A DNA stretch of 44,326 nt, taken from the IMG/VR virus record IMGVR_UViG_3300048908_000117, positions 1 to 44,326 of that record, one strand, 5' to 3'. The position numbers and the translations under genes are program-made. This stretch comes from a virus. Below the pieces are notes generated by a model. That model had not been told where the DNA came from. It saw only the letters and a program-made list of their open reading frames with translations, and searched no databases. Positions 1 through 44,326 of the stretch are shown here, one piece after another; position 1 is the first letter of the stretch, and the number at the start of each line of letters is the position of its first letter.

Positions 1-261
1 GCCGGAGACCCGCGCGTCGCCGTAGACCCGCGCGTCGCCGGAGACCTGCGCGTCGCCGTAGACCCACGCGTTGCCGGAGACCTGCGCGTTGCCGGAGACC
101 CGCGCGTCGCCGGAGACCCGCGCGTCGCCGTAGACCCGCGCGTCGCCGGAGACCTGCGCGTCGCCGTAGACCCACGCGTTGCCGGAGACCTGCGCGTTGC
201 CGGAGACCCGCGCGTCGCCGTAGACCAGCGCGTCGCCGGAGACCCACGCGTTGCCGGAGAC
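1..261. repeat. Tandem 18-bp repeat (hexapeptide coding), with 108-bp higher-order unit; continues at 44246-44326
   Basis: The stretch is built of 9-base blocks such as GCCGGAGAC and CCGCGCGTC (variants GCCGTAGAC, CTGCGCGTC, CCACGCGTT), alternating to give an 18-bp period that encodes one hexapeptide on the minus strand. A 12-block, 108-bp pattern is visible. When the first 27 bases are overlaid on the identical last 27 bases of the window, the 108-bp register becomes perfect for two copies. It is the probable reason the assembly was cut here, and copy number may be under-counted. Confidence 0.9.
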
Positions 262-417
262 CTGCGCGAGGTGAACTTCTGCTTCGACGTATCCGCCGAG
301 GTCTCCCGGCGCTACGCCGATCGCGGCGATTGCTGCGACGGCGCGAATGCGGCGCGCAACGCGGCCAGGGAAGATGACCTTGGTGTCACCTTCGACGAAT
401 TCATACTTCTTGACCAT
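1..417 (-). CDS. N-terminal part of hexapeptide-repeat (beta-solenoid) phage protein; continues at 44326 across the window edge
   Basis: Reading leftward from the ATG at 415-417, about 52 residues of a non-repetitive head (start MVKKYEFVEGDTKVIF, then a PGDLGGYVEAE segment) are followed by about 14.5 hexapeptides of the form V(S/Y)G(D/N)A(R/Q/W/L). The open frame runs off position 1 and continues in frame at 44326, ending at 44006. The hexapeptide pattern is that of YdcK-like left-handed beta-solenoid proteins, which are common in phages and prophages and have no settled function. A GGAG element precedes the start by 8 bases. This is the first gene of the leftward early operon, downstream of the operator/promoter at 462-491. 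Joined directly the protein has 245 residues, or 236 if the 27-base overlap of the window ends is collapsed. The true repeat number is uncertain. Confidence 0.85.
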   Translation of the reverse strand, partial: MVKKYEFVEGDTKVIFPGRVARRIRAVAAIAAIGVAPGDLGGYVEAEVHLAQVSGNAWVSGDALVYGDARVSGNAQVSGNAWVYGDAQVSGDARVYGDARVSGDARVSGNAQVSGNAWVYGDAQVSGDARVYGDARVSG

Positions 418-461
418 GAGGTGCTCTCCAGAGGCGCGGCGGGATGCAGCGCATGGAAAGG

Positions 462-491
462 ACTTTAGCACCTGATAAAGCTCAGTGGTAA
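462..491 (-). promoter_or_regulatory. Leftward early promoter with overlapping operator, upstream of the beta-solenoid gene
   Basis: The imperfect palindrome CTTTAGC-ACCT-GATAAAG occupies 463-480. On the minus strand a -10 box TAAAGT (462-467) overlaps one arm, and a -35-like TTACCA (486-491) lies 18 bp upstream. The same -10/operator geometry recurs at 43516-43544 and 35981-36010, so repressor binding would block the promoter. The assignment to the XRE-family repressor at 567-1091 is an inference. Confidence 0.65.
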
Positions 492-524
492 AAGAGAGGA
501 GACTATTTCTAGAGTCTCCTCTCT
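486..524 (-). terminator. Terminator of the repressor transcript
   Basis: A perfect 12-bp inverted repeat (493-504 with 513-524, stem AGAGAGGAGACT, 8-base loop) is followed on the minus strand by TTTTACC. It lies about 40 bases after the stop of the leftward repressor gene and just before the promoter at 462-491, so it insulates the two leftward units. Confidence 0.7.
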
Positions 525-530
525 AATTTG

Positions 531-555
531 GGCTAGCTCATCGATTGAGCTAGCC
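531..555. repeat. Perfect 10-bp inverted repeat between repressor stop and its terminator
   Basis: GGCTAGCTCA (531-540) and TGAGCTAGCC (546-555) flank TCGAT. There is no T-run on either side, so it is not a convincing terminator on its own. It may stabilise the 3' end of the repressor mRNA or be a protein-binding site. Confidence 0.6.
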
Positions 556-566
556 GTCCGGTTCAA

Positions 567-1091
567 TCAGGACATTAGATTGATGAGGGTCAACACCAAT
601 GCCGGATCAGCCTTGCCTGTCACCAGGGCCTGCTCGTAGACGACGCGGGCCAGCTTGGCCGCCTTCTCCGAGGGCACCTGCATCTTGTGCTTGGCGAGGG
701 TGTCGAGCACCAGCCGGAAGGCCTGTTCGAGCAGCTCCGGCCGGATTGCGGAATCCTCCTCGGAGTTTGTCGAATAAATCTGACTAATTGATTTAGTCTT
801 TGCTTCGACCAGCGTGACCTGTCCACCCGGGTCAGTCAAGACGACGTCGGCGCCCTTGACGGGCTGGTCAAGCTGACCCATGGCCAGTCCCATGATCTGC
901 TCAATCTGGCGCGCGGTCTCCTCACGGATGGCGCGCGCCGAGGCGGCGCTGGGTGGCTTGAGCAGGTGCGTGATGTGGGACTGGCTCGCGCCCAGGCGGA
1001 CGGCCAATTGCGTCTTGGCACCCGGCTCCCTTAGCAGCCTGGTCAAGTTCTCGCGCCGTGTCTCGTAAACGTCATCGAGGGTATGAGGCAT
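567..1091 (-). CDS. XRE-family phage repressor (CI-like, no peptidase domain)
   Basis: The 174-residue protein starts MPHTLDDVYETRREN. Residues about 10-60 form a helix-turn-helix (AKTQLAVRLGASQSHITHLL, helix-3-like segment ASQSHITHLL). The remainder is an all-helical tail. No LexA/S24-type Ser-Lys peptidase region is visible, so RecA-driven self-cleavage is not expected. ATG at 1091 was chosen over the 30-codon longer frame because the extension crosses toward the operator region and the XRE fold begins here. The gene is divergent from the Cro-like gene at 1253 with a shared operator region (1177-1196), the classical immunity-switch arrangement. It probably represses the palindromes listed elsewhere. 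Confidence 0.8.
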   Translation of the reverse strand: MPHTLDDVYETRRENLTRLLREPGAKTQLAVRLGASQSHITHLLKPPSAASARAIREETARQIEQIMGLAMGQLDQPVKGADVVLTDPGGQVTLVEAKTKSISQIYSTNSEEDSAIRPELLEQAFRLVLDTLAKHKMQVPSEKAAKLARVVYEQALVTGKADPALVLTLINLMS

Positions 1092-1163
1092 ACAGATTTC
1101 CCGACTTGACAATGGTAGATGCGGGTTTCCCCGCTGTTGCAGCCCGGAGCATATCTCATGCGC

Positions 1164-1212
1164 TGCTGGTAAAGCCACTTTACAGATAGCTAAAGTCCCC
1201 CCATGATGGGGG
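1164..1212. promoter_or_regulatory. Divergent switch operator/promoter region between repressor and Cro-like genes
   Basis: CTTTACA-GATA-GCTAAAG at 1178-1195 is a variant of the phage palindrome. An extra half-site (GGTAAAG, 1168-1174) forms a second overlapping inverted repeat with CTTTAC. On the plus strand TAAAGT (1191-1196) with TGGTAA 18 bp upstream would drive the gene at 1253. On the minus strand TAAAGT (1177-1182) has no good -35, as expected for a weak repressor-maintenance promoter. The sequence CCCCCATGATGGGGG at about 1198-1212 is a further small palindrome in the leader. Confidence 0.65.
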
Positions 1213-1252
1213 ATGCGATGTGTCCCTAAATGAGCCAGAGGAGGCAGGTTAA

Positions 1253-1588
1253 GTGAATATTTTCAAGACGTGGATGAAGGCGGCCACGCCCGGCGAGCAG
1301 TCGATCCTCGCGGAGGCGCTCGACACGTCTCGCGAGTACCTGTATCAGCTCTCGGGCGGGTTCCGCAAGGCGTCTCCCGAGCGCGGCGCCGCCATCGAGG
1401 CGGCCTCAGCGCGCATGCACGAGGCGTCCCAAGGCAGGCTACCGCGCATCTACCGCACCGACATGGTCGAGGCGTGCCGCAATTGCGAGTTCGCGCAGCG
1501 CTGTCTCGGCCCGGCCGCCACGCGCTCGGAATTCGAAGAGGTCACCGTGGCCCAGATGGCTGACACGGAAGGTGGCTCACATGACTGA
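1253..1588 (+). CDS. Cro/CII-like DNA-binding regulator with C-terminal cysteine cluster
   Basis: The 111-residue protein begins at GTG with a strong AGGAGG five to ten bases upstream. The first 60 residues look like a small HTH of the Cro/YdaS type (PGEQSILAEALDTSREYLYQLSGG, then RKASPERGAAIEAAS). The C-terminal half carries CRNCEFAQRC, a Cys-x2-Cys-x6-Cys cluster that may bind a metal. It is the first gene rightward from the divergent operator, the usual position of Cro or of an early activator. Assignment as Cro rather than CII is by position only. Confidence 0.65.
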   Translation: MNIFKTWMKAATPGEQSILAEALDTSREYLYQLSGGFRKASPERGAAIEAASARMHEASQGRLPRIYRTDMVEACRNCEFAQRCLGPAATRSEFEEVTVAQMADTEGGSHD

Positions 1589-1751
1589 GGAACCGTTCGC
1601 CGCCGAGGCGCGCGCCGCGGCAGCCAAGGCGCTGGGCCGCGCGCTCAACGACGAAGAGACCAAGCTGCTCGACGCAGCGCTGGCGATGCACCGCGCCGCG
1701 GCGCAGCTGCGCTACCCGATCGCCCGCGCGATCCTCGCCATCTTCGAGTAA
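1581..1751 (+). CDS. Small helical protein between Cro-like gene and primase
   Basis: A 56-residue alanine- and leucine-rich frame (start MTEEPFAAEARAAAAK) overlaps the end of the preceding gene by 8 bases and ends 7 bases before the primase start, so it fits the tight early operon. AGGTGG lies just upstream of the ATG. It is predicted all-helical, with no recognised domain. Function is unknown. Confidence 0.6.
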   Translation: MTEEPFAAEARAAAAKALGRALNDEETKLLDAALAMHRAAAQLRYPIARAILAIFE

Positions 1752-1758
1752 GGGCCTC

Positions 1759-3978
1759 ATGGTCGAACACCAATCCGCGGGGGCGCCGTGGGGCGCCACC
1801 GACGCCGACTGGCGCCATTTCTCCGACCGGCTCGGGCTGCAGGCCGACCTGCTGCCGGTGGTCAGCAACCCGGCCGCCGAGATCTCTCCGCTGTCCAAGA
1901 TGCGAGACCTGGGCAAGACGCCCAGCCGCTACGGGCCGGACGACCTCGTGGTGGGTATCCCCAAGTGGACGCAGGCCCAGACCACCGCGCGCGACGTGGC
2001 GCGCTGGTCGGCGCAATCCGACCTGGGCATCTGCCTGCAGACGCGCGTCGTGCGCGCCATCGACATCGACATCGCCGATCTGGCGCGCGCCAGCGAGGTG
2101 GCCGAGATGGTGGGGCTGATGGCTGAGCTGCCCATGCGGCACCGGGCCAACTCGGGCAAGTGCCTGCTCGCGTTCCGTATGCCGGGCGCCTTCGCCAAGC
2201 GCGTCATCAAGACGGCGCACGGCATCATCGAGTTCCTGGCCAACGGCCAGCAGTTCGTCGCCGTGGGCACGCACCCCAGTGGTGCGCGCTACGAGTGGTT
2301 CGGCGGGCTGCCGGCCAAGATCCCCGAGCTCACCCCGGCCGAGTTCGAGGTGCTGTGGCAGGCGCTGGCGGACCAGTTTGCGCTGCCCGGCGGCTCGACC
2401 GAGATCCGCGCCGGCATGGCGCCGATGTCGGCTCGCTCGATGGGCGACATCGACGACCCGACGGTGACCTGGCTGGCCGACAACGGATGGGTGACCGGCT
2501 ACGAGCGCGACGGGCGCGTCGACGTGCGCTGCCCCTGGGAGCACGGCCACAGCATGGACAGCGGCCCGACGGCCACGTCCTGGTTCCCGGCGGGCGTGGG
2601 CGGCTTCGAGTCGGGGCACTTCCACTGCCTGCACGCCAGCTGCTCGGCGCGCACCGACTCCGATTTCCTGGCCGCCACCGGTCACACCCGCTCGGCCTTC
2701 GAGGTGGTCACGGCTTTAGCACCAGCTAAAGACGGCGGCGCGCCGGTGGAGATCGAGCCCCTGCCTGTGTTCGAGCGCGACCGCTCGGGCGTGCCTCTGG
2801 CCACGATCGGCAACGTGCTGGCCGCGGCGCGGCGCCCCGACGTGATCGGCCGGCGCATCGCCTACGACACGTTCTTGGACTCGCTGATGGTAGGCGTCGG
2901 GCAAGAGGCGTGGCGCCGGGTCGACAACAACGACCTCGTGCGCATGCGCGTGACGCTGGGCAATCTCGGCTTCAAGCCGGTGTCAGCCGACCTGATGAAG
3001 GACGCGGTCAACATCGTGGCCGACGAGAACAAGTTCGACAGCGCCCAGGACTGGCTGGCCGGGCTCGAGTGGGACGGCGTCGAGCGCATCGACACGTTCT
3101 ACTCGGCGTTCTTCGGCGTCAAGGACTCGCCCTACGTGCGCGCCGTCGGCGCCTACAGCTGGACCACCCTGGCCGGGCGCTGCATGGAGCCGGGCGCCAA
3201 GGCCGACATGGTGCCCGTGCTGATCGGCCTGCAGGGTGAGGGCAAGACGACCTCGATTGAGGCGCTGGCGCCATTCCACGACGCGCTCGAGAGCGCCTTC
3301 GTCGAGATCAACCTGACCAAGAAAGACGAGGACATCGCGCGCTCGCTCCGCGGCAAGCTGGTCGGGGAGATCGCCGAGCTGCGCGGGCTGCACTCGCGCG
3401 ACGCCGAGTCGATCAAGGCCTGGATCTCGCGCCGGTTCGAGGAATGGACGCCCAAGTACATGGAGCACGGCACGCGCTATGCGCGGCGCCTGCTGCTGAT
3501 CGGCACCGGCAACCGCGAGGGGTTTCTCGACGACGAGACGGGGGAACGCCGGTGGTTACCGATGACCACAGGCGCCGTGGACGTGCCAGGGATCATCGAG
3601 AACCGCGACCAGCTGTGGGCCGAGGGGCTGCACAGGTTCAGACGCAGCGGGATCGCCTGGCGGGCCGCCTACGACCTCGCGCGGGCCGAGCACGCCAAGT
3701 ACAAGATGACCGACCCCTGGGACGATCGCATCGCGCACTGGCTAGGTACCGATTCGATGGACGAGAGCAGCGGAGTCAAGCGCGGCGATCAGCCCGTCCG
3801 GGTCAGCGACGTTCTGTCGTCGGCGATTCGGTTGGATGTTGCACGCATGTCGAAAAGCGACGAAATGCGGGTCGCGAAGATCCTCACGCGGTTCGGTTAC
3901 GAGCGAAAAAACGCATACATGGATGGTTTGCGGACAAAAGTCTGGGTCAAGGCGTCGTCGGAGGTCGAATATGCATAA
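1759..3978 (+). CDS. Primase-helicase: PrimPol domain fused to VapE-type P-loop ATPase
   Basis: The 739-residue replication protein has three recognisable parts. Residues about 40-240 match bifunctional primase/polymerase domains, with the hhhDhD motif at D102/D104 (VVRAIDIDIAD). A zinc-binding segment follows with C258, C290, H292 and C295 (RCPWEHGH and FHCLHASC). From about residue 390 there is a virulence-associated-protein-E-like ATPase with Walker A GLQGEGKTT (490-498), the VGEIAEL acidic segment, and the family signature GTGNREGFLDDETGERRWLP. This organisation provides primer synthesis and helicase unwinding in one protein. The gene contains an intragenic operator-like palindrome at 2714-2731 and is followed by the candidate origin. 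Confidence 0.9.
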   Translation: MVEHQSAGAPWGATDADWRHFSDRLGLQADLLPVVSNPAAEISPLSKMRDLGKTPSRYGPDDLVVGIPKWTQAQTTARDVARWSAQSDLGICLQTRVVRAIDIDIADLARASEVAEMVGLMAELPMRHRANSGKCLLAFRMPGAFAKRVIKTAHGIIEFLANGQQFVAVGTHPSGARYEWFGGLPAKIPELTPAEFEVLWQALADQFALPGGSTEIRAGMAPMSARSMGDIDDPTVTWLADNGWVTGYERDGRVDVRCPWEHGHSMDSGPTATSWFPAGVGGFESGHFHCLHASCSARTDSDFLAATGHTRSAFEVVTALAPAKDGGAPVEIEPLPVFERDRSGVPLATIGNVLAAARRPDVIGRRIAYDTFLDSLMVGVGQEAWRRVDNNDLVRMRVTLGNLGFKPVSADLMKDAVNIVADENKFDSAQDWLAGLEWDGVERIDTFYSAFFGVKDSPYVRAVGAYSWTTLAGRCMEPGAKADMVPVLIGLQGEGKTTSIEALAPFHDALESAFVEINLTKKDEDIARSLRGKLVGEIAELRGLHSRDAESIKAWISRRFEEWTPKYMEHGTRYARRLLLIGTGNREGFLDDETGERRWLPMTTGAVDVPGIIENRDQLWAEGLHRFRRSGIAWRAAYDLARAEHAKYKMTDPWDDRIAHWLGTDSMDESSGVKRGDQPVRVSDVLSSAIRLDVARMSKSDEMRVAKILTRFGYERKNAYMDGLRTKVWVKASSEVEYA
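2714..2731. promoter_or_regulatory. Intragenic copy of the 18-bp operator palindrome within the primase gene
   Basis: CTTTAGC-ACCA-GCTAAAG is a perfect palindrome encoded in frame as A-L-A-P-A-K. It uses a TTA leucine codon, which is conspicuous in this high-GC gene. No -35 box is present at the right distance on the plus strand, so it looks like a repressor binding site without its own rightward promoter, possibly a roadblock or looping site. Confidence 0.6.
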
Positions 3979-3994
3979 AAACGCACGTTCAACG

Positions 3995-4168
3995 GTACCA
4001 CCTGTACCACCTCTGTCGCTGAGGTGGTTCCGGTCTAAGTCGTTGATTCTAAAGGCTTGGTACCACCAGTACCACCAGAACCACTCACACGTGTATAGGG
4101 AAAAGGGGGAGGGGGTCGAGCCCTGGGAAACTTTTCAAAAAGGGTGGTACAGGTGGTACAGGTGGTAC
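3995..4168. repeat. Array of 9-bp GTACCACCW repeats in both orientations; candidate replication origin
   Basis: Copies on the plus strand lie at 3995-4003, 4004-4012, 4060-4068 and 4069-4077 (plus a degenerate one at 4078-4086). Inverted copies AGGTGGTAC or close variants lie at 4022-4030, 4142-4150, 4151-4159 and 4160-4168. Copies are directly adjacent in twos and threes. The space between them contains A-rich tracts (around 4096-4105 and 4130-4141) that could melt. The array follows the primase-helicase gene directly in a stretch with no convincing gene, as for iteron origins. It can also fold into long hairpins, so a transcript-level control element is the main alternative. Confidence 0.5.
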
Positions 4169-4227
4169 CACTGCAAAAAATTGCAGACTCACGCGCTCCT
4201 CTCGGCGAACTGTGGGAGGACGTGACA

Positions 4228-4467
4228 GTGCAGAAAATCGCACGTCGTTTGGCGGCAATCAATGACAGCGGGCACGTGGTCGGGCAAGACCATCATCGAG
4301 CCAAGCTGACCGATCACGATATCTGGCTGATCCACGAACTGCGAGCCGAGGGCATCAAGCGCCGTGAGATCGCGATCAAGTTCGAGATCAGCTTCTACAC
4401 GGTCTGCGAGATCCTCGCCGGCCGGCGACGGGGGCAGGTCGCCACAGGCCAGAAGCGGCGTACATAG
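4228..4467 (+). CDS. Small HTH protein at the early/late boundary
   Basis: The 79-residue basic protein begins at GTG (GGAGGA ends 7 bases upstream); an in-frame GTG at 4222 is too close to that site. Residues about 25-65 form a clear helix-turn-helix (KLTDHDIWLIHELRAEGIKR, then REIAIKFEISFYTVCEILAG), like the resolvase or sigma region-4 type. Its position between the replication gene with the repeat array and the terminase genes is where late-gene regulators usually sit. It could activate the late promoters or bind the repeat array. Both are inferences. Its stop codon overlaps the first CGTACATA motif. Confidence 0.65.
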   Translation: MQKIARRLAAINDSGHVVGQDHHRAKLTDHDIWLIHELRAEGIKRREIAIKFEISFYTVCEILAGRRRGQVATGQKRRT

Positions 4468-4470
4468 GCG
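4456..4470 (+). promoter_or_regulatory. CGTACATAG motif, copy 1 of 5; candidate late promoter before terminase
   Basis: CGTACATAGGC, with TACATA at 4461-4466, ends in the TAG stop of the HTH gene and lies 39 bases before the terminase small subunit ATG. TACATA resembles a -10 hexamer, but no conserved -35 is seen among the five copies, so an activator or altered polymerase would be needed. Confidence 0.5.
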
Positions 4471-4499
4471 GGCTGAGCGGTGCCATCTTGCGCCGCATC

Positions 4500-5084
4500 A
4501 TGCTTCCCAACTGGGTTCACCCTTTCCTAGTCCACCTTGAGCGCACCGGCAACGTTGCCGGCAGCGCGCGCGCAGCGGGCCTGTCCAGCGCGGCATCGGC
4601 CTACAACCTGCGCAAGACCGATGGCGATTTCCTCGCTGCCTGGGACCTCGCGATCGAGGCCCACACCGATGACTGCGAGGCCGAGCTCACCCGGCGCGCG
4701 TTCGGCTACGAGGAGCCGGTCGTCTATCAGGGCCAGCTGACGCCGGTCTGGGCGCGTGACGAGCAGGGCAACGTCATCACCGAGGCCTACAGCGTCATGG
4801 GCGCCGACGGCCAGGAGGGCACCGCGCACCGCGCCGTGCAAGCGCGCGACGAGAACGGCAACCTGCGATGGCTCACCGTGACCAAGTTCAGCGACACGCT
4901 GCTCCTGGCTCGCGTCAAGGCGTACCGCAAGCGCTACGCCACTGATCGCACCGAGGTCGTGAGCTCCACGGCCGTCGACTCGATGACCGACGCTGAGCTG
5001 CTGGCCGAGTTCAACACGCTGCAGCGCAAGCTGGCCACGATCAAGGCGCCGCCGGCCGACACCGACCTGAGCGACTTCGCATGA
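4500..5084 (+). CDS. terS: Terminase small subunit
   Basis: About 194 residues (TTG at 4488 is an alternative start four codons upstream; neither has a good ribosome site). The N-terminal 45 residues resemble the HTH of small terminases (VHPFLVHLERTGNVAGSARA). A middle section follows that is typical of these proteins (FGYEEPVVYQGQLTPVW), then KFSDTLLLARVKAYR, which occurs in many DNA-packaging small subunits. The C-terminus is acidic. It recognises the packaging site and presents DNA to the large subunit encoded next, whose start overlaps this stop by 4 bases. Confidence 0.85.
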   Translation: MLPNWVHPFLVHLERTGNVAGSARAAGLSSAASAYNLRKTDGDFLAAWDLAIEAHTDDCEAELTRRAFGYEEPVVYQGQLTPVWARDEQGNVITEAYSVMGADGQEGTAHRAVQARDENGNLRWLTVTKFSDTLLLARVKAYRKRYATDRTEVVSSTAVDSMTDAELLAEFNTLQRKLATIKAPPADTDLSDFA

Positions 5085-6709
5085 CCCAGGCGCTGTCGGT
5101 GCGCGAGCGCGCGATCCTGCAGGAGGCCATTGCCCGCGGCCGCGCGCTGCTGGCGCGTCAGCCCTTGTGGGCGCCGCTGCCCGGCCCGCAGCTCATGGCC
5201 TACGAGTCGGACGCCGACATCGTGGGCTTCGGCGGCGCCGCCGGCGGCGGCAAGTCTGACCTGGCGATCGGGAAGGCGCTGATGAAGGCCCACGAGGTGC
5301 TGATCATGCGCCGCGAGGGCACACAGCTGCAGGGCATCGAGGAGCGCATGCGCAAGCTCCTGGGCGGGGACGACGGCTACAACTCGACCAAGCGCGTATG
5401 GCGCGACGCCGGCCCGCGCAAGGTGCTGGTCGAGTTCGGCTCCTGCCCGAACCTGGGCGACGAGCAGCGTCAGCAGGGCCGCCCGCACGACCTGCTCGTG
5501 TTCGACGAGGCCGCCAATTTCCTCGAGCTGCAGGTGCGATTCCTCCTGGGCTGGAACCGGTCCACCAGCTACGACGAGTACGGGCAGAAGGTGCGCAGCC
5601 AGGCGCTCCTCACGTTCAATCCGCCCACGAGCGCCGAGGGTCGCTGGATCGTCGACTTCTTCGCACCGTGGCTCGACGCCAAGCATCCACGCTATCCAGC
5701 CGCCCCCGGCGAGAAGCTGTATTGCGTGATGCTGCCTGCCGAGAACGGCACCAGCCGCGACGTCTGGGTCGACGACGCGCGCCCGTGCATCGTGGTCAAT
5801 GGCGAGATCTCGTACGACTTCGATCCGGCTGACCATCCGGCCGAAGACATCATCGAGCCGCAGTCGCGCACGTTCATCCCGTCGCGGATCAGCGACAACC
5901 CGCACCTTGCGGGCTCGGGCTACCTGCGCGTGCTGCAGGCCATGCCCGAACCGCTGCGCAGCCAGATGCTGTATGGGGACTTCCAGGCCGGCATGACCGA
6001 CGACCCGTGGCAGGTCATCCCGACCGCCTGGGTCGAGGCCGCGATGGCGCGCTGGGTGGACCGATCGCCCAAGGGCGAGATGATGAGCCAGGGCGTCGAT
6101 GTCGCGCGCGGCGGCAAGGACAACACGACGATTGCCAACCGGCACGCCAACCCCGACGGCAGCAAGGGCGCGTGGATCGATCGCCTGAAGATCTATCCGG
6201 GCACCGAGACGCCAGACGGCCCGGTCGTCGCCGGCCTGGTGATCGCGTCTCGCCGCGACGAGGCGCCGATCCACATCGACATCATCGGCGTGGGCGCGTC
6301 GCCGTACGACACGCTCAACGGCATGGGCCAGCAGGTGCTAGGCATCAACGTCGCCGAGAAGGCGCTCGGAACCGACAAGTCCGGCAAGTTGCGGTTCTTG
6401 AACCAGCGCAGCGAGCTCTGGTGGCGCATGCGCGAGGCGCTCGACCCGGCAAACGACACGGGCCTGGCGCTGCCGCCCGACAAGGATCTGCGAATCGAGC
6501 TGTGCACACCCACCTGGTCGATGTCCGGATTCGTCATCAAGGTGGCCAGCCGCGAGGAGATCTACGAGAAGATCAAGCGGTCAGTCGACCGCGCGGTCGC
6601 CGTCATCCTGGCCATGATCGACACGCCCAAGCGCAAGAAGCCTGCGCCGGGCGACGTACATAAGCCGGGCGGCAAACGCGAGCATGACCCCTATGCCGGC
6701 CTCAACTGA
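5081..6709 (+). CDS. terL: Terminase large subunit
   Basis: The 542-residue DNA-packaging motor/nuclease has a Walker A GGAAGGGKS (51-59) and a Walker B with catalytic acid LLVFDEAAN (D142, E143). The C-terminal RNaseH-fold nuclease starts near GVDVARGGKDNTTIANR (around residue 345). Length and order are those of large terminases of podoviruses. ATG overlaps the terS stop (ATGA). The end of the gene carries the second CGTACATA motif. The packaging mode (headful or cohesive) cannot be read from the sequence. Confidence 0.93.
   Translation: MTQALSVRERAILQEAIARGRALLARQPLWAPLPGPQLMAYESDADIVGFGGAAGGGKSDLAIGKALMKAHEVLIMRREGTQLQGIEERMRKLLGGDDGYNSTKRVWRDAGPRKVLVEFGSCPNLGDEQRQQGRPHDLLVFDEAANFLELQVRFLLGWNRSTSYDEYGQKVRSQALLTFNPPTSAEGRWIVDFFAPWLDAKHPRYPAAPGEKLYCVMLPAENGTSRDVWVDDARPCIVVNGEISYDFDPADHPAEDIIEPQSRTFIPSRISDNPHLAGSGYLRVLQAMPEPLRSQMLYGDFQAGMTDDPWQVIPTAWVEAAMARWVDRSPKGEMMSQGVDVARGGKDNTTIANRHANPDGSKGAWIDRLKIYPGTETPDGPVVAGLVIASRRDEAPIHIDIIGVGASPYDTLNGMGQQVLGINVAEKALGTDKSGKLRFLNQRSELWWRMREALDPANDTGLALPPDKDLRIELCTPTWSMSGFVIKVASREEIYEKIKRSVDRAVAVILAMIDTPKRKKPAPGDVHKPGGKREHDPYAGLN
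6651..6666 (+). promoter_or_regulatory. CGTACATAA motif, copy 2 of 5; candidate late promoter inside the 3' end of terL
   Basis: GCGACGTACATAAGCC with TACATA at 6657-6662 lies 27 bases before the ATG at 6684. Here the motif is also coding (DVHKP), which makes the exact match to intergenic copies less likely to be chance. Confidence 0.5.
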
Positions 6710-7169
6710 CCTCGCAACCCTTGCGAACTCGCCCACCCGCGAGCAGATGGAGGAGCGCGGTCGTCTGATCGCAGCGGTCGAGGCCGCGGGCGACGGCGTC
6801 AAGCTCGAGCACCGCGACTACTTCGCCCCGGGCGTGTACATGCGCGAGCTGTTCATTCCCGCCGGCACCGAGCTGCAGGGCGCACGCCACAAGACCGACC
6901 ACCTGGTCATGTTCGACGGCGACATCACGGTCTGGCACGAGGGCGACATGGTGCGCCTCACCGGTCGCCACACGCTCGTGAGCCACGCCGGCGCGCAGCG
7001 CATCGGTCGCACCTACGCCGACACCTGGTGCACGGGCGTGTTCCCCAACCCCGACAACGAGCGGGACGTGCGCGTGCTCGAGGCCCGATTCATCGAACAG
7101 CCCGAGCAGCTGCAGTGCAACCGCTTGCCGGTACTGCCGCGCCGAGAGGAGAACCCATGTTTGGTCTGA
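6684..7169 (+). CDS. Cupin-like phage protein between terminase and portal
   Basis: The 161-residue protein has a beta-rich core from about residue 45 (REL-FIPAGTELQGARHKTDHLV, then DGDITVWHEGDMVRLTGRHT) that reads as a single-domain cupin, with a candidate metal site at the paired histidines. Proteins of this type commonly sit near terminase and portal genes in BPP-1-like phages, with unproven function. It overlaps the terL end and the next gene (13 bases), consistent with a late operon. Confidence 0.6.
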   Translation: MTPMPASTDLATLANSPTREQMEERGRLIAAVEAAGDGVKLEHRDYFAPGVYMRELFIPAGTELQGARHKTDHLVMFDGDITVWHEGDMVRLTGRHTLVSHAGAQRIGRTYADTWCTGVFPNPDNERDVRVLEARFIEQPEQLQCNRLPVLPRREENPCLV

Positions 7170-7477
7170 CCGCAGCCGAAGCTGCAGCCCTGGCCGCCGC
7201 GGCCGTCGCCGCAGGATCCGCAGCCTACAGCGCCAAGCAAGGCGCCGACGCGCAGCGCCGCGCCGGCCAGCAGGCCATCGCCGCCGCCAAGAGCAACGCC
7301 CAGTCCGCCGACGAGGCGAACAACGCCGCGAACGCGAAGTCGCCCGACGTCAGCGCGCAGCTGCAGGCCAATCTGGCCGCCGGCAAGCAAGGCGCCGCAG
7401 GCACCATGCTCACGGGCCCGGGCGGCGTCGACCCCACCACGCTGACGCTCGGCAAGTCGTCGCTGCTGGGGGGCTGA
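7157..7477 (+). CDS. Small alanine-rich virion-type protein
   Basis: The 106-residue protein starts at ATG 7157 with GAGGAGAA just upstream. A hydrophobic alanine helix (residues about 4-24) is followed by AKQGADAQRRAGQQAIAAAK, a helical pattern also seen in T7 gp14-like internal virion proteins and in the gene at 17476. It overlaps both neighbours, and the portal gene begins at its stop. It is probably a minor head or internal protein. Function is unproven. Confidence 0.6.
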   Translation: MFGLTAAEAAALAAAAVAAGSAAYSAKQGADAQRRAGQQAIAAAKSNAQSADEANNAANAKSPDVSAQLQANLAAGKQGAAGTMLTGPGGVDPTTLTLGKSSLLGG

Positions 7478-9192
7478 TGCGCGAGCAGCAGATCACGACC
7501 CGCGCTGACCTGCTCCGGCGCTGGGGCGAGCTGAAGAACGAGCGCGCGAGCTGGATGCCACATTGGCGCGAGCTCTCGCAGTTCCTGCTGCCCCGCTCGG
7601 GGCGCTACTTCATCCAGGATCGCAACCGCGGCGCGCGGCGCCACAACCAGATCTATGACTCGACCGGGACGCGCTCCGTGCGCGTGCTGGCCGCCGGGAT
7701 GATGTCAGGCATGACCAGCCCGGCCCGGCCGTGGTTTCGCCTGTCGACGCCCGATGCCGACCTGAACAAGCACCAGCCAGTCAAGCTGTGGCTCGCCGCG
7801 TGCACCGATCTCATGCTGTCGGTGTTCAACAAGTCGAACGTCTATCGGGCGCTGCACCAGACCTACGAGGAGCTGGGCGTCTTCGGCACCGCGGCCAAGA
7901 TCATCATGCCCGACTACAAGAACGTCGTGCATCACGCCTCGCTCACGGCCGGCGAATACTGCATCGCGACCGACTTCCGCGGCAACGTGGACACGATCGC
8001 ACGCGAGTTCGAGAAGACCGTGGCCGAAGTCGTCAAGGAGTTTGGCTACCAGAACTGCAGCAAGACGGTGCAGAACCTCTGGGACAACAACACCCTCGGC
8101 GCCTGGGTGCCGATCATCCAGATCATCGAGCCGCGCGCGGACCGCGAACGTGACTTCAAGAGCAAGCTCGCGACCGACATGGCTTGGCGCTCGTGCTACT
8201 TCGAGCAGGGCGCCAACTCCGACGAGTACCTGCTGGACTCAGGCTACAACGAGTTCCCAGGCCTGTGCTCGCGTTGGGCCGTCTCGGGCGGCGACATCTA
8301 CGGCAACTCGCCGGGCATGGAAGCACTGGGCGACGTCAAGCAGCTGCAGCAAGAACAGCTGCGCAAGGCGCAGGCCATCGACTACATGGTCAAGCCGCCG
8401 CTCGTCGCGCCGACCTCCTACAAGAACAACGAGACCGACATGCTGCCCGGCGGCATCACGTTCGGCGACGGCACCGAGAAGATCCAGTCCGCTTTCGAGG
8501 TGCGCCTCGACCTGGGCGCGATGCTGGGCGACATCCAGGATGTGCGCGAGCGCATCAAGTCGTCGTTCTACGCCGACCTGTTCCTCATGCTCAGCGAGCA
8601 GAACGAGACGCGCATGACCGCCACCGAGGTCGCCGAGCGTCACGAGGAAAAGATGCTCATGCTCGGCCCGACCGTCGAGCGCCTGCACAACGAGGAGCTG
8701 AACCCGCTGATCCAGTCGACGTTCGACCGGATGCTGCGCGTGGGCATGCTGCCACCCCCGCCCCAGGAGCTGCACGGCGTGACGCTGCAGGTCGAGTTCA
8801 TCTCGATGCTGGCGCAGGCCCAGCGCGCGATCGGCACCAACTCGATAGACCGGTTCGTCGGCAACCTCGGCCAGATCGCCGCCTTCGCGCCGGGCGTCCT
8901 GGACAAGTTCGACTCCGACGACTGGGCCGACAAGTACAGCGACATGCTGGGCATCTCGCCGTCCCTGATCGTGAGCAACGACAAGGTCGCGCTCATCCGC
9001 CAGGGCCGCGCGCAGCAAGCGCAGGCACAAGCGCAGGCGCAGCAGCAGAACCAGGCCGCAGACACGATCCAGAAGCTGGGTAACGCCTCGACGGCCGACA
9101 ACACGGCGCTCGCGTCGCTGGTCTCGCGCGGCGGCCTGGTGCAGACAGCTCACCCCGCCGGCCCGACCGCCGGCTTCAGCGGATACACCTGA
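7477..9192 (+). CDS. Portal (head-to-tail connecting) protein
   Basis: The 571-residue protein matches podovirus head-tail connectors: N-terminal RADLLRRWGELKNERASWMP, then RSVRVLAAGMMSGMTSPARPWFRL, central YGNSPGMEALGDVKQLQQEQ, and MTATEVAERHEEKMLMLGP. A glutamine/alanine-rich helix (AQQAQAQAQAQQQNQ) near residue 515 resembles the barrel or crown end of portals. It forms the dodecameric ring through which DNA is pumped and to which the tail attaches. Its start overlaps the preceding stop. Confidence 0.92.
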   Translation: MREQQITTRADLLRRWGELKNERASWMPHWRELSQFLLPRSGRYFIQDRNRGARRHNQIYDSTGTRSVRVLAAGMMSGMTSPARPWFRLSTPDADLNKHQPVKLWLAACTDLMLSVFNKSNVYRALHQTYEELGVFGTAAKIIMPDYKNVVHHASLTAGEYCIATDFRGNVDTIAREFEKTVAEVVKEFGYQNCSKTVQNLWDNNTLGAWVPIIQIIEPRADRERDFKSKLATDMAWRSCYFEQGANSDEYLLDSGYNEFPGLCSRWAVSGGDIYGNSPGMEALGDVKQLQQEQLRKAQAIDYMVKPPLVAPTSYKNNETDMLPGGITFGDGTEKIQSAFEVRLDLGAMLGDIQDVRERIKSSFYADLFLMLSEQNETRMTATEVAERHEEKMLMLGPTVERLHNEELNPLIQSTFDRMLRVGMLPPPPQELHGVTLQVEFISMLAQAQRAIGTNSIDRFVGNLGQIAAFAPGVLDKFDSDDWADKYSDMLGISPSLIVSNDKVALIRQGRAQQAQAQAQAQQQNQAADTIQKLGNASTADNTALASLVSRGGLVQTAHPAGPTAGFSGYT

Positions 9193-9193
9193 C

Positions 9194-10861
9194 ATGACAG
9201 GCTACACACGCCACACGCCGATCTACCTCATCGACGCGACGGACACGCCCGTGGGCGTGGTCGACCGGCTGGGGCGCGAGTGGCTGTTTCCGGCCTCGCT
9301 GACAGCTGGCGCCGACGGCGGATCGATCGGCAATCTGGCGTTTGGCCAGTTACTGCACGATTCGACCGACACGCCGATTGGCTACCAGGTCTTCGGCCGC
9401 GAGTTCATCTTCGCGTCGCCATTCACCCCGAACACGACTCGCGGGCTGCGCCAGGCGAAACGACCCCTGCTGCTCTCGGCCGCCGGCGTGCCTCAAGGTC
9501 TGTTCGTGCGCAGCGGGGTTGCGTCGCAGTTCGCGGCACTGCCGGCTGAAGGTGGCACCGTCAGTGGCATCCCGTTCGCGTCCGACCTCGTGGGCCACTT
9601 CGCGGCCGATGCGATCACGCCGCAAACGGACAACACTGCGTTGACCTCGTGGACAGACAGCGTGACCGGACTGGCGCTGACGCAGGCCACCGGCGCCGCG
9701 CAACCGAAGTACCGAACCAACGTCATCGGCGGCCTGCCGGGTGTGCAATGCTCCGGCGCGCAGTGGCTGTCCGGCTCCATCCCGGCGCTGAAGACCGCGA
9801 TGGACACCCGCACGGGCACGGTCTACATCGTCGTCAGCAACACCGCGGCCAAGCCCAACGGCACGGTCTTCGGCAACAGCACTGGCGGCCAGGCGTTCGC
9901 CTTCATGCACACCGGCGCGCTGATCGGTCGCTTTGCCAACGGCACGCAGCTGCAGCTGCCCTACACCTCAGGCGCGAACCTGGTCTGTTTCGGCTCGACC
10001 AGCAGCGCCACGAAGTATTACCCGACGCAAAGTGGCACCGCGCTGGAGCGGGTCTACGTCAACGGCATGTGCAAGTATTCGAACACGACGGCCTGGCCGG
10101 CGACGAATGCTGCGGACGGCCAGTTCACGATCGGCGCGATCAACTCCAGCGGCGCGCTGCCGTTCAGCGGCTACGTCCACGAGGTCTTCTGCTACAACCG
10201 CGTGTTGACGCAAAACGAAATGCTCCAACTGGAGATTTACGTTCGCAACAAGTATTCGACGGCGCCGACCTGGAACGCTGTTTCTTCCATCCCCTGCATG
10301 GACGGCGACTCGATCACCGACGGCGTGGGTGCGACGAACTTGCCGGCTGCCTATCCGTACCTGACGGCGCAGGCGCTGGGGTTGATCCCGGGTCAGTGGA
10401 GCGTCCAGGCTGTCGGTGGCATGACGACCGCGGGCATCACGGCCAAGATCCCCGACTGGAACCAAATCGGCACGCTCACCGGCAAGGTGCCCAAGGTCGC
10501 ATTCTTCGAGTGGTACAACAACCACGTCACGGCGATCTCGGCGGCGCAGTCGTACACGAACATCCAGGCCTACGCGTCCACACTGAAGGCAAACATCACG
10601 ACCGCGCGCCTGGCGGGCGGCACGTCCACGGCCTACAGCGGCGACCCGGATCCGACCGATCGCGATGCGTACAACTCGCTCCTGGACGGCAATCACTCGT
10701 TCTTCGACGCCTACATCCAGCTGCACGCGAACGCGACCATCGGCGTGTCCGGCGCGTATGCCTCGGGCAGCGCTACCTATTGGTCCGACACCGTCCACTT
10801 CAAGGACGCAGGCTACGCCGTGCTCGCCCCACTGATGACTGCAGGCATCAACGCGCTCTGA
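9194..10861 (+). CDS. SGNH/GDSL-type hydrolase with central lectin-like domain, virion-associated
   Basis: The 555-residue protein starts one base after the portal stop. Residues about 1-90 are short beta repeats (TDTPVGVVDRLGREW, TDTPIGYQVFGREF). Residues about 125-345 read as a LamG/concanavalin-like beta sandwich (FTIGAINSSGALPFSGYVHE). The C-terminal part has SGNH catalytic blocks: MDGDSITDG with S373 (block I), EWYNNH with N442/N443 (block III), and DTVHF with D532 and H535 (block V). Such esterases deacetylate carbohydrates, so action on host surface polysaccharide is plausible. It sits between portal and Bbp19-like genes, where relatives usually have no such gene, which suggests an insertion. 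The virion location is inferred from position. Confidence 0.75.
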   Translation: MTGYTRHTPIYLIDATDTPVGVVDRLGREWLFPASLTAGADGGSIGNLAFGQLLHDSTDTPIGYQVFGREFIFASPFTPNTTRGLRQAKRPLLLSAAGVPQGLFVRSGVASQFAALPAEGGTVSGIPFASDLVGHFAADAITPQTDNTALTSWTDSVTGLALTQATGAAQPKYRTNVIGGLPGVQCSGAQWLSGSIPALKTAMDTRTGTVYIVVSNTAAKPNGTVFGNSTGGQAFAFMHTGALIGRFANGTQLQLPYTSGANLVCFGSTSSATKYYPTQSGTALERVYVNGMCKYSNTTAWPATNAADGQFTIGAINSSGALPFSGYVHEVFCYNRVLTQNEMLQLEIYVRNKYSTAPTWNAVSSIPCMDGDSITDGVGATNLPAAYPYLTAQALGLIPGQWSVQAVGGMTTAGITAKIPDWNQIGTLTGKVPKVAFFEWYNNHVTAISAAQSYTNIQAYASTLKANITTARLAGGTSTAYSGDPDPTDRDAYNSLLDGNHSFFDAYIQLHANATIGVSGAYASGSATYWSDTVHFKDAGYAVLAPLMTAGINAL

Positions 10862-10882
10862 TCTTTCAAGCGATTCGAGGCA

Positions 10883-10900
10883 GACCGACGTACATAAGCT
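10883..10900 (+). promoter_or_regulatory. CGTACATAA motif, copy 3 of 5; candidate late promoter
   Basis: CCGACGTACATAAGC with TACATA at 10891-10896, 35 bases before the ATG at 10926, in the 64-base gap after the SGNH gene. It restarts transcription for the capsid genes. Confidence 0.5.
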
Positions 10901-10925
10901 CGGCGCCCGCTTCCACATTCACGGC

Positions 10926-11216
10926 ATGGACACGACCGACGAACTCCACCCCGAGGCGAGCGCGCAGCGCGACGCAGGGAAGGCTGCCGGTCAAGTCGCC
11001 GCGAATGACATCAAGTGGCTGATGGACCAGAAGCAAGGCCGACGCATCATGCGCCGCCTGCTGGCCGAGGCCGGTATCCACCGTACGAGCTTCACCGGCA
11101 ACAGCGAGACGTTCTTCCGCGAAGGCAAGCGTGCCTTCGGCCTGTTCCTCGAGGCCGAGTGCACGCGCCATGCGCCGGAAAACTTCATCGTGATGCTGCA
11201 AGAAGGCATGAAATGA
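10926..11216 (+). CDS. Bbp19-like head morphogenesis protein
   Basis: The 96-residue protein carries the core seen in Bbp19-family proteins of BPP-1-like phages: GRRIMRRLLAEAGIHRTSF, then TGNSETFFREGKRAFGLFL. It has the usual length and usual position, immediately before the scaffold. The role is unproven and assigned to head assembly by context. The stop TGA overlaps the scaffold ATG. Confidence 0.75.
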   Translation: MDTTDELHPEASAQRDAGKAAGQVAANDIKWLMDQKQGRRIMRRLLAEAGIHRTSFTGNSETFFREGKRAFGLFLEAECTRHAPENFIVMLQEGMK

Positions 11217-11878
11217 CCGAACCAGTGCAGGGCGGGGTAGCAGAACCCACCGACGCCGCGCCCGCAGTGAGCGCAGACGCTTCGACCACATCGTTGGTCG
11301 AGACGCCTGCAGTCGAGAAGACTGGCGCAGAGCCGGTTCTGGACGCAGAAGGCAAGCCGGTTGTCGAGCCCAAAGCCGACGATGGCCCGCCCGATACGTA
11401 CGCGGACTTCACACCTCCCGAGGGCGTCCCAGCGCCCGCCGGCGAGCTGATGACGGAGTTCGCGGCATTGGCCAAGGAACTGGGGATGAGCCAGGCGAAA
11501 GCGCAAGACGCGTTCGCTTTGGTCGCCAAGCTCGCCGAGAAGGGTGCCGCCGGTAAGGCAGCGCTCGAGGCGAGCCGCGCCGAGGCAGCGCGCACGGCAG
11601 CGCTCGAGGCAAATGCCCAGGCCGTCCGAAGCGACAAGGAGTTCGGAGGCGAGAAGCTCGCCGAGAACCTCGCCGTCGCCAAGGCCGCCATGGCAGCCAC
11701 GACGACGCCCGCGTTCCGCGAAATGCTCGACAAGAGCGGCCTTGCGAATCACCCGGAAATGATCCGGATGTTCCTCAAGGTCGCGCCGGCGTTCGCCGAG
11801 AGCAAGCACGTGCCGGGCGGCAAGGCCCCCGGCGGCGACAAGCCCGCGGCGAAGGTTCTCTACCCAAACGCAGCATAA
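11213..11878 (+). CDS. Capsid scaffolding protein
   Basis: The 221-residue acidic protein (start MTEPVQGGVAEPTDAAP) has a disordered proline/alanine-rich N-terminus, a long helical middle (ELGMSQAKAQDAFALVAKLA) and a basic tail (GGKAPGGDKPAAKVLYPNAA). This composition and the position directly before the major capsid gene are typical for scaffolds, which guide procapsid assembly and then leave. Start chosen at the ATGA overlap with the preceding gene. Confidence 0.8.
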   Translation: MTEPVQGGVAEPTDAAPAVSADASTTSLVETPAVEKTGAEPVLDAEGKPVVEPKADDGPPDTYADFTPPEGVPAPAGELMTEFAALAKELGMSQAKAQDAFALVAKLAEKGAAGKAALEASRAEAARTAALEANAQAVRSDKEFGGEKLAENLAVAKAAMAATTTPAFREMLDKSGLANHPEMIRMFLKVAPAFAESKHVPGGKAPGGDKPAAKVLYPNAA

Positions 11879-11881
11879 CGG

Positions 11882-11899
11882 CTTTAGCAGCCGATAAAG
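11882..11899. promoter_or_regulatory. Operator-like palindrome just upstream of the major capsid gene
   Basis: CTTTAGC-AGCC-GATAAAG lies in the 31-base gap between scaffold and capsid genes, ending 10 bases before the capsid ATG. No -35 box is apparent. It is the only member of this operator family in the structural region, and could lock capsid expression in the lysogen. Confidence 0.6.
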
Positions 11900-11909
11900 A
11901 AAGACCACC

Positions 11910-12941
11910 ATGGCACTGCTTTCCTCGCTCGCACTCACCCTCGCCGACTGGGCCAAGCGCCTGGATCCGAACGGCCAGGTGCCCGTCATCGCCGAACTGC
12001 TGAACCAGACCAACGAGATCCTCGAGGACGCAATGTTCCTCGAAGGCAACTTGCCCACCGGGCACCGCCTGACGATCCGCACCGGCCTGCCGCAGATCTT
12101 CTACCGCCTGATCAACCAGGGTGTGCCGACCAGCAAGTCGACCACGACCCAGATCGACGAGGCGTGCGGCATCCTCGAAGCGCGCTCGCACGTCGACGTC
12201 GAGCTGGCCAAGCTGAATGGCAACACCGCCGAGTTCCGCCTGTCCGAGGATCGCGCCTTCATCGAAGGCATGAACCAGACGATGGCCGGCGCCATGTTCT
12301 ACGGCAACCCGTCCACCGACCCACGCCAGTTCCTGGGCTTCCAGACCCGCTACAGCTCGCTGACCGCGGGCAACGGCCAGAACATCCTGGACGCCGGCGG
12401 CACGGGCTCGAACAACTGCTCGATCTACCTGGTCGTCTGGGGCGATCAGACGGTGTTCTGCCCGTTCCCGAAGGGTTCGATGGCCGGTCTGCAGCACCAG
12501 GATCTGGGCGAGGACTCGGTGATCGACGGCTCGGGCGCCGCGACGCCGCAGTACTTCCAGGCGCTGCGCACGCTGTACCAGTGGAAGAACGGCTTGGCCG
12601 TCAAGGACTGGCGCTACGTGGTCCGGATCGCGAACATCAACGTCACGGACTTGATCGCCCAGTCCGCGACGCAGGCCTCGACGGCCGCGACCCAGATCAT
12701 CAACCTGATGAGCCGCGCGATCGACCGCGTGCCGAATCTGGCGATGGGCAAGGCGGCCTTCTACGCTAACCGCACCGTCTACTCGCTGTTGCGCGTGGCG
12801 GCCCTCGGCAAGTCGAACGCCGCCCTGTCGATCAGCGATGCGCTGACGCAGTTCGGCACCCCCTACAAGCTGACCAGCTTCCTGGGAGTGCCCCTGCGCA
12901 AGGTCGACCAGTTGCTCAACACCGAGAGCCGCGTGGTCTAA
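11910..12941 (+). CDS. Major capsid protein (Bbp17-like)
   Basis: The 343-residue protein (start MALLSSLALTLADWAKRLDP) shows family features of the BPP-1/podovirus capsid group: EILEDAMFLEGNLPTGHRLT, RTGLPQIFYRLINQGVPTSK, AFIEGMNQTMAGAMFYGN, and C-terminal GVPLRKVDQLLNTES. The fold is expected to be HK97-type. It is preceded by an operator-like palindrome and followed by a hairpin terminator, so it is set apart transcriptionally from its neighbours, in keeping with high expression. Confidence 0.93.
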   Translation: MALLSSLALTLADWAKRLDPNGQVPVIAELLNQTNEILEDAMFLEGNLPTGHRLTIRTGLPQIFYRLINQGVPTSKSTTTQIDEACGILEARSHVDVELAKLNGNTAEFRLSEDRAFIEGMNQTMAGAMFYGNPSTDPRQFLGFQTRYSSLTAGNGQNILDAGGTGSNNCSIYLVVWGDQTVFCPFPKGSMAGLQHQDLGEDSVIDGSGAATPQYFQALRTLYQWKNGLAVKDWRYVVRIANINVTDLIAQSATQASTAATQIINLMSRAIDRVPNLAMGKAAFYANRTVYSLLRVAALGKSNAALSISDALTQFGTPYKLTSFLGVPLRKVDQLLNTESRVV

Positions 12942-12948
12942 GCCTGAC

Positions 12949-12970
12949 GCCCCGCCTCGGCGGGGCTTCT
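12949..12970 (+). terminator. Hairpin terminator after the capsid gene
   Basis: GCCCCGCC (12949-12956), TC, GGCGGGGC (12959-12966) then TTCT. The 8-bp GC stem with a weak T-run suggests partial termination or mRNA 3' end protection. Confidence 0.65.
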
Positions 12971-13005
12971 CGCAAGCTGCCTCCTCATCTTTCAGAAAGC
13001 ACACC

Positions 13006-13497
13006 ATGATCATCGACGCACTTCAGACGCTGTTCGGCTCGGTCTCCGCGGCCGGCGTCATCACCGGCGCGGCCGCCAACGGCGCCGGCAACATCCTGTC
13101 CACCAACACGCTGGACCTGGCGCCGCTGACGCTGGGCGGCAACCAGCCCGGCGACACCGGCGCCGGCAACGACCTGTCGGTCGTGTTCAACGTGCTGACC
13201 GCCCCGACGGCCGGCACCTCGGTGCAGTTCCAGCTGATCCAGGCCGACGACGCCGCGCTGACCTCCAACGTACAGGTCATCAATCAGACCGACGCGATCC
13301 CGATCGCATCGCTGCCGGCCGGCACGCTGGTGCCGCTGGGCTGGGATCCGGCCGCCCCGTACGCTCCGAAGCGCTACTTCGGCGCACGCATCGTCAACGT
13401 GGGCGCCATCGCCACGCTGTCGGTGTTCGCCTCGGTCGTCAAGGATCCGCAGGGCGTGAAGAACATCTACTACAAGTCGGGCTACGCCGTCTCCTGA
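13006..13497 (+). CDS. Capsid cement protein (Bbp16-like)
   Basis: The 163-residue beta-rich protein begins MIIDALQTLFGSVSAAGVIT and contains GAGNDLSVVFNVLTAPTAGT, TSVQFQLIQADDAALTS and PKRYFGARIVNVG, which fits the Bbp16 family of trimeric jellyroll cement proteins that decorate and stabilise BPP-1-like capsids. It follows the major capsid gene as in that group and is flanked by hairpins on both sides. Assignment from the sequence pattern and position. Confidence 0.8.
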   Translation: MIIDALQTLFGSVSAAGVITGAAANGAGNILSTNTLDLAPLTLGGNQPGDTGAGNDLSVVFNVLTAPTAGTSVQFQLIQADDAALTSNVQVINQTDAIPIASLPAGTLVPLGWDPAAPYAPKRYFGARIVNVGAIATLSVFASVVKDPQGVKNIYYKSGYAVS

Positions 13498-13521
13498 TCG
13501 ACGCACGGACACCCCTCAGTC

Positions 13522-13543
13522 AGGCGCCCCCGGGCGCCTTTCT
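13522..13543 (+). terminator. Hairpin terminator after the cement gene
   Basis: AGGCGCCC (13522-13529), CC, GGGCGCCT (13532-13539), then TTTC. Perfect 8-bp stem. Confidence 0.65.
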
Positions 13544-13583
13544 GGGTGACAGAGCCCCAACCCCACACGCAAGGCACGCAACC

Positions 13584-14072
13584 ATGACCGAAGAAACCAG
13601 CACCGCCGTCGCCGAAAAGCGCGAACCCGTCGCCTACACCGTCGTCGAGCGCTCGCTCGTCGGCAACAAGATCTATGAGGCGGGCGAGACCGCCATGTAC
13701 GACGGCCTGCCGGCCGAGAACCTCGCGCCGACGTGCGATGTCGGCAAGGCGCGCTACCAGGAATACCTCGACACCAACAAGGTGCGCGTCGCCAAGATGA
13801 TCGAGATGCACCAGGCTGACGCATCGGGCCTGGGCGATGCCGCCTCCTTCGGCAAGATGTTCCTCGAGGCGCTGGCCAAGTCGAACGAGGAGCACGCCGC
13901 GCAGATGGAAGCGTTCAAGGCGGCCCAGGCCGACATGATCGCCCAGGCCGTCGCCGGCGCCATGGCCGCCGCCTTCCCCAACGGCGTCGGCTCGCCGGCT
14001 GCCTGGACGCCCAAGACCAAGGGCAAGGCCACCAAGGACACCGCTGGCGCGGCGGACGACTCGATCGCCTGA
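13584..14072 (+). CDS. Conserved head-region protein of unknown function
   Basis: The 162-residue protein starts MTEETSTAVAEKREPVAYTV and has a short ordered N-terminal portion (RSLVGNKIYEAGETAMYDGL, then PAENLAP) of a kind found in head modules of several podoviruses. A helical region (ASFGKMFLEALAKSNEEHAA) and a basic tail follow. No enzyme motif is visible. Position between cement and tail genes suggests a minor head or decoration protein. Confidence 0.6.
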   Translation: MTEETSTAVAEKREPVAYTVVERSLVGNKIYEAGETAMYDGLPAENLAPTCDVGKARYQEYLDTNKVRVAKMIEMHQADASGLGDAASFGKMFLEALAKSNEEHAAQMEAFKAAQADMIAQAVAGAMAAAFPNGVGSPAAWTPKTKGKATKDTAGAADDSIA

Positions 14073-14086
14073 CCATGCGGATCCGT

Positions 14087-14102
14087 GCCTGGCTCGCCAG
14101 GC
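14087..14102 (+). terminator. Short hairpin after the 13584-14072 gene
   Basis: GCCTGG (14087-14092), CTCG, CCAGGC (14097-14102), then CCATCCTTCTCT. Third in a series of hairpins separating head genes, and it supports ATG 14135 rather than 14075 as the next start. Confidence 0.45.
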
Positions 14103-14134
14103 CCATCCTTCTCTATCTCGAAAGGCGCATCGCC

Positions 14135-14326
14135 ATGACCAACGACCAGATCCTCGCCCAAGTCAGTTCCATCGCCGCGGGTGTCGCCACGATCGGTGAC
14201 GGCGTGGTCGCCCTGAAGGAGGCTGTCGCGGCCGCCGGCGGCACCAGCCCCGAAGTCGACGCGGCACTGAGCGCGCTCGCGACCAGCGTGCAGAACGTCG
14301 TCTCGATCCTGCCGCCTGCTGCCTGA
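14135..14326 (+). CDS. Small coiled-coil protein of the head/tail region
   Basis: The 63-residue protein (MTNDQILAQVSSIAAGVATI at its start) has heptad-like spacing of valine, isoleucine and alanine consistent with a trimeric coiled coil, then a flexible GGTSPEVD linker and a second helix. An in-frame ATG at 14075 would add 20 residues but would read through the hairpin at 14087-14102; AAAGG precedes 14135. Possibly a minor fibre or capsid decoration. Function unknown. Confidence 0.5.
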   Translation: MTNDQILAQVSSIAAGVATIGDGVVALKEAVAAAGGTSPEVDAALSALATSVQNVVSILPPAA

Positions 14327-14350
14327 TCCGGGCGTCGGGCGATGAACGAA

Positions 14351-14377
14351 CCGGGCGCCACGAGCGCCCGGCTTTCC
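14351..14377 (+). terminator. Hairpin terminator before the tail genes
   Basis: CCGGGCGC (14351-14358), CACGA, GCGCCCGG (14364-14371), then CTTTCC. Fourth hairpin in the head region. Confidence 0.65.
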
Positions 14378-14392
14378 TTGAAAGGGTGACGC

Positions 14393-15094
14393 GTGGCCTC
14401 CGAAGTCGACATCTGCAATCTGGGCTTGAGCCATCTCGGCGACACGGCCAACCTGCAGGCGATCAGTCCGCCGGATGGAAGCGCCCAGGCCGACCATTGC
14501 GCGCGCTGGTACCCCATCGCGCGGGACGAGCTCCTGGAGATGCATGACTGGAGCTGGGCCACGAAGCGCGTCGCGCTGGCGCAGCTGTCCAACCCGATTA
14601 CCGAATGGACGTACTGCTACGCGCAGCCGAATGACCTGCTCTCGGCCATCGCCGTCATGGACCCCAGTGCGACAGACGATTCGAGCGTCGCGGTGCCCGC
14701 ACCGTCGATGGCGTTCTTCGGCTACAGCAACCCAGTCATCAACACCGGCGTCTACACGCCACAGGAGTTCACCTGCGAGGCCGCCGCCGACGGCTCCGAC
14801 GTGCTGTACACCAATCAGGCGAACGCGATCCTGCGCTACATCGCGCGCGTCACCGACACGTCCAAGTTCTCGAGCACGTTCATTCAGGCCCTCGCGGCCT
14901 CGCTCGCCTCGATGCTCGCCGGCCCGGTGATCAAGGGCGAGGCCGGCGAAGCCGCCGCCGCGCGCTGGCGCGAGAAGGCCTTCGGTAGGGACGGCAAGAG
15001 CGGGATGTTCGCCAAGGCCGTGCAGGCGGACGTCGGCAACAAGCACACCAACGTGCGCGAGCGCCACGCGGTCAGCTGGATCAACGCCCGATGA
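14393..15094 (+). CDS. Tail tubular protein A / adaptor (T7 gp11-like)
   Basis: The 233-residue protein starts at GTG (AAAGGG upstream). EVDICNLGLSHLGDTANLQA, then ARWYPIARDELLEMHDWSWA are hallmarks of gp11-type gatekeeper proteins, which join the portal ring to the tail nozzle in podoviruses. Its C-terminal helices (SSTFIQALAASLASMLAGPV) also fit. The stop overlaps the next start by 4 bases. Confidence 0.88.
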   Translation: MASEVDICNLGLSHLGDTANLQAISPPDGSAQADHCARWYPIARDELLEMHDWSWATKRVALAQLSNPITEWTYCYAQPNDLLSAIAVMDPSATDDSSVAVPAPSMAFFGYSNPVINTGVYTPQEFTCEAAADGSDVLYTNQANAILRYIARVTDTSKFSSTFIQALAASLASMLAGPVIKGEAGEAAAARWREKAFGRDGKSGMFAKAVQADVGNKHTNVRERHAVSWINAR

Positions 15095-17421
15095 GAGGTT
15101 TCGATCGCTCCTTCACCGGCGGCGAGCTGACCCCGCAGTTCTTCGGCCAGGTCACCGACGCCAAGTACATGACCGGTCTGGCGCTGGTCCGCAACTTCCG
15201 GATTCTGCCTCACGGCCCGGTGCAGAACCGCGCCGGCTTCGAGTTCGTGCTCGAGGTCAAGGACTCGACCAAGAAGACGCGGCTGATGCCCTTCACCTAC
15301 TCGACGACCCAGACGATGGCGGTCGAGGTCGGCGAGGGATACTTCCGCTTCCACACCATGGATCCGGTCACGCTCTACGGCTCGACGCTCCTCAGCGGCG
15401 GCCTGCCGTACGAGGTCGCGAACAGCTATCTGCAGGCAGACCTCTTCGGTATCAAGTACGTGCAGAGCGCCGACGTATTCACGATGGTGCATCCGAACTA
15501 CCCGCCCGCCGAACTGCGGCGCGGCGGCGCGCTGGCCTGGACGTTCACGCCGATTTCGTTCGTCACGACCCTGGTCGCGCCGACCGCCGTCCAGGTCACG
15601 GCGACGCTGGGCGCCACGCCCGGCACGCCGATCATCCATCGCTACGCCGTCACGTCCGTGGCGAGCAACAACATCGACGAGTCGCTGATCTCGATCGAGG
15701 CGACCGCAACAGTGGCCCAGGCGTTCCTGTCGGCCGCCACGCGGGCGAACCCCGGCACGTTCACCACGACCGCAGCCCACGGGCTGCTGGTCAATGACCC
15801 GGTGTCGATCAGCTCGGTTGTCGGCATGACGCAAGTCAACGGGCTGGCCGGACTGACGATCAACACCGTCCCGACGACTACGACCTTCACACTGGCACTG
15901 AACGGCATCCCGCTCGATACCAGCGGCTACACGGCCTACATCAGCGGCGGCCAGGTCTTCGTCACCAATGGCGTCAAGAACAACCTGTTCGACACCGGCG
16001 CGAGCAACACGATCAAGTGGACGGCTGCCGCCGGCGCGCTGCGCTACAACGTCTACAAGTACAGCAATGGCCTGTGGGGCTACCTGGGCCAGGCCTCGGG
16101 CACGACGTTCAGCGACAACAACATCACGCCCGACATCAGCCACACCCCGCCCGAGGTGAGCAACCCCTTCGCGTCCGCGAACAACTACCCCGGCGCGGTC
16201 ACGTACTTCGACCAGCGTCGTGTCTTCGCCGGCACGATCAACCAGCCGCAAAACATGTGGCTGACCCGGGCTGGCACCGAGTCGAACCTGACGTACTCGA
16301 TCCCGACGCGCGACTCCGATTCGATCTCGTTCCGCGTCGTCGCGCGCGAAGCCAACACGGTGCGCCATCTGGTGCCGCTGGCCAACCTTGTCGCGCTCAC
16401 CAGCTCGGCCGAGTGGCGCGTCACCAGCGTGAACACCGACTCGCTGACGCCCGCCAGCATCAGCGTGAAGCCCCAGTCCTACATCGGCGCCAACGACGCG
16501 CAGCCGGTCGTCGTCAACAACAACGTCGTCTATGGCGCCGCGCGCGGCGGGCACGCCCGCGAGATGGCCTACCAGTACACGGCCGGCGGCTACGTCACAG
16601 GCGATCTGAGCCTGCGCGCGCCGCACCTGTTCGACCAGCTGACTATCGTGGACATGGCATTCAGCAAGGCCCCGTACCCCATCATCTGGATGGTGAGTTC
16701 GAACGGCAACCTGCTGAGCCTGACTTACGTCCCAGAGCAGCAGATCGGCGCCTGGGCACGTCACGACACCGACGGCGTCTTCGAGTCGATCTGCGTGGTG
16801 GCCGAAGGCGCTGAGGACGTGCTCTACGCGATTGTCAAGCGCACGATCAACGGCACGCAGAAGCGCTACGTCGAGCGCATGCGACCGCGCGTCTTCGCGA
16901 CACCCGCCGACTCGTTCTTCGTCGACTGTGGCGGAACCGCCAACTTCAACACGCCTCAGACCGTCGTGTCCGGCGCCTACTGGCTCGAGGGCAAGACAAT
17001 CAACATCCTGGCCGACGGCGCCGTGCACCGCCCGCTCGTCGTCTCAGGCGGCAGCTTCACGCTGGACAATGCTGCGAGCAAGGTGCAGTTCGGCCTGCCG
17101 ATCACGGCCGATCTTCAGACCCTGCCGATCGCCAACCAGGTCGCCGGCGCAGGCCAAGGCATGAAGAAGAACGTGAACAAGGTCTACGTTCAAGTCGACT
17201 CGTCGGGCGCGCCCGCCACCGGCCCGAGCTTCACGCAGCTGGTCAGCCCCAAGATCCGCACGACCGAACCCTACGGATCGGCACCCCTGCTGCAGACCGG
17301 AGAAATCGAGATCGTCAATCAGGCCGCCTGGTCAGACAGCGCGCAGGTGTGCGTGCGCATGAGCGACCCGCTTCCACTGACCCTCATCAGCATGACGCTC
17401 GATTACGCCATGGGTGGCTGA
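15091..17421 (+). CDS. Tail tubular protein B / nozzle (T7 gp12-like)
   Basis: The 776-residue protein begins MRGFDRSFTGGELTPQFFGQ and continues with GLALVRNFRILPHGPVQNRA, GFEFVLEVKD and MPFTYSTTQTMAVEVGEGYF, the standard opening of podovirus nozzle proteins. LTYVPEQQIGAWARHDTDG near residue 550 is also characteristic. An inserted Ig-like region (around residues 165-310) precedes the platform part. It forms the hexameric tube end of the tail. Its stop overlaps the next CGTACATA motif. Confidence 0.88.
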   Translation: MRGFDRSFTGGELTPQFFGQVTDAKYMTGLALVRNFRILPHGPVQNRAGFEFVLEVKDSTKKTRLMPFTYSTTQTMAVEVGEGYFRFHTMDPVTLYGSTLLSGGLPYEVANSYLQADLFGIKYVQSADVFTMVHPNYPPAELRRGGALAWTFTPISFVTTLVAPTAVQVTATLGATPGTPIIHRYAVTSVASNNIDESLISIEATATVAQAFLSAATRANPGTFTTTAAHGLLVNDPVSISSVVGMTQVNGLAGLTINTVPTTTTFTLALNGIPLDTSGYTAYISGGQVFVTNGVKNNLFDTGASNTIKWTAAAGALRYNVYKYSNGLWGYLGQASGTTFSDNNITPDISHTPPEVSNPFASANNYPGAVTYFDQRRVFAGTINQPQNMWLTRAGTESNLTYSIPTRDSDSISFRVVAREANTVRHLVPLANLVALTSSAEWRVTSVNTDSLTPASISVKPQSYIGANDAQPVVVNNNVVYGAARGGHAREMAYQYTAGGYVTGDLSLRAPHLFDQLTIVDMAFSKAPYPIIWMVSSNGNLLSLTYVPEQQIGAWARHDTDGVFESICVVAEGAEDVLYAIVKRTINGTQKRYVERMRPRVFATPADSFFVDCGGTANFNTPQTVVSGAYWLEGKTINILADGAVHRPLVVSGGSFTLDNAASKVQFGLPITADLQTLPIANQVAGAGQGMKKNVNKVYVQVDSSGAPATGPSFTQLVSPKIRTTEPYGSAPLLQTGEIEIVNQAAWSDSAQVCVRMSDPLPLTLISMTLDYAMGG

Positions 17422-17433
17422 CGTACATAGGAC
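17419..17433 (+). promoter_or_regulatory. CGTACATAG motif, copy 4 of 5; candidate late promoter
   Basis: TGACGTACATAGGAC with TACATA at 17424-17429, just after the nozzle gene stop and 52 bases before the ATG at 17476. It would drive the internal virion protein genes. Confidence 0.5.
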
Positions 17434-17475
17434 GCCCGCGCACGTCTACCTTCTCCCGCATCCATAGGAGAGGAA

Positions 17476-18087
17476 ATGTCGACGCAGGCTGACGCAACAG
17501 GGATGGCCCAGTTCGGCATGGGCATGCAGATCGGTGGCGCACTGTCGTCAGCGATCGGCGCCTACGCGAGCGTCCATGCGACGAAAGCGAACCTGCGCAT
17601 GCAGGCGATCCTCAACAGCATCAACGCCCAGACCGCCGAGCGCACCGCCGGCTCGGTCATGGCCGCCGGCCAGCACGAGGAGCAAGCCAGCATGCTGCGC
17701 ACCGCGCAGCTCAAGAGCACGCAGCAGGCGGATTTCGCCGCCAGTGGCATCGACCTCGGCGAGGGCAGCGCGGCGCGCGTGCTCACCAGCACCGACGTCA
17801 TGGGTGCGATCGACAAGAACACGATCGCCGCCAATGCCGTGCGCCAAGCCTGGGGCTACCGCACCGGCGCCGTCAACGACAACAACCAAGGCCTGTTCTC
17901 GGCCGCGTCCGCCGGCTCGATGAGCGCCGGCTCGACGGCCGCGACATCGCTCCTGGGCAGCGCCGGTCAGGTCGCCCAGAGCTGGTACATGCTCAACAAG
18001 CAGGGCGCGTTCACGCCGCCCCCAAACGCGACTGGTGCCGGCATGACGATCGACGCCGGTGTCACCGCGCCGGTTCCGATGGGCTGA
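17476..18087 (+). CDS. Internal virion protein (T7 gp14-like)
   Basis: The 203-residue protein begins at ATG with AGGAGAGG upstream. An N-terminal glycine/alanine hydrophobic stretch (GMQIGGALSSAIGAYASVHA) could insert in a membrane. The middle, MLRTAQLKSTQQADFAASGI, then DLGEGSAARVLTSTD, is a pattern shared by gp14-type ejection proteins, which form a channel in the outer membrane after infection. The gene is first of three internal virion protein genes and overlaps none of them. Confidence 0.75.
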   Translation: MSTQADATGMAQFGMGMQIGGALSSAIGAYASVHATKANLRMQAILNSINAQTAERTAGSVMAAGQHEEQASMLRTAQLKSTQQADFAASGIDLGEGSAARVLTSTDVMGAIDKNTIAANAVRQAWGYRTGAVNDNNQGLFSAASAGSMSAGSTAATSLLGSAGQVAQSWYMLNKQGAFTPPPNATGAGMTIDAGVTAPVPMG

Positions 18088-18088
18088 C

Positions 18089-20317
18089 ATGGCAGTTCCG
18101 ATCTACTCAAATTTCCAGACGTCGCAAACCGCGGCGCCCGACGTCAACGTGCAGGCCCCGAGCGGGCCGTCGGCAGGCCAGGTCGGCGCGGCGCAGGCCG
18201 ACGCCATGGGGCGCGCCGCGGCGGGCGCGGGCGACGCGGTCTCGCATATCGCGCTCGCGATGCAAGACCAGATTAACCAGACGCGCGTCAACGACGCCAT
18301 GAACCAGGCGCGCATCGCCGCGCAGAAGCTGACCTACGATCCGCAAGTCGGCTACAAGAACCAGCTCGGCAACGACGCGCTGGAACGCCAGAGCGGACAG
18401 CCACTGTCGGTCGAGTATGGCGACAAGCTGAACGAGGCGGTCAGTGGCATCGCCGGCGCGCTGGGCAACGACGCGCAGCGCCGCGCGTTCGCGCAGTCGT
18501 CGGCCGCACTGGCGACGCAGTTCCAGGGCGACGTCGAGGCGCACACGCTGCAGCAGTTCGGCGTCTACCACGACAGCGTCAACGACGCGACAGTCGCGCT
18601 CGCCAAGAACACGATCGAGCAGAACTGGCAGAACCCGGACGTCATCTTCGGTGGCAAGGATCCGAACACCGGTCAGCCGATACCGGGCGCCATCGATCAG
18701 ATCAAGGCCGCCACGATGGCCAAGGCCAAGCAGCACGGCCTCGAGGGCGCGCCGGCGGACGCCGCCATCCTCGACGCCGTCAGCAGCTCGCACCGCGGCG
18801 TCGTGCAGGCCGCGCTCGAGAACGGCAATCCGCAGTACGCCATGATGTACATGGACGCGGCGCGCAAGCGCGGCGAGCTCACCGGCAACGACATCCTCGC
18901 GCTGCAGGCCCACGTGACGCAGGCCGTGAACCTGGGCGTCTCCGCAGCCGCCGTCTCCGCGACGACGACCGAAGCGGCCAAGGCGTTCGCGCCGACCATG
19001 CTGGACCGGTTCCAGCGCATCACCGCCAGCTCGGAGTCGGGCGGCCAAGACATGCGCGCCGACGGGACGCCGGTCGTTTCGCCTGTCGGCGCCAAGTACG
19101 CGATGCAGGTCATGCCGGCCACCGCGGCGAACCCCGGCCACGGCATCGCACCGGCCGCCAGCGACACGCCGGCCGAATACAACCGCGTCGGTGTGCAGCT
19201 GCAGGCTGCGCTGCTGCAGAAGTATGGCGACCCGGCGCTCGCCTGGGCCGCCTACAACGCCGGCGAAGGCAATGTCGACAAGGCACTGAAGGACGCCGAC
19301 GGCGGCGACTGGATGAGCGCGCTCGCTGCCTACCAGTCCCCGGCCAATCACAAGCAGACCGTCGACTACGTGACCAAGAACGTCAACGCCCTGGGCGACC
19401 CGACGGCCGGACGCGTCGATCGACCAACGGAGCTGCAGTTCGTCAGCAGCGCGCTGTCGAAGCTGCCGCCGAACGCGTCGCCCCAGCTGGTGCAAATGAC
19501 GCGCGAACACGCGACGCAGCAGTTCGACGTCGTCGACAAGTCGTTCCGCGAGCAGGGCGATCGGGCGCTCAGCGCCGTGCAGCAGTGGCTCTACGCGAAC
19601 CAGGGCCACGGCGCCACGGTTGCCGACGTGCCGCAGCAGCTCATGGATGACGTGTTGCGCTTCGCGCCGGGCGACGTCGGGCGGCCGTTGGAGTCATTCA
19701 GCCGCGCGCTGCAGCGCGGCGACGTGGTCACCAACCAGGGCCGCTACAACGACATCGTGTCGAACCCGGGCCAATACTTCAAGCTGCCCAACTCGTCGTG
19801 GGACATGCTGCAGACCGAGCTCAGCCCGAGCACGTTCCAGAAGCTGTCCGAGCGCCGCGCGCAGTGGCTCAACGGCACGGGCGACGACTCGCCGAACGGC
19901 CTCGACCACGCGACGATCAAGCGCGTGCTCGACGAGCGCCTTATGAGCGCCAAGCTCCCGACGACCGCCAAGCTCGGCACGCCTGACGCGCAGTGGCTTG
20001 GCGCGACCAAGCTGTTCGTCGACCAGTCGATCCAGCAGGCCCAGTACTCGACGAACAAGCGCATGGTGCCAGCCGAGATCGAAGCCCACATCGACAAGCT
20101 GTTTTCGGCCAGCGTCCCCTTCCGGCGGACCGTATTCGGCTACCAGCTCGGCTCGGACACGCCGCATAACCTGATGGGCATGCACATCGATGACCTCGAC
20201 ATGAACGGGGCCGACGTCGCCAACCTGAAGGCGGCCTTCGCCAAGCACGGCAATCCCAACCCGTCACCGACGGATCTCCTGAACGCGTATCGCAACCTGA
20301 AGCTGCAAAATCAATGA
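18089..20317 (+). CDS. Internal virion protein with lytic transglycosylase domain
   Basis: The 742-residue protein starts at ATG 18089, one base after the preceding stop. The N-terminal part is helical. Residues about 305-430 carry a soluble-lytic-transglycosylase fold: catalytic Glu316 in SSESGGQD, then AKYAMQVMPATAANPG, and the AYNAGEG motif at 388-394. This would cut peptidoglycan during DNA entry, as T7 gp16 does, although here the activity sits in the shorter of the two large internal proteins. The stop overlaps the next start by 4 bases. Confidence 0.85.
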   Translation: MAVPIYSNFQTSQTAAPDVNVQAPSGPSAGQVGAAQADAMGRAAAGAGDAVSHIALAMQDQINQTRVNDAMNQARIAAQKLTYDPQVGYKNQLGNDALERQSGQPLSVEYGDKLNEAVSGIAGALGNDAQRRAFAQSSAALATQFQGDVEAHTLQQFGVYHDSVNDATVALAKNTIEQNWQNPDVIFGGKDPNTGQPIPGAIDQIKAATMAKAKQHGLEGAPADAAILDAVSSSHRGVVQAALENGNPQYAMMYMDAARKRGELTGNDILALQAHVTQAVNLGVSAAAVSATTTEAAKAFAPTMLDRFQRITASSESGGQDMRADGTPVVSPVGAKYAMQVMPATAANPGHGIAPAASDTPAEYNRVGVQLQAALLQKYGDPALAWAAYNAGEGNVDKALKDADGGDWMSALAAYQSPANHKQTVDYVTKNVNALGDPTAGRVDRPTELQFVSSALSKLPPNASPQLVQMTREHATQQFDVVDKSFREQGDRALSAVQQWLYANQGHGATVADVPQQLMDDVLRFAPGDVGRPLESFSRALQRGDVVTNQGRYNDIVSNPGQYFKLPNSSWDMLQTELSPSTFQKLSERRAQWLNGTGDDSPNGLDHATIKRVLDERLMSAKLPTTAKLGTPDAQWLGATKLFVDQSIQQAQYSTNKRMVPAEIEAHIDKLFSASVPFRRTVFGYQLGSDTPHNLMGMHIDDLDMNGADVANLKAAFAKHGNPNPSPTDLLNAYRNLKLQNQ

Positions 20318-23300
20318 GCGATCCGTTCGAAGCCGCCGTCTCGGCGACCCTGCAAAGCAGCGCGGCCGAAATCCGCGACAACGTGGCCCAGGCCCTGCCG
20401 GTCAATCCGGATGCCGAGGCGCAGCTTCGCCAGAGCGCAGCGACCGTCGGCGTCCCGCTTGCGACCGCGCGCGCGCTTCCCGACCAGATCAATCAGCAGG
20501 CCCAGCTGGCGAACTTCCAGCCGGACGTGCTGGCGCGCAAGTTCCCGACCACGGCAGAACTCCTGCGCGACCCTGACTTGGCGCGCATCGCGCACGACGA
20601 CATTCCTGCGACCACGAACGTCGAGGCCGCTGTCAAAGCGCCCGCGGCGCCCGCCACCCCGCACACCGACCCCACGCCCGGCAAGCCGTTCGGCTGGACA
20701 ACGATCCCGAACTACCTGGCGAGCGCGGACGGCCAACACGGCCTGGCCTTCGACATCGGATCGGGTATTTCCTCCATGGCCAAGGGCCTGGGTGGGTCGT
20801 TCAACAAGCTAGCCGAAGCCGTCAACACGGTGCTAGGCGGCGTCCCTGTGCTGTACGACAAGGCGACCGGCGGCAACACGGCGAGCGACTGGTGGTTCCA
20901 CAAGATGGTGACGCCGGGCGTCGAGAACGAGCCGACGTTCAACCTCTCGAAGGACGCGTCGTTCAGCGACAAAGGCTTCCATGCCAGCGGTCAGCTGCTC
21001 GGCACCCTGTCGCAGATCGTGCTCTCGGGCGGCGCTGCCGAGGCAGGAGCGCCGGTCGTCGCAGCCAACGACACGGCCGCCGCGGGCGTCGCCAAGGTCG
21101 TCACGCACGGCGTCAAGGCGATGACCGCGCCGGCGCTGACCGAGGCCGTCAACACCGGGCGCGACGTCTACACAGCGACCGGCAACGGCGCAGCTGCGCT
21201 CAAGGCCGCGGAGGCCGCCTATGGCACGACGGCCGCCATGGGCGTGATCCCGATCGCCGCCGAGGGTGGCCTGTTCAAGCGCGTGATCACCGGCGCACTC
21301 AGCGGCCTGTCGACTGGCGAGGCCTCGCGCATCACGATGAACGCGGCGCTGCCCGAGAACATGCAGGTGCCGTTCGACTGGGAGAACACGTTCCTGTCGG
21401 CAGTGACGGGCGCCGCGCTTGGCGGTGTCATGGGTGGCCGCGGCGACCCGACGATGTCGCCCCAGGTGCGCGACACCTACTCGGATGCCTACAAGACCGC
21501 CCAGGCGGAAGCGCAGAACGAACAGCTGCAGCAGATCGCGCAGGCCGCGAACGCCAGCAAGCTGCGCGCGCGCGACCCGCAGGCGTTCAAGTCGTTCGTC
21601 GCCAACGCGGCCGACGCCGGCGACCTGCAGAGCGTGCACATCGAGGGCCACGCCTTCGCGCAGATGCTCGAGAAGGCCGGCATCACAAGCGACGAGATCC
21701 GCCAGACGATGCCCGAGGTCGCGTCGCAGCTGGACGCCGCGCTCGGCGAGAACGCGCCGCGCAACGGCCTGGTGACGATTCCGATTGAGGACTTCGCCAC
21801 GCACATCGCCGGCAGCAAGATCGAAGACGCATTCATGCAGGCTGTCCGCGCGACGCCCGAGAGCGCCTCGCTCGGCGAAGCGGAGGCGCTCACCCAATCG
21901 CGCCAGGACGACATGCAGCAGCGCGCGCAGCAGATCGCCGACGCACACAACGAGGACACCGCCTACCAGGTCAGCGTCGACAAGATGCACGCCCAGGTTG
22001 ACGCGAACCTCGCCGCGTTGAAGATGCGCCCCGACCAGCTCGACGCGAACAACACCCTGCTGAAGGCGTTCTACACGACGCAGGCAGAGCGCACCGGCAT
22101 GCTGCCCCACGAGTTCGCGGACAAGTATCCGGTCACCGCATCGAACCGCACGCTGGCCGGCGCGGCGTTCGAGCAGAAAGCGCGCGGCACCTACAGTCCC
22201 GAGGCCAAGTCGATCGCACTGTTGAAGGACGCGAACCTCTCGACGTTCCAGCACGAGCTCGGCCATTACTTCCTGGACACGCTCGGCCAGATGGCCGCGC
22301 TGCCCGACGCCCCTGCCGGCGTCAAGGCGGACATGGCCGCGTTCCTGAAATGGCAGGACATCCCCGACCTGGACACGTGGCACGAGATGTCGATAGACCA
22401 GCAGCGCGAGCACCACGAGGCATTCGCGACGGGCTGGGAGACCTACCTCATGAAGGGTCAGGCTCCGTCGCTCGAGCTGCGCGGCGTGTTCTCGCGCATG
22501 CGCGCGTGGATGCTGTCGGTCTATCAGAGCCTGAAGGGCGCCCCGGGCGACTTCACCCCCGAAGTGCGCGGTGTGTTCGACCGCATGATCGCCAGCGAAG
22601 ACGCGATCCACCAGGCCGAGATGGCGCGCAAATACATGCCGCTGTTTGACTCGCCCGAGAAGTCGGGCATGACGCCTGAGGAGTGGTCCACCTACCAGGC
22701 CCAGGGCAAGGACGCCACCGAGCAGGCGATCGAGAGCCTCATCGGCAAGACGATGAAGGACATGGCCAAGGCCGACCGGCTGCGCACCGCGTCGCTGCGC
22801 GCCGTGCAGCGCGACGCTGCGGAAAAACGCAAGGCGCTCACGCTCGAGGTGCGGCGCGAGGTCATGGGCGCGCCGGTCTACCGGGCCTGGTCGTTCCTGA
22901 CCGGCAAGGACAGCGCGCAGCTGCCCGACGCGATCAACGCCGAGCACCAGCAGGCGCTGCGCGAGTGGAGCGAAAAGCGTGAGGAGCACCTCGCCGAGAT
23001 CAAGCCCACGATCAAGGCCCAGGCCTGGGAGGCCGCGCCGGCGTCCAAGGGCACGTACAAGAACTACGGGCTGGCCAAGGGCCAGTGGCTCGCCAAGAAC
23101 CGCGCGCGCATCGACCTCGAGGTCAAGCGCCAGATGCTCGACTACGACGCCGAGCACCCGAAGCCGAAGGCGCCCGTCGTCCCCGACACGGCGTCGAAGG
23201 ATCCGACCACTGGCGCCGGCAAGATCGACCTCGAGGCGCTGCGCGAGGCCGTCGGCAAGGATGCCGCCAAGAAGCTGGCCGACCTGCGCATGACGACGTC

Positions 23301-26300
23301 CACCGGCAAGGGCATGCAGCCCGGCGAGGTGGCGGACATGTTCGGGTTCCCGGACGTGGAGACGCTGGTCAAGGCGATCACCGAGACCGAGCCGCCGCGC
23401 GCCGCCGTTGAGGGGCTGGTCGACCAGCGCATGCTCGAGCGCCACGGCGAGATCTCGTCGCCCGAGGCGATGGCCAAGACGGCCGACGAGCTGGTGCAAA
23501 ACGAGGTGCGGTCGACGTTCGTCGCCACCGAGCTGCGCGCACTGAAGAAGTCGATCGGCAAGCCCAAGGAGATCGTCGCCGCAGCCAAGGAGGCGGCCCA
23601 GAACACGATCGACGTCAAGCGCGTACGCGACATCAACGAGGGTCAGTTCCGTGCCGCGGAGACGCGCTCGGCGACCCAGGCCGAGCGCGCCATGATGAAG
23701 GGCGACACGGAGGGTGCCGCCACGGCCAAGCGCGACCAGCTGCTCAACATGGAGCTGGGCCGCGCCGCGCGCGACGCCAAGGACTTCGTCGAGAAGTCGC
23801 TGACCTACCTGGCCAAGTTCGACAAGCCGTCGGTGCGCGAGGCGATCGACGTCGACTACCGCGACCAGATCGACAGCCTGCTCGAGCGCGCCGACCTGCG
23901 CAAGGGCGTCAGCGGCACGGCGCTGGACAAGCGCCAGACCCTGATGGAGTGGGTCGAGAAGATGGCCGCCCAGGGCTACAAGCCGGACGTGCCCGAGAAC
24001 CTGCTCAACGAGGCCCAGCGCTGGCACTACAAGGACATGCCCTTCGCGGCGTTCCGCGGCCTGGTCGACTCGGTCAAGTCGATCGAGCAGCTGGGCAAGC
24101 TCAAGGAGCAGCTTCGCGACGGTCAGGAGACTCGTCGCATCGGCGAGCTGGCAGACGAGATGCGCGACACGGCGGCCAAGCTGCCGCAGCGCGAGGGCGA
24201 ATCTAACCGCGGCCTGACGCGCATGGAAGCGAAGTGGGTCAAGGTCAAGGCCTTCGGCCGCAGCGCCCAGGCGTCGCTGCTGAAGATGGAGCAGATGTTC
24301 GACTGGCTCGACGCGCGCAACTCCAACGGCGTCATGAACCGGGTCGTGTTCCGCCGGATGTCCGAGGCGGGCATTCACGAGAACGAGCTGCTGCGCTCGA
24401 CCAAGCAGGGCATCGACGAGCTGATGAAGTTGCACCTGAACGACATCACCAAGACGAAGACGATCTACACGGCCGACGGCCTGATCGACGGCACCACCGG
24501 CCGCCCACAGAAGTTCACCACGAAGGAAATGCTGATGCTCGCCGGCAACGCCGGCAACGAGAGCAACCTCGCCAAGCTCGCCAAGGGCGAGGGCTGGGAT
24601 CCGCAAGCGGTCTGGGACTTCTTGCACAAGAACATGACGTCGGCGCACTGGGATTTCGTCGAAGGCATGGGCAAGACGCTCGAATCGCTGTGGCCTGAAA
24701 AGGTCGCGATGGGCCGCCGCCTGGGCGAGACGACGCCGGAGAAGATCGCGCCGCGGCCGTTCCAGACGCCCGACGGCAAGACGCGCAGCGGCTGGTACTG
24801 GCCGCTCATGTACGACCCGGCCCGCAGCCAGGATGTCGCCGAGCGCGGCGCGCGCACGGGCGACCAGCTGTTCGAGAACATCTACTCCAAGCCCAACAGC
24901 GACACGGGCCGGATGAACACCCGCAACGAGAACTATGCGCGGCCGATCCTGCTCGACCTTGACGCGCTGCCGAGGATGATCAAGGAGGAGATCCATGACA
25001 TCGCTTGGCGCGAGGCCGTGATCGACGCAGACCGCTTCACGTCGCACCCCGTAGTGCGCAAGGCGATCATCGACGCGCTGAGCCAGGAGCATTACGACCA
25101 GATCCGCCCTTGGCTGCAGTCGCTGGCCAACGACGGCAAGCTGGGCGTCGAAGGCAACAAGGGCTGGGTCTGGCTGAACAAGGTCGCCAGCGAGGCGCGC
25201 ACGCGCGCCACGATGGTCGGCCTCGGCTACCGCCTGACCACCGCGGCGGTCCACGGCCTGTCGGCCGGCATGGAGTCGGTCGCCGAGCTCGGGCCTGTCT
25301 GGTTCGGCAAGGGCTTGGCCGACTTCACCAACCCGGCGCAGTGGAAGGCCAACAAGGAGGCGATCTTCGCCAAGAGTAGCGAGATGCGCGACCGGGCCGA
25401 CGAGGTCGACCGCGACATTCGCGAGCACCTGCACTCGCTCGACACGGCGCTGATGGATCCCACGAGCAGCGCCATGGCGCGCGGCGCCAACCTGCTGCGT
25501 GCGCACGCCTACGACCTGATCGGTGGCCTGGACATGGCGACGGCGCTGCCGACCTGGCAGGGTGCCTACCTCAAGGCGATGTCCCCGATCGAAAAGGGCG
25601 GCCTGGGCATGGGCGAGCAGGATGCCGTCTATTTCGCCGACAAGACCGTGCGCAACGCCCACGGCGGAACAGGCGTCAAGGACATGGCGGCCATCCAGCG
25701 CGGCAGCGAATTCCAAAAGCTGTTCACGATGTTCTACACGTTCTGGAACCACAACGTGAACCGGCTGATCGACACCGGCAAGCTGATCGGCAGTGCAGAG
25801 CACCGGGCCGCCATGAAGGAGGCGAACCACTGGTCGGACTCCAAGCTGGCCGCGACAATCATCCTGCGCACGCTCGTCTACACGATCGGCGTGCAAACGA
25901 TGCACGCGATTTTCCACCCGCCCAAGGACGGAGATCCGGACAGCTGGCTGATGTACGCAGCCAAGGAAATGGGCAGCGTCGCGTTCGGTGGCGTCCCGCT
26001 CGCGCGCGACATCTACGCACACTACGCCACCGGGCGCGACTACAGCGCCACGCCGGCGGCCGGCATCATCGACACCATCGGCAAGTCAGGCACCGACCTC
26101 GCCGCGGCGCTGACCGGCAAGCAGGTCGACGACAAATGGGTCAAGCACATTGTCGCCACCGGTGGCGTCGTGCTCAACCTGCCAGCCGGCCAGCCCGCGA
26201 ACGTGGCGCAATTCATCTGGGACATCGGCAACGGAACCGCCGACGTGACCAGCATCAAGGACTGGTACAACGGCCTGCTGCACGGGGACGTGAAGCACCA

Positions 26301-26304
26301 CTAG
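20314..26304 (+). CDS. Giant internal virion/polyvalent protein with zincin motif (1996 residues)
   Basis: It is the longest gene here, 1996 residues, and is placed where T7 has gp16. The N-terminal third is helical with a hydrophobic glycine-rich segment (about residues 240-350). A zinc-peptidase motif HELGH is at 647-651, with E702 in HHEAFATGWE a candidate third ligand, and RGVFSRMRAWMLSVYQSL follows. This combination is frequent in large polyvalent proteins injected with phage DNA. Long charged helices fill residues about 800-1350. A C-terminal region near 1800 (FQKLFTMFYTFWNHNVNRL) is like the LPD38-type domain. It is probably ejected into the host, with possible protease activity that is an inference from the motif. 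Confidence 0.8.
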   Translation: MSDPFEAAVSATLQSSAAEIRDNVAQALPVNPDAEAQLRQSAATVGVPLATARALPDQINQQAQLANFQPDVLARKFPTTAELLRDPDLARIAHDDIPATTNVEAAVKAPAAPATPHTDPTPGKPFGWTTIPNYLASADGQHGLAFDIGSGISSMAKGLGGSFNKLAEAVNTVLGGVPVLYDKATGGNTASDWWFHKMVTPGVENEPTFNLSKDASFSDKGFHASGQLLGTLSQIVLSGGAAEAGAPVVAANDTAAAGVAKVVTHGVKAMTAPALTEAVNTGRDVYTATGNGAAALKAAEAAYGTTAAMGVIPIAAEGGLFKRVITGALSGLSTGEASRITMNAALPENMQVPFDWENTFLSAVTGAALGGVMGGRGDPTMSPQVRDTYSDAYKTAQAEAQNEQLQQIAQAANASKLRARDPQAFKSFVANAADAGDLQSVHIEGHAFAQMLEKAGITSDEIRQTMPEVASQLDAALGENAPRNGLVTIPIEDFATHIAGSKIEDAFMQAVRATPESASLGEAEALTQSRQDDMQQRAQQIADAHNEDTAYQVSVDKMHAQVDANLAALKMRPDQLDANNTLLKAFYTTQAERTGMLPHEFADKYPVTASNRTLAGAAFEQKARGTYSPEAKSIALLKDANLSTFQHELGHYFLDTLGQMAALPDAPAGVKADMAAFLKWQDIPDLDTWHEMSIDQQREHHEAFATGWETYLMKGQAPSLELRGVFSRMRAWMLSVYQSLKGAPGDFTPEVRGVFDRMIASEDAIHQAEMARKYMPLFDSPEKSGMTPEEWSTYQAQGKDATEQAIESLIGKTMKDMAKADRLRTASLRAVQRDAAEKRKALTLEVRREVMGAPVYRAWSFLTGKDSAQLPDAINAEHQQALREWSEKREEHLAEIKPTIKAQAWEAAPASKGTYKNYGLAKGQWLAKNRARIDLEVKRQMLDYDAEHPKPKAPVVPDTASKDPTTGAGKIDLEALREAVGKDAAKKLADLRMTTSTGKGMQPGEVADMFGFPDVETLVKAITETEPPRAAVEGLVDQRMLERHGEISSPEAMAKTADELVQNEVRSTFVATELRALKKSIGKPKEIVAAAKEAAQNTIDVKRVRDINEGQFRAAETRSATQAERAMMKGDTEGAATAKRDQLLNMELGRAARDAKDFVEKSLTYLAKFDKPSVREAIDVDYRDQIDSLLERADLRKGVSGTALDKRQTLMEWVEKMAAQGYKPDVPENLLNEAQRWHYKDMPFAAFRGLVDSVKSIEQLGKLKEQLRDGQETRRIGELADEMRDTAAKLPQREGESNRGLTRMEAKWVKVKAFGRSAQASLLKMEQMFDWLDARNSNGVMNRVVFRRMSEAGIHENELLRSTKQGIDELMKLHLNDITKTKTIYTADGLIDGTTGRPQKFTTKEMLMLAGNAGNESNLAKLAKGEGWDPQAVWDFLHKNMTSAHWDFVEGMGKTLESLWPEKVAMGRRLGETTPEKIAPRPFQTPDGKTRSGWYWPLMYDPARSQDVAERGARTGDQLFENIYSKPNSDTGRMNTRNENYARPILLDLDALPRMIKEEIHDIAWREAVIDADRFTSHPVVRKAIIDALSQEHYDQIRPWLQSLANDGKLGVEGNKGWVWLNKVASEARTRATMVGLGYRLTTAAVHGLSAGMESVAELGPVWFGKGLADFTNPAQWKANKEAIFAKSSEMRDRADEVDRDIREHLHSLDTALMDPTSSAMARGANLLRAHAYDLIGGLDMATALPTWQGAYLKAMSPIEKGGLGMGEQDAVYFADKTVRNAHGGTGVKDMAAIQRGSEFQKLFTMFYTFWNHNVNRLIDTGKLIGSAEHRAAMKEANHWSDSKLAATIILRTLVYTIGVQTMHAIFHPPKDGDPDSWLMYAAKEMGSVAFGGVPLARDIYAHYATGRDYSATPAAGIIDTIGKSGTDLAAALTGKQVDDKWVKHIVATGGVVLNLPAGQPANVAQFIWDIGNGTADVTSIKDWYNGLLHGDVKHH

Positions 26305-26320
26305 GCGACGTACATAGCCT
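26303..26320 (+). promoter_or_regulatory. CGTACATAG motif, copy 5 of 5; candidate late promoter before the tail fibre
   Basis: GGCGACGTACATAGCC with TACATA at 26311-26316, directly after the giant protein stop and 35 bases before the fibre ATG at 26346. It would drive fibre and lysis genes. Confidence 0.5.
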
Positions 26321-26345
26321 ACCCGGAGAGCCAGAGACTCGGCGC

Positions 26346-27887
26346 ATGACGATCGCCAGCCAGTCCCGTACCGCCGGGCCGTTTACCGGGACGGGTCTTC
26401 TCGTCAGCTATCCGTTCACGTTCAAGGTCTTTTCGACGGCCGACCTGCTGATCCAGCAGACGGACACCAGCGGTGTCATTACGACGTGGTCGCTGGGCGG
26501 CAACTACACCGCCGCCTTGAACGCCGACCAGAACACGTCGCCTGGCGGCACGATCACGCCGCTCGCCGCGCTTCCGGCGGGGTACAGCTTGATGGTGACC
26601 AGCGCGGTTTCGGCAACGCAGGGTGCCTCGCTGACGAACGCCGGCGGTTTCTTCCCGGCGACCATCGAGAACGCTCTCGACCGTCTGACGATCCTGATTC
26701 AGCAGGCGTTCAATTCGATCTTGGGTGTGATCCGCGTGCCGGAGATCGGTGGCACAACGCTGCTGCCGGCCGCTGCGCAGCGCGCCAACAAGGTGATCGC
26801 ATTCGACTCGCTCGGCCAACCTACGGTCATGGTGCCGGCGTCAGGGAGCGCGGCGGACGTGCTGACCCAGATTGCGGCGAGTGTCCGGACGAACCTCCTG
26901 GTCGCCGGCAATGGTCCCTGGGCGAATGCGGCTAGCGGCGACACGCAGCACCTGTGCGAAATCGTCAACGATCGCAGCCCCTATCAAGTGCTCGCACTGA
27001 GCACCTACGGACTGGCGGGCGTTGTTAAAGAAAACAACATCCACTTCAACCGCTACGGCGGCTCGCTGGCTGTGCCGACGGCTGTGCAGTCCGGCGACTA
27101 CTTCATGAGCTGTGGCTACCGCGGCTGGGATGGCACCGGCGTGCTGTCGCAGTCGATGGCCGCCTTCCAGTACCAGGCCACTGAGGTTTGGGATGCGACG
27201 CACCACGGCGGTCGCTGGAAGCTCGAACTCGCCAAGACCGGCGGCAGCACGACTCGCTTGCCGGCTTTCAAGCTCTATGCCGGCCCAACTGACGGCGTCG
27301 TCATGGAGCTAGGCGACGAAACTGCGCTGCCGACGCGCATCATCAATGCGTCCAACATTGGGTTTTCGCAGCTTCACGGCAGCCAAGACCAGGCCGGCGC
27401 CGTCGTCAACCTCTATGGGTCGGGGCACGCCACTCTGCCGCGCCAGGCGCAAGTCCGGGCGGACGTCGTCAGCTTTCAGGATCTCGCCGGCAACGAGGCT
27501 TTCCAGGTGCTGGCCGCCAACCAGCAGGTGCTTTTCACCGGCAAGGGTGGCTTCGGCTATTACCAGGGCGCGGGCACCTCAGTCACGCAGGCCACGAACA
27601 AGTCCACCAACGTCGCCGGCGACTTCCCGACGATCAAAGTCACCATGAACGCGGCAGCGCTGGCGGCCAACACCGCGGTTTCGTTCAGCTGGAACAGCAC
27701 CAAGATCGGCGCCGACGACCATGTCGTCGCCACGATCCGAGGTGGCGCCACGGCCGGCGCCTACGTCGCCGTGGTCGACGCGGTGTTTGCCGGCAGCGCG
27801 CGCGTCAGCCTGCGCAACATGACCGGCGGCTCGCTCTCCGAAGCGGTCGTCATCCAGCTTAGCGTGCTCAAGGGGGCGTCGGCCTGA
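26346..27887 (+). CDS. Tail fibre / receptor-binding protein
   Basis: The 513-residue protein has the podovirus fibre N-terminal adaptor: MTIASQSRTAGPFTGTGLLV, SYPFTFKVFSTADLLIQQTD and NADQNTSPGGTITPLAALPA, then ENALDRLTILIQQ. A middle part (from about 210) and a C-terminal beta region ending SARVSLRNMTGGSLSEAVVI follow. The adaptor attaches the fibre to the tail and the rest recognises the host. ATG at 26346 was chosen because the adaptor starts there. No C-type lectin variable repeat or reverse transcriptase is present, so BPP-1-like diversity generation is not indicated. Confidence 0.85.
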   Translation: MTIASQSRTAGPFTGTGLLVSYPFTFKVFSTADLLIQQTDTSGVITTWSLGGNYTAALNADQNTSPGGTITPLAALPAGYSLMVTSAVSATQGASLTNAGGFFPATIENALDRLTILIQQAFNSILGVIRVPEIGGTTLLPAAAQRANKVIAFDSLGQPTVMVPASGSAADVLTQIAASVRTNLLVAGNGPWANAASGDTQHLCEIVNDRSPYQVLALSTYGLAGVVKENNIHFNRYGGSLAVPTAVQSGDYFMSCGYRGWDGTGVLSQSMAAFQYQATEVWDATHHGGRWKLELAKTGGSTTRLPAFKLYAGPTDGVVMELGDETALPTRIINASNIGFSQLHGSQDQAGAVVNLYGSGHATLPRQAQVRADVVSFQDLAGNEAFQVLAANQQVLFTGKGGFGYYQGAGTSVTQATNKSTNVAGDFPTIKVTMNAAALAANTAVSFSWNSTKIGADDHVVATIRGGATAGAYVAVVDAVFAGSARVSLRNMTGGSLSEAVVIQLSVLKGASA

Positions 27888-28150
27888 TGGACACCTTCCA
27901 CCAAGACGCCGCCCAGCGCCAGGAGCACGCCGTACACATCGGCGTTCTCCAGGAGCAGGTGCGCAGCATCATGGCCAGTCTCGCCGACCAGAAGGAGGTG
28001 AACAAGGCGCAGTCCAAGCAGCTCACCGAAATTCTGGACAAGCTATCCGAGGCCCGCGGCGGCTGGCGCACGTTGATGTGGCTCGGCGGCGCCGCGGCCA
28101 GTCTCGGCGGCTTGGCGACCTGGGCAGCCCAGCATCTGGTGGTGAAATGA
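27887..28150 (+). CDS. XhlA-like lysis-associated membrane protein
   Basis: The 87-residue protein overlaps the fibre stop by one base and has a long coiled coil (residues about 8-58, VLQEQVRSIMASLADQKEVN) followed by one C-terminal membrane segment (TLMWLGGAAASLGGLATWAA). The layout matches hemolysin XhlA-type proteins that accompany holins. The next gene, an endolysin, overlaps its stop. It is a holin accessory or small holin by context. Confidence 0.6.
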   Translation: MDTFHQDAAQRQEHAVHIGVLQEQVRSIMASLADQKEVNKAQSKQLTEILDKLSEARGGWRTLMWLGGAAASLGGLATWAAQHLVVK

Positions 28151-28647
28151 AATTCGACCATGCCTTCGATCGACTTATCGGCAATGAGGGCGGGTACAGC
28201 TTCAACGCGGCCGACCCCGGCGGCGAAACGATGTGGGGCGTGACAGCGCGCGTCGCGCGCGCCAACGGCTACACGGGCGACATGAAGGCGATGCCGCGCG
28301 AGACCGCCAGTGCGATCTACAAGCTGCGCTACTGGGACGCCATCCGGGCCGACGACCTGCCGACGCTGCTGCGTTTCGAGGTGTTCGACGCCGCGGTGAA
28401 CTCGGGCGTGCAGCAGGCGGTGCGCTGGCTGCAACGCGCGGCCGGCGTGACGGACGACGGCGTGCTCGGCCCGATGACCCTTGCTGCCGTGCATGGCGGC
28501 GAGCCGCTGCGCTTGGCGCTGGCGTTCAACGCCGAGCGGCTTGAGCTGATGACCAGCCTGCCCACCTGGGGCAGCTTCGGGCGCGGCTGGGCGCGGCGTA
28601 TCGCCGCCAACTTGCTGGCCCTCGCGGCCGAGAAGGATGACTCATGA
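28147..28647 (+). CDS. Endolysin, GH108-type N-acetylmuramidase
   Basis: The 166-residue protein starts MKFDHAFDRLIGNEGGYSFN with the GH108 catalytic E14 in the EGGY motif, followed by ADPGGETMWGV. A C-terminal peptidoglycan-binding-like segment (AAGVTDDGVLGPMTLAAVHG) is present. It has no signal peptide, so it needs a holin to reach the wall. ATG overlaps the preceding stop. It cleaves the glycan chain at lysis. Confidence 0.88.
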   Translation: MKFDHAFDRLIGNEGGYSFNAADPGGETMWGVTARVARANGYTGDMKAMPRETASAIYKLRYWDAIRADDLPTLLRFEVFDAAVNSGVQQAVRWLQRAAGVTDDGVLGPMTLAAVHGGEPLRLALAFNAERLELMTSLPTWGSFGRGWARRIAANLLALAAEKDDS

Positions 28648-29171
28648 GCTTGACCTGGAAAGACATCGCCGGCGCGGTCGGCAGCGCGGCGCCGATCCTG
28701 GGCACGCTCATCGGCGGCCCGGCCGGCGGCGCCATCGGCGGTATCATCTCGAGCGCCCTCGGCGTGGAGAACACCCCCGACGCCGTCAGCCAGGCCCTGG
28801 CCACGAACCCCGACGCCGCAGTCAAGTTGGCACAGATCGCCAAGGAACGCGCGGTCGAGCTGCAGACGCTGGTCGTCCAGGCCGAGCAAAACCGACTGGT
28901 CGCCGACACCGCTGCGCTCAGTGCCGTGAACGCGACGATGCAGGTCGAGGACAAGGCCGACCACTGGCCGACCTACTTCTGGCGGCCGTTCATCGGCCTG
29001 TCGTTCGGCGCCTACATCAACTCGCTGTGGCTGCTGCCGCTGTTCAAGGTCACGCCCGTGACGCTGTCGGCCGAGCTGGTCATGGCCATCGGCGGTATCT
29101 TGGGCGTCGCGTCCTGGTTCCGTGGCAAGGCGCAAGCTCAGGCGGCCGGCACGCCAGACCCGCGGGGCTAG
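28644..29171 (+). CDS. Holin (3TM family)
   Basis: The 175-residue protein has an N-terminal glycine-rich hydrophobic segment (LIGGPAGGAIGGIISSALG), a charged helix, then a block with WPTYFWRPFIGLSFGAYINS and LWLLPLF and a third segment (AELVMAIGGILGVASWF). This is the layout of the 3TM holin/GTA holin family. It overlaps the endolysin stop by 4 bases. It would release the endolysin at the programmed time. I saw no recognisable spanin genes. Confidence 0.75.
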   Translation: MSLTWKDIAGAVGSAAPILGTLIGGPAGGAIGGIISSALGVENTPDAVSQALATNPDAAVKLAQIAKERAVELQTLVVQAEQNRLVADTAALSAVNATMQVEDKADHWPTYFWRPFIGLSFGAYINSLWLLPLFKVTPVTLSAELVMAIGGILGVASWFRGKAQAQAAGTPDPRG

Positions 29172-29266
29172 CGCCGGCGCGCGGCGGCCTGGTCGCGCAA
29201 CGCAAGCCAGCCGGCGAGCAGCCCGGCGGCGACGTAGACGAGGAACAGCCAGTCGGTCAGATCCAT
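29168..29266 (-). CDS. Possible small membrane peptide opposite the holin 3' end
   Basis: A 32-residue leftward frame, MDLTDWLFLVYVAAGLLAGW, then LALRDQAAARRR, has one clear membrane segment and a basic tail. It has no good ribosome site, and its stop overlaps the end of the holin gene by 4 bases. It would need readthrough of the leftward operon past attP. It may be a chance frame. Confidence 0.25.
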   Translation of the reverse strand: MDLTDWLFLVYVAAGLLAGWLALRDQAAARRR

Positions 29267-29289
29267 GGCCCGAGTATGCGGCCTGCTGT

Positions 29290-29311
29290 GGGATAAAGCC
29301 AGGGATAAAGC
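29290..29311. repeat. Direct repeat GGGATAAAGC x2, near attP
   Basis: GGGATAAAGC occurs at 29290-29299 and 29302-29311 with a 12-bp period. A further GGGATAA is at 29502-29508, beyond the attP core. They could be integrase arm-type sites flanking attP. The GATAAAG part also equals the variant half-site of the phage operators, so an operator role is an alternative. The gap 29267-29421 otherwise holds only a weak inverted repeat AGGTA/TACCT near 29370-29395. Confidence 0.45.
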
Positions 29312-29421
29312 AGAGCACGAGGGCGGTACAAGGCGCATTTCCTGACAGATAAAAAGACCTTCGCTCATAGGTAAAACAGCTACCTTAGCGTTACCTCAGC
29401 GGATGTGCAGAAACCCGCCCG

Positions 29422-29450
29422 CCTGGGTTCGATTCCCATCACCCGCTCCA
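29422..29450. other. attP: attP core: 3' end of a tRNA-Gly gene
   Basis: CCTGGGTTCGATTCCCATC followed by ACCCGCTCCA reads as the T-arm, acceptor strand, discriminator T and CCA of a tRNA-Gly, with no anticodon or D arm upstream, so it is not a full tRNA. Phages using tyrosine integrases carry such 3' ends as attP so that integration rebuilds the host tRNA. The leftward integrase gene lies about 560 bases away. The host target tRNA-Gly is inferred from the CACCCGCTCCA end. Confidence 0.75.
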
Positions 29451-29458
29451 CGATTTAT

Positions 29459-29490
29459 ATAGGCGCCCTCGGGCGCCTATTTCATTTCTG
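29459..29490 (+). terminator. Terminator at the end of the rightward late block
   Basis: ATAGGCGCCC (29459-29468), TC, GGGCGCCTAT (29471-29480), then TTCATTTC. A perfect 10-bp stem where rightward and leftward blocks converge. It overlaps the last codons of the leftward gene ending at 29477. Confidence 0.75.
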
Positions 29491-29815
29491 AGGATAGTCC
29501 TGGGATAACTGAATGTCGGCAGGGCGCCCAGCGCGGCGCCGACGTCTTGAAGCTGATTGGCGGGAGGAAATCAGACCTGCCGCCGCTCGGCGCGCTTGAA
29601 TCCATGGTGCGCCAGTAGACGGTCGGCAGGCCGGTGCGCGTGATCGTCGTGTGAGCGCACAGCGCGTCCCACTCCTTCGGCTCGATCTGAGCTGCCTCGG
29701 GCAACGTCACCAGCCAACCGCCCAGTAGGGCGTTCATCTTGCGCCAGCTGTCGCGGCGCCGGATCTTCGCGTAGGGTATGCGCGCCAGCGCGCGGCGACG
29801 GGTGTTCAGCTTCAC
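29477..29815 (-). CDS. Basic protein of unknown function, last gene of the leftward operon
   Basis: The 112-residue protein starts at GTG overlapping the stop of the preceding gene (GTGA). The N-terminus is arginine-rich (TRRRALARIPYAKIRRRDSW), the middle has LPEAAQIEPKEWDALCAHTT, and the tail is low in order. No domain is recognised. The helical segment EAAQIEPKEWDALC could be a small HTH. The stop overlaps the convergent terminator hairpin. Confidence 0.55.
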   Translation of the reverse strand: MKLNTRRRALARIPYAKIRRRDSWRKMNALLGGWLVTLPEAAQIEPKEWDALCAHTTITRTGLPTVYWRTMDSSAPSGGRSDFLPPISFKTSAPRWAPCRHSVIPGLSSEMK

Positions 29816-30021
29816 GGCCGCACCTCGAACTCGGACGTCACGTCCTTGGGCGGGCAGCGGTGCCGGCTGATCGTGGCCCGTTCATAGATGACCTGCTGTC
29901 CATTGACCTTCTGCCAATAGAGGCCGCCTGCTCCGCAATGACGGCATTGCAGCGGCGGCCCGTACACCGGGTGCTTTCCGAAAATCATCCGGTCGACGTG
30001 CTCGTCGGCGATATCACCCAT
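29812..30021 (-). CDS. Small zinc-ribbon-like protein
   Basis: The 69-residue protein has LQCRHCGAGGLYW (Cys-x2-Cys) and a later SRHRCPPKD (His-x-Cys), suggesting one metal site. It starts within the integrase stop codon region (overlap 8 bases) and its stop overlaps the next start. Similar tiny zinc proteins occur in phage early operons. Function unknown. Confidence 0.6.
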   Translation of the reverse strand: MGDIADEHVDRMIFGKHPVYGPPLQCRHCGAGGLYWQKVNGQQVIYERATISRHRCPPKDVTSEFEVRP

Positions 30022-31150
30022 TTGATGCCTCCTTGAGTCGTTGCTCGAGCTTGGCCATCTCGACCTGGTCGCCGGCGCCCGGGATCCACTTCGAGTAGGT
30101 GCCCAGGAATATCTCGACGCTGTGGCCCATCTGGCCGGCGCAGAACGCTGGCGTCATGCCGGCCATCAGCATCATGGTCGCGTAGGTGTGGCGCGTGTTG
30201 TAGGGCGGCCGGTGCCGGATCTTCAAGCGCTTGAGGGTCTGCAGCCAGTAGAAGCGGAACTTGGGCTCGCCGCCCCAGCGCGCGCCGTCGCGCGGGTCGT
30301 GGAAGACGTGCTTGCCGGCCAGGTAGGTGTGGGCCTTCTGGCGCTCAAACGCGGCCAGCGCGCGGCTGTTGAGGAACACCGTGCGCGCCCGCGCCGTCTT
30401 CGTGCGCTTGGTCTCCTTGCCGGCGACGATGCCCTGGTGCACCAGGAATCGCTTGCTGACCAGGTCGACGTCCGGCCACTGGATGCCGAACGACTCGCTG
30501 GTGCGCATGCCGGTGAAGAACTTCGCCTCGACGTAGTTGGCGACCTGGGCCGGGTAGTGGGCGACCATGTCCGCCAGGATCATCTCGACCTCGGCGACTG
30601 TGAACGGGTCGACCAGTGGGCGCTGGTAGGGCGCGTTCTCGATCCCCTCGACGGGGTTGGTCGCGACCAGCCCGTCGCGCATGGCCAGCTCGAACGCCTC
30701 GCGCAGCACGGAGGTGTAGTTGTTCGTCGTCTTGCCGGACGCCTCGCCGCGGCTGGCGCGCGCGGTCAGGACGTCGCTGTGCTTGATCGCGCGCAGCGGC
30801 TTGGCCTCGCCCAGCTTGGCCTTCCAGAACTTGCAGGCGCTGCGGTAGCCGGCGCGCGTGCTGTCGGTCACCAGCTGCGCCGCGAGCCACGTGTCGAGCC
30901 AGGGGCCCAGCGTCATGCGCGCCGCGCCGGCGCCGCTGGCGGGGAAGTATTCCGCCATGCTGAACGTGTCGTGTCGGATCCGGTCGCGGATCTCGGCGGC
31001 CAGGCGCGTCGCGTACTTCAGGTTCGCCGGCGTCGGCGGCATCGGCTCGCCGTTGAGCATCAGCGTGTGACGCTGCTGCTTGCCGTCCAGCGTGAACGTG
31101 ATCCGGATGGACGTCGGGCGGACGTCTACCCCTTGCCCTGCTCGACCCAT
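30014..31150 (-). CDS. int: Tyrosine recombinase integrase
   Basis: The 378-residue protein has an N-terminal arm-binding region (SIRITFTLDGKQQRHTLML), a core-binding domain (about 80-180) and the catalytic domain with R216 (FFTGMRTSE), R320/H321 (YNTRHTYAT, where Y317 replaces the usual His), H343 (MGHS) and nucleophile Y352 (LGTYSKW). It catalyses integration at attP (29422-29450) and, with the excisionase encoded just upstream, excision. It overlaps both neighbours. Confidence 0.92.
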   Translation of the reverse strand: MGRAGQGVDVRPTSIRITFTLDGKQQRHTLMLNGEPMPPTPANLKYATRLAAEIRDRIRHDTFSMAEYFPASGAGAARMTLGPWLDTWLAAQLVTDSTRAGYRSACKFWKAKLGEAKPLRAIKHSDVLTARASRGEASGKTTNNYTSVLREAFELAMRDGLVATNPVEGIENAPYQRPLVDPFTVAEVEMILADMVAHYPAQVANYVEAKFFTGMRTSESFGIQWPDVDLVSKRFLVHQGIVAGKETKRTKTARARTVFLNSRALAAFERQKAHTYLAGKHVFHDPRDGARWGGEPKFRFYWLQTLKRLKIRHRPPYNTRHTYATMMLMAGMTPAFCAGQMGHSVEIFLGTYSKWIPGAGDQVEMAKLEQRLKEASNG

Positions 31151-31323
31151 TGCTGGAATCCCTTCATGCTGATGAGGCGCCGGCCGTCGGGGGCGAGCAC
31201 GTACTCGCGACCCTTGAGCCAGACGCCCTTGGCGATCTTCTCCTCGATCGCCCGCTCACTGTACCCCGTCACCTCGGCCGCCTTGCGGATCGTGACGTGG
31301 GATGCGACCTGCTCGACGATCAC
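31126..31323 (-). CDS. xis: Excisionase-like DNA-binding protein
   Basis: The 65-residue protein (GTG start, overlapping the previous stop) has a MerR/Xis-type winged helix: ASHVTIRKAAEVTGYSERAI, then GREYVLAPDGRRLISMKGFQ. Its position directly before the integrase, overlapping it by 25 bases, supports a role in directing excision. Confidence 0.8.
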   Translation of the reverse strand: MIVEQVASHVTIRKAAEVTGYSERAIEEKIAKGVWLKGREYVLAPDGRRLISMKGFQQWVEQGKG

Positions 31324-31511
31324 GGCGTGACCCTCACTGGTTGCTCGCGCGGGATCGAAGGCGGCAGAGGAATGGGCTCACCGAGCCTAGCGGCGAACAT
31401 GATCTCGCAGGCCCAAAGCTGGTTCATCACCTCGTGTGCATGAGAAGCCAGCTCTGGATGCTCGTCGGCCAGCCGCTGACCGGCAATGATGACGCGTTCA
31501 AAGCCGCTCAC
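31320..31511 (-). CDS. Small helical protein of unknown function
   Basis: The 63-residue protein starts at GTG overlapping the preceding stop (TCGTGA) and reads SGFERVIIAGQRLADEHPEL, then ASHAHEVMNQLWACEIMFAA, ending in a proline-rich tail. The earlier frame opening at 31544 is unlikely because it would overlap the preceding gene further. No domain recognised. Confidence 0.6.
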   Translation of the reverse strand: MSGFERVIIAGQRLADEHPELASHAHEVMNQLWACEIMFAARLGEPIPLPPSIPREQPVRVTP

Positions 31512-31954
31512 GACGCCACCTCCTCGGCGCGCATCTCCTGCCACCGGCGCAGCGAGTCGATCGCCTCCTTGATGTCCTGGCTGATGTCCTTGCCGGCGCC
31601 CCGCCCGCCGGCGACGAGCAGCTTCTTGATCGCGTGCTGCAGGCAGGGGTCGGTGACGTTGAACAGCGACACCACGCGGTAGACGTCGACGGTCTGCAGC
31701 TTGCTGACGTCCTTGAAGTAGTGGCTGTGCGCGCGCGCCGGCGCGGCTGGCGGTGTGTCAACGTACCAGATGTTGCCCGGCACTGCGCTCAGGGCGGCAA
31801 GCTCCTCGGCCGCCATGCATTCGGACAGCGTCATAATGGGTCGGTTGCGGTCGCACCGAGCGCCGGGCTTCAGCGCGTCCAGGTCGATGGGCGGGAACGG
31901 CGTGCGGCCGACGTCGAAATCGCCGTTGGCGCGCGAGCGGATGGTGTCGTTCAT
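31508..31954 (-). CDS. Conserved phage protein (DUF3310-like)
   Basis: The 148-residue protein starts [20 protein letters not shown]. The C-terminal half, HYFKDVSKLQTVDVYRVVSL, then DPCLQHAIKKLLVAGGRGAG, then KDISQDIKEAIDSLRRW, is a pattern I associate with widespread phage early proteins of unknown function resembling DUF3310. ATG overlaps the helicase stop (ATGA). Confidence 0.65.
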   Translation of the reverse strand: MNDTIRSRANGDFDVGRTPFPPIDLDALKPGARCDRNRPIMTLSECMAAEELAALSAVPGNIWYVDTPPAAPARAHSHYFKDVSKLQTVDVYRVVSLFNVTDPCLQHAIKKLLVAGGRGAGKDISQDIKEAIDSLRRWQEMRAEEVAS

Positions 31955-33363
31955 CGTTTGCCTTTCATGTAGTCGAGGAGCAGGTCTTGCACGGCGCCCT
32001 TGCTCTTGCGACGCTCGACGACCACTTGGTCGATCGTGCCGCGGGCGACGATGTAGTGAATGGAGACGGCGCGATCCTTGCCGGCCTGGTACTGGCGCAT
32101 CGGCCCGACGCGCTCGATGAACTGGTCGTGCGTCTCGAGATCCCACCAGTGGCCGAAGAACGCCACGGTGGAGCAGTGTTCCTGCAGGCCGTCGACGCCG
32201 TGGCCCATGCCGGCCGGGTGGCCCAGCCAGAGGCTGCCCTTGCCGGCCTTGGCGGCCAGCATCTGGGCGTCGACCGACAGGTCGAGCGCGTCAGGAAAGC
32301 GCGCCTTCAGGCGGGCAAGGTCGGACTTGAAGTGATAGGCGCAGAGCACCGGCTCGCCGGCGTTCTCCTCGACGAGCGACTCGAGAGCGTCGAGCTTCTC
32401 GTCGTGCACGCCGACCCACTCCTTGCCGTCCTCGAGGTAGACGGCGCCGTTGGCCAGCTGCAGACACTTGATCGTCTTGGCCGCGGCGTTGAACACCTCG
32501 ATCTCGTTGCCGTCCAGCTCCATGAACAGCTCGCGCTCGAACTGCTTGTAGGTCTCGGCGGCGCGCCGCGGCAGGTCGACCTCGATCACGTTGACGATCG
32601 GTTCGGTCAGGTCGAACCAGTCCTTGGGGTCGAGGGTCAGGCAGATGTCGGCGATCCGCTCATGGATCTGATGGTGCGAGTGCTCGAAGATGACCGGCTG
32701 GATCTCGACCTTGCGCGAGACGGCGTCCTTGATCCGCTTGTAGCCGAACCAGCGCGACTCGAACGACGAGTAGCTGCGCCCCAGGCGCTCGCCCGCATCG
32801 AGAAACCAGGTCTGCCCCCACAGGTCTTTGAGGCCGTTGGGCGCCGGCGTGCCGGTCAGGTTGATCCAGGTCTCGACGTCCTTGTGTGCGAACTCGCCGA
32901 TGGCGCGCGCTCGCGCGCCGCCCTGCAGGACGCGGAAGTTCTTGAGCCGGGTCGACTCGTCGGCGATCACGGTACGGAACGGCCAGGCCCGGCCGCCGCG
33001 CGCGATGTGCTCGCGCAGCCAGACCAGGTTGTCGTAGGCAATCGAGTAGATCGGCGCGTCCAGCTTCAGCGCGGCTGCGCGCTCGGCCGCCGTGCCGGTC
33101 ATGCACACCACGTCGAGGCTGGTCAGGTGATCCCACTTCTTGACCTCGTCTGGCCACACGTGCTCGGCGACCCGCTTGGGGCCGACCACCAGCGTCGGCG
33201 CGCTCTCGCCCCAGACGTCATACTTGAACGCCAGGAACGTCAGCACCATCGGCGTCTTGCCCATCCCAGGCTTGGCGAACAGCGCGCAGCGCGGCGTGCT
33301 CGCGAACAGGTCCATGGCTGCCGCGGCGTAGGGCCGAGGGGTGTAGGTGCGGCGGGCGATCAC
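31951..33363 (-). CDS. SNF2-family DEAD-like helicase
   Basis: The 470-residue protein begins at GTG. Walker A is AKPGMGKT (30-37), the Walker B position reads [11 protein letters not shown] (D135, E136), motif III is [15 protein letters not shown] (169-173 region), and the C-terminal RecA-like lobe ends with [13 protein letters not shown], a variant of the SNF2 motif VI. It is a compact two-lobe DNA translocase of the kind many phages encode, probably acting in replication or recombination. It lies downstream of the cytosine methyltransferase and overlaps the next gene. Confidence 0.85.
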
Positions 33364-33366
33364 AGC

Positions 33367-34464
33367 TTAGTCGCCGAGGTACGCTTCGATGAAGACGCGC
33401 GCGGCTTCCGCGTTGATGGCGTTACCATAGGCGCGCAGGCGTCCCATTCGCTGGGGAGCGCCATGAGCCAGCGGGAATGAGCCGGGTTCAACTGGCCGCC
33501 ACTTGTTGTCTCGACAGGGGATCCAGTCAGCATCGGCCCAGAACCCGCCGACAGGGCGGCGTCCGTCAGCGTCATGAAGGTCTGCCCCCCGTAGCCGTAG
33601 GCCCGCGAAGCGGCCGAGTCCTGCCCCGTCGTCGTCGGCCAGGAGCACAGCGCCACCGTCTTGCGGCTGCTGTCGTTGTTCCCTGCCGCGTTGTTCCCGT
33701 TCTGCGCCGGCGTCCCCGCCATCGGTGTCGGCCAACTCGCCAACGTGAACGCCTGCTCCGACAGCGGCTTGCCCCGCGTCTGCTCCTCTCGGCCCGCCAG
33801 AAATTCCGGGGAACCGCTGGCCGAGTGCCAATCCCTCGTTGCCGGCGTTGCCCAGGAGGCCAGTTGCGCGCCGTCGTCCAGGTTGCGTTTGCCCTGCGCG
33901 TAGCGCATCAGCGCCGTTCTCGGCGATGACGTGCGTCCGTTCGGGTCGCCGTCTCTGGCTTGGGGAGTCGGCCACCCAATACAGGCGGTCACGGATGTGC
34001 GGAGCACCGACGCCCGCAGACGGAAACGGGATCGCCCCGAAGGCGTAGCCCACTCCTTCCAGGTCATCTTGAACAAGGTCGAGCCAAGGGCCTGCGTCGC
34101 TGCTCGCAACCTGCTCTCCAAAGACGACTGCAGGTCGGCACTGGCTGACGAGGTGGTGCCAGGCTGGCCAGAGGTGCCGCTCGTCAGAAAATCCAGCGCC
34201 TTTGCCTGCCGCGCTGAAAGGCTGGCAAGGACAGGATCCCGTCCAAACGGGTCGGCTATCAGGCCAGCCAGCCAGCCGGAGCGCGTAGGACCAGACGCCG
34301 ACGCCGGCGAAGAAATGACACTGCGTATAGCGGTTGAGTTCACGGGGTTCGATGTCCTCGATGGATCGCGTGTCGACGACGCCGGGTGCGATGTGCCCCG
34401 CTGCGATCAGGTTGCGCAGCCACGCGGCGGCGTAGAGGTCGATCTCGTTGTAGAAGGCGGTCAC
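33367..34464 (-). CDS. DNA cytosine-5 methyltransferase
   Basis: The 365-residue protein starts at GTG overlapping the previous stop (GCGTGA). Motif I is FFAGVGVWS (51-59), catalytic C80 is in [13 protein letters not shown], motif VI is GEQVAS (E117, replacing ENV), motif VIII is IRDRLYW (around 148-153), and the C-terminal motif X is [10 protein letters not shown]. Between about 160 and 300 is a low-complexity Asp/Gly/Arg/Gln-rich stretch ([20 protein letters not shown]) in place of a normal target recognition domain. The same DNA is open in a second frame (33360-34343, see findings). It probably modifies phage DNA against host restriction. Confidence 0.85.
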
Positions 34465-34604
34465 GCGAACTCGCTCAGCGCCAAGGCGCGCTCGCGCCAG
34501 ACGTCCTTGGTCGTCTCGCCGAGCTGGTGCCATGCGGGGTGATAGCTGCGCGCCGGGTTGGCGTCGTACAGCTGCTCGGCGAGGGTCTCGATCTCGGCGC
34601 TCAT
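34461..34604 (-). CDS. Small phage protein (47 residues)
   Basis: MSAEIETLAEQLYDANPARS, then YHPAWHQLGETTKDVWRERA, then LALSEFA. It overlaps both neighbours by 4 bases (ATGA and GCGTGA). The motif W-x-x-L-x-E-x-x-K-x-x-W-R-E-R-A resembles short conserved phage proteins placed near methylases. Role unknown. Confidence 0.7.
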   Translation of the reverse strand: MSAEIETLAEQLYDANPARSYHPAWHQLGETTKDVWRERALALSEFA

Positions 34605-35041
34605 GCCCAGGGTCTCAAGATGAATGCGGTGATCGGCGACGGGCCGGGCTGTGGCTCGCCGGTGCTGGCCTCGAGCCACTTGACGCGGCCCATCGAGCGG
34701 CACTCGGCGCCGGCTTCGAGCAGCAGGTTGACGTAGCTCTGGGTCGGGATCAGCAGCACCGAGCCGCGGCCGTGCTTGCTTTCCTCGATCGCCTTGCGGA
34801 CGAACGCCGTCGGCCCCTTGCCGTTCACGCCGTCGTGAGGCCGAAACGGCGGATTGACGTAGCTCATGCGACCCCAGGGGCCTTGCAGGCTGTCGTAGCC
34901 CTCCGGCCGCGGGCAGGGGCACGGGTCGAAGTCGAACGCGAACTCAGCGTCCAGGCGCGCGAACAGGTCGGGCGGGGTCAGCCAGTAGCGGCGCGTCTCG
35001 TCCGTAGGCGTGCCGCCTATGGTGTGGCGCAGCGCGCTCAT
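34601..35041 (-). CDS. DNA N6-adenine methyltransferase (phage Dam-like)
   Basis: The 146-residue protein has an N-terminal WLTPPDLFARLDAEFAFDFD, then DPCPCP, and the catalytic YVNPPFRP (N63-P64-P65-F66). It fits the short phage N6-adenine methyltransferase family, which lacks a separate target domain. Its ATG overlaps the VRR-NUC stop. With the cytosine methylase and Lar-like protein it forms an anti-restriction group. Confidence 0.85.
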   Translation of the reverse strand: MSALRHTIGGTPTDETRRYWLTPPDLFARLDAEFAFDFDPCPCPRPEGYDSLQGPWGRMSYVNPPFRPHDGVNGKGPTAFVRKAIEESKHGRGSVLLIPTQSYVNLLLEAGAECRSMGRVKWLEASTGEPQPGPSPITAFILRPWA

Positions 35042-35349
35042 CCGAGCAACTCCTCGACACCCTGCAGCGAGTCGACGACCTCGACGCGCTGGCCCATCGC
35101 GCGCAGGCGCGCGTGCTCGCGCAGCTGGTACTGCTCAGCGCCCACGCCCGGCGCCTTGAGCTCGACCCAGATGGCGCGCGCTGGCGCGACGGTCTGGCCG
35201 GGCGGGTACAGCGGGCCGACGACCCTGGCAGGCAGCAGGACGAACCGATCCGGCGCGCCGCGACGCCCGATCCACTGCACCTTGCGCACCTCGCCACCCA
35301 TCGCCTGGACGCGCTTGACCAGGTACGCCTCGATGTCGCGTTCACGCAC
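35038..35349 (-). CDS. VRR-NUC domain nuclease
   Basis: The 103-residue protein has the standalone VRR-NUC layout: MRERDIEAYLVKRVQAMGGE, IGRRGAPDRFVLLP with D34, IWVELKAPG with E63 and K65, and Q73 in AEQYQLREHARL. It is a PD-(D/E)XK nuclease likely acting on branched or recombination intermediates. It overlaps the preceding gene by 8 bases. Confidence 0.85.
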   Translation of the reverse strand: MRERDIEAYLVKRVQAMGGEVRKVQWIGRRGAPDRFVLLPARVVGPLYPPGQTVAPARAIWVELKAPGVGAEQYQLREHARLRAMGQRVEVVDSLQGVEELLG

Positions 35350-35536
35350 GGGCCAGCTCCTTGACCTTTTCGAGGAACGCCGTCGCGACGATCATCTTGT
35401 CGAACTGGTCAGCCGGCACCTCGCGCGTCGAGAACCGATGGCCGGCGACGCAGCGGTAGGTGCGGCGGACGTGACCGATGACGGTGCGGGTCTCTTCGAC
35501 CTTGGCGTCCAGATTGCAGGTAGGGCAGGGGATCAC
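35342..35536 (-). CDS. Small NrdR-like zinc-ribbon protein
   Basis: The 64-residue protein begins at GTG inside the previous stop (GGTGA). CPTC at residues 4-7, then RRTYRCVAGHRFSTRE with C29 and H33, resembles the zinc ribbon of the NrdR repressor (RRECxxCGRRFTTxE) without its ATP-cone. It may bind DNA. Function unknown. Confidence 0.65.
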   Translation of the reverse strand: MIPCPTCNLDAKVEETRTVIGHVRRTYRCVAGHRFSTREVPADQFDKMIVATAFLEKVKELARA

Positions 35537-35958
35537 CGCGCCACCGCCTCGACGCCGCACCGGCCGGCCGCCCCGTAGAACGAGTGCGGCGCGCCCGGCA
35601 CGCTGATCGGCTGGAACCTGGGCGCGAAGCCCGGGCAGATGGTGACTTTGGCGCGCGACGTGTCGGCCGGGGTGTCGGGCGTCCACGGCGCGGCGCTCGG
35701 CAGCGCGGCGGTGCCCTTGCTGTAGAGCGCGCGCTGGCGCGCGATCTCGGCCTGGTCAGCGACGAACACGTCGCGCATGCCGGCGTGCGCGAAGTAGCGG
35801 AAGTGCTTGGCGTCGATGCGCGCCGGGTGCAACTGACCCAGTGCCGTCAGCTTGCGCATGGAGCGGCTCGCGTGCGGCTTGTCGCAGCCCGGCACCTCGT
35901 CGGCGCTGACGCCGGTCGTGCGTGCCGCGAGGCGGCGGATCAGTTCCTGTCGTGACAT
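35533..35958 (-). CDS. Putative winged-helix phage protein
   Basis: The 141-residue protein has a strong ribosome site (AGAGGAG) before ATG 35958. Residues 1-65 (MSRQELIRRLAARTTGVSAD, then RSMRKLTALGQLHPARID, then KHFRYFA) look like a small winged helix. The rest is proline-rich. It is the first gene after the operator/promoter at 35981-36010 and may be a regulator or replication accessory. Uncertain. Confidence 0.6.
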   Translation of the reverse strand: MSRQELIRRLAARTTGVSADEVPGCDKPHASRSMRKLTALGQLHPARIDAKHFRYFAHAGMRDVFVADQAEIARQRALYSKGTAALPSAAPWTPDTPADTSRAKVTICPGFAPRFQPISVPGAPHSFYGAAGRCGVEAVAR

Positions 35959-35980
35959 GTGGTCTCCTCTGGGATAAAGA

Positions 35981-36010
35981 ACTTTAGCACGCGCTAAAGT
36001 CAGGACGCAA
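35981..36010 (-). promoter_or_regulatory. Leftward early promoter with perfect operator palindrome (middle of operon)
   Basis: CTTTAGC-ACGC-GCTAAAG at 35982-35999. On the minus strand the -10 TAAAGT (35981-35986) overlaps one arm and -35 TTGCGT (36005-36010) is 18 bp away. An extra GATAAAG half-site is at 35973-35979. It overlaps the 3' end of the Lar-like gene and would drive the nuclease/methylase/helicase/integrase part of the operon. Confidence 0.65.
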
Positions 36011-36196
36011 GAGAAATTTGTCGTCGATCGGTGCCCGCGTGTTCCAGGCGTCGATGGCGTTCTGGAAGGGCTGGCCCATCTTCATCGGCCCTTCGGCACC
36101 GCAGCCGAAGCACGAGACGAACTCGACGGCGTCGACGAGCGACAGCCGCGAGCTGCCGCAGAACGGGCAGGGCAGCAGAGCGGGGCGGTCGGACAT
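35984..36196 (-). CDS. Lar-like restriction alleviation protein
   Basis: The 70-residue protein has LLPCPFCGSSRLSLVDAVEF and VSCFGCGAEGP, giving two Cys-x2-Cys pairs (C10/C13, C29/C32), followed by NAIDAWNTRAP, the standard ending of the Lar family. These proteins modulate host type I restriction. The start lies 2 bases after the polymerase stop; the last codons overlap the operator palindrome. Confidence 0.85.
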   Translation of the reverse strand: MSDRPALLPCPFCGSSRLSLVDAVEFVSCFGCGAEGPMKMGQPFQNAIDAWNTRAPIDDKFLLRPDFSAC

Positions 36197-36198
36197 GG

Positions 36199-38346
36199 TC
36201 AGTCCTTGCGGTAGCGGTAGCACTCGAAGCCGGCGGCTGCGAGCGGGAGACCCGGCGCCCAGGCCGGGTTGGTTGCCATGCGGCGCACGAGCTCGTCGGC
36301 CGTGAAGCGTGGCTCGTCCGGCACCTCGGTCAGCAGCTCGTCGTGCACGGTCAGCACGATCGGGTAGTCGACGTCGATGCCCGGCATCCCGTCGGCCAGC
36401 GTGTCGCGGGCCGAGCTCTGCGTGCACTCGGCGATGATCTTGCCGCCGTGTGTCTTGACCTTGTTCCACTGGCGCGTGTACGGGTTGATGCCCATGTAGG
36501 TCAGCTGGCCGTTCGCATCGCACTGCGCGTGCAGGTAGCACAGGTACGCGCCCGACGGCAGCCGGATGCGCAGCCACGCGCCATCGCGCCGGCAGCGCAG
36601 GTGCTGGCCGATGTCGAACGTGACGCCCTCGTTGACGATGGCGCGCTTGAACGCGTCCGAGGCGTCGGCCCACAGCTGCACGATCGCCGGGTTCGCCTCG
36701 CGCCAGGCGTTCTTAAGCACCTCGCAGGCCACGTAGATATTCTTGGGCAGCTCCAGGCCACCCCCGCGGCGCTTCTTCATCGCCCAGTCGTAGACACCAT
36801 AGGCGCGCGCGAGCGCGTCCTTCGGTGCGGTGCTGTGCACGGCGTCGGCCAGCACGTCCAGGTCCATCTTGTAGACCATGGCGAAGGTCAGGAACGCGGC
36901 GACGCCGCCCTCGTAGCCCAGGCCCAGCTCCTGCACCTTGCCGATCTGGCGCTTGTCGCCAGTGGCCTCGGACGGCGGCACGTTGAACGACCGGGCGTAT
37001 GCCAGCTTGTACAGGTCCTCACCCTTGCGCTTGAAGTCGTCCTTGACAGGGATGCGCTGGCCGAACTCGTCGAGCTCGAACGTGTCGTAGTCGCGGAACG
37101 CCTGCAGCTTCCATTCCTCGCCGGCCAGCCAGGCCAGCATGCGGCCCTCGATGTTGGCCAAGTCGGCCACAACCAGCTTCTTGCCGGGCGCCGCCACGAT
37201 GAGGCCGCGGATCGCGTCGCTGGTGGCGAGCATGACGTCGCCGAAGACGACGTCGCAGTAGCCACCCTTGAGCGAGGCGACGGCCATCTCCTGGGCGCGC
37301 TCGTCAAAGCCGCGCGAGGGCCGCGGCATGTTGTGCGGCTGCAGGATGCGCCCGGCCCAGCGCCGCGTGCGCAGCGCGCCGGCGAACTGCAGGCTGTTGC
37401 GCAGCCGGCCGTCGGACGACGTCGCGGCGATGGCGGCCTTGTACTTGGCCGTCGACGTCTTCGTCGCCTCGAGGCGGATCGCGAGCAGCTGCTTGACGCC
37501 CTCGGGCAGCTCGGGGTCTTCCAGCCGGCGGCGCAGCGTGTCAGCTTTCATGTCCGGCAGGTCGACACCGTACTCGGCCAAGATGAACTTGAGCATCGCG
37601 TCGCGCTTGGACGGCGCCGACACCAGGCCGTTCGTCGCCTCGACGGTCTCGGCCTTCAGGCGCTGGGTCTCCGCGGCGGTCGCCGTGATAGCGGCCTCGG
37701 CCAGCTCAAGGTCGACTTGAAAGCCGCGGTCATTGATCCGCTGGTCGAGGTGCCAGAGCGCCAGCTCGCGGTGGCCGGCGCGGTAGTTCCACTGGGGAAG
37801 CGCCCGGTCGACGGCGCGCATCGAGATGATGTCCTGCCGGCTGTAGTCCAGGAACTCGGCCCACTCGGCCGGGTGCGTCTCGCGCGTCGCGCGGCGCAGG
37901 GTCTGGTTCTTGGGGCGCGGCTTGCAGAACAGCTTGATCAGGTCGCCGCCGCGTTTGTCCTTGGACTCGTCGACGCCCAGGTCGAGGATCGGTCCGAGCT
38001 TGCCGAGCGCACCGGGCAGGCCGTGCATGTAGGCCTTGACCATCGTGTCGCGCCAGCGTTCGATCGGGACGTCGATGCCCCAGCACGCGCGCACTAGGGT
38101 GCGGTCGAAGGCGGAATTGTGGGCGACGATCTCGACGGCCGGGTCACGCAACAGCTCGAACAGCGGCAGGATCTCGTCGAACCAGTCCGGAAGCGTGCAG
38201 TCGATCACGGTCGGCTCGCGATCGTCCAGCGCCCACTGCGCCACGGTGATCTCGGTCGACGGATCCTCGGCGTAGCGGTGCGTCCCGTGCGCCTTGAGAT
38301 CGCACTCGCTGTAGGTCTCGCAGTCGAGGTACAGCGTTTGGCGCAT
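36199..38346 (-). CDS. DNA polymerase, family A (with 3'-5' exonuclease)
   Basis: The 715-residue protein (a TTG four codons upstream is an alternative start). Exonuclease motif I is YLDCETYSE (D8, E10). Polymerase motif A reads VVADLANIEGRMLAWLAGE, motif B DKRQIGKVQELGLGYEG, and motif C LTVHDELLTEVP. No 5'-nuclease domain is present. It is the replicative polymerase, working with the PrimPol/VapE protein at 1759. The gene is opposite to the lipoprotein gene that begins 24 bases from its start. Confidence 0.92.
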   Translation of the reverse strand: MRQTLYLDCETYSECDLKAHGTHRYAEDPSTEITVAQWALDDREPTVIDCTLPDWFDEILPLFELLRDPAVEIVAHNSAFDRTLVRACWGIDVPIERWRDTMVKAYMHGLPGALGKLGPILDLGVDESKDKRGGDLIKLFCKPRPKNQTLRRATRETHPAEWAEFLDYSRQDIISMRAVDRALPQWNYRAGHRELALWHLDQRINDRGFQVDLELAEAAITATAAETQRLKAETVEATNGLVSAPSKRDAMLKFILAEYGVDLPDMKADTLRRRLEDPELPEGVKQLLAIRLEATKTSTAKYKAAIAATSSDGRLRNSLQFAGALRTRRWAGRILQPHNMPRPSRGFDERAQEMAVASLKGGYCDVVFGDVMLATSDAIRGLIVAAPGKKLVVADLANIEGRMLAWLAGEEWKLQAFRDYDTFELDEFGQRIPVKDDFKRKGEDLYKLAYARSFNVPPSEATGDKRQIGKVQELGLGYEGGVAAFLTFAMVYKMDLDVLADAVHSTAPKDALARAYGVYDWAMKKRRGGGLELPKNIYVACEVLKNAWREANPAIVQLWADASDAFKRAIVNEGVTFDIGQHLRCRRDGAWLRIRLPSGAYLCYLHAQCDANGQLTYMGINPYTRQWNKVKTHGGKIIAECTQSSARDTLADGMPGIDVDYPIVLTVHDELLTEVPDEPRFTADELVRRMATNPAWAPGLPLAAAGFECYRYRKD

Positions 38347-38369
38347 ACTTGAGGTCAAGAGGTGTCCCT

Positions 38370-38654
38370 ATGAAACTGATTGTCTGCATCTTCTCGGCGC
38401 TCGCGCTCACCGCGTGCGCCACCTCGTCCGGCGTGCTGAAGACCGGCCCGGACACGTTCGCCATTTCGACCGCGGCCTCGCGCGGCGCCGGCGGCGTGCC
38501 GGCAGCCAAGCGCGCCGCCTACGAGCAGGGCGCCGCGACGTGCCAGGCCAAGGGCCAGGAGCTGGTCACGGTCAGCGAGGACGACAAGCCCCAGACCTGG
38601 ACTGACGGCATGGCGCGTGTCGAGCTCACGTTCAGGTGCCAGCGCGCCGGCTGA
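38370..38654 (+). CDS. Lipoprotein (moron-like), the only rightward gene in the leftward operon
   Basis: The 94-residue protein has a lipoprotein signal, MKLIVCIFSALALTACATSS, with lipobox LTAC and lipidated cysteine at residue 16. The mature part holds two cysteines (AATCQAK and FRCQRAG) that may pair. AGAGG precedes the ATG. It faces the polymerase gene divergently and runs into the next leftward gene tail-to-tail with a 23-base overlap. It would be expressed from its own promoter. Phage lipoproteins of this kind often alter the cell envelope or block superinfection, which is an inference here. Confidence 0.8.
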   Translation: MKLIVCIFSALALTACATSSGVLKTGPDTFAISTAASRGAGGVPAAKRAAYEQGAATCQAKGQELVTVSEDDKPQTWTDGMARVELTFRCQRAG

Positions 38655-38808
38655 ACGCGCGCAGCACCTGCTGCACCCAGCTGGCGTCACGCTTCCACCA
38701 GGCCAGGGCCGCCTGGCGCTCCTTCTCGGCCTGCTCGGCGATCTCGCGCTTCCAGGCCTCGAGATCGCCATAGCCGAAGGAGCCGGTTGTTTTGCGCGGC
38801 TCGGTCAT
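38632..38808 (-). CDS. Small protein of unknown function
   Basis: The 58-residue charged helical protein (MTEPRKTTGSFGYGDLEAWK, then REIAEQAEKERQAALAWWKR) ends tail-to-tail inside the lipoprotein gene. It follows the gene at 38811-39134 by 2 bases. It looks like a small head-to-tail helix bundle. No family recognised. Confidence 0.6.
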   Translation of the reverse strand: MTEPRKTTGSFGYGDLEAWKREIAEQAEKERQAALAWWKRDASWVQQVLRAFSRRAGT

Positions 38809-38810
38809 GA

Positions 38811-39134
38811 TCAGCAGCGCAGCAGGCCGATCGCCTGGCTGATGTCTTGGCACAGGTTGACGACCCGCGCATGCGCGCCCGCGATCGAGCGGGCAATGTC
38901 GGAGTCGGGGAAGTTTGCGGCCCGAGGTGCCGCAGCTTCGTTGCATTCCGGGGAACCGGCGGACGCTGGGGCGAGGCGGCGACGCAGCTCGTTCTTCAGC
39001 TCGGTCAAGTGCTCCAGACCCTGGTGCAACGTGTTGAGCTCCAGCTCGATCTCGCTCTGACCGCGCGGCGGCTCGGCGATTCCGCAAGCCTGGCTCGCGG
39101 TGGGCATTTCGTAGTGGTAGATGGTCTTGTTCAT
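38811..39134 (-). CDS. Helical protein of unknown function
   Basis: The 107-residue protein (start MNKTIYHYEMPTASQACGIA, GAAAGAG upstream) has a central coiled coil (SEIELELNTLHQGLEHLTEL, then KNELRRRLAP). A 187-base gap without a gene precedes it (39135-39320), where I see no clear promoter. An earlier in-frame start at 39185 lacks a ribosome site. Confidence 0.55.
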   Translation of the reverse strand: MNKTIYHYEMPTASQACGIAEPPRGQSEIELELNTLHQGLEHLTELKNELRRRLAPASAGSPECNEAAAPRAANFPDSDIARSIAGAHARVVNLCQDISQAIGLLRC

Positions 39135-39320
39135 GGTCTCTTTCGATGAATGTGGTGTCCTCACTTCCTCGGTTTGCCCCTTCAATGCTTGCGGCGCTGC
39201 AGGGTTTGCTCATGGCGGCCAGCGTTCAAGTTCGTGCGGGGCCGGAGCGCTGAGAGAGCCGAGGCTGTGCACCTCGCGTGGGGACGGGTCGAAGCTTGGA
39301 ACGCAGCGCCCCGCTGTGTT

Positions 39321-39941
39321 CTAGACGAGAGGTTCGGAGTCGATCGGAGCGTCGCCGGTGAGGAACGATCCGCTCACAGACCTGCCTGCCAGCGCCGCGC
39401 TGAGCATCCCCTGCACGGTGGGCATCGGTGCGGTCGCCGGCACAGGCTGGTGCGCGAGCACCGAGAGGCCCAGCACCTTGGCGATGTCCGGCTTGCGGTA
39501 GTTCGGCCCCTTGAGGATCTTCCCGTCCTCGCGGCGGATCGGCTTGCCGTCGGCGCCGGCCTTGCTCATGTTCGAGGCGTGGATCTCGGCCAGCACCAGC
39601 TCGCCCGGGAAGCCGCAGATCAGGTTGCCGCCGTCGACCAGGTAGCGGATGTCGCCGAAGCCGTCGGCGGCCTCGACGGGGTCGTACTCGAGGCCGTCCA
39701 CGGCCATCACTCGGACGAAGTCATCGGCCTCGTTGCCGCCGCTCTGGCACTGCAGCGCGACGCCCAGGGCGCGCGCCGTCTCGAGCAGCTCCTCGGCGAT
39801 CATCCGGATCCGAAGCACGCGGTTCTCGATGGACGGGACGACGCTCGGGTCGTAGCTGACGGGGTGGTCGAACACCTCGTGGAATTCACGCACCGGGGTG
39901 TCGTGATACGCGACCTGGTAGGCGCGGGCGGCGAGAGACAT
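39321..39941 (-). CDS. MazG-like nucleotide pyrophosphohydrolase
   Basis: The 206-residue protein has the all-alpha NTP pyrophosphatase pattern: RIRMIAEELLETARALG with E50, E51 and E54, then EAADGFGDIRYLVDGGN with E90, D93 and D97, then LAEIHASNMSKAGADGKPI, KGPNYRKPDI. This matches the phage phosphoribosyl-ATP pyrophosphohydrolase-like group. The activity could clean or shape the nucleotide pool or lower alarmone levels. AAGGAC precedes the ATG. Confidence 0.85.
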   Translation of the reverse strand: MSLAARAYQVAYHDTPVREFHEVFDHPVSYDPSVVPSIENRVLRIRMIAEELLETARALGVALQCQSGGNEADDFVRVMAVDGLEYDPVEAADGFGDIRYLVDGGNLICGFPGELVLAEIHASNMSKAGADGKPIRREDGKILKGPNYRKPDIAKVLGLSVLAHQPVPATAPMPTVQGMLSAALAGRSVSGSFLTGDAPIDSEPLV

Positions 39942-39996
39942 GGCAGTCCTTGAAGTGGAATTGGCGGGCAGTTAGACCGGCATGCCCAGGCCGTTG

Positions 39997-40012
39997 CGCG
40001 GCTCGCGCCGCG
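39997..40012. terminator. GC-rich hairpin after the ssDNA-binding gene
   Basis: CGCGGC (39997-40002), TCGC, GCCGCG (40007-40012) immediately after the leftward stop at 40017. No T-run follows, so any termination would be partial. The gap 39942-40016 is otherwise empty. Confidence 0.35.
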
Positions 40013-40016
40013 GTGA

Positions 40017-40598
40017 TCAGGCGAACTCGTCGGCGGTCGCGCCGTTGGACACGGCCTCAAAGTCGTCGGCCTTGGCCTTGGCCGTGCCGAACGCGTCGCC
40101 GTCGTGGTCGAACTGGATGCCGACCAGCTTGCAGAAGACGCCATCGCCGAAGCGCGAGTCGGCGTACAGCTCGATCAGCGCGTTGACGTAGCAGCCCGAG
40201 TAGATCGGGTTCTTGCTGGCGTCCGTGACCTCGACGCGCGCACCCGTGAAGACCTGCGGCTTGACGCACTCGGCCTCGGTGTCGCCGCCCTGGCAGTTCG
40301 CCGACAGGATGAAGTTGCCCTCGTAGCCGTCGTACTTGGCCTTGAGGTCACCGTCGCGCAGGCAGACGTTGTCCTTAGCGCGCGCCGCCTTCATCGTGAC
40401 GGCGGCTTTGTCCTTCCACTTGATCTCGGCAGCCTCGCTGATGCCGGCGTTCAGCTGGGCGAGCTGCGGATGGTCCGGGGTGATGATCAGCGACGTGCCG
40501 CAGCGGAACTTGCCGGTGCCGTTGAACTGCTCGCCCTTGAACAGGACGGGGAACGACGCGCGGACGTTCTTCAGGAGGAAACGGGTGTTGGTGGCCAT
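40017..40598 (-). CDS. ssDNA-binding/annealing protein (DUF2815-like)
   Basis: The 193-residue protein begins MATNTRFLLKNVRASFPVLF, with KGEQFNGTGKFRCGTSLIIT, then DGYEGNFILSANCQ and YSGCYVNALIELYA, GVFCKLVGIQF. It matches the DUF2815 group of phage replication proteins, which have an OB-like core and are regarded as ssDNA-binding. Directly downstream of the RecB-like nuclease gene (start within its stop), so the pair probably acts together in recombination. Confidence 0.8.
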   Translation of the reverse strand: MATNTRFLLKNVRASFPVLFKGEQFNGTGKFRCGTSLIITPDHPQLAQLNAGISEAAEIKWKDKAAVTMKAARAKDNVCLRDGDLKAKYDGYEGNFILSANCQGGDTEAECVKPQVFTGARVEVTDASKNPIYSGCYVNALIELYADSRFGDGVFCKLVGIQFDHDGDAFGTAKAKADDFEAVSNGATADEFA

Positions 40599-41914
40599 CA
40601 GGCGTACTCGCTTTCGTTGGTGATTGCGGCGGGCGCCGCGGTGGGTTGTTGAACGGGGAGGGCGTCGAACTCGTCGGCGGTCGCTTTGCGGACGATCGCC
40701 GGGCGCTTGTCCGACTCCGGAGCGACCGACGGCTTGCCGTCGGCCTGGGTGATCAGCGCCTTGACCTTGACCCACTGGCGCGGGCCGATGAGGGGCTTGT
40801 CGCCCTCGGTCAGCTTCTCGGCGCTGGTCGGCGAGATGAGCTTCAGGTCGTACATCTCCTCGACCTTGAGCCGCATCGCCTTGAGCTGGGCCTCGACGGC
40901 CGCGGCGTCCGACCAGGCGCGGTTGCCGCGCTTGCCGGTGACCAGCTTCCAACCCTTGACCGTCTCGCCGGTGTCCAGGCGGCGGAATACCTCGGCGCGC
41001 GCCTCGGCGATCAGGTTCTCGATCTGGTCAGCCTTGGACAGGATCGCGGTCAGCCACTCGATGGGCGTGGCCTTGCCGACCGTGATCACCTGGGCGGCGA
41101 CGAAGTCGTCCGGCGTGGCCGGCTTGCTGGTGCTGACGGTCTCGACCAGCTGCGCGCGCGCCGCGGGGCAGTCGGCCTTGGCCTTGCAGAACTTGCACGA
41201 CTTGTCGTTCGGGCGCAGGAACGTTTCTTCCCACTCGGTCTGAGCGTCGACGCCTTGGGTGAACAGCTTCTCGGCGTTGATCTGCGTCATGACCGAGCTG
41301 CGCGCCGTGGTGCGCCCCCAGGTCTCGAGCTCGGCGACCGTGCACGTCCACTCGCTGGGTGCCGACTTGATCCGGGGCTGGTGGATCACCAGGCGCACCG
41401 TCGTCGGCTCCTCGCCCATTTCGCGCAGCATGACCAGCGCGCCCAGGGCGTAGAGCTTCATCTGCGGGTTGTCGTCGGCGTCCACCTCGACGCCCTTGCC
41501 GGTCTTCAGGTCGTGCACCTGCAGCTCGGCGCTGCGCAGTGCGATGATGTCGCTCGTGCCCCAGCCGTCGGTGGCGTCGACACCCAGGTAGGACGAGTAG
41601 TTGACGCGCTGCTCGGCCAGCGACCAGCCGTCGCCGACTATTTCGCGCACGCCGTTCAGGTAGGTGTCGATGCAGTCGAACATCTCCTTGTCGACGACGA
41701 TGTCGAACCCGTCCTGCTTGATGACGGCGCCGAGCTCGGGCACGGGCTTGGCGTCGTGAGCATCGGACGCGATGCCGTGGGCGACCGTGCCCCAGGCGCT
41801 GTAGACCTTGGGCTTCTCGGTCTTGCCACGCTCAAGGACGCGCTTGCCGGGGCACAGCGTCATGGCCTCGAAGCCCGAGGCGCTGTACTTGGAGTGGGCG
41901 AGGACTTCAGACAT
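40598..41914 (-). CDS. RecB/Cas4-like exonuclease (DUF2800)
   Basis: The 438-residue protein has C21 in MTLCPGKRV and a C-terminal cysteine cluster C240/C243/C249 (SCKFCKAKADC), typical of a 4Fe-4S RecB-like nuclease. The catalytic core is GWGTSDIIAL (D122), then LQVHDLKTGKG (D135, K137), and the Q-x-K-L-Y motif at 151-155. It would resect DNA ends for recombination with the adjacent ssDNA-binding protein. It overlaps the next upstream gene by 8 bases. Confidence 0.85.
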   Translation of the reverse strand: MSEVLAHSKYSASGFEAMTLCPGKRVLERGKTEKPKVYSAWGTVAHGIASDAHDAKPVPELGAVIKQDGFDIVVDKEMFDCIDTYLNGVREIVGDGWSLAEQRVNYSSYLGVDATDGWGTSDIIALRSAELQVHDLKTGKGVEVDADDNPQMKLYALGALVMLREMGEEPTTVRLVIHQPRIKSAPSEWTCTVAELETWGRTTARSSVMTQINAEKLFTQGVDAQTEWEETFLRPNDKSCKFCKAKADCPAARAQLVETVSTSKPATPDDFVAAQVITVGKATPIEWLTAILSKADQIENLIAEARAEVFRRLDTGETVKGWKLVTGKRGNRAWSDAAAVEAQLKAMRLKVEEMYDLKLISPTSAEKLTEGDKPLIGPRQWVKVKALITQADGKPSVAPESDKRPAIVRKATADEFDALPVQQPTAAPAAITNESEYA

Positions 41915-42113
41915 CGAGCACCCGCGACTCGGTCAGGATGGTGATCTGCCCGGGCACGCCGTGCAGCGTCTCGGCGGCGACCACTTGGGCGGCGCTCTTG
42001 ACCAGGTCCTGCAGGTTGTTGCCGAACTCGACGAGCGAGCCGTCGACGATGCTGGACGTCGTCAGGACGGTGAAGGTCACCGTGACGTCGATGGCGGTGA
42101 ATTTGTCAGCCAC
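41907..42113 (-). CDS. Small beta-rich early protein
   Basis: The 68-residue protein starts at GTG with GGAG upstream, overlapping the preceding gene by 8 bases. MADKFTAIDVTVTFTVLTTS, then SIVDGSLVEFGNNLQDLVK alternates beta and helix. No family recognised. Its stop overlaps the nuclease start. Confidence 0.6.
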   Translation of the reverse strand: MADKFTAIDVTVTFTVLTTSSIVDGSLVEFGNNLQDLVKSAAQVVAAETLHGVPGQITILTESRVLDV

Positions 42114-42309
42114 GTTGATCTCCGATCAGGGCATGCCCGAGCGCTACGAGGCCCTTGCGGGTCTCCTCGCGCTTGTGGGGCGGGGTGTTGTTCCAGGCCT
42201 TCTTGAGGTCGGCCTCGACGCTGGCGACGGGCTGCTTTACCGGGCGTGGGTCGCGCAGGTGGTGCAGGAACGCCAGGCGGCGGATGAGGCGGGCGGTGCG
42301 CTGGTTCAT
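42106..42309 (-). CDS. Small basic helical protein
   Basis: The 67-residue protein (MNQRTARLIRRLAFLHHLRD at its start) overlaps the preceding gene by 4 bases. WNNTPPHKREETRKGLVALG is the central helix pair. Similar to short conserved phage early proteins. No function is suggested by the sequence. Confidence 0.6.
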   Translation of the reverse strand: MNQRTARLIRRLAFLHHLRDPRPVKQPVASVEADLKKAWNNTPPHKREETRKGLVALGHALIGDQRG

Positions 42310-42470
42310 GGCAACGGCAGGTTGGTGCGCAGGCGGCCGTCCGGCCCCTGCTCGACATGCTTGTTGTGGTCCAGCGGCTTCCACTCGGGCGCGGCGGGCG
42401 CTGGTCCAGGCTTGACGACCCGCTCACCTAACGGACGCTGGACTTGCGGCTCAGGCTCGTTGGTTCTCAT
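42306..42470 (-). CDS. Short proline-rich protein (54 residues)
   Basis: MRTNEPEPQVQRPLGERVVK, then PGPAPAAPEWKPLDHNKHVE, then QGPDGRLRTNLPLP. The frame is fully open, and overlaps the start of the downstream gene (4 bases) and the end of the upstream gene (4 bases), which supports its being a real gene of the chain. Likely disordered. Function unknown. Confidence 0.5.
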   Translation of the reverse strand: MRTNEPEPQVQRPLGERVVKPGPAPAAPEWKPLDHNKHVEQGPDGRLRTNLPLP

Positions 42471-42730
42471 CGCAGGGCCGCCCGCTTGGTGTTCTTGCGA
42501 TCGCGCTTGAACGCCGCGTTTGCGATAGCCAAGGCGTCGTAGTCCGACGGGCGGTAGCCGTCGACGCGACGCGCGCGCGGCGTCTGACCCGTCGGCAGCG
42601 GTGCCAACAGTTTCACGCGGCGGAACAGCTTGCCGAGCAATGTCACCGGCTGCCTGACGAGCTTCGCGGCCTGTGTGGAGACGGCGTCTTCGATCACTTC
42701 GAGGGTGCGCTCGATGTTGGAGGGAATCAT
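42467..42730 (-). CDS. Basic early protein of unknown function
   Basis: The 87-residue protein begins MIPSNIERTLEVIEDAVSTQ and has a helical N-terminal half followed by a basic half (LFRRVKLLAPLPTGQTPRAR, then RVDGYRPSDYDALAIANAAF). ATG overlaps the stop of the preceding gene (ATGA). Possibly nucleic-acid binding. No family recognised. Confidence 0.6.
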   Translation of the reverse strand: MIPSNIERTLEVIEDAVSTQAAKLVRQPVTLLGKLFRRVKLLAPLPTGQTPRARRVDGYRPSDYDALAIANAAFKRDRKNTKRAALR

Positions 42731-42984
42731 TGGGTAAGCTCCTTGTCGTGGGCCTGCAGCGTGATCAGCTCGCCGGCCGTGGGTGCGTTGATGACGCGGA
42801 AGTGCTGGTCGTGCTGGGTCAGCGTGACCGCGTCGGCGAAACCGCGGCCCGGCAGTGCCCAGAACATGTGACCGGCACGCACGGAGCGGCGATGTCCGAT
42901 CAGCACCAGCCCGCGGAACACGGCGCGAGCCTTGTCCACGGGCTGGTGCAGGACGGCCTGCTCGAGGTCGCGGGTGTCGTCCAT
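42727..42984 (-). CDS. Early protein of unknown function
   Basis: The 85-residue protein (MDDTRDLEQAVLHQPVDKAR, then AVFRGLVLIGHRRSVRAGHM, with a C-terminal TAGELITLQAHDKELTQ) starts 2 bases after the preceding stop. A compact alpha/beta protein by pattern. No domain recognised. Confidence 0.6.
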   Translation of the reverse strand: MDDTRDLEQAVLHQPVDKARAVFRGLVLIGHRRSVRAGHMFWALPGRGFADAVTLTQHDQHFRVINAPTAGELITLQAHDKELTQ

Positions 42985-42986
42985 GG

Positions 42987-43454
42987 TCAGGCGACGGCTT
43001 CTTCGACGACCAGGGCAGCGATCTCTTCGGCCTTGGCCTTGACGGCGGCCAGCGCTGGCTCGAACTGCATAGCGCCCTCGGGGCCGGCGTCCTTCATCTT
43101 GGCGAAGTTGTCGTAGCCGAACTTCTTAGCGATGCCCAGCACGTGCTCGGCCGGATCCAGGCCTTTGGCCTTGACCGCGCCGACCAGGTCGAAGACGGCC
43201 TTCTGCAGGGTCGGGTAGTCGACGGTCGGCTTCTTGACTTCGGCCTTCGTCTCGGCCTTGACGTCCGGCGTCTTGGTCTCGGCGGTGGCCTTGGTGGCGC
43301 TGGCGCGCGCGGCGGCCTGCTTCTCGGGCGTGACGGTGGCGCTTGGCGTGCCGTTCAGGGCGGCGATCGTGGTCAGCACGTCGCTGGGGGATTCGGTCTC
43401 GATGCTGAACGAGACGCCGGCGGCGTTCGACCAGCTGGCGCGGATGACAGTCAT
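42987..43454 (-). CDS. Early protein with alanine/lysine linker
   Basis: The 155-residue protein begins MTVIRASWSNAAGVSFSIET, has a low-complexity Ala/Lys/Thr/Glu linker (about residues 45-75), then a folded C-terminal half (YPTLQKAVFDLVGAVKAKGL, then DPAEHVLGIAKKFGYDNFAK). ATG 43454 lies downstream of the operator/promoter at 43516-43544. The C-terminal half resembles phage accessory proteins of the replication region. Function unproven. Confidence 0.6.
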   Translation of the reverse strand: MTVIRASWSNAAGVSFSIETESPSDVLTTIAALNGTPSATVTPEKQAAARASATKATAETKTPDVKAETKAEVKKPTVDYPTLQKAVFDLVGAVKAKGLDPAEHVLGIAKKFGYDNFAKMKDAGPEGAMQFEPALAAVKAKAEEIAALVVEEAVA

Positions 43455-43515
43455 GGGATGACCTTTCAGTGGTGGTTGGGGTCGGAGAAACTCGAACGGG
43501 TCGGGTTGAGCAGAA

Positions 43516-43544
43516 ACTTTAGCGTGTGCTAAAGAGTGGGACAA
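43516..43544 (-). promoter_or_regulatory. Leftward early promoter with perfect operator palindrome
   Basis: CTTTAGC-GTGT-GCTAAAG at 43517-43534. On the minus strand -10 TAAAGT (43516-43521) and -35 TTGTCC (43539-43544) are separated by exactly 17 bp, with the palindrome covering the spacer and -10. It would drive the genes from 43454 leftward. It overlaps the stop of the small membrane protein gene. Confidence 0.7.
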
Positions 43545-43686
43545 GAAGAATTTCGGGGGACTCGCAGACGAGCCAGATGCCGGCGCACAGCAGCGCGACG
43601 GCAATGATGCCGATGACGGTGTCGACGTCGACGCGACGGCGCGTCGGGATCGGCTCGCCGCCGGGGTAGTGGTTGACGGTCTTCAT
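43519..43686 (-). CDS. Small membrane protein (55 residues)
   Basis: MKTVNHYPGGEPIPTRRRVD, then VDTVIGIIAVALLCAGIWLV, then CESPEILLVPLFSTR: a basic N-terminus and one membrane segment (about residues 24-41). The TAA stop lies within the operator palindrome. Third gene in a row after the beta-solenoid gene. No family recognised. Confidence 0.6.
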   Translation of the reverse strand: MKTVNHYPGGEPIPTRRRVDVDTVIGIIAVALLCAGIWLVCESPEILLVPLFSTR

Positions 43687-43689
43687 GAT

Positions 43690-43917
43690 TCAGTACCCCA
43701 GCGCGTCGCGCGCCTCGGCCAGCGTGCGGACGGTGTACTTCTCGACGCCCTCGCTGCCGTCGCGCTCGACGTAGGCGACCTGGATCACGATCGAGCCGTC
43801 GTCCTGGGCGATGCCGCAGGGCTGGACGCCGCAGTCGTGAGTATTGATCCAGTGGAGCAGGGCGGCCTGCCTCACCGGTGCGAGCGCCTCGACGGCGGTT
43901 TGGGCTGCGATGTTCAT
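43690..43917 (-). CDS. Small early protein of unknown function
   Basis: The 75-residue protein starts MNIAAQTAVEALAPVRQAAL and has LHWINTHDCGVQPCGIAQDD, GSIVIQVAYVERDGSEGVEK in its middle. ATG 43917 was chosen as it follows the preceding stop by 2 bases. Compact alpha/beta. No function suggested. Confidence 0.6.
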   Translation of the reverse strand: MNIAAQTAVEALAPVRQAALLHWINTHDCGVQPCGIAQDDGSIVIQVAYVERDGSEGVEKYTVRTLAEARDALGY

Positions 43918-43919
43918 GA

Positions 43920-44000
43920 TCAGACTTTCCGGGTGAGGAGCCAGGCGAACAGAGCCGGGTGGCGCCGCGCGATGGCCAGGATGGTGTAGGTGTGCTTCAT
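43920..44000 (-). CDS. Possible 26-residue peptide
   Basis: MKHTYTILAIARRHPALFAW, then LLTRKV. It fills the space between the stop of the beta-solenoid gene (44006) and the next start (43917) with 5- and 2-base gaps, as for a member of the operon. No strong ribosome site. It may be a leader or chance frame. Confidence 0.35.
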   Translation of the reverse strand: MKHTYTILAIARRHPALFAWLLTRKV

Positions 44001-44005
44001 GGCGG

Positions 44006-44326
44006 TCAGCCGCAGGTGATGCAATGCTCAAGACGTTCGGTGCTGACCGCCATGCCAAGGATCAAGTCCTTGTAAGCGCGCCAGAAGCGCAGCGCCTCGC
44101 GACCGTCCATCGCTGCGATGGTTGCATCGTCGAAGTCGCGCCACGCTTCCAGTGAGTGGAACTGGCAGCCGATCGACATCTGGGTGTCAATGATCGTGAC
44201 GTGCCAGGTCAGGCCGCTGACACACAACGGCGTTTTTGTGCATTTGCCGGAGACCCACGCGTTGCCGGAGACCTGCGCGTTGCCGGAGACCCGCGCGTCG
44301 CCGGAGACCCGCGCGTCGCCGTAGAC
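44006..44326 (-). CDS. C-terminal part of the hexapeptide-repeat protein that starts at 417
   Basis: Reading leftward from the window end, four more hexapeptides (VYGDAR, VSGDAR, VSGNAQ, VSGNAW) are followed by VSGKCTKTPLCVSGLTWHV and a 65-residue unique C-terminal domain, TIIDTQMSIGCQFHSLEAWR, then ALRFWRAYKDLILGMAVSTE, then LEHCITCG. The frame joins the one from 417 to 1. The C-terminal domain has four cysteines in the unique part (KCT, LCV, GCQ, HCITCG region) that could form a metal or disulfide site. Two domains around a solenoid fit a structural or binding protein. Confidence 0.8.
   Translation of the reverse strand, partial: VYGDARVSGDARVSGNAQVSGNAWVSGKCTKTPLCVSGLTWHVTIIDTQMSIGCQFHSLEAWRDFDDATIAAMDGREALRFWRAYKDLILGMAVSTERLEHCITCG
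44246..44326. repeat. Tandem 18-bp repeat, continuation of the 1-261 array
   Basis: The same 9-base blocks continue to the window end. The last 27 bases equal the first 27 bases of the window. Confidence 0.9.

Follow-up and report, generated by a model that had tools for sequence, protein, structure and literature searches.

Probable bipartite late promoters and a candidate Bbp27-family activator in a virus related to Bordetella phage BPP-1

The late-strand motif and its genes

The window, by which we mean the whole 44,326-nt stretch analysed, is itself the whole virus record. No known RNA family or tRNA was found in it.

Five exact copies of CGTACATAR are present in the window (at 4459, 6655, 10889, 17422 and 26309), all of them on the plus strand, which is the late strand; the minus strand has no copy anywhere in the window. 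A previous sequence-only reading had reported these five rightward copies with none opposite, and the count holds up well, since 100 dinucleotide shuffles gave an expectation of 0.04 copies and a maximum of 1. The hexamer TACATA does not occur outside the five copies in the whole 44 kb, and the motif can be extended to the 10-mer RCGTACATAR (Table 1). The copy that had been placed inside the terL coding sequence is indeed there, at 6655.

The start codons listed in Table 1 are those that these transcripts would probably use. Counted from the first base of CGTACATA, they lie 37-54 nt downstream, which corrects the earlier distance of 27-52 bases. The PHROG match places terS at 4488-5084, and the TTG at 4488 was set aside as its start in favor of the ATG at 4500. 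The ATG at 6684 was not taken as the start of the cupin-like gene because it overlaps the -10 hexamer.

Table 1. Predicted late promoters and the small HTH gene (positions in the window)
Feature	Positions	Strand	Remarks
Small HTH protein, Bbp27 family	4249..4467	+	Proposed late activator; homology, Pfam, model, covariation
Late promoter 1, upstream element GCGTACATAG	4458..4467	+	Overlaps HTH gene stop codon
Late promoter 1, -10 CATCTT	4484..4489	+	A-11/T-7 at fixed offset; terS, probable ATG 4500
Late promoter 2, upstream element ACGTACATAA	6654..6663	+	Within terL coding sequence
Late promoter 2, -10 GAGCAT	6680..6685	+	Cupin-like/short tail fibre gene, probable ATG 6693
Late promoter 3, upstream element ACGTACATAA	10888..10897	+	
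Late promoter 3, -10 CACATT	10914..10919	+	Bbp19-family gene, probable ATG 10926, 6 nt on; predicted leaderless
Late promoter 4, upstream element ACGTACATAG	17421..17430	+	
Late promoter 4, -10 TACCTT	17447..17452	+	Internal virion protein, probable ATG 17476; leader with AGGAG
Late promoter 5, upstream element ACGTACATAG	26308..26317	+	
Late promoter 5, -10 GAGACT	26334..26339	+	Tail fibre, probable ATG 26346, 6 nt on; predicted leaderless

Promoter architecture

At the five window sites the motif occupies positions -38 to -29, where a -35 element would stand, and in all five it is followed 16 nt downstream by a hexamer of the form xAxxxT. This second conserved half, with its A and T fixed at 5/5 sites, had been overlooked when TACATA was taken for a -10 box; that assignment fails, because the separate A-11/T-7 hexamer is found at every site. 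The offset is identical at 5/5 window sites and 4/4 BPP-1 sites and is the only one of its kind, and a common A..T offset arose in 0 of 200,000 random-shift trials. Scanning positions 1-20000 by consensus gave no sigma70 -35/-10 promoter at the four motif sites there. No TTGACA-like hexamer stands 16-18 nt before the -10; that place is taken by the lineage-specific GTGYNCRTA.

Among 191 sites, T-12 is conserved in 70%, A-11 in 99% and T-7 in 98%, the last two percentages being inflated because the search rewarded those two bases. A-11 and T-7 were also found in searches that did not ask for them, and T-12 and A-9 (46%), which went unrewarded, fit the sigma70 -10 as well. With T-12, A-11 and T-7 all conserved, the hexamer has the character of a sigma70 -10 element. 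Judged from the sequence, the five sites are promoters of which the motif is the upstream half and not the -10. Four one-mismatch matches to CGTACATA on the plus strand (27931, 29879, 36732 and 40849) were rejected as promoters of the RCGTACATAR type because A-11 and T-7 do not occur together there.

The same layout in BPP-1 and other relatives

Bordetella phage BPP-1 (Rauchvirus) shares with the window its late gene order and the promoter layout at four homologous positions, with the -10 at the same offset from the upstream element. The BPP-1 motif, GTGCCCGTGC in all four cases, is nevertheless wholly unlike that of the window, and the helix of its HTH protein, SKGAIAKIC, is correspondingly different. 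No motif copy was found before the BPP-1 internal virion genes. The layout recurs in other relatives, each phage having its own motif of the form GTGYNCRTA; in close relatives the motif has been exchanged at all sites in concert with the -10s unchanged. The promoter 2 hexamer GAGCAT is identical in four relatives (L012, L013, L132 and L212).

Gene-anchored searches took the place of a naive k-mer search near terL and terS, whose output was too noisy. Of the 122 HTH-containing loci with at least three anchors, 83, and so not all, had a significant architecture-aware motif. AxxxT, unprompted by the search, fell within a narrow range, 24-30 from the start of the 10-mer in 37/42 cases, and it also stood where the motif register predicts it. 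Many random copies in relatives had been named as an observation that would speak against a promoter family; in four complete relatives such copies were mostly not seen. Exact motif copies preceded a -10 on the late strand in BPP-1 (4/4), zth2-2 (4/4) and DC33 (4/4), and Caulobacter SR18 was a partial exception, with several exact-motif sites having no T-7. No motif was found in the Acinetobacter relatives that have a distant HTH protein. The papers searched contained no published description of BPP-1 late promoters, Bbp27 or these motifs, nor any promoter role for the BPP-1 late-gene elements, although most subscription journals lay outside the search, which is therefore weak evidence of novelty.

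The small HTH protein

The window HTH protein is 42.6% identical to BPP-1 Bbp27 and matches Pfam HTH_7. Its AlphaFold2 model is trihelical, with a helix at 49-56, and its recognition helix FYTVCEIL contains the covarying residues Cys53 (+6) and Glu54 (+7). A PDB fold search gave no match at E <= 0.001, the best matches being generic HTHs, including those of Tn3/gamma-delta resolvase and Hin. The HTH gene is upstream of terL in 175 of the 227 loci with enough sequence, at a median of about 0.8 kb, and adjoins terS.

The identity of two residues in the recognition helix predicts two bases of the motif. Asp at +7 goes with G at base 5 in 22/23 cases (Fisher p 9e-11), and held-out cases agreed in 17/17 (p 1e-6). 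At +6, Arg is paired with G at base 3 in 35/35 cases, Gln with A in 8/8 and His with T in 4/4. Arg-G and Gln-A are standard contacts, with which these pairs agree. On a TerL tree, nine independent changes were in the same direction and none in the opposite one (median p 0.004); a tree of the HTH protein alone, made without the recognition helix, had just two supported independent pairs, too few for the association to be testable on it. For base 5, neighboring proteins reached a mutual information of at most 0.35, as against 0.71 for the HTH protein. Other column pairs (positions 1, 2, 7 and 10) had high z-scores and are not claimed as part of a code, because TerS, Bbp19 and TerL columns scored high too; beyond positions 3 and 5, covariation is inseparable from shared ancestry. 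Promoter-like sites were present in HTH-containing loci at the terL end (61%) and before bbp19 (79%), and in 0% of loci lacking the HTH gene, which also belong to more distant phages.

Since residues +7 and +6 predict bases 5 and 3, the association holds on the TerL tree and the promoters are absent without the HTH gene, the factor reading the motif is very probably the adjacent Bbp27-family protein. Covariation, co-occurrence and position thus support the earlier proposal of a late-promoter family needing a phage factor. Of the two candidates then offered, an activator, perhaps the HTH protein (given as 4228-4467), or a modified polymerase, the former is the likely factor; the latter is unneeded, because the motif replaces the -35 element.

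Start codons

The first start codon generally follows the -10 hexamer at a distance of 6-8 nt, so that the terS and bbp19 mRNAs are probably leaderless, which would be unusual for packaging and head-region messages. Taken as sequence positions, an ATG stands at this distance at 40/49 terS sites and 50/64 bbp19 sites. The promoter signature followed by an ATG 6-8 nt on had 100 matches on the late strand versus 7 on the opposite strand.

Proposed mechanism and its alternatives

We consider it highly likely that host sigma70-type RNA polymerase uses bipartite late promoters, consisting of a -10 and an HTH-bound element that replaces the -35, and that the HTH protein turns on the late operons. Sigma region 2 would read the TAnnnT-like -10. 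In place of the absent -35, the small HTH protein, whose gene stands immediately before terS and is the final one ahead of the late cluster, would bind, probably as a monomer, a phage-specific element of 9-10 bp spanning -38 to -29. Once bound, the protein may substitute for sigma region 4 or contact it, and would thereby activate, presumably late in infection, the operons for packaging, head, internal virion proteins and tail fibre, several of whose mRNAs are predicted to begin at or within 1-2 bases of the AUG. The motif, the -10, the fixed spacing, the concerted divergence, the recognition code and the co-occurrence are the computed part of this explanation.

The same protein could instead bind these sites as a repressor that shields the late promoters until the time is right. 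Overlap of the element with the -35 position would suit this, since polymerase can be blocked by a protein bound there, and the binding evidence from covariation does not by itself separate activation from repression. We think repression improbable, however, given that no usable sigma70 -35 hexamer lies under the motif (family consensus GTGYNCRTA), so that the promoters should be weak unaided, and that the gene closes the replication operon and immediately precedes the late genes, as known late activators do (Ltr/RinA, PMC13123087).

The repeats lie at operon borders, and at terS and bbp19 they frequently keep a constant distance to the start codon, which would also suit a translation signal acting at the RNA level, or joints at which gene modules recombined. 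Either reading is very improbable, because the spacing to the -10 stays fixed even where that to the start codon does not, as at the terL-end and internal virion sites, because one copy is inside terL, and because covariation with the recognition helix indicates DNA binding. That TACATA itself is the -10, read without any upstream element by a phage sigma factor or a modified polymerase, we find scarcely credible. It does resemble a -10 and precedes late genes, and T4 late promoters have a -10 only; but BPP-1 and others have a GC-rich element (GTGCCCGTGC) at these positions, which cannot be a -10, and the separate A-11/T-7 hexamer is conserved 16 nt on.

If the activator mechanism is correct, it would provide what is likely the missing late switch of BPP-1 and related phages, the group where diversity-generating retroelements were first characterised (PMC6199706). 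More tentatively, and with rather less than even confidence, we suggest an undescribed class of late regulator, a stand-alone HTH of about 75 aa of the resolvase/homing-endonuclease type that would act as a sigma region 4 surrogate, read the -35 position alone by a two-residue code and switch on leaderless late mRNAs, and that would have been repeatedly re-coded into many mutually orthogonal activator-promoter pairs. Protein-DNA codes that can be tested directly are rare, and a 75-residue activator naturally re-coded across dozens of phages, in which two residues predict two bases, would provide one; small orthogonal transcription switches might also be derived from it.

Comparison with known systems

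The arrangement resembles that of the T4 MotA/AsiA middle promoters, where a phage DNA-binding protein reads an element in place of the -35 and the sigma70 -10 is kept (PMC6755090), and the window sites have this form. The MotA box is centered near -30, whereas the element here spans -38 to -29. MotA has two domains, with a double-wing C-terminal domain, and serves middle genes; here a single trihelical HTH of about 75 aa, of the HTH_7 type, precedes late genes with a motif differing from phage to phage. No match to MotA was found for it in Pfam/PHROGs or the PDB.

Gene order is shared with the RinA/Ltr regulators of Gram-positive temperate phages (PMC13123087), the gene lying at the end of the early cluster, directly before terS and the late promoter. 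Ltrs are about 130 aa in length, and for the phi13 Ltr, binding to four direct repeats in front of a single transcript's start has been proposed, all within one promoter (PMC13123087); in contrast, the present protein is about 75 aa, has single sites at several promoters and occurs in phages of Gram-negative hosts, and its Pfam and PHROG matches are to HTH_7 and an endonuclease HTH. Judged by its length, fold and Pfam and PHROG matches, the Bbp27-family protein, with its apparently MotA-like action and RinA/Ltr gene order, belongs to neither family.

Fold and family are common to the window protein and the HTH domain of Hin and gamma-delta resolvase (HTH_7), but the window protein is without a catalytic domain and would act at promoters. 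It is likewise similar to the C-terminal HTH of HNH homing endonucleases (phrog_6156, the best PHROG match in 29/44 members of the family), although at about 75 aa it has no nuclease domain. The "endonuclease" label presently carried by Bbp27, a protein for which the late-activator function is here proposed, probably stems from this similarity.

Probable late promoters in the window and in BPP-1

The motif CGTACATAR occurs exactly five times in the window, on the + strand only, at the places listed in the sequence-only reading (see the table); dinucleotide shuffles of the window gave an expectation of 0.04 copies and a maximum of 1 per sequence. That reading had considered TACATA as a possible -10 box, which was not borne out. 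When the five sites were aligned, a separate hexamer (CATCTT, GAGCAT, CACATT, TACCTT, GAGACT) was found 16 nt after RCGTACATAR, with A at position 2 and T at position 6 in each case. This was the sole offset with full agreement among all five, and a shared A..T offset appeared in 0 of 200,000 random-shift trials of the window sites. Because A-11 and T-7 are the key bases of the sigma70 -10 element, the hexamer places the motif at -38 to -29, the usual place of a -35 element.

At the DNA level, this 44,326-base virus record has its nearest named relatives in the Bordetella phages BPP-1, BIP-1, BMP-1 and vB_BbrP_003, which matched a query from the structural region with 72.5% identity across 15-16% of its length. 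BPP-1 lacks CGTACATA and has exactly four copies of GGGTGCCCGTGCC on the late strand: 5' of terS, 3' of terL, 5' of bbp19 and 5' of the tail fibre gene bbp9. The hexamers at the window's offset are AAAACT, TACTGT, TAGAGT and TAGCCT. Going by the first promoter, terS would begin 63 nt further downstream than annotated, and the annotated gene is probably 21 codons too long. A strong hairpin and T-run (cccctggggaag...cttccccaggggttttt) overlaps the promoter of the BPP-1 tail fibre gene; as its 5' arm comes before the predicted start, the hairpin could terminate the upstream transcript and spare the new one. Between portal and the Bbp19 promoter the window has a 555-aa gene without a counterpart at this place in the BPP-1 map, whose GDSITDG-like and lectin-like stretches suggest an SGNH hydrolase.

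Coordinates of predicted promoters and associated genes
Feature	Record	Position (strand)	Remark
Promoter 1	window	4459 (+)	5' of terS
Promoter 2	window	6655 (+)	5' of cupin-like/short tail fibre gene
Promoter 3	window	10889 (+)	5' of Bbp19-family gene
Promoter 4	window	17422 (+)	5' of internal virion protein gene
Promoter 5	window	26309 (+)	5' of tail fibre gene
HTH gene	window	4249-4467 (+)	upstream of terS
555-aa gene	window	9194-10861
Late promoter 1	BPP-1, NC_005357.1	~26255-26318 (-)	covered by annotated terS 5' end; ATG 6 nt past -10
Tail fibre promoter	BPP-1, NC_005357.1	~6130-6186 (-)
HTH gene	Acinetobacter phage 4316, OM334891.1	32483-32692	"recombinase family protein"
HTH gene	Paraburkholderia prophage L145	9181-9390	helix ISKTQVCYIC
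HTH gene	metagenomic relative L012	4173-4403	helix ISKTQVCYIC
Exact motif copies	Caulobacter phage SR18, MN746332.1	6471, 22551, 42991 (late strand)	GATACA, TAAATA, TAAAAA; no T-7

Predicted promoter layout across relatives

Using terL and HTH queries, we gathered 265 related loci from viral and genome collections, many of the viral ones being fragments. When motif searches were anchored on genes, a phage-specific element emerged at the homologous places. Although no -10 was asked for in the search, the offset with A and T common to all copies lay 24-30 nt from the start of the 10-mer in 37 of 42 cases, where the register would put it. Among HTH-bearing loci with at least three anchors, the layout-aware motif beat 30 of 30 shuffles in 83 of 122. 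Pooled from 64 non-redundant loci, 191 sites gave (in percent) G94 T90 G72 Y N C88 R T96 A71 for the element and T70 A99 N A46 N T98 for the hexamer, the search having rewarded A-11 and T-7 only, not T-12 or A-9. The full signature of family motif, -10 and an ATG 6-8 nt on gave 100 matches on the late strand versus 7 on the opposite one.

The sequence-only reading had named many random copies in relatives as a ground for refutation. Genome-wide in BPP-1, zth2-2 and DC33, all exact copies of the respective phage motif have a -10 after them, with none on the other strand. (Limnohabitans phage DC33, PQ492659.1, is classed under Inoviridae, yet has genes for TerL and BPP-1-like head and tail genes.) SR18 deviates from the -10 at several sites, and its host may have a different -10 or spacing. 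No motif was obtained in Acinetobacter relatives with a distant HTH.

Concerted changes and the HTH protein

At homologous promoters the -10s of the window and four close relatives are nearly unchanged (17/18, 17/18, 21/24 and 21/24 bases identical). In three of these relatives the upstream element has been replaced at all sites together, by ATTCACATAA (L012), GTTCCAATAG (L132) and GTGTAGTTAC (L212), unlike L013, which retains CGTACATA. Concerted swaps with kept -10s imply a trans-acting reader of changing specificity.

Directly 5' of terS, the window and most relatives encode a resolvase-type HTH protein of about 75 aa, which in BPP-1 is Bbp27. Its AlphaFold2 model is confident for three helices only (22-33, 38-45 and 49-56). 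The labels "endonuclease" (BPP-1 bbp27) and "recombinase family protein" probably derive from the HTH domain alone. In HTH-bearing loci, 61% of terL ends and 79% of bbp19 starts carried promoter-like sites, against 0 of 46 and 0 of 7, respectively, in HTH-lacking loci, which are also more distant phages.

Among the 64 loci, the strongest association between a protein column and a motif column was that of recognition-helix residue +7 with base 5: Asp with G (22/23), Lys with C (14/19), Tyr with A (3/3) and Glu with A (2/2). In 33 held-out loci, with sites scored without base 5, Asp went with G in 17/17 and Lys with C in 4/5. Residue +6 similarly predicted base 3 (discovery and held-out): Arg with G (21/21, 14/14), Gln with A (5/5, 3/3) and His with T (2/2, 2/2). 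Arg-G and Gln-A are standard protein-DNA contacts, and Asp paired with a top-strand G is consistent with Asp reading the C opposite. Residue +7 differs within 12 supported independent pairs on the TerL tree; base 5 changed the same way in about 9 and the opposite way in 0 (median p 0.004). Mutual information with base 5 was 0.71 for the HTH protein versus at most 0.35 for TerS, Bbp19 and TerL columns. Columns of these neighbours reach high z-scores at other bases, and we therefore claim the code for bases 3 and 5 only. L145 and L012 share an identical recognition helix and the motif core TTCACATA, the rest of their HTH proteins being different.

Proposed mechanism

Best supported by these sequence comparisons is that the HTH protein would sit on the -35 position of the late promoters and recruit or stabilize host RNA polymerase, which would read the -10 via sigma region 2; activation, late timing, polymerase contact and RNA 5' ends are what we infer. 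The factor-dependent family of the sequence-only reading is retained with the HTH protein as its likely activator, and a modified polymerase would not be needed. Gene order would make a simple relay, in which the replication operon ends with the gene for the proposed activator and the first target, promoter 1, overlaps the stop codon of that gene.

We would file the protein with phage activators that substitute for -35 recognition, known in kind from T4 MotA, whose boxes take the place of the -35 and are centred near -30 (PMC6755090); the logic is alike but the protein is different. RinA/Ltr regulators of Gram-positive phages occupy the same genomic position (PMC13123087) but are larger. No prior description of these promoters or of the HTH role was found in the literature searched.

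The first ATG mostly lies 6-8 nt past the hexamer (terS 40/49, bbp19 50/64), so that terS and bbp19 mRNAs are predicted to be leaderless. The window tail fibre gene also fits this pattern, whereas a leader containing AGGAG precedes the internal virion gene.
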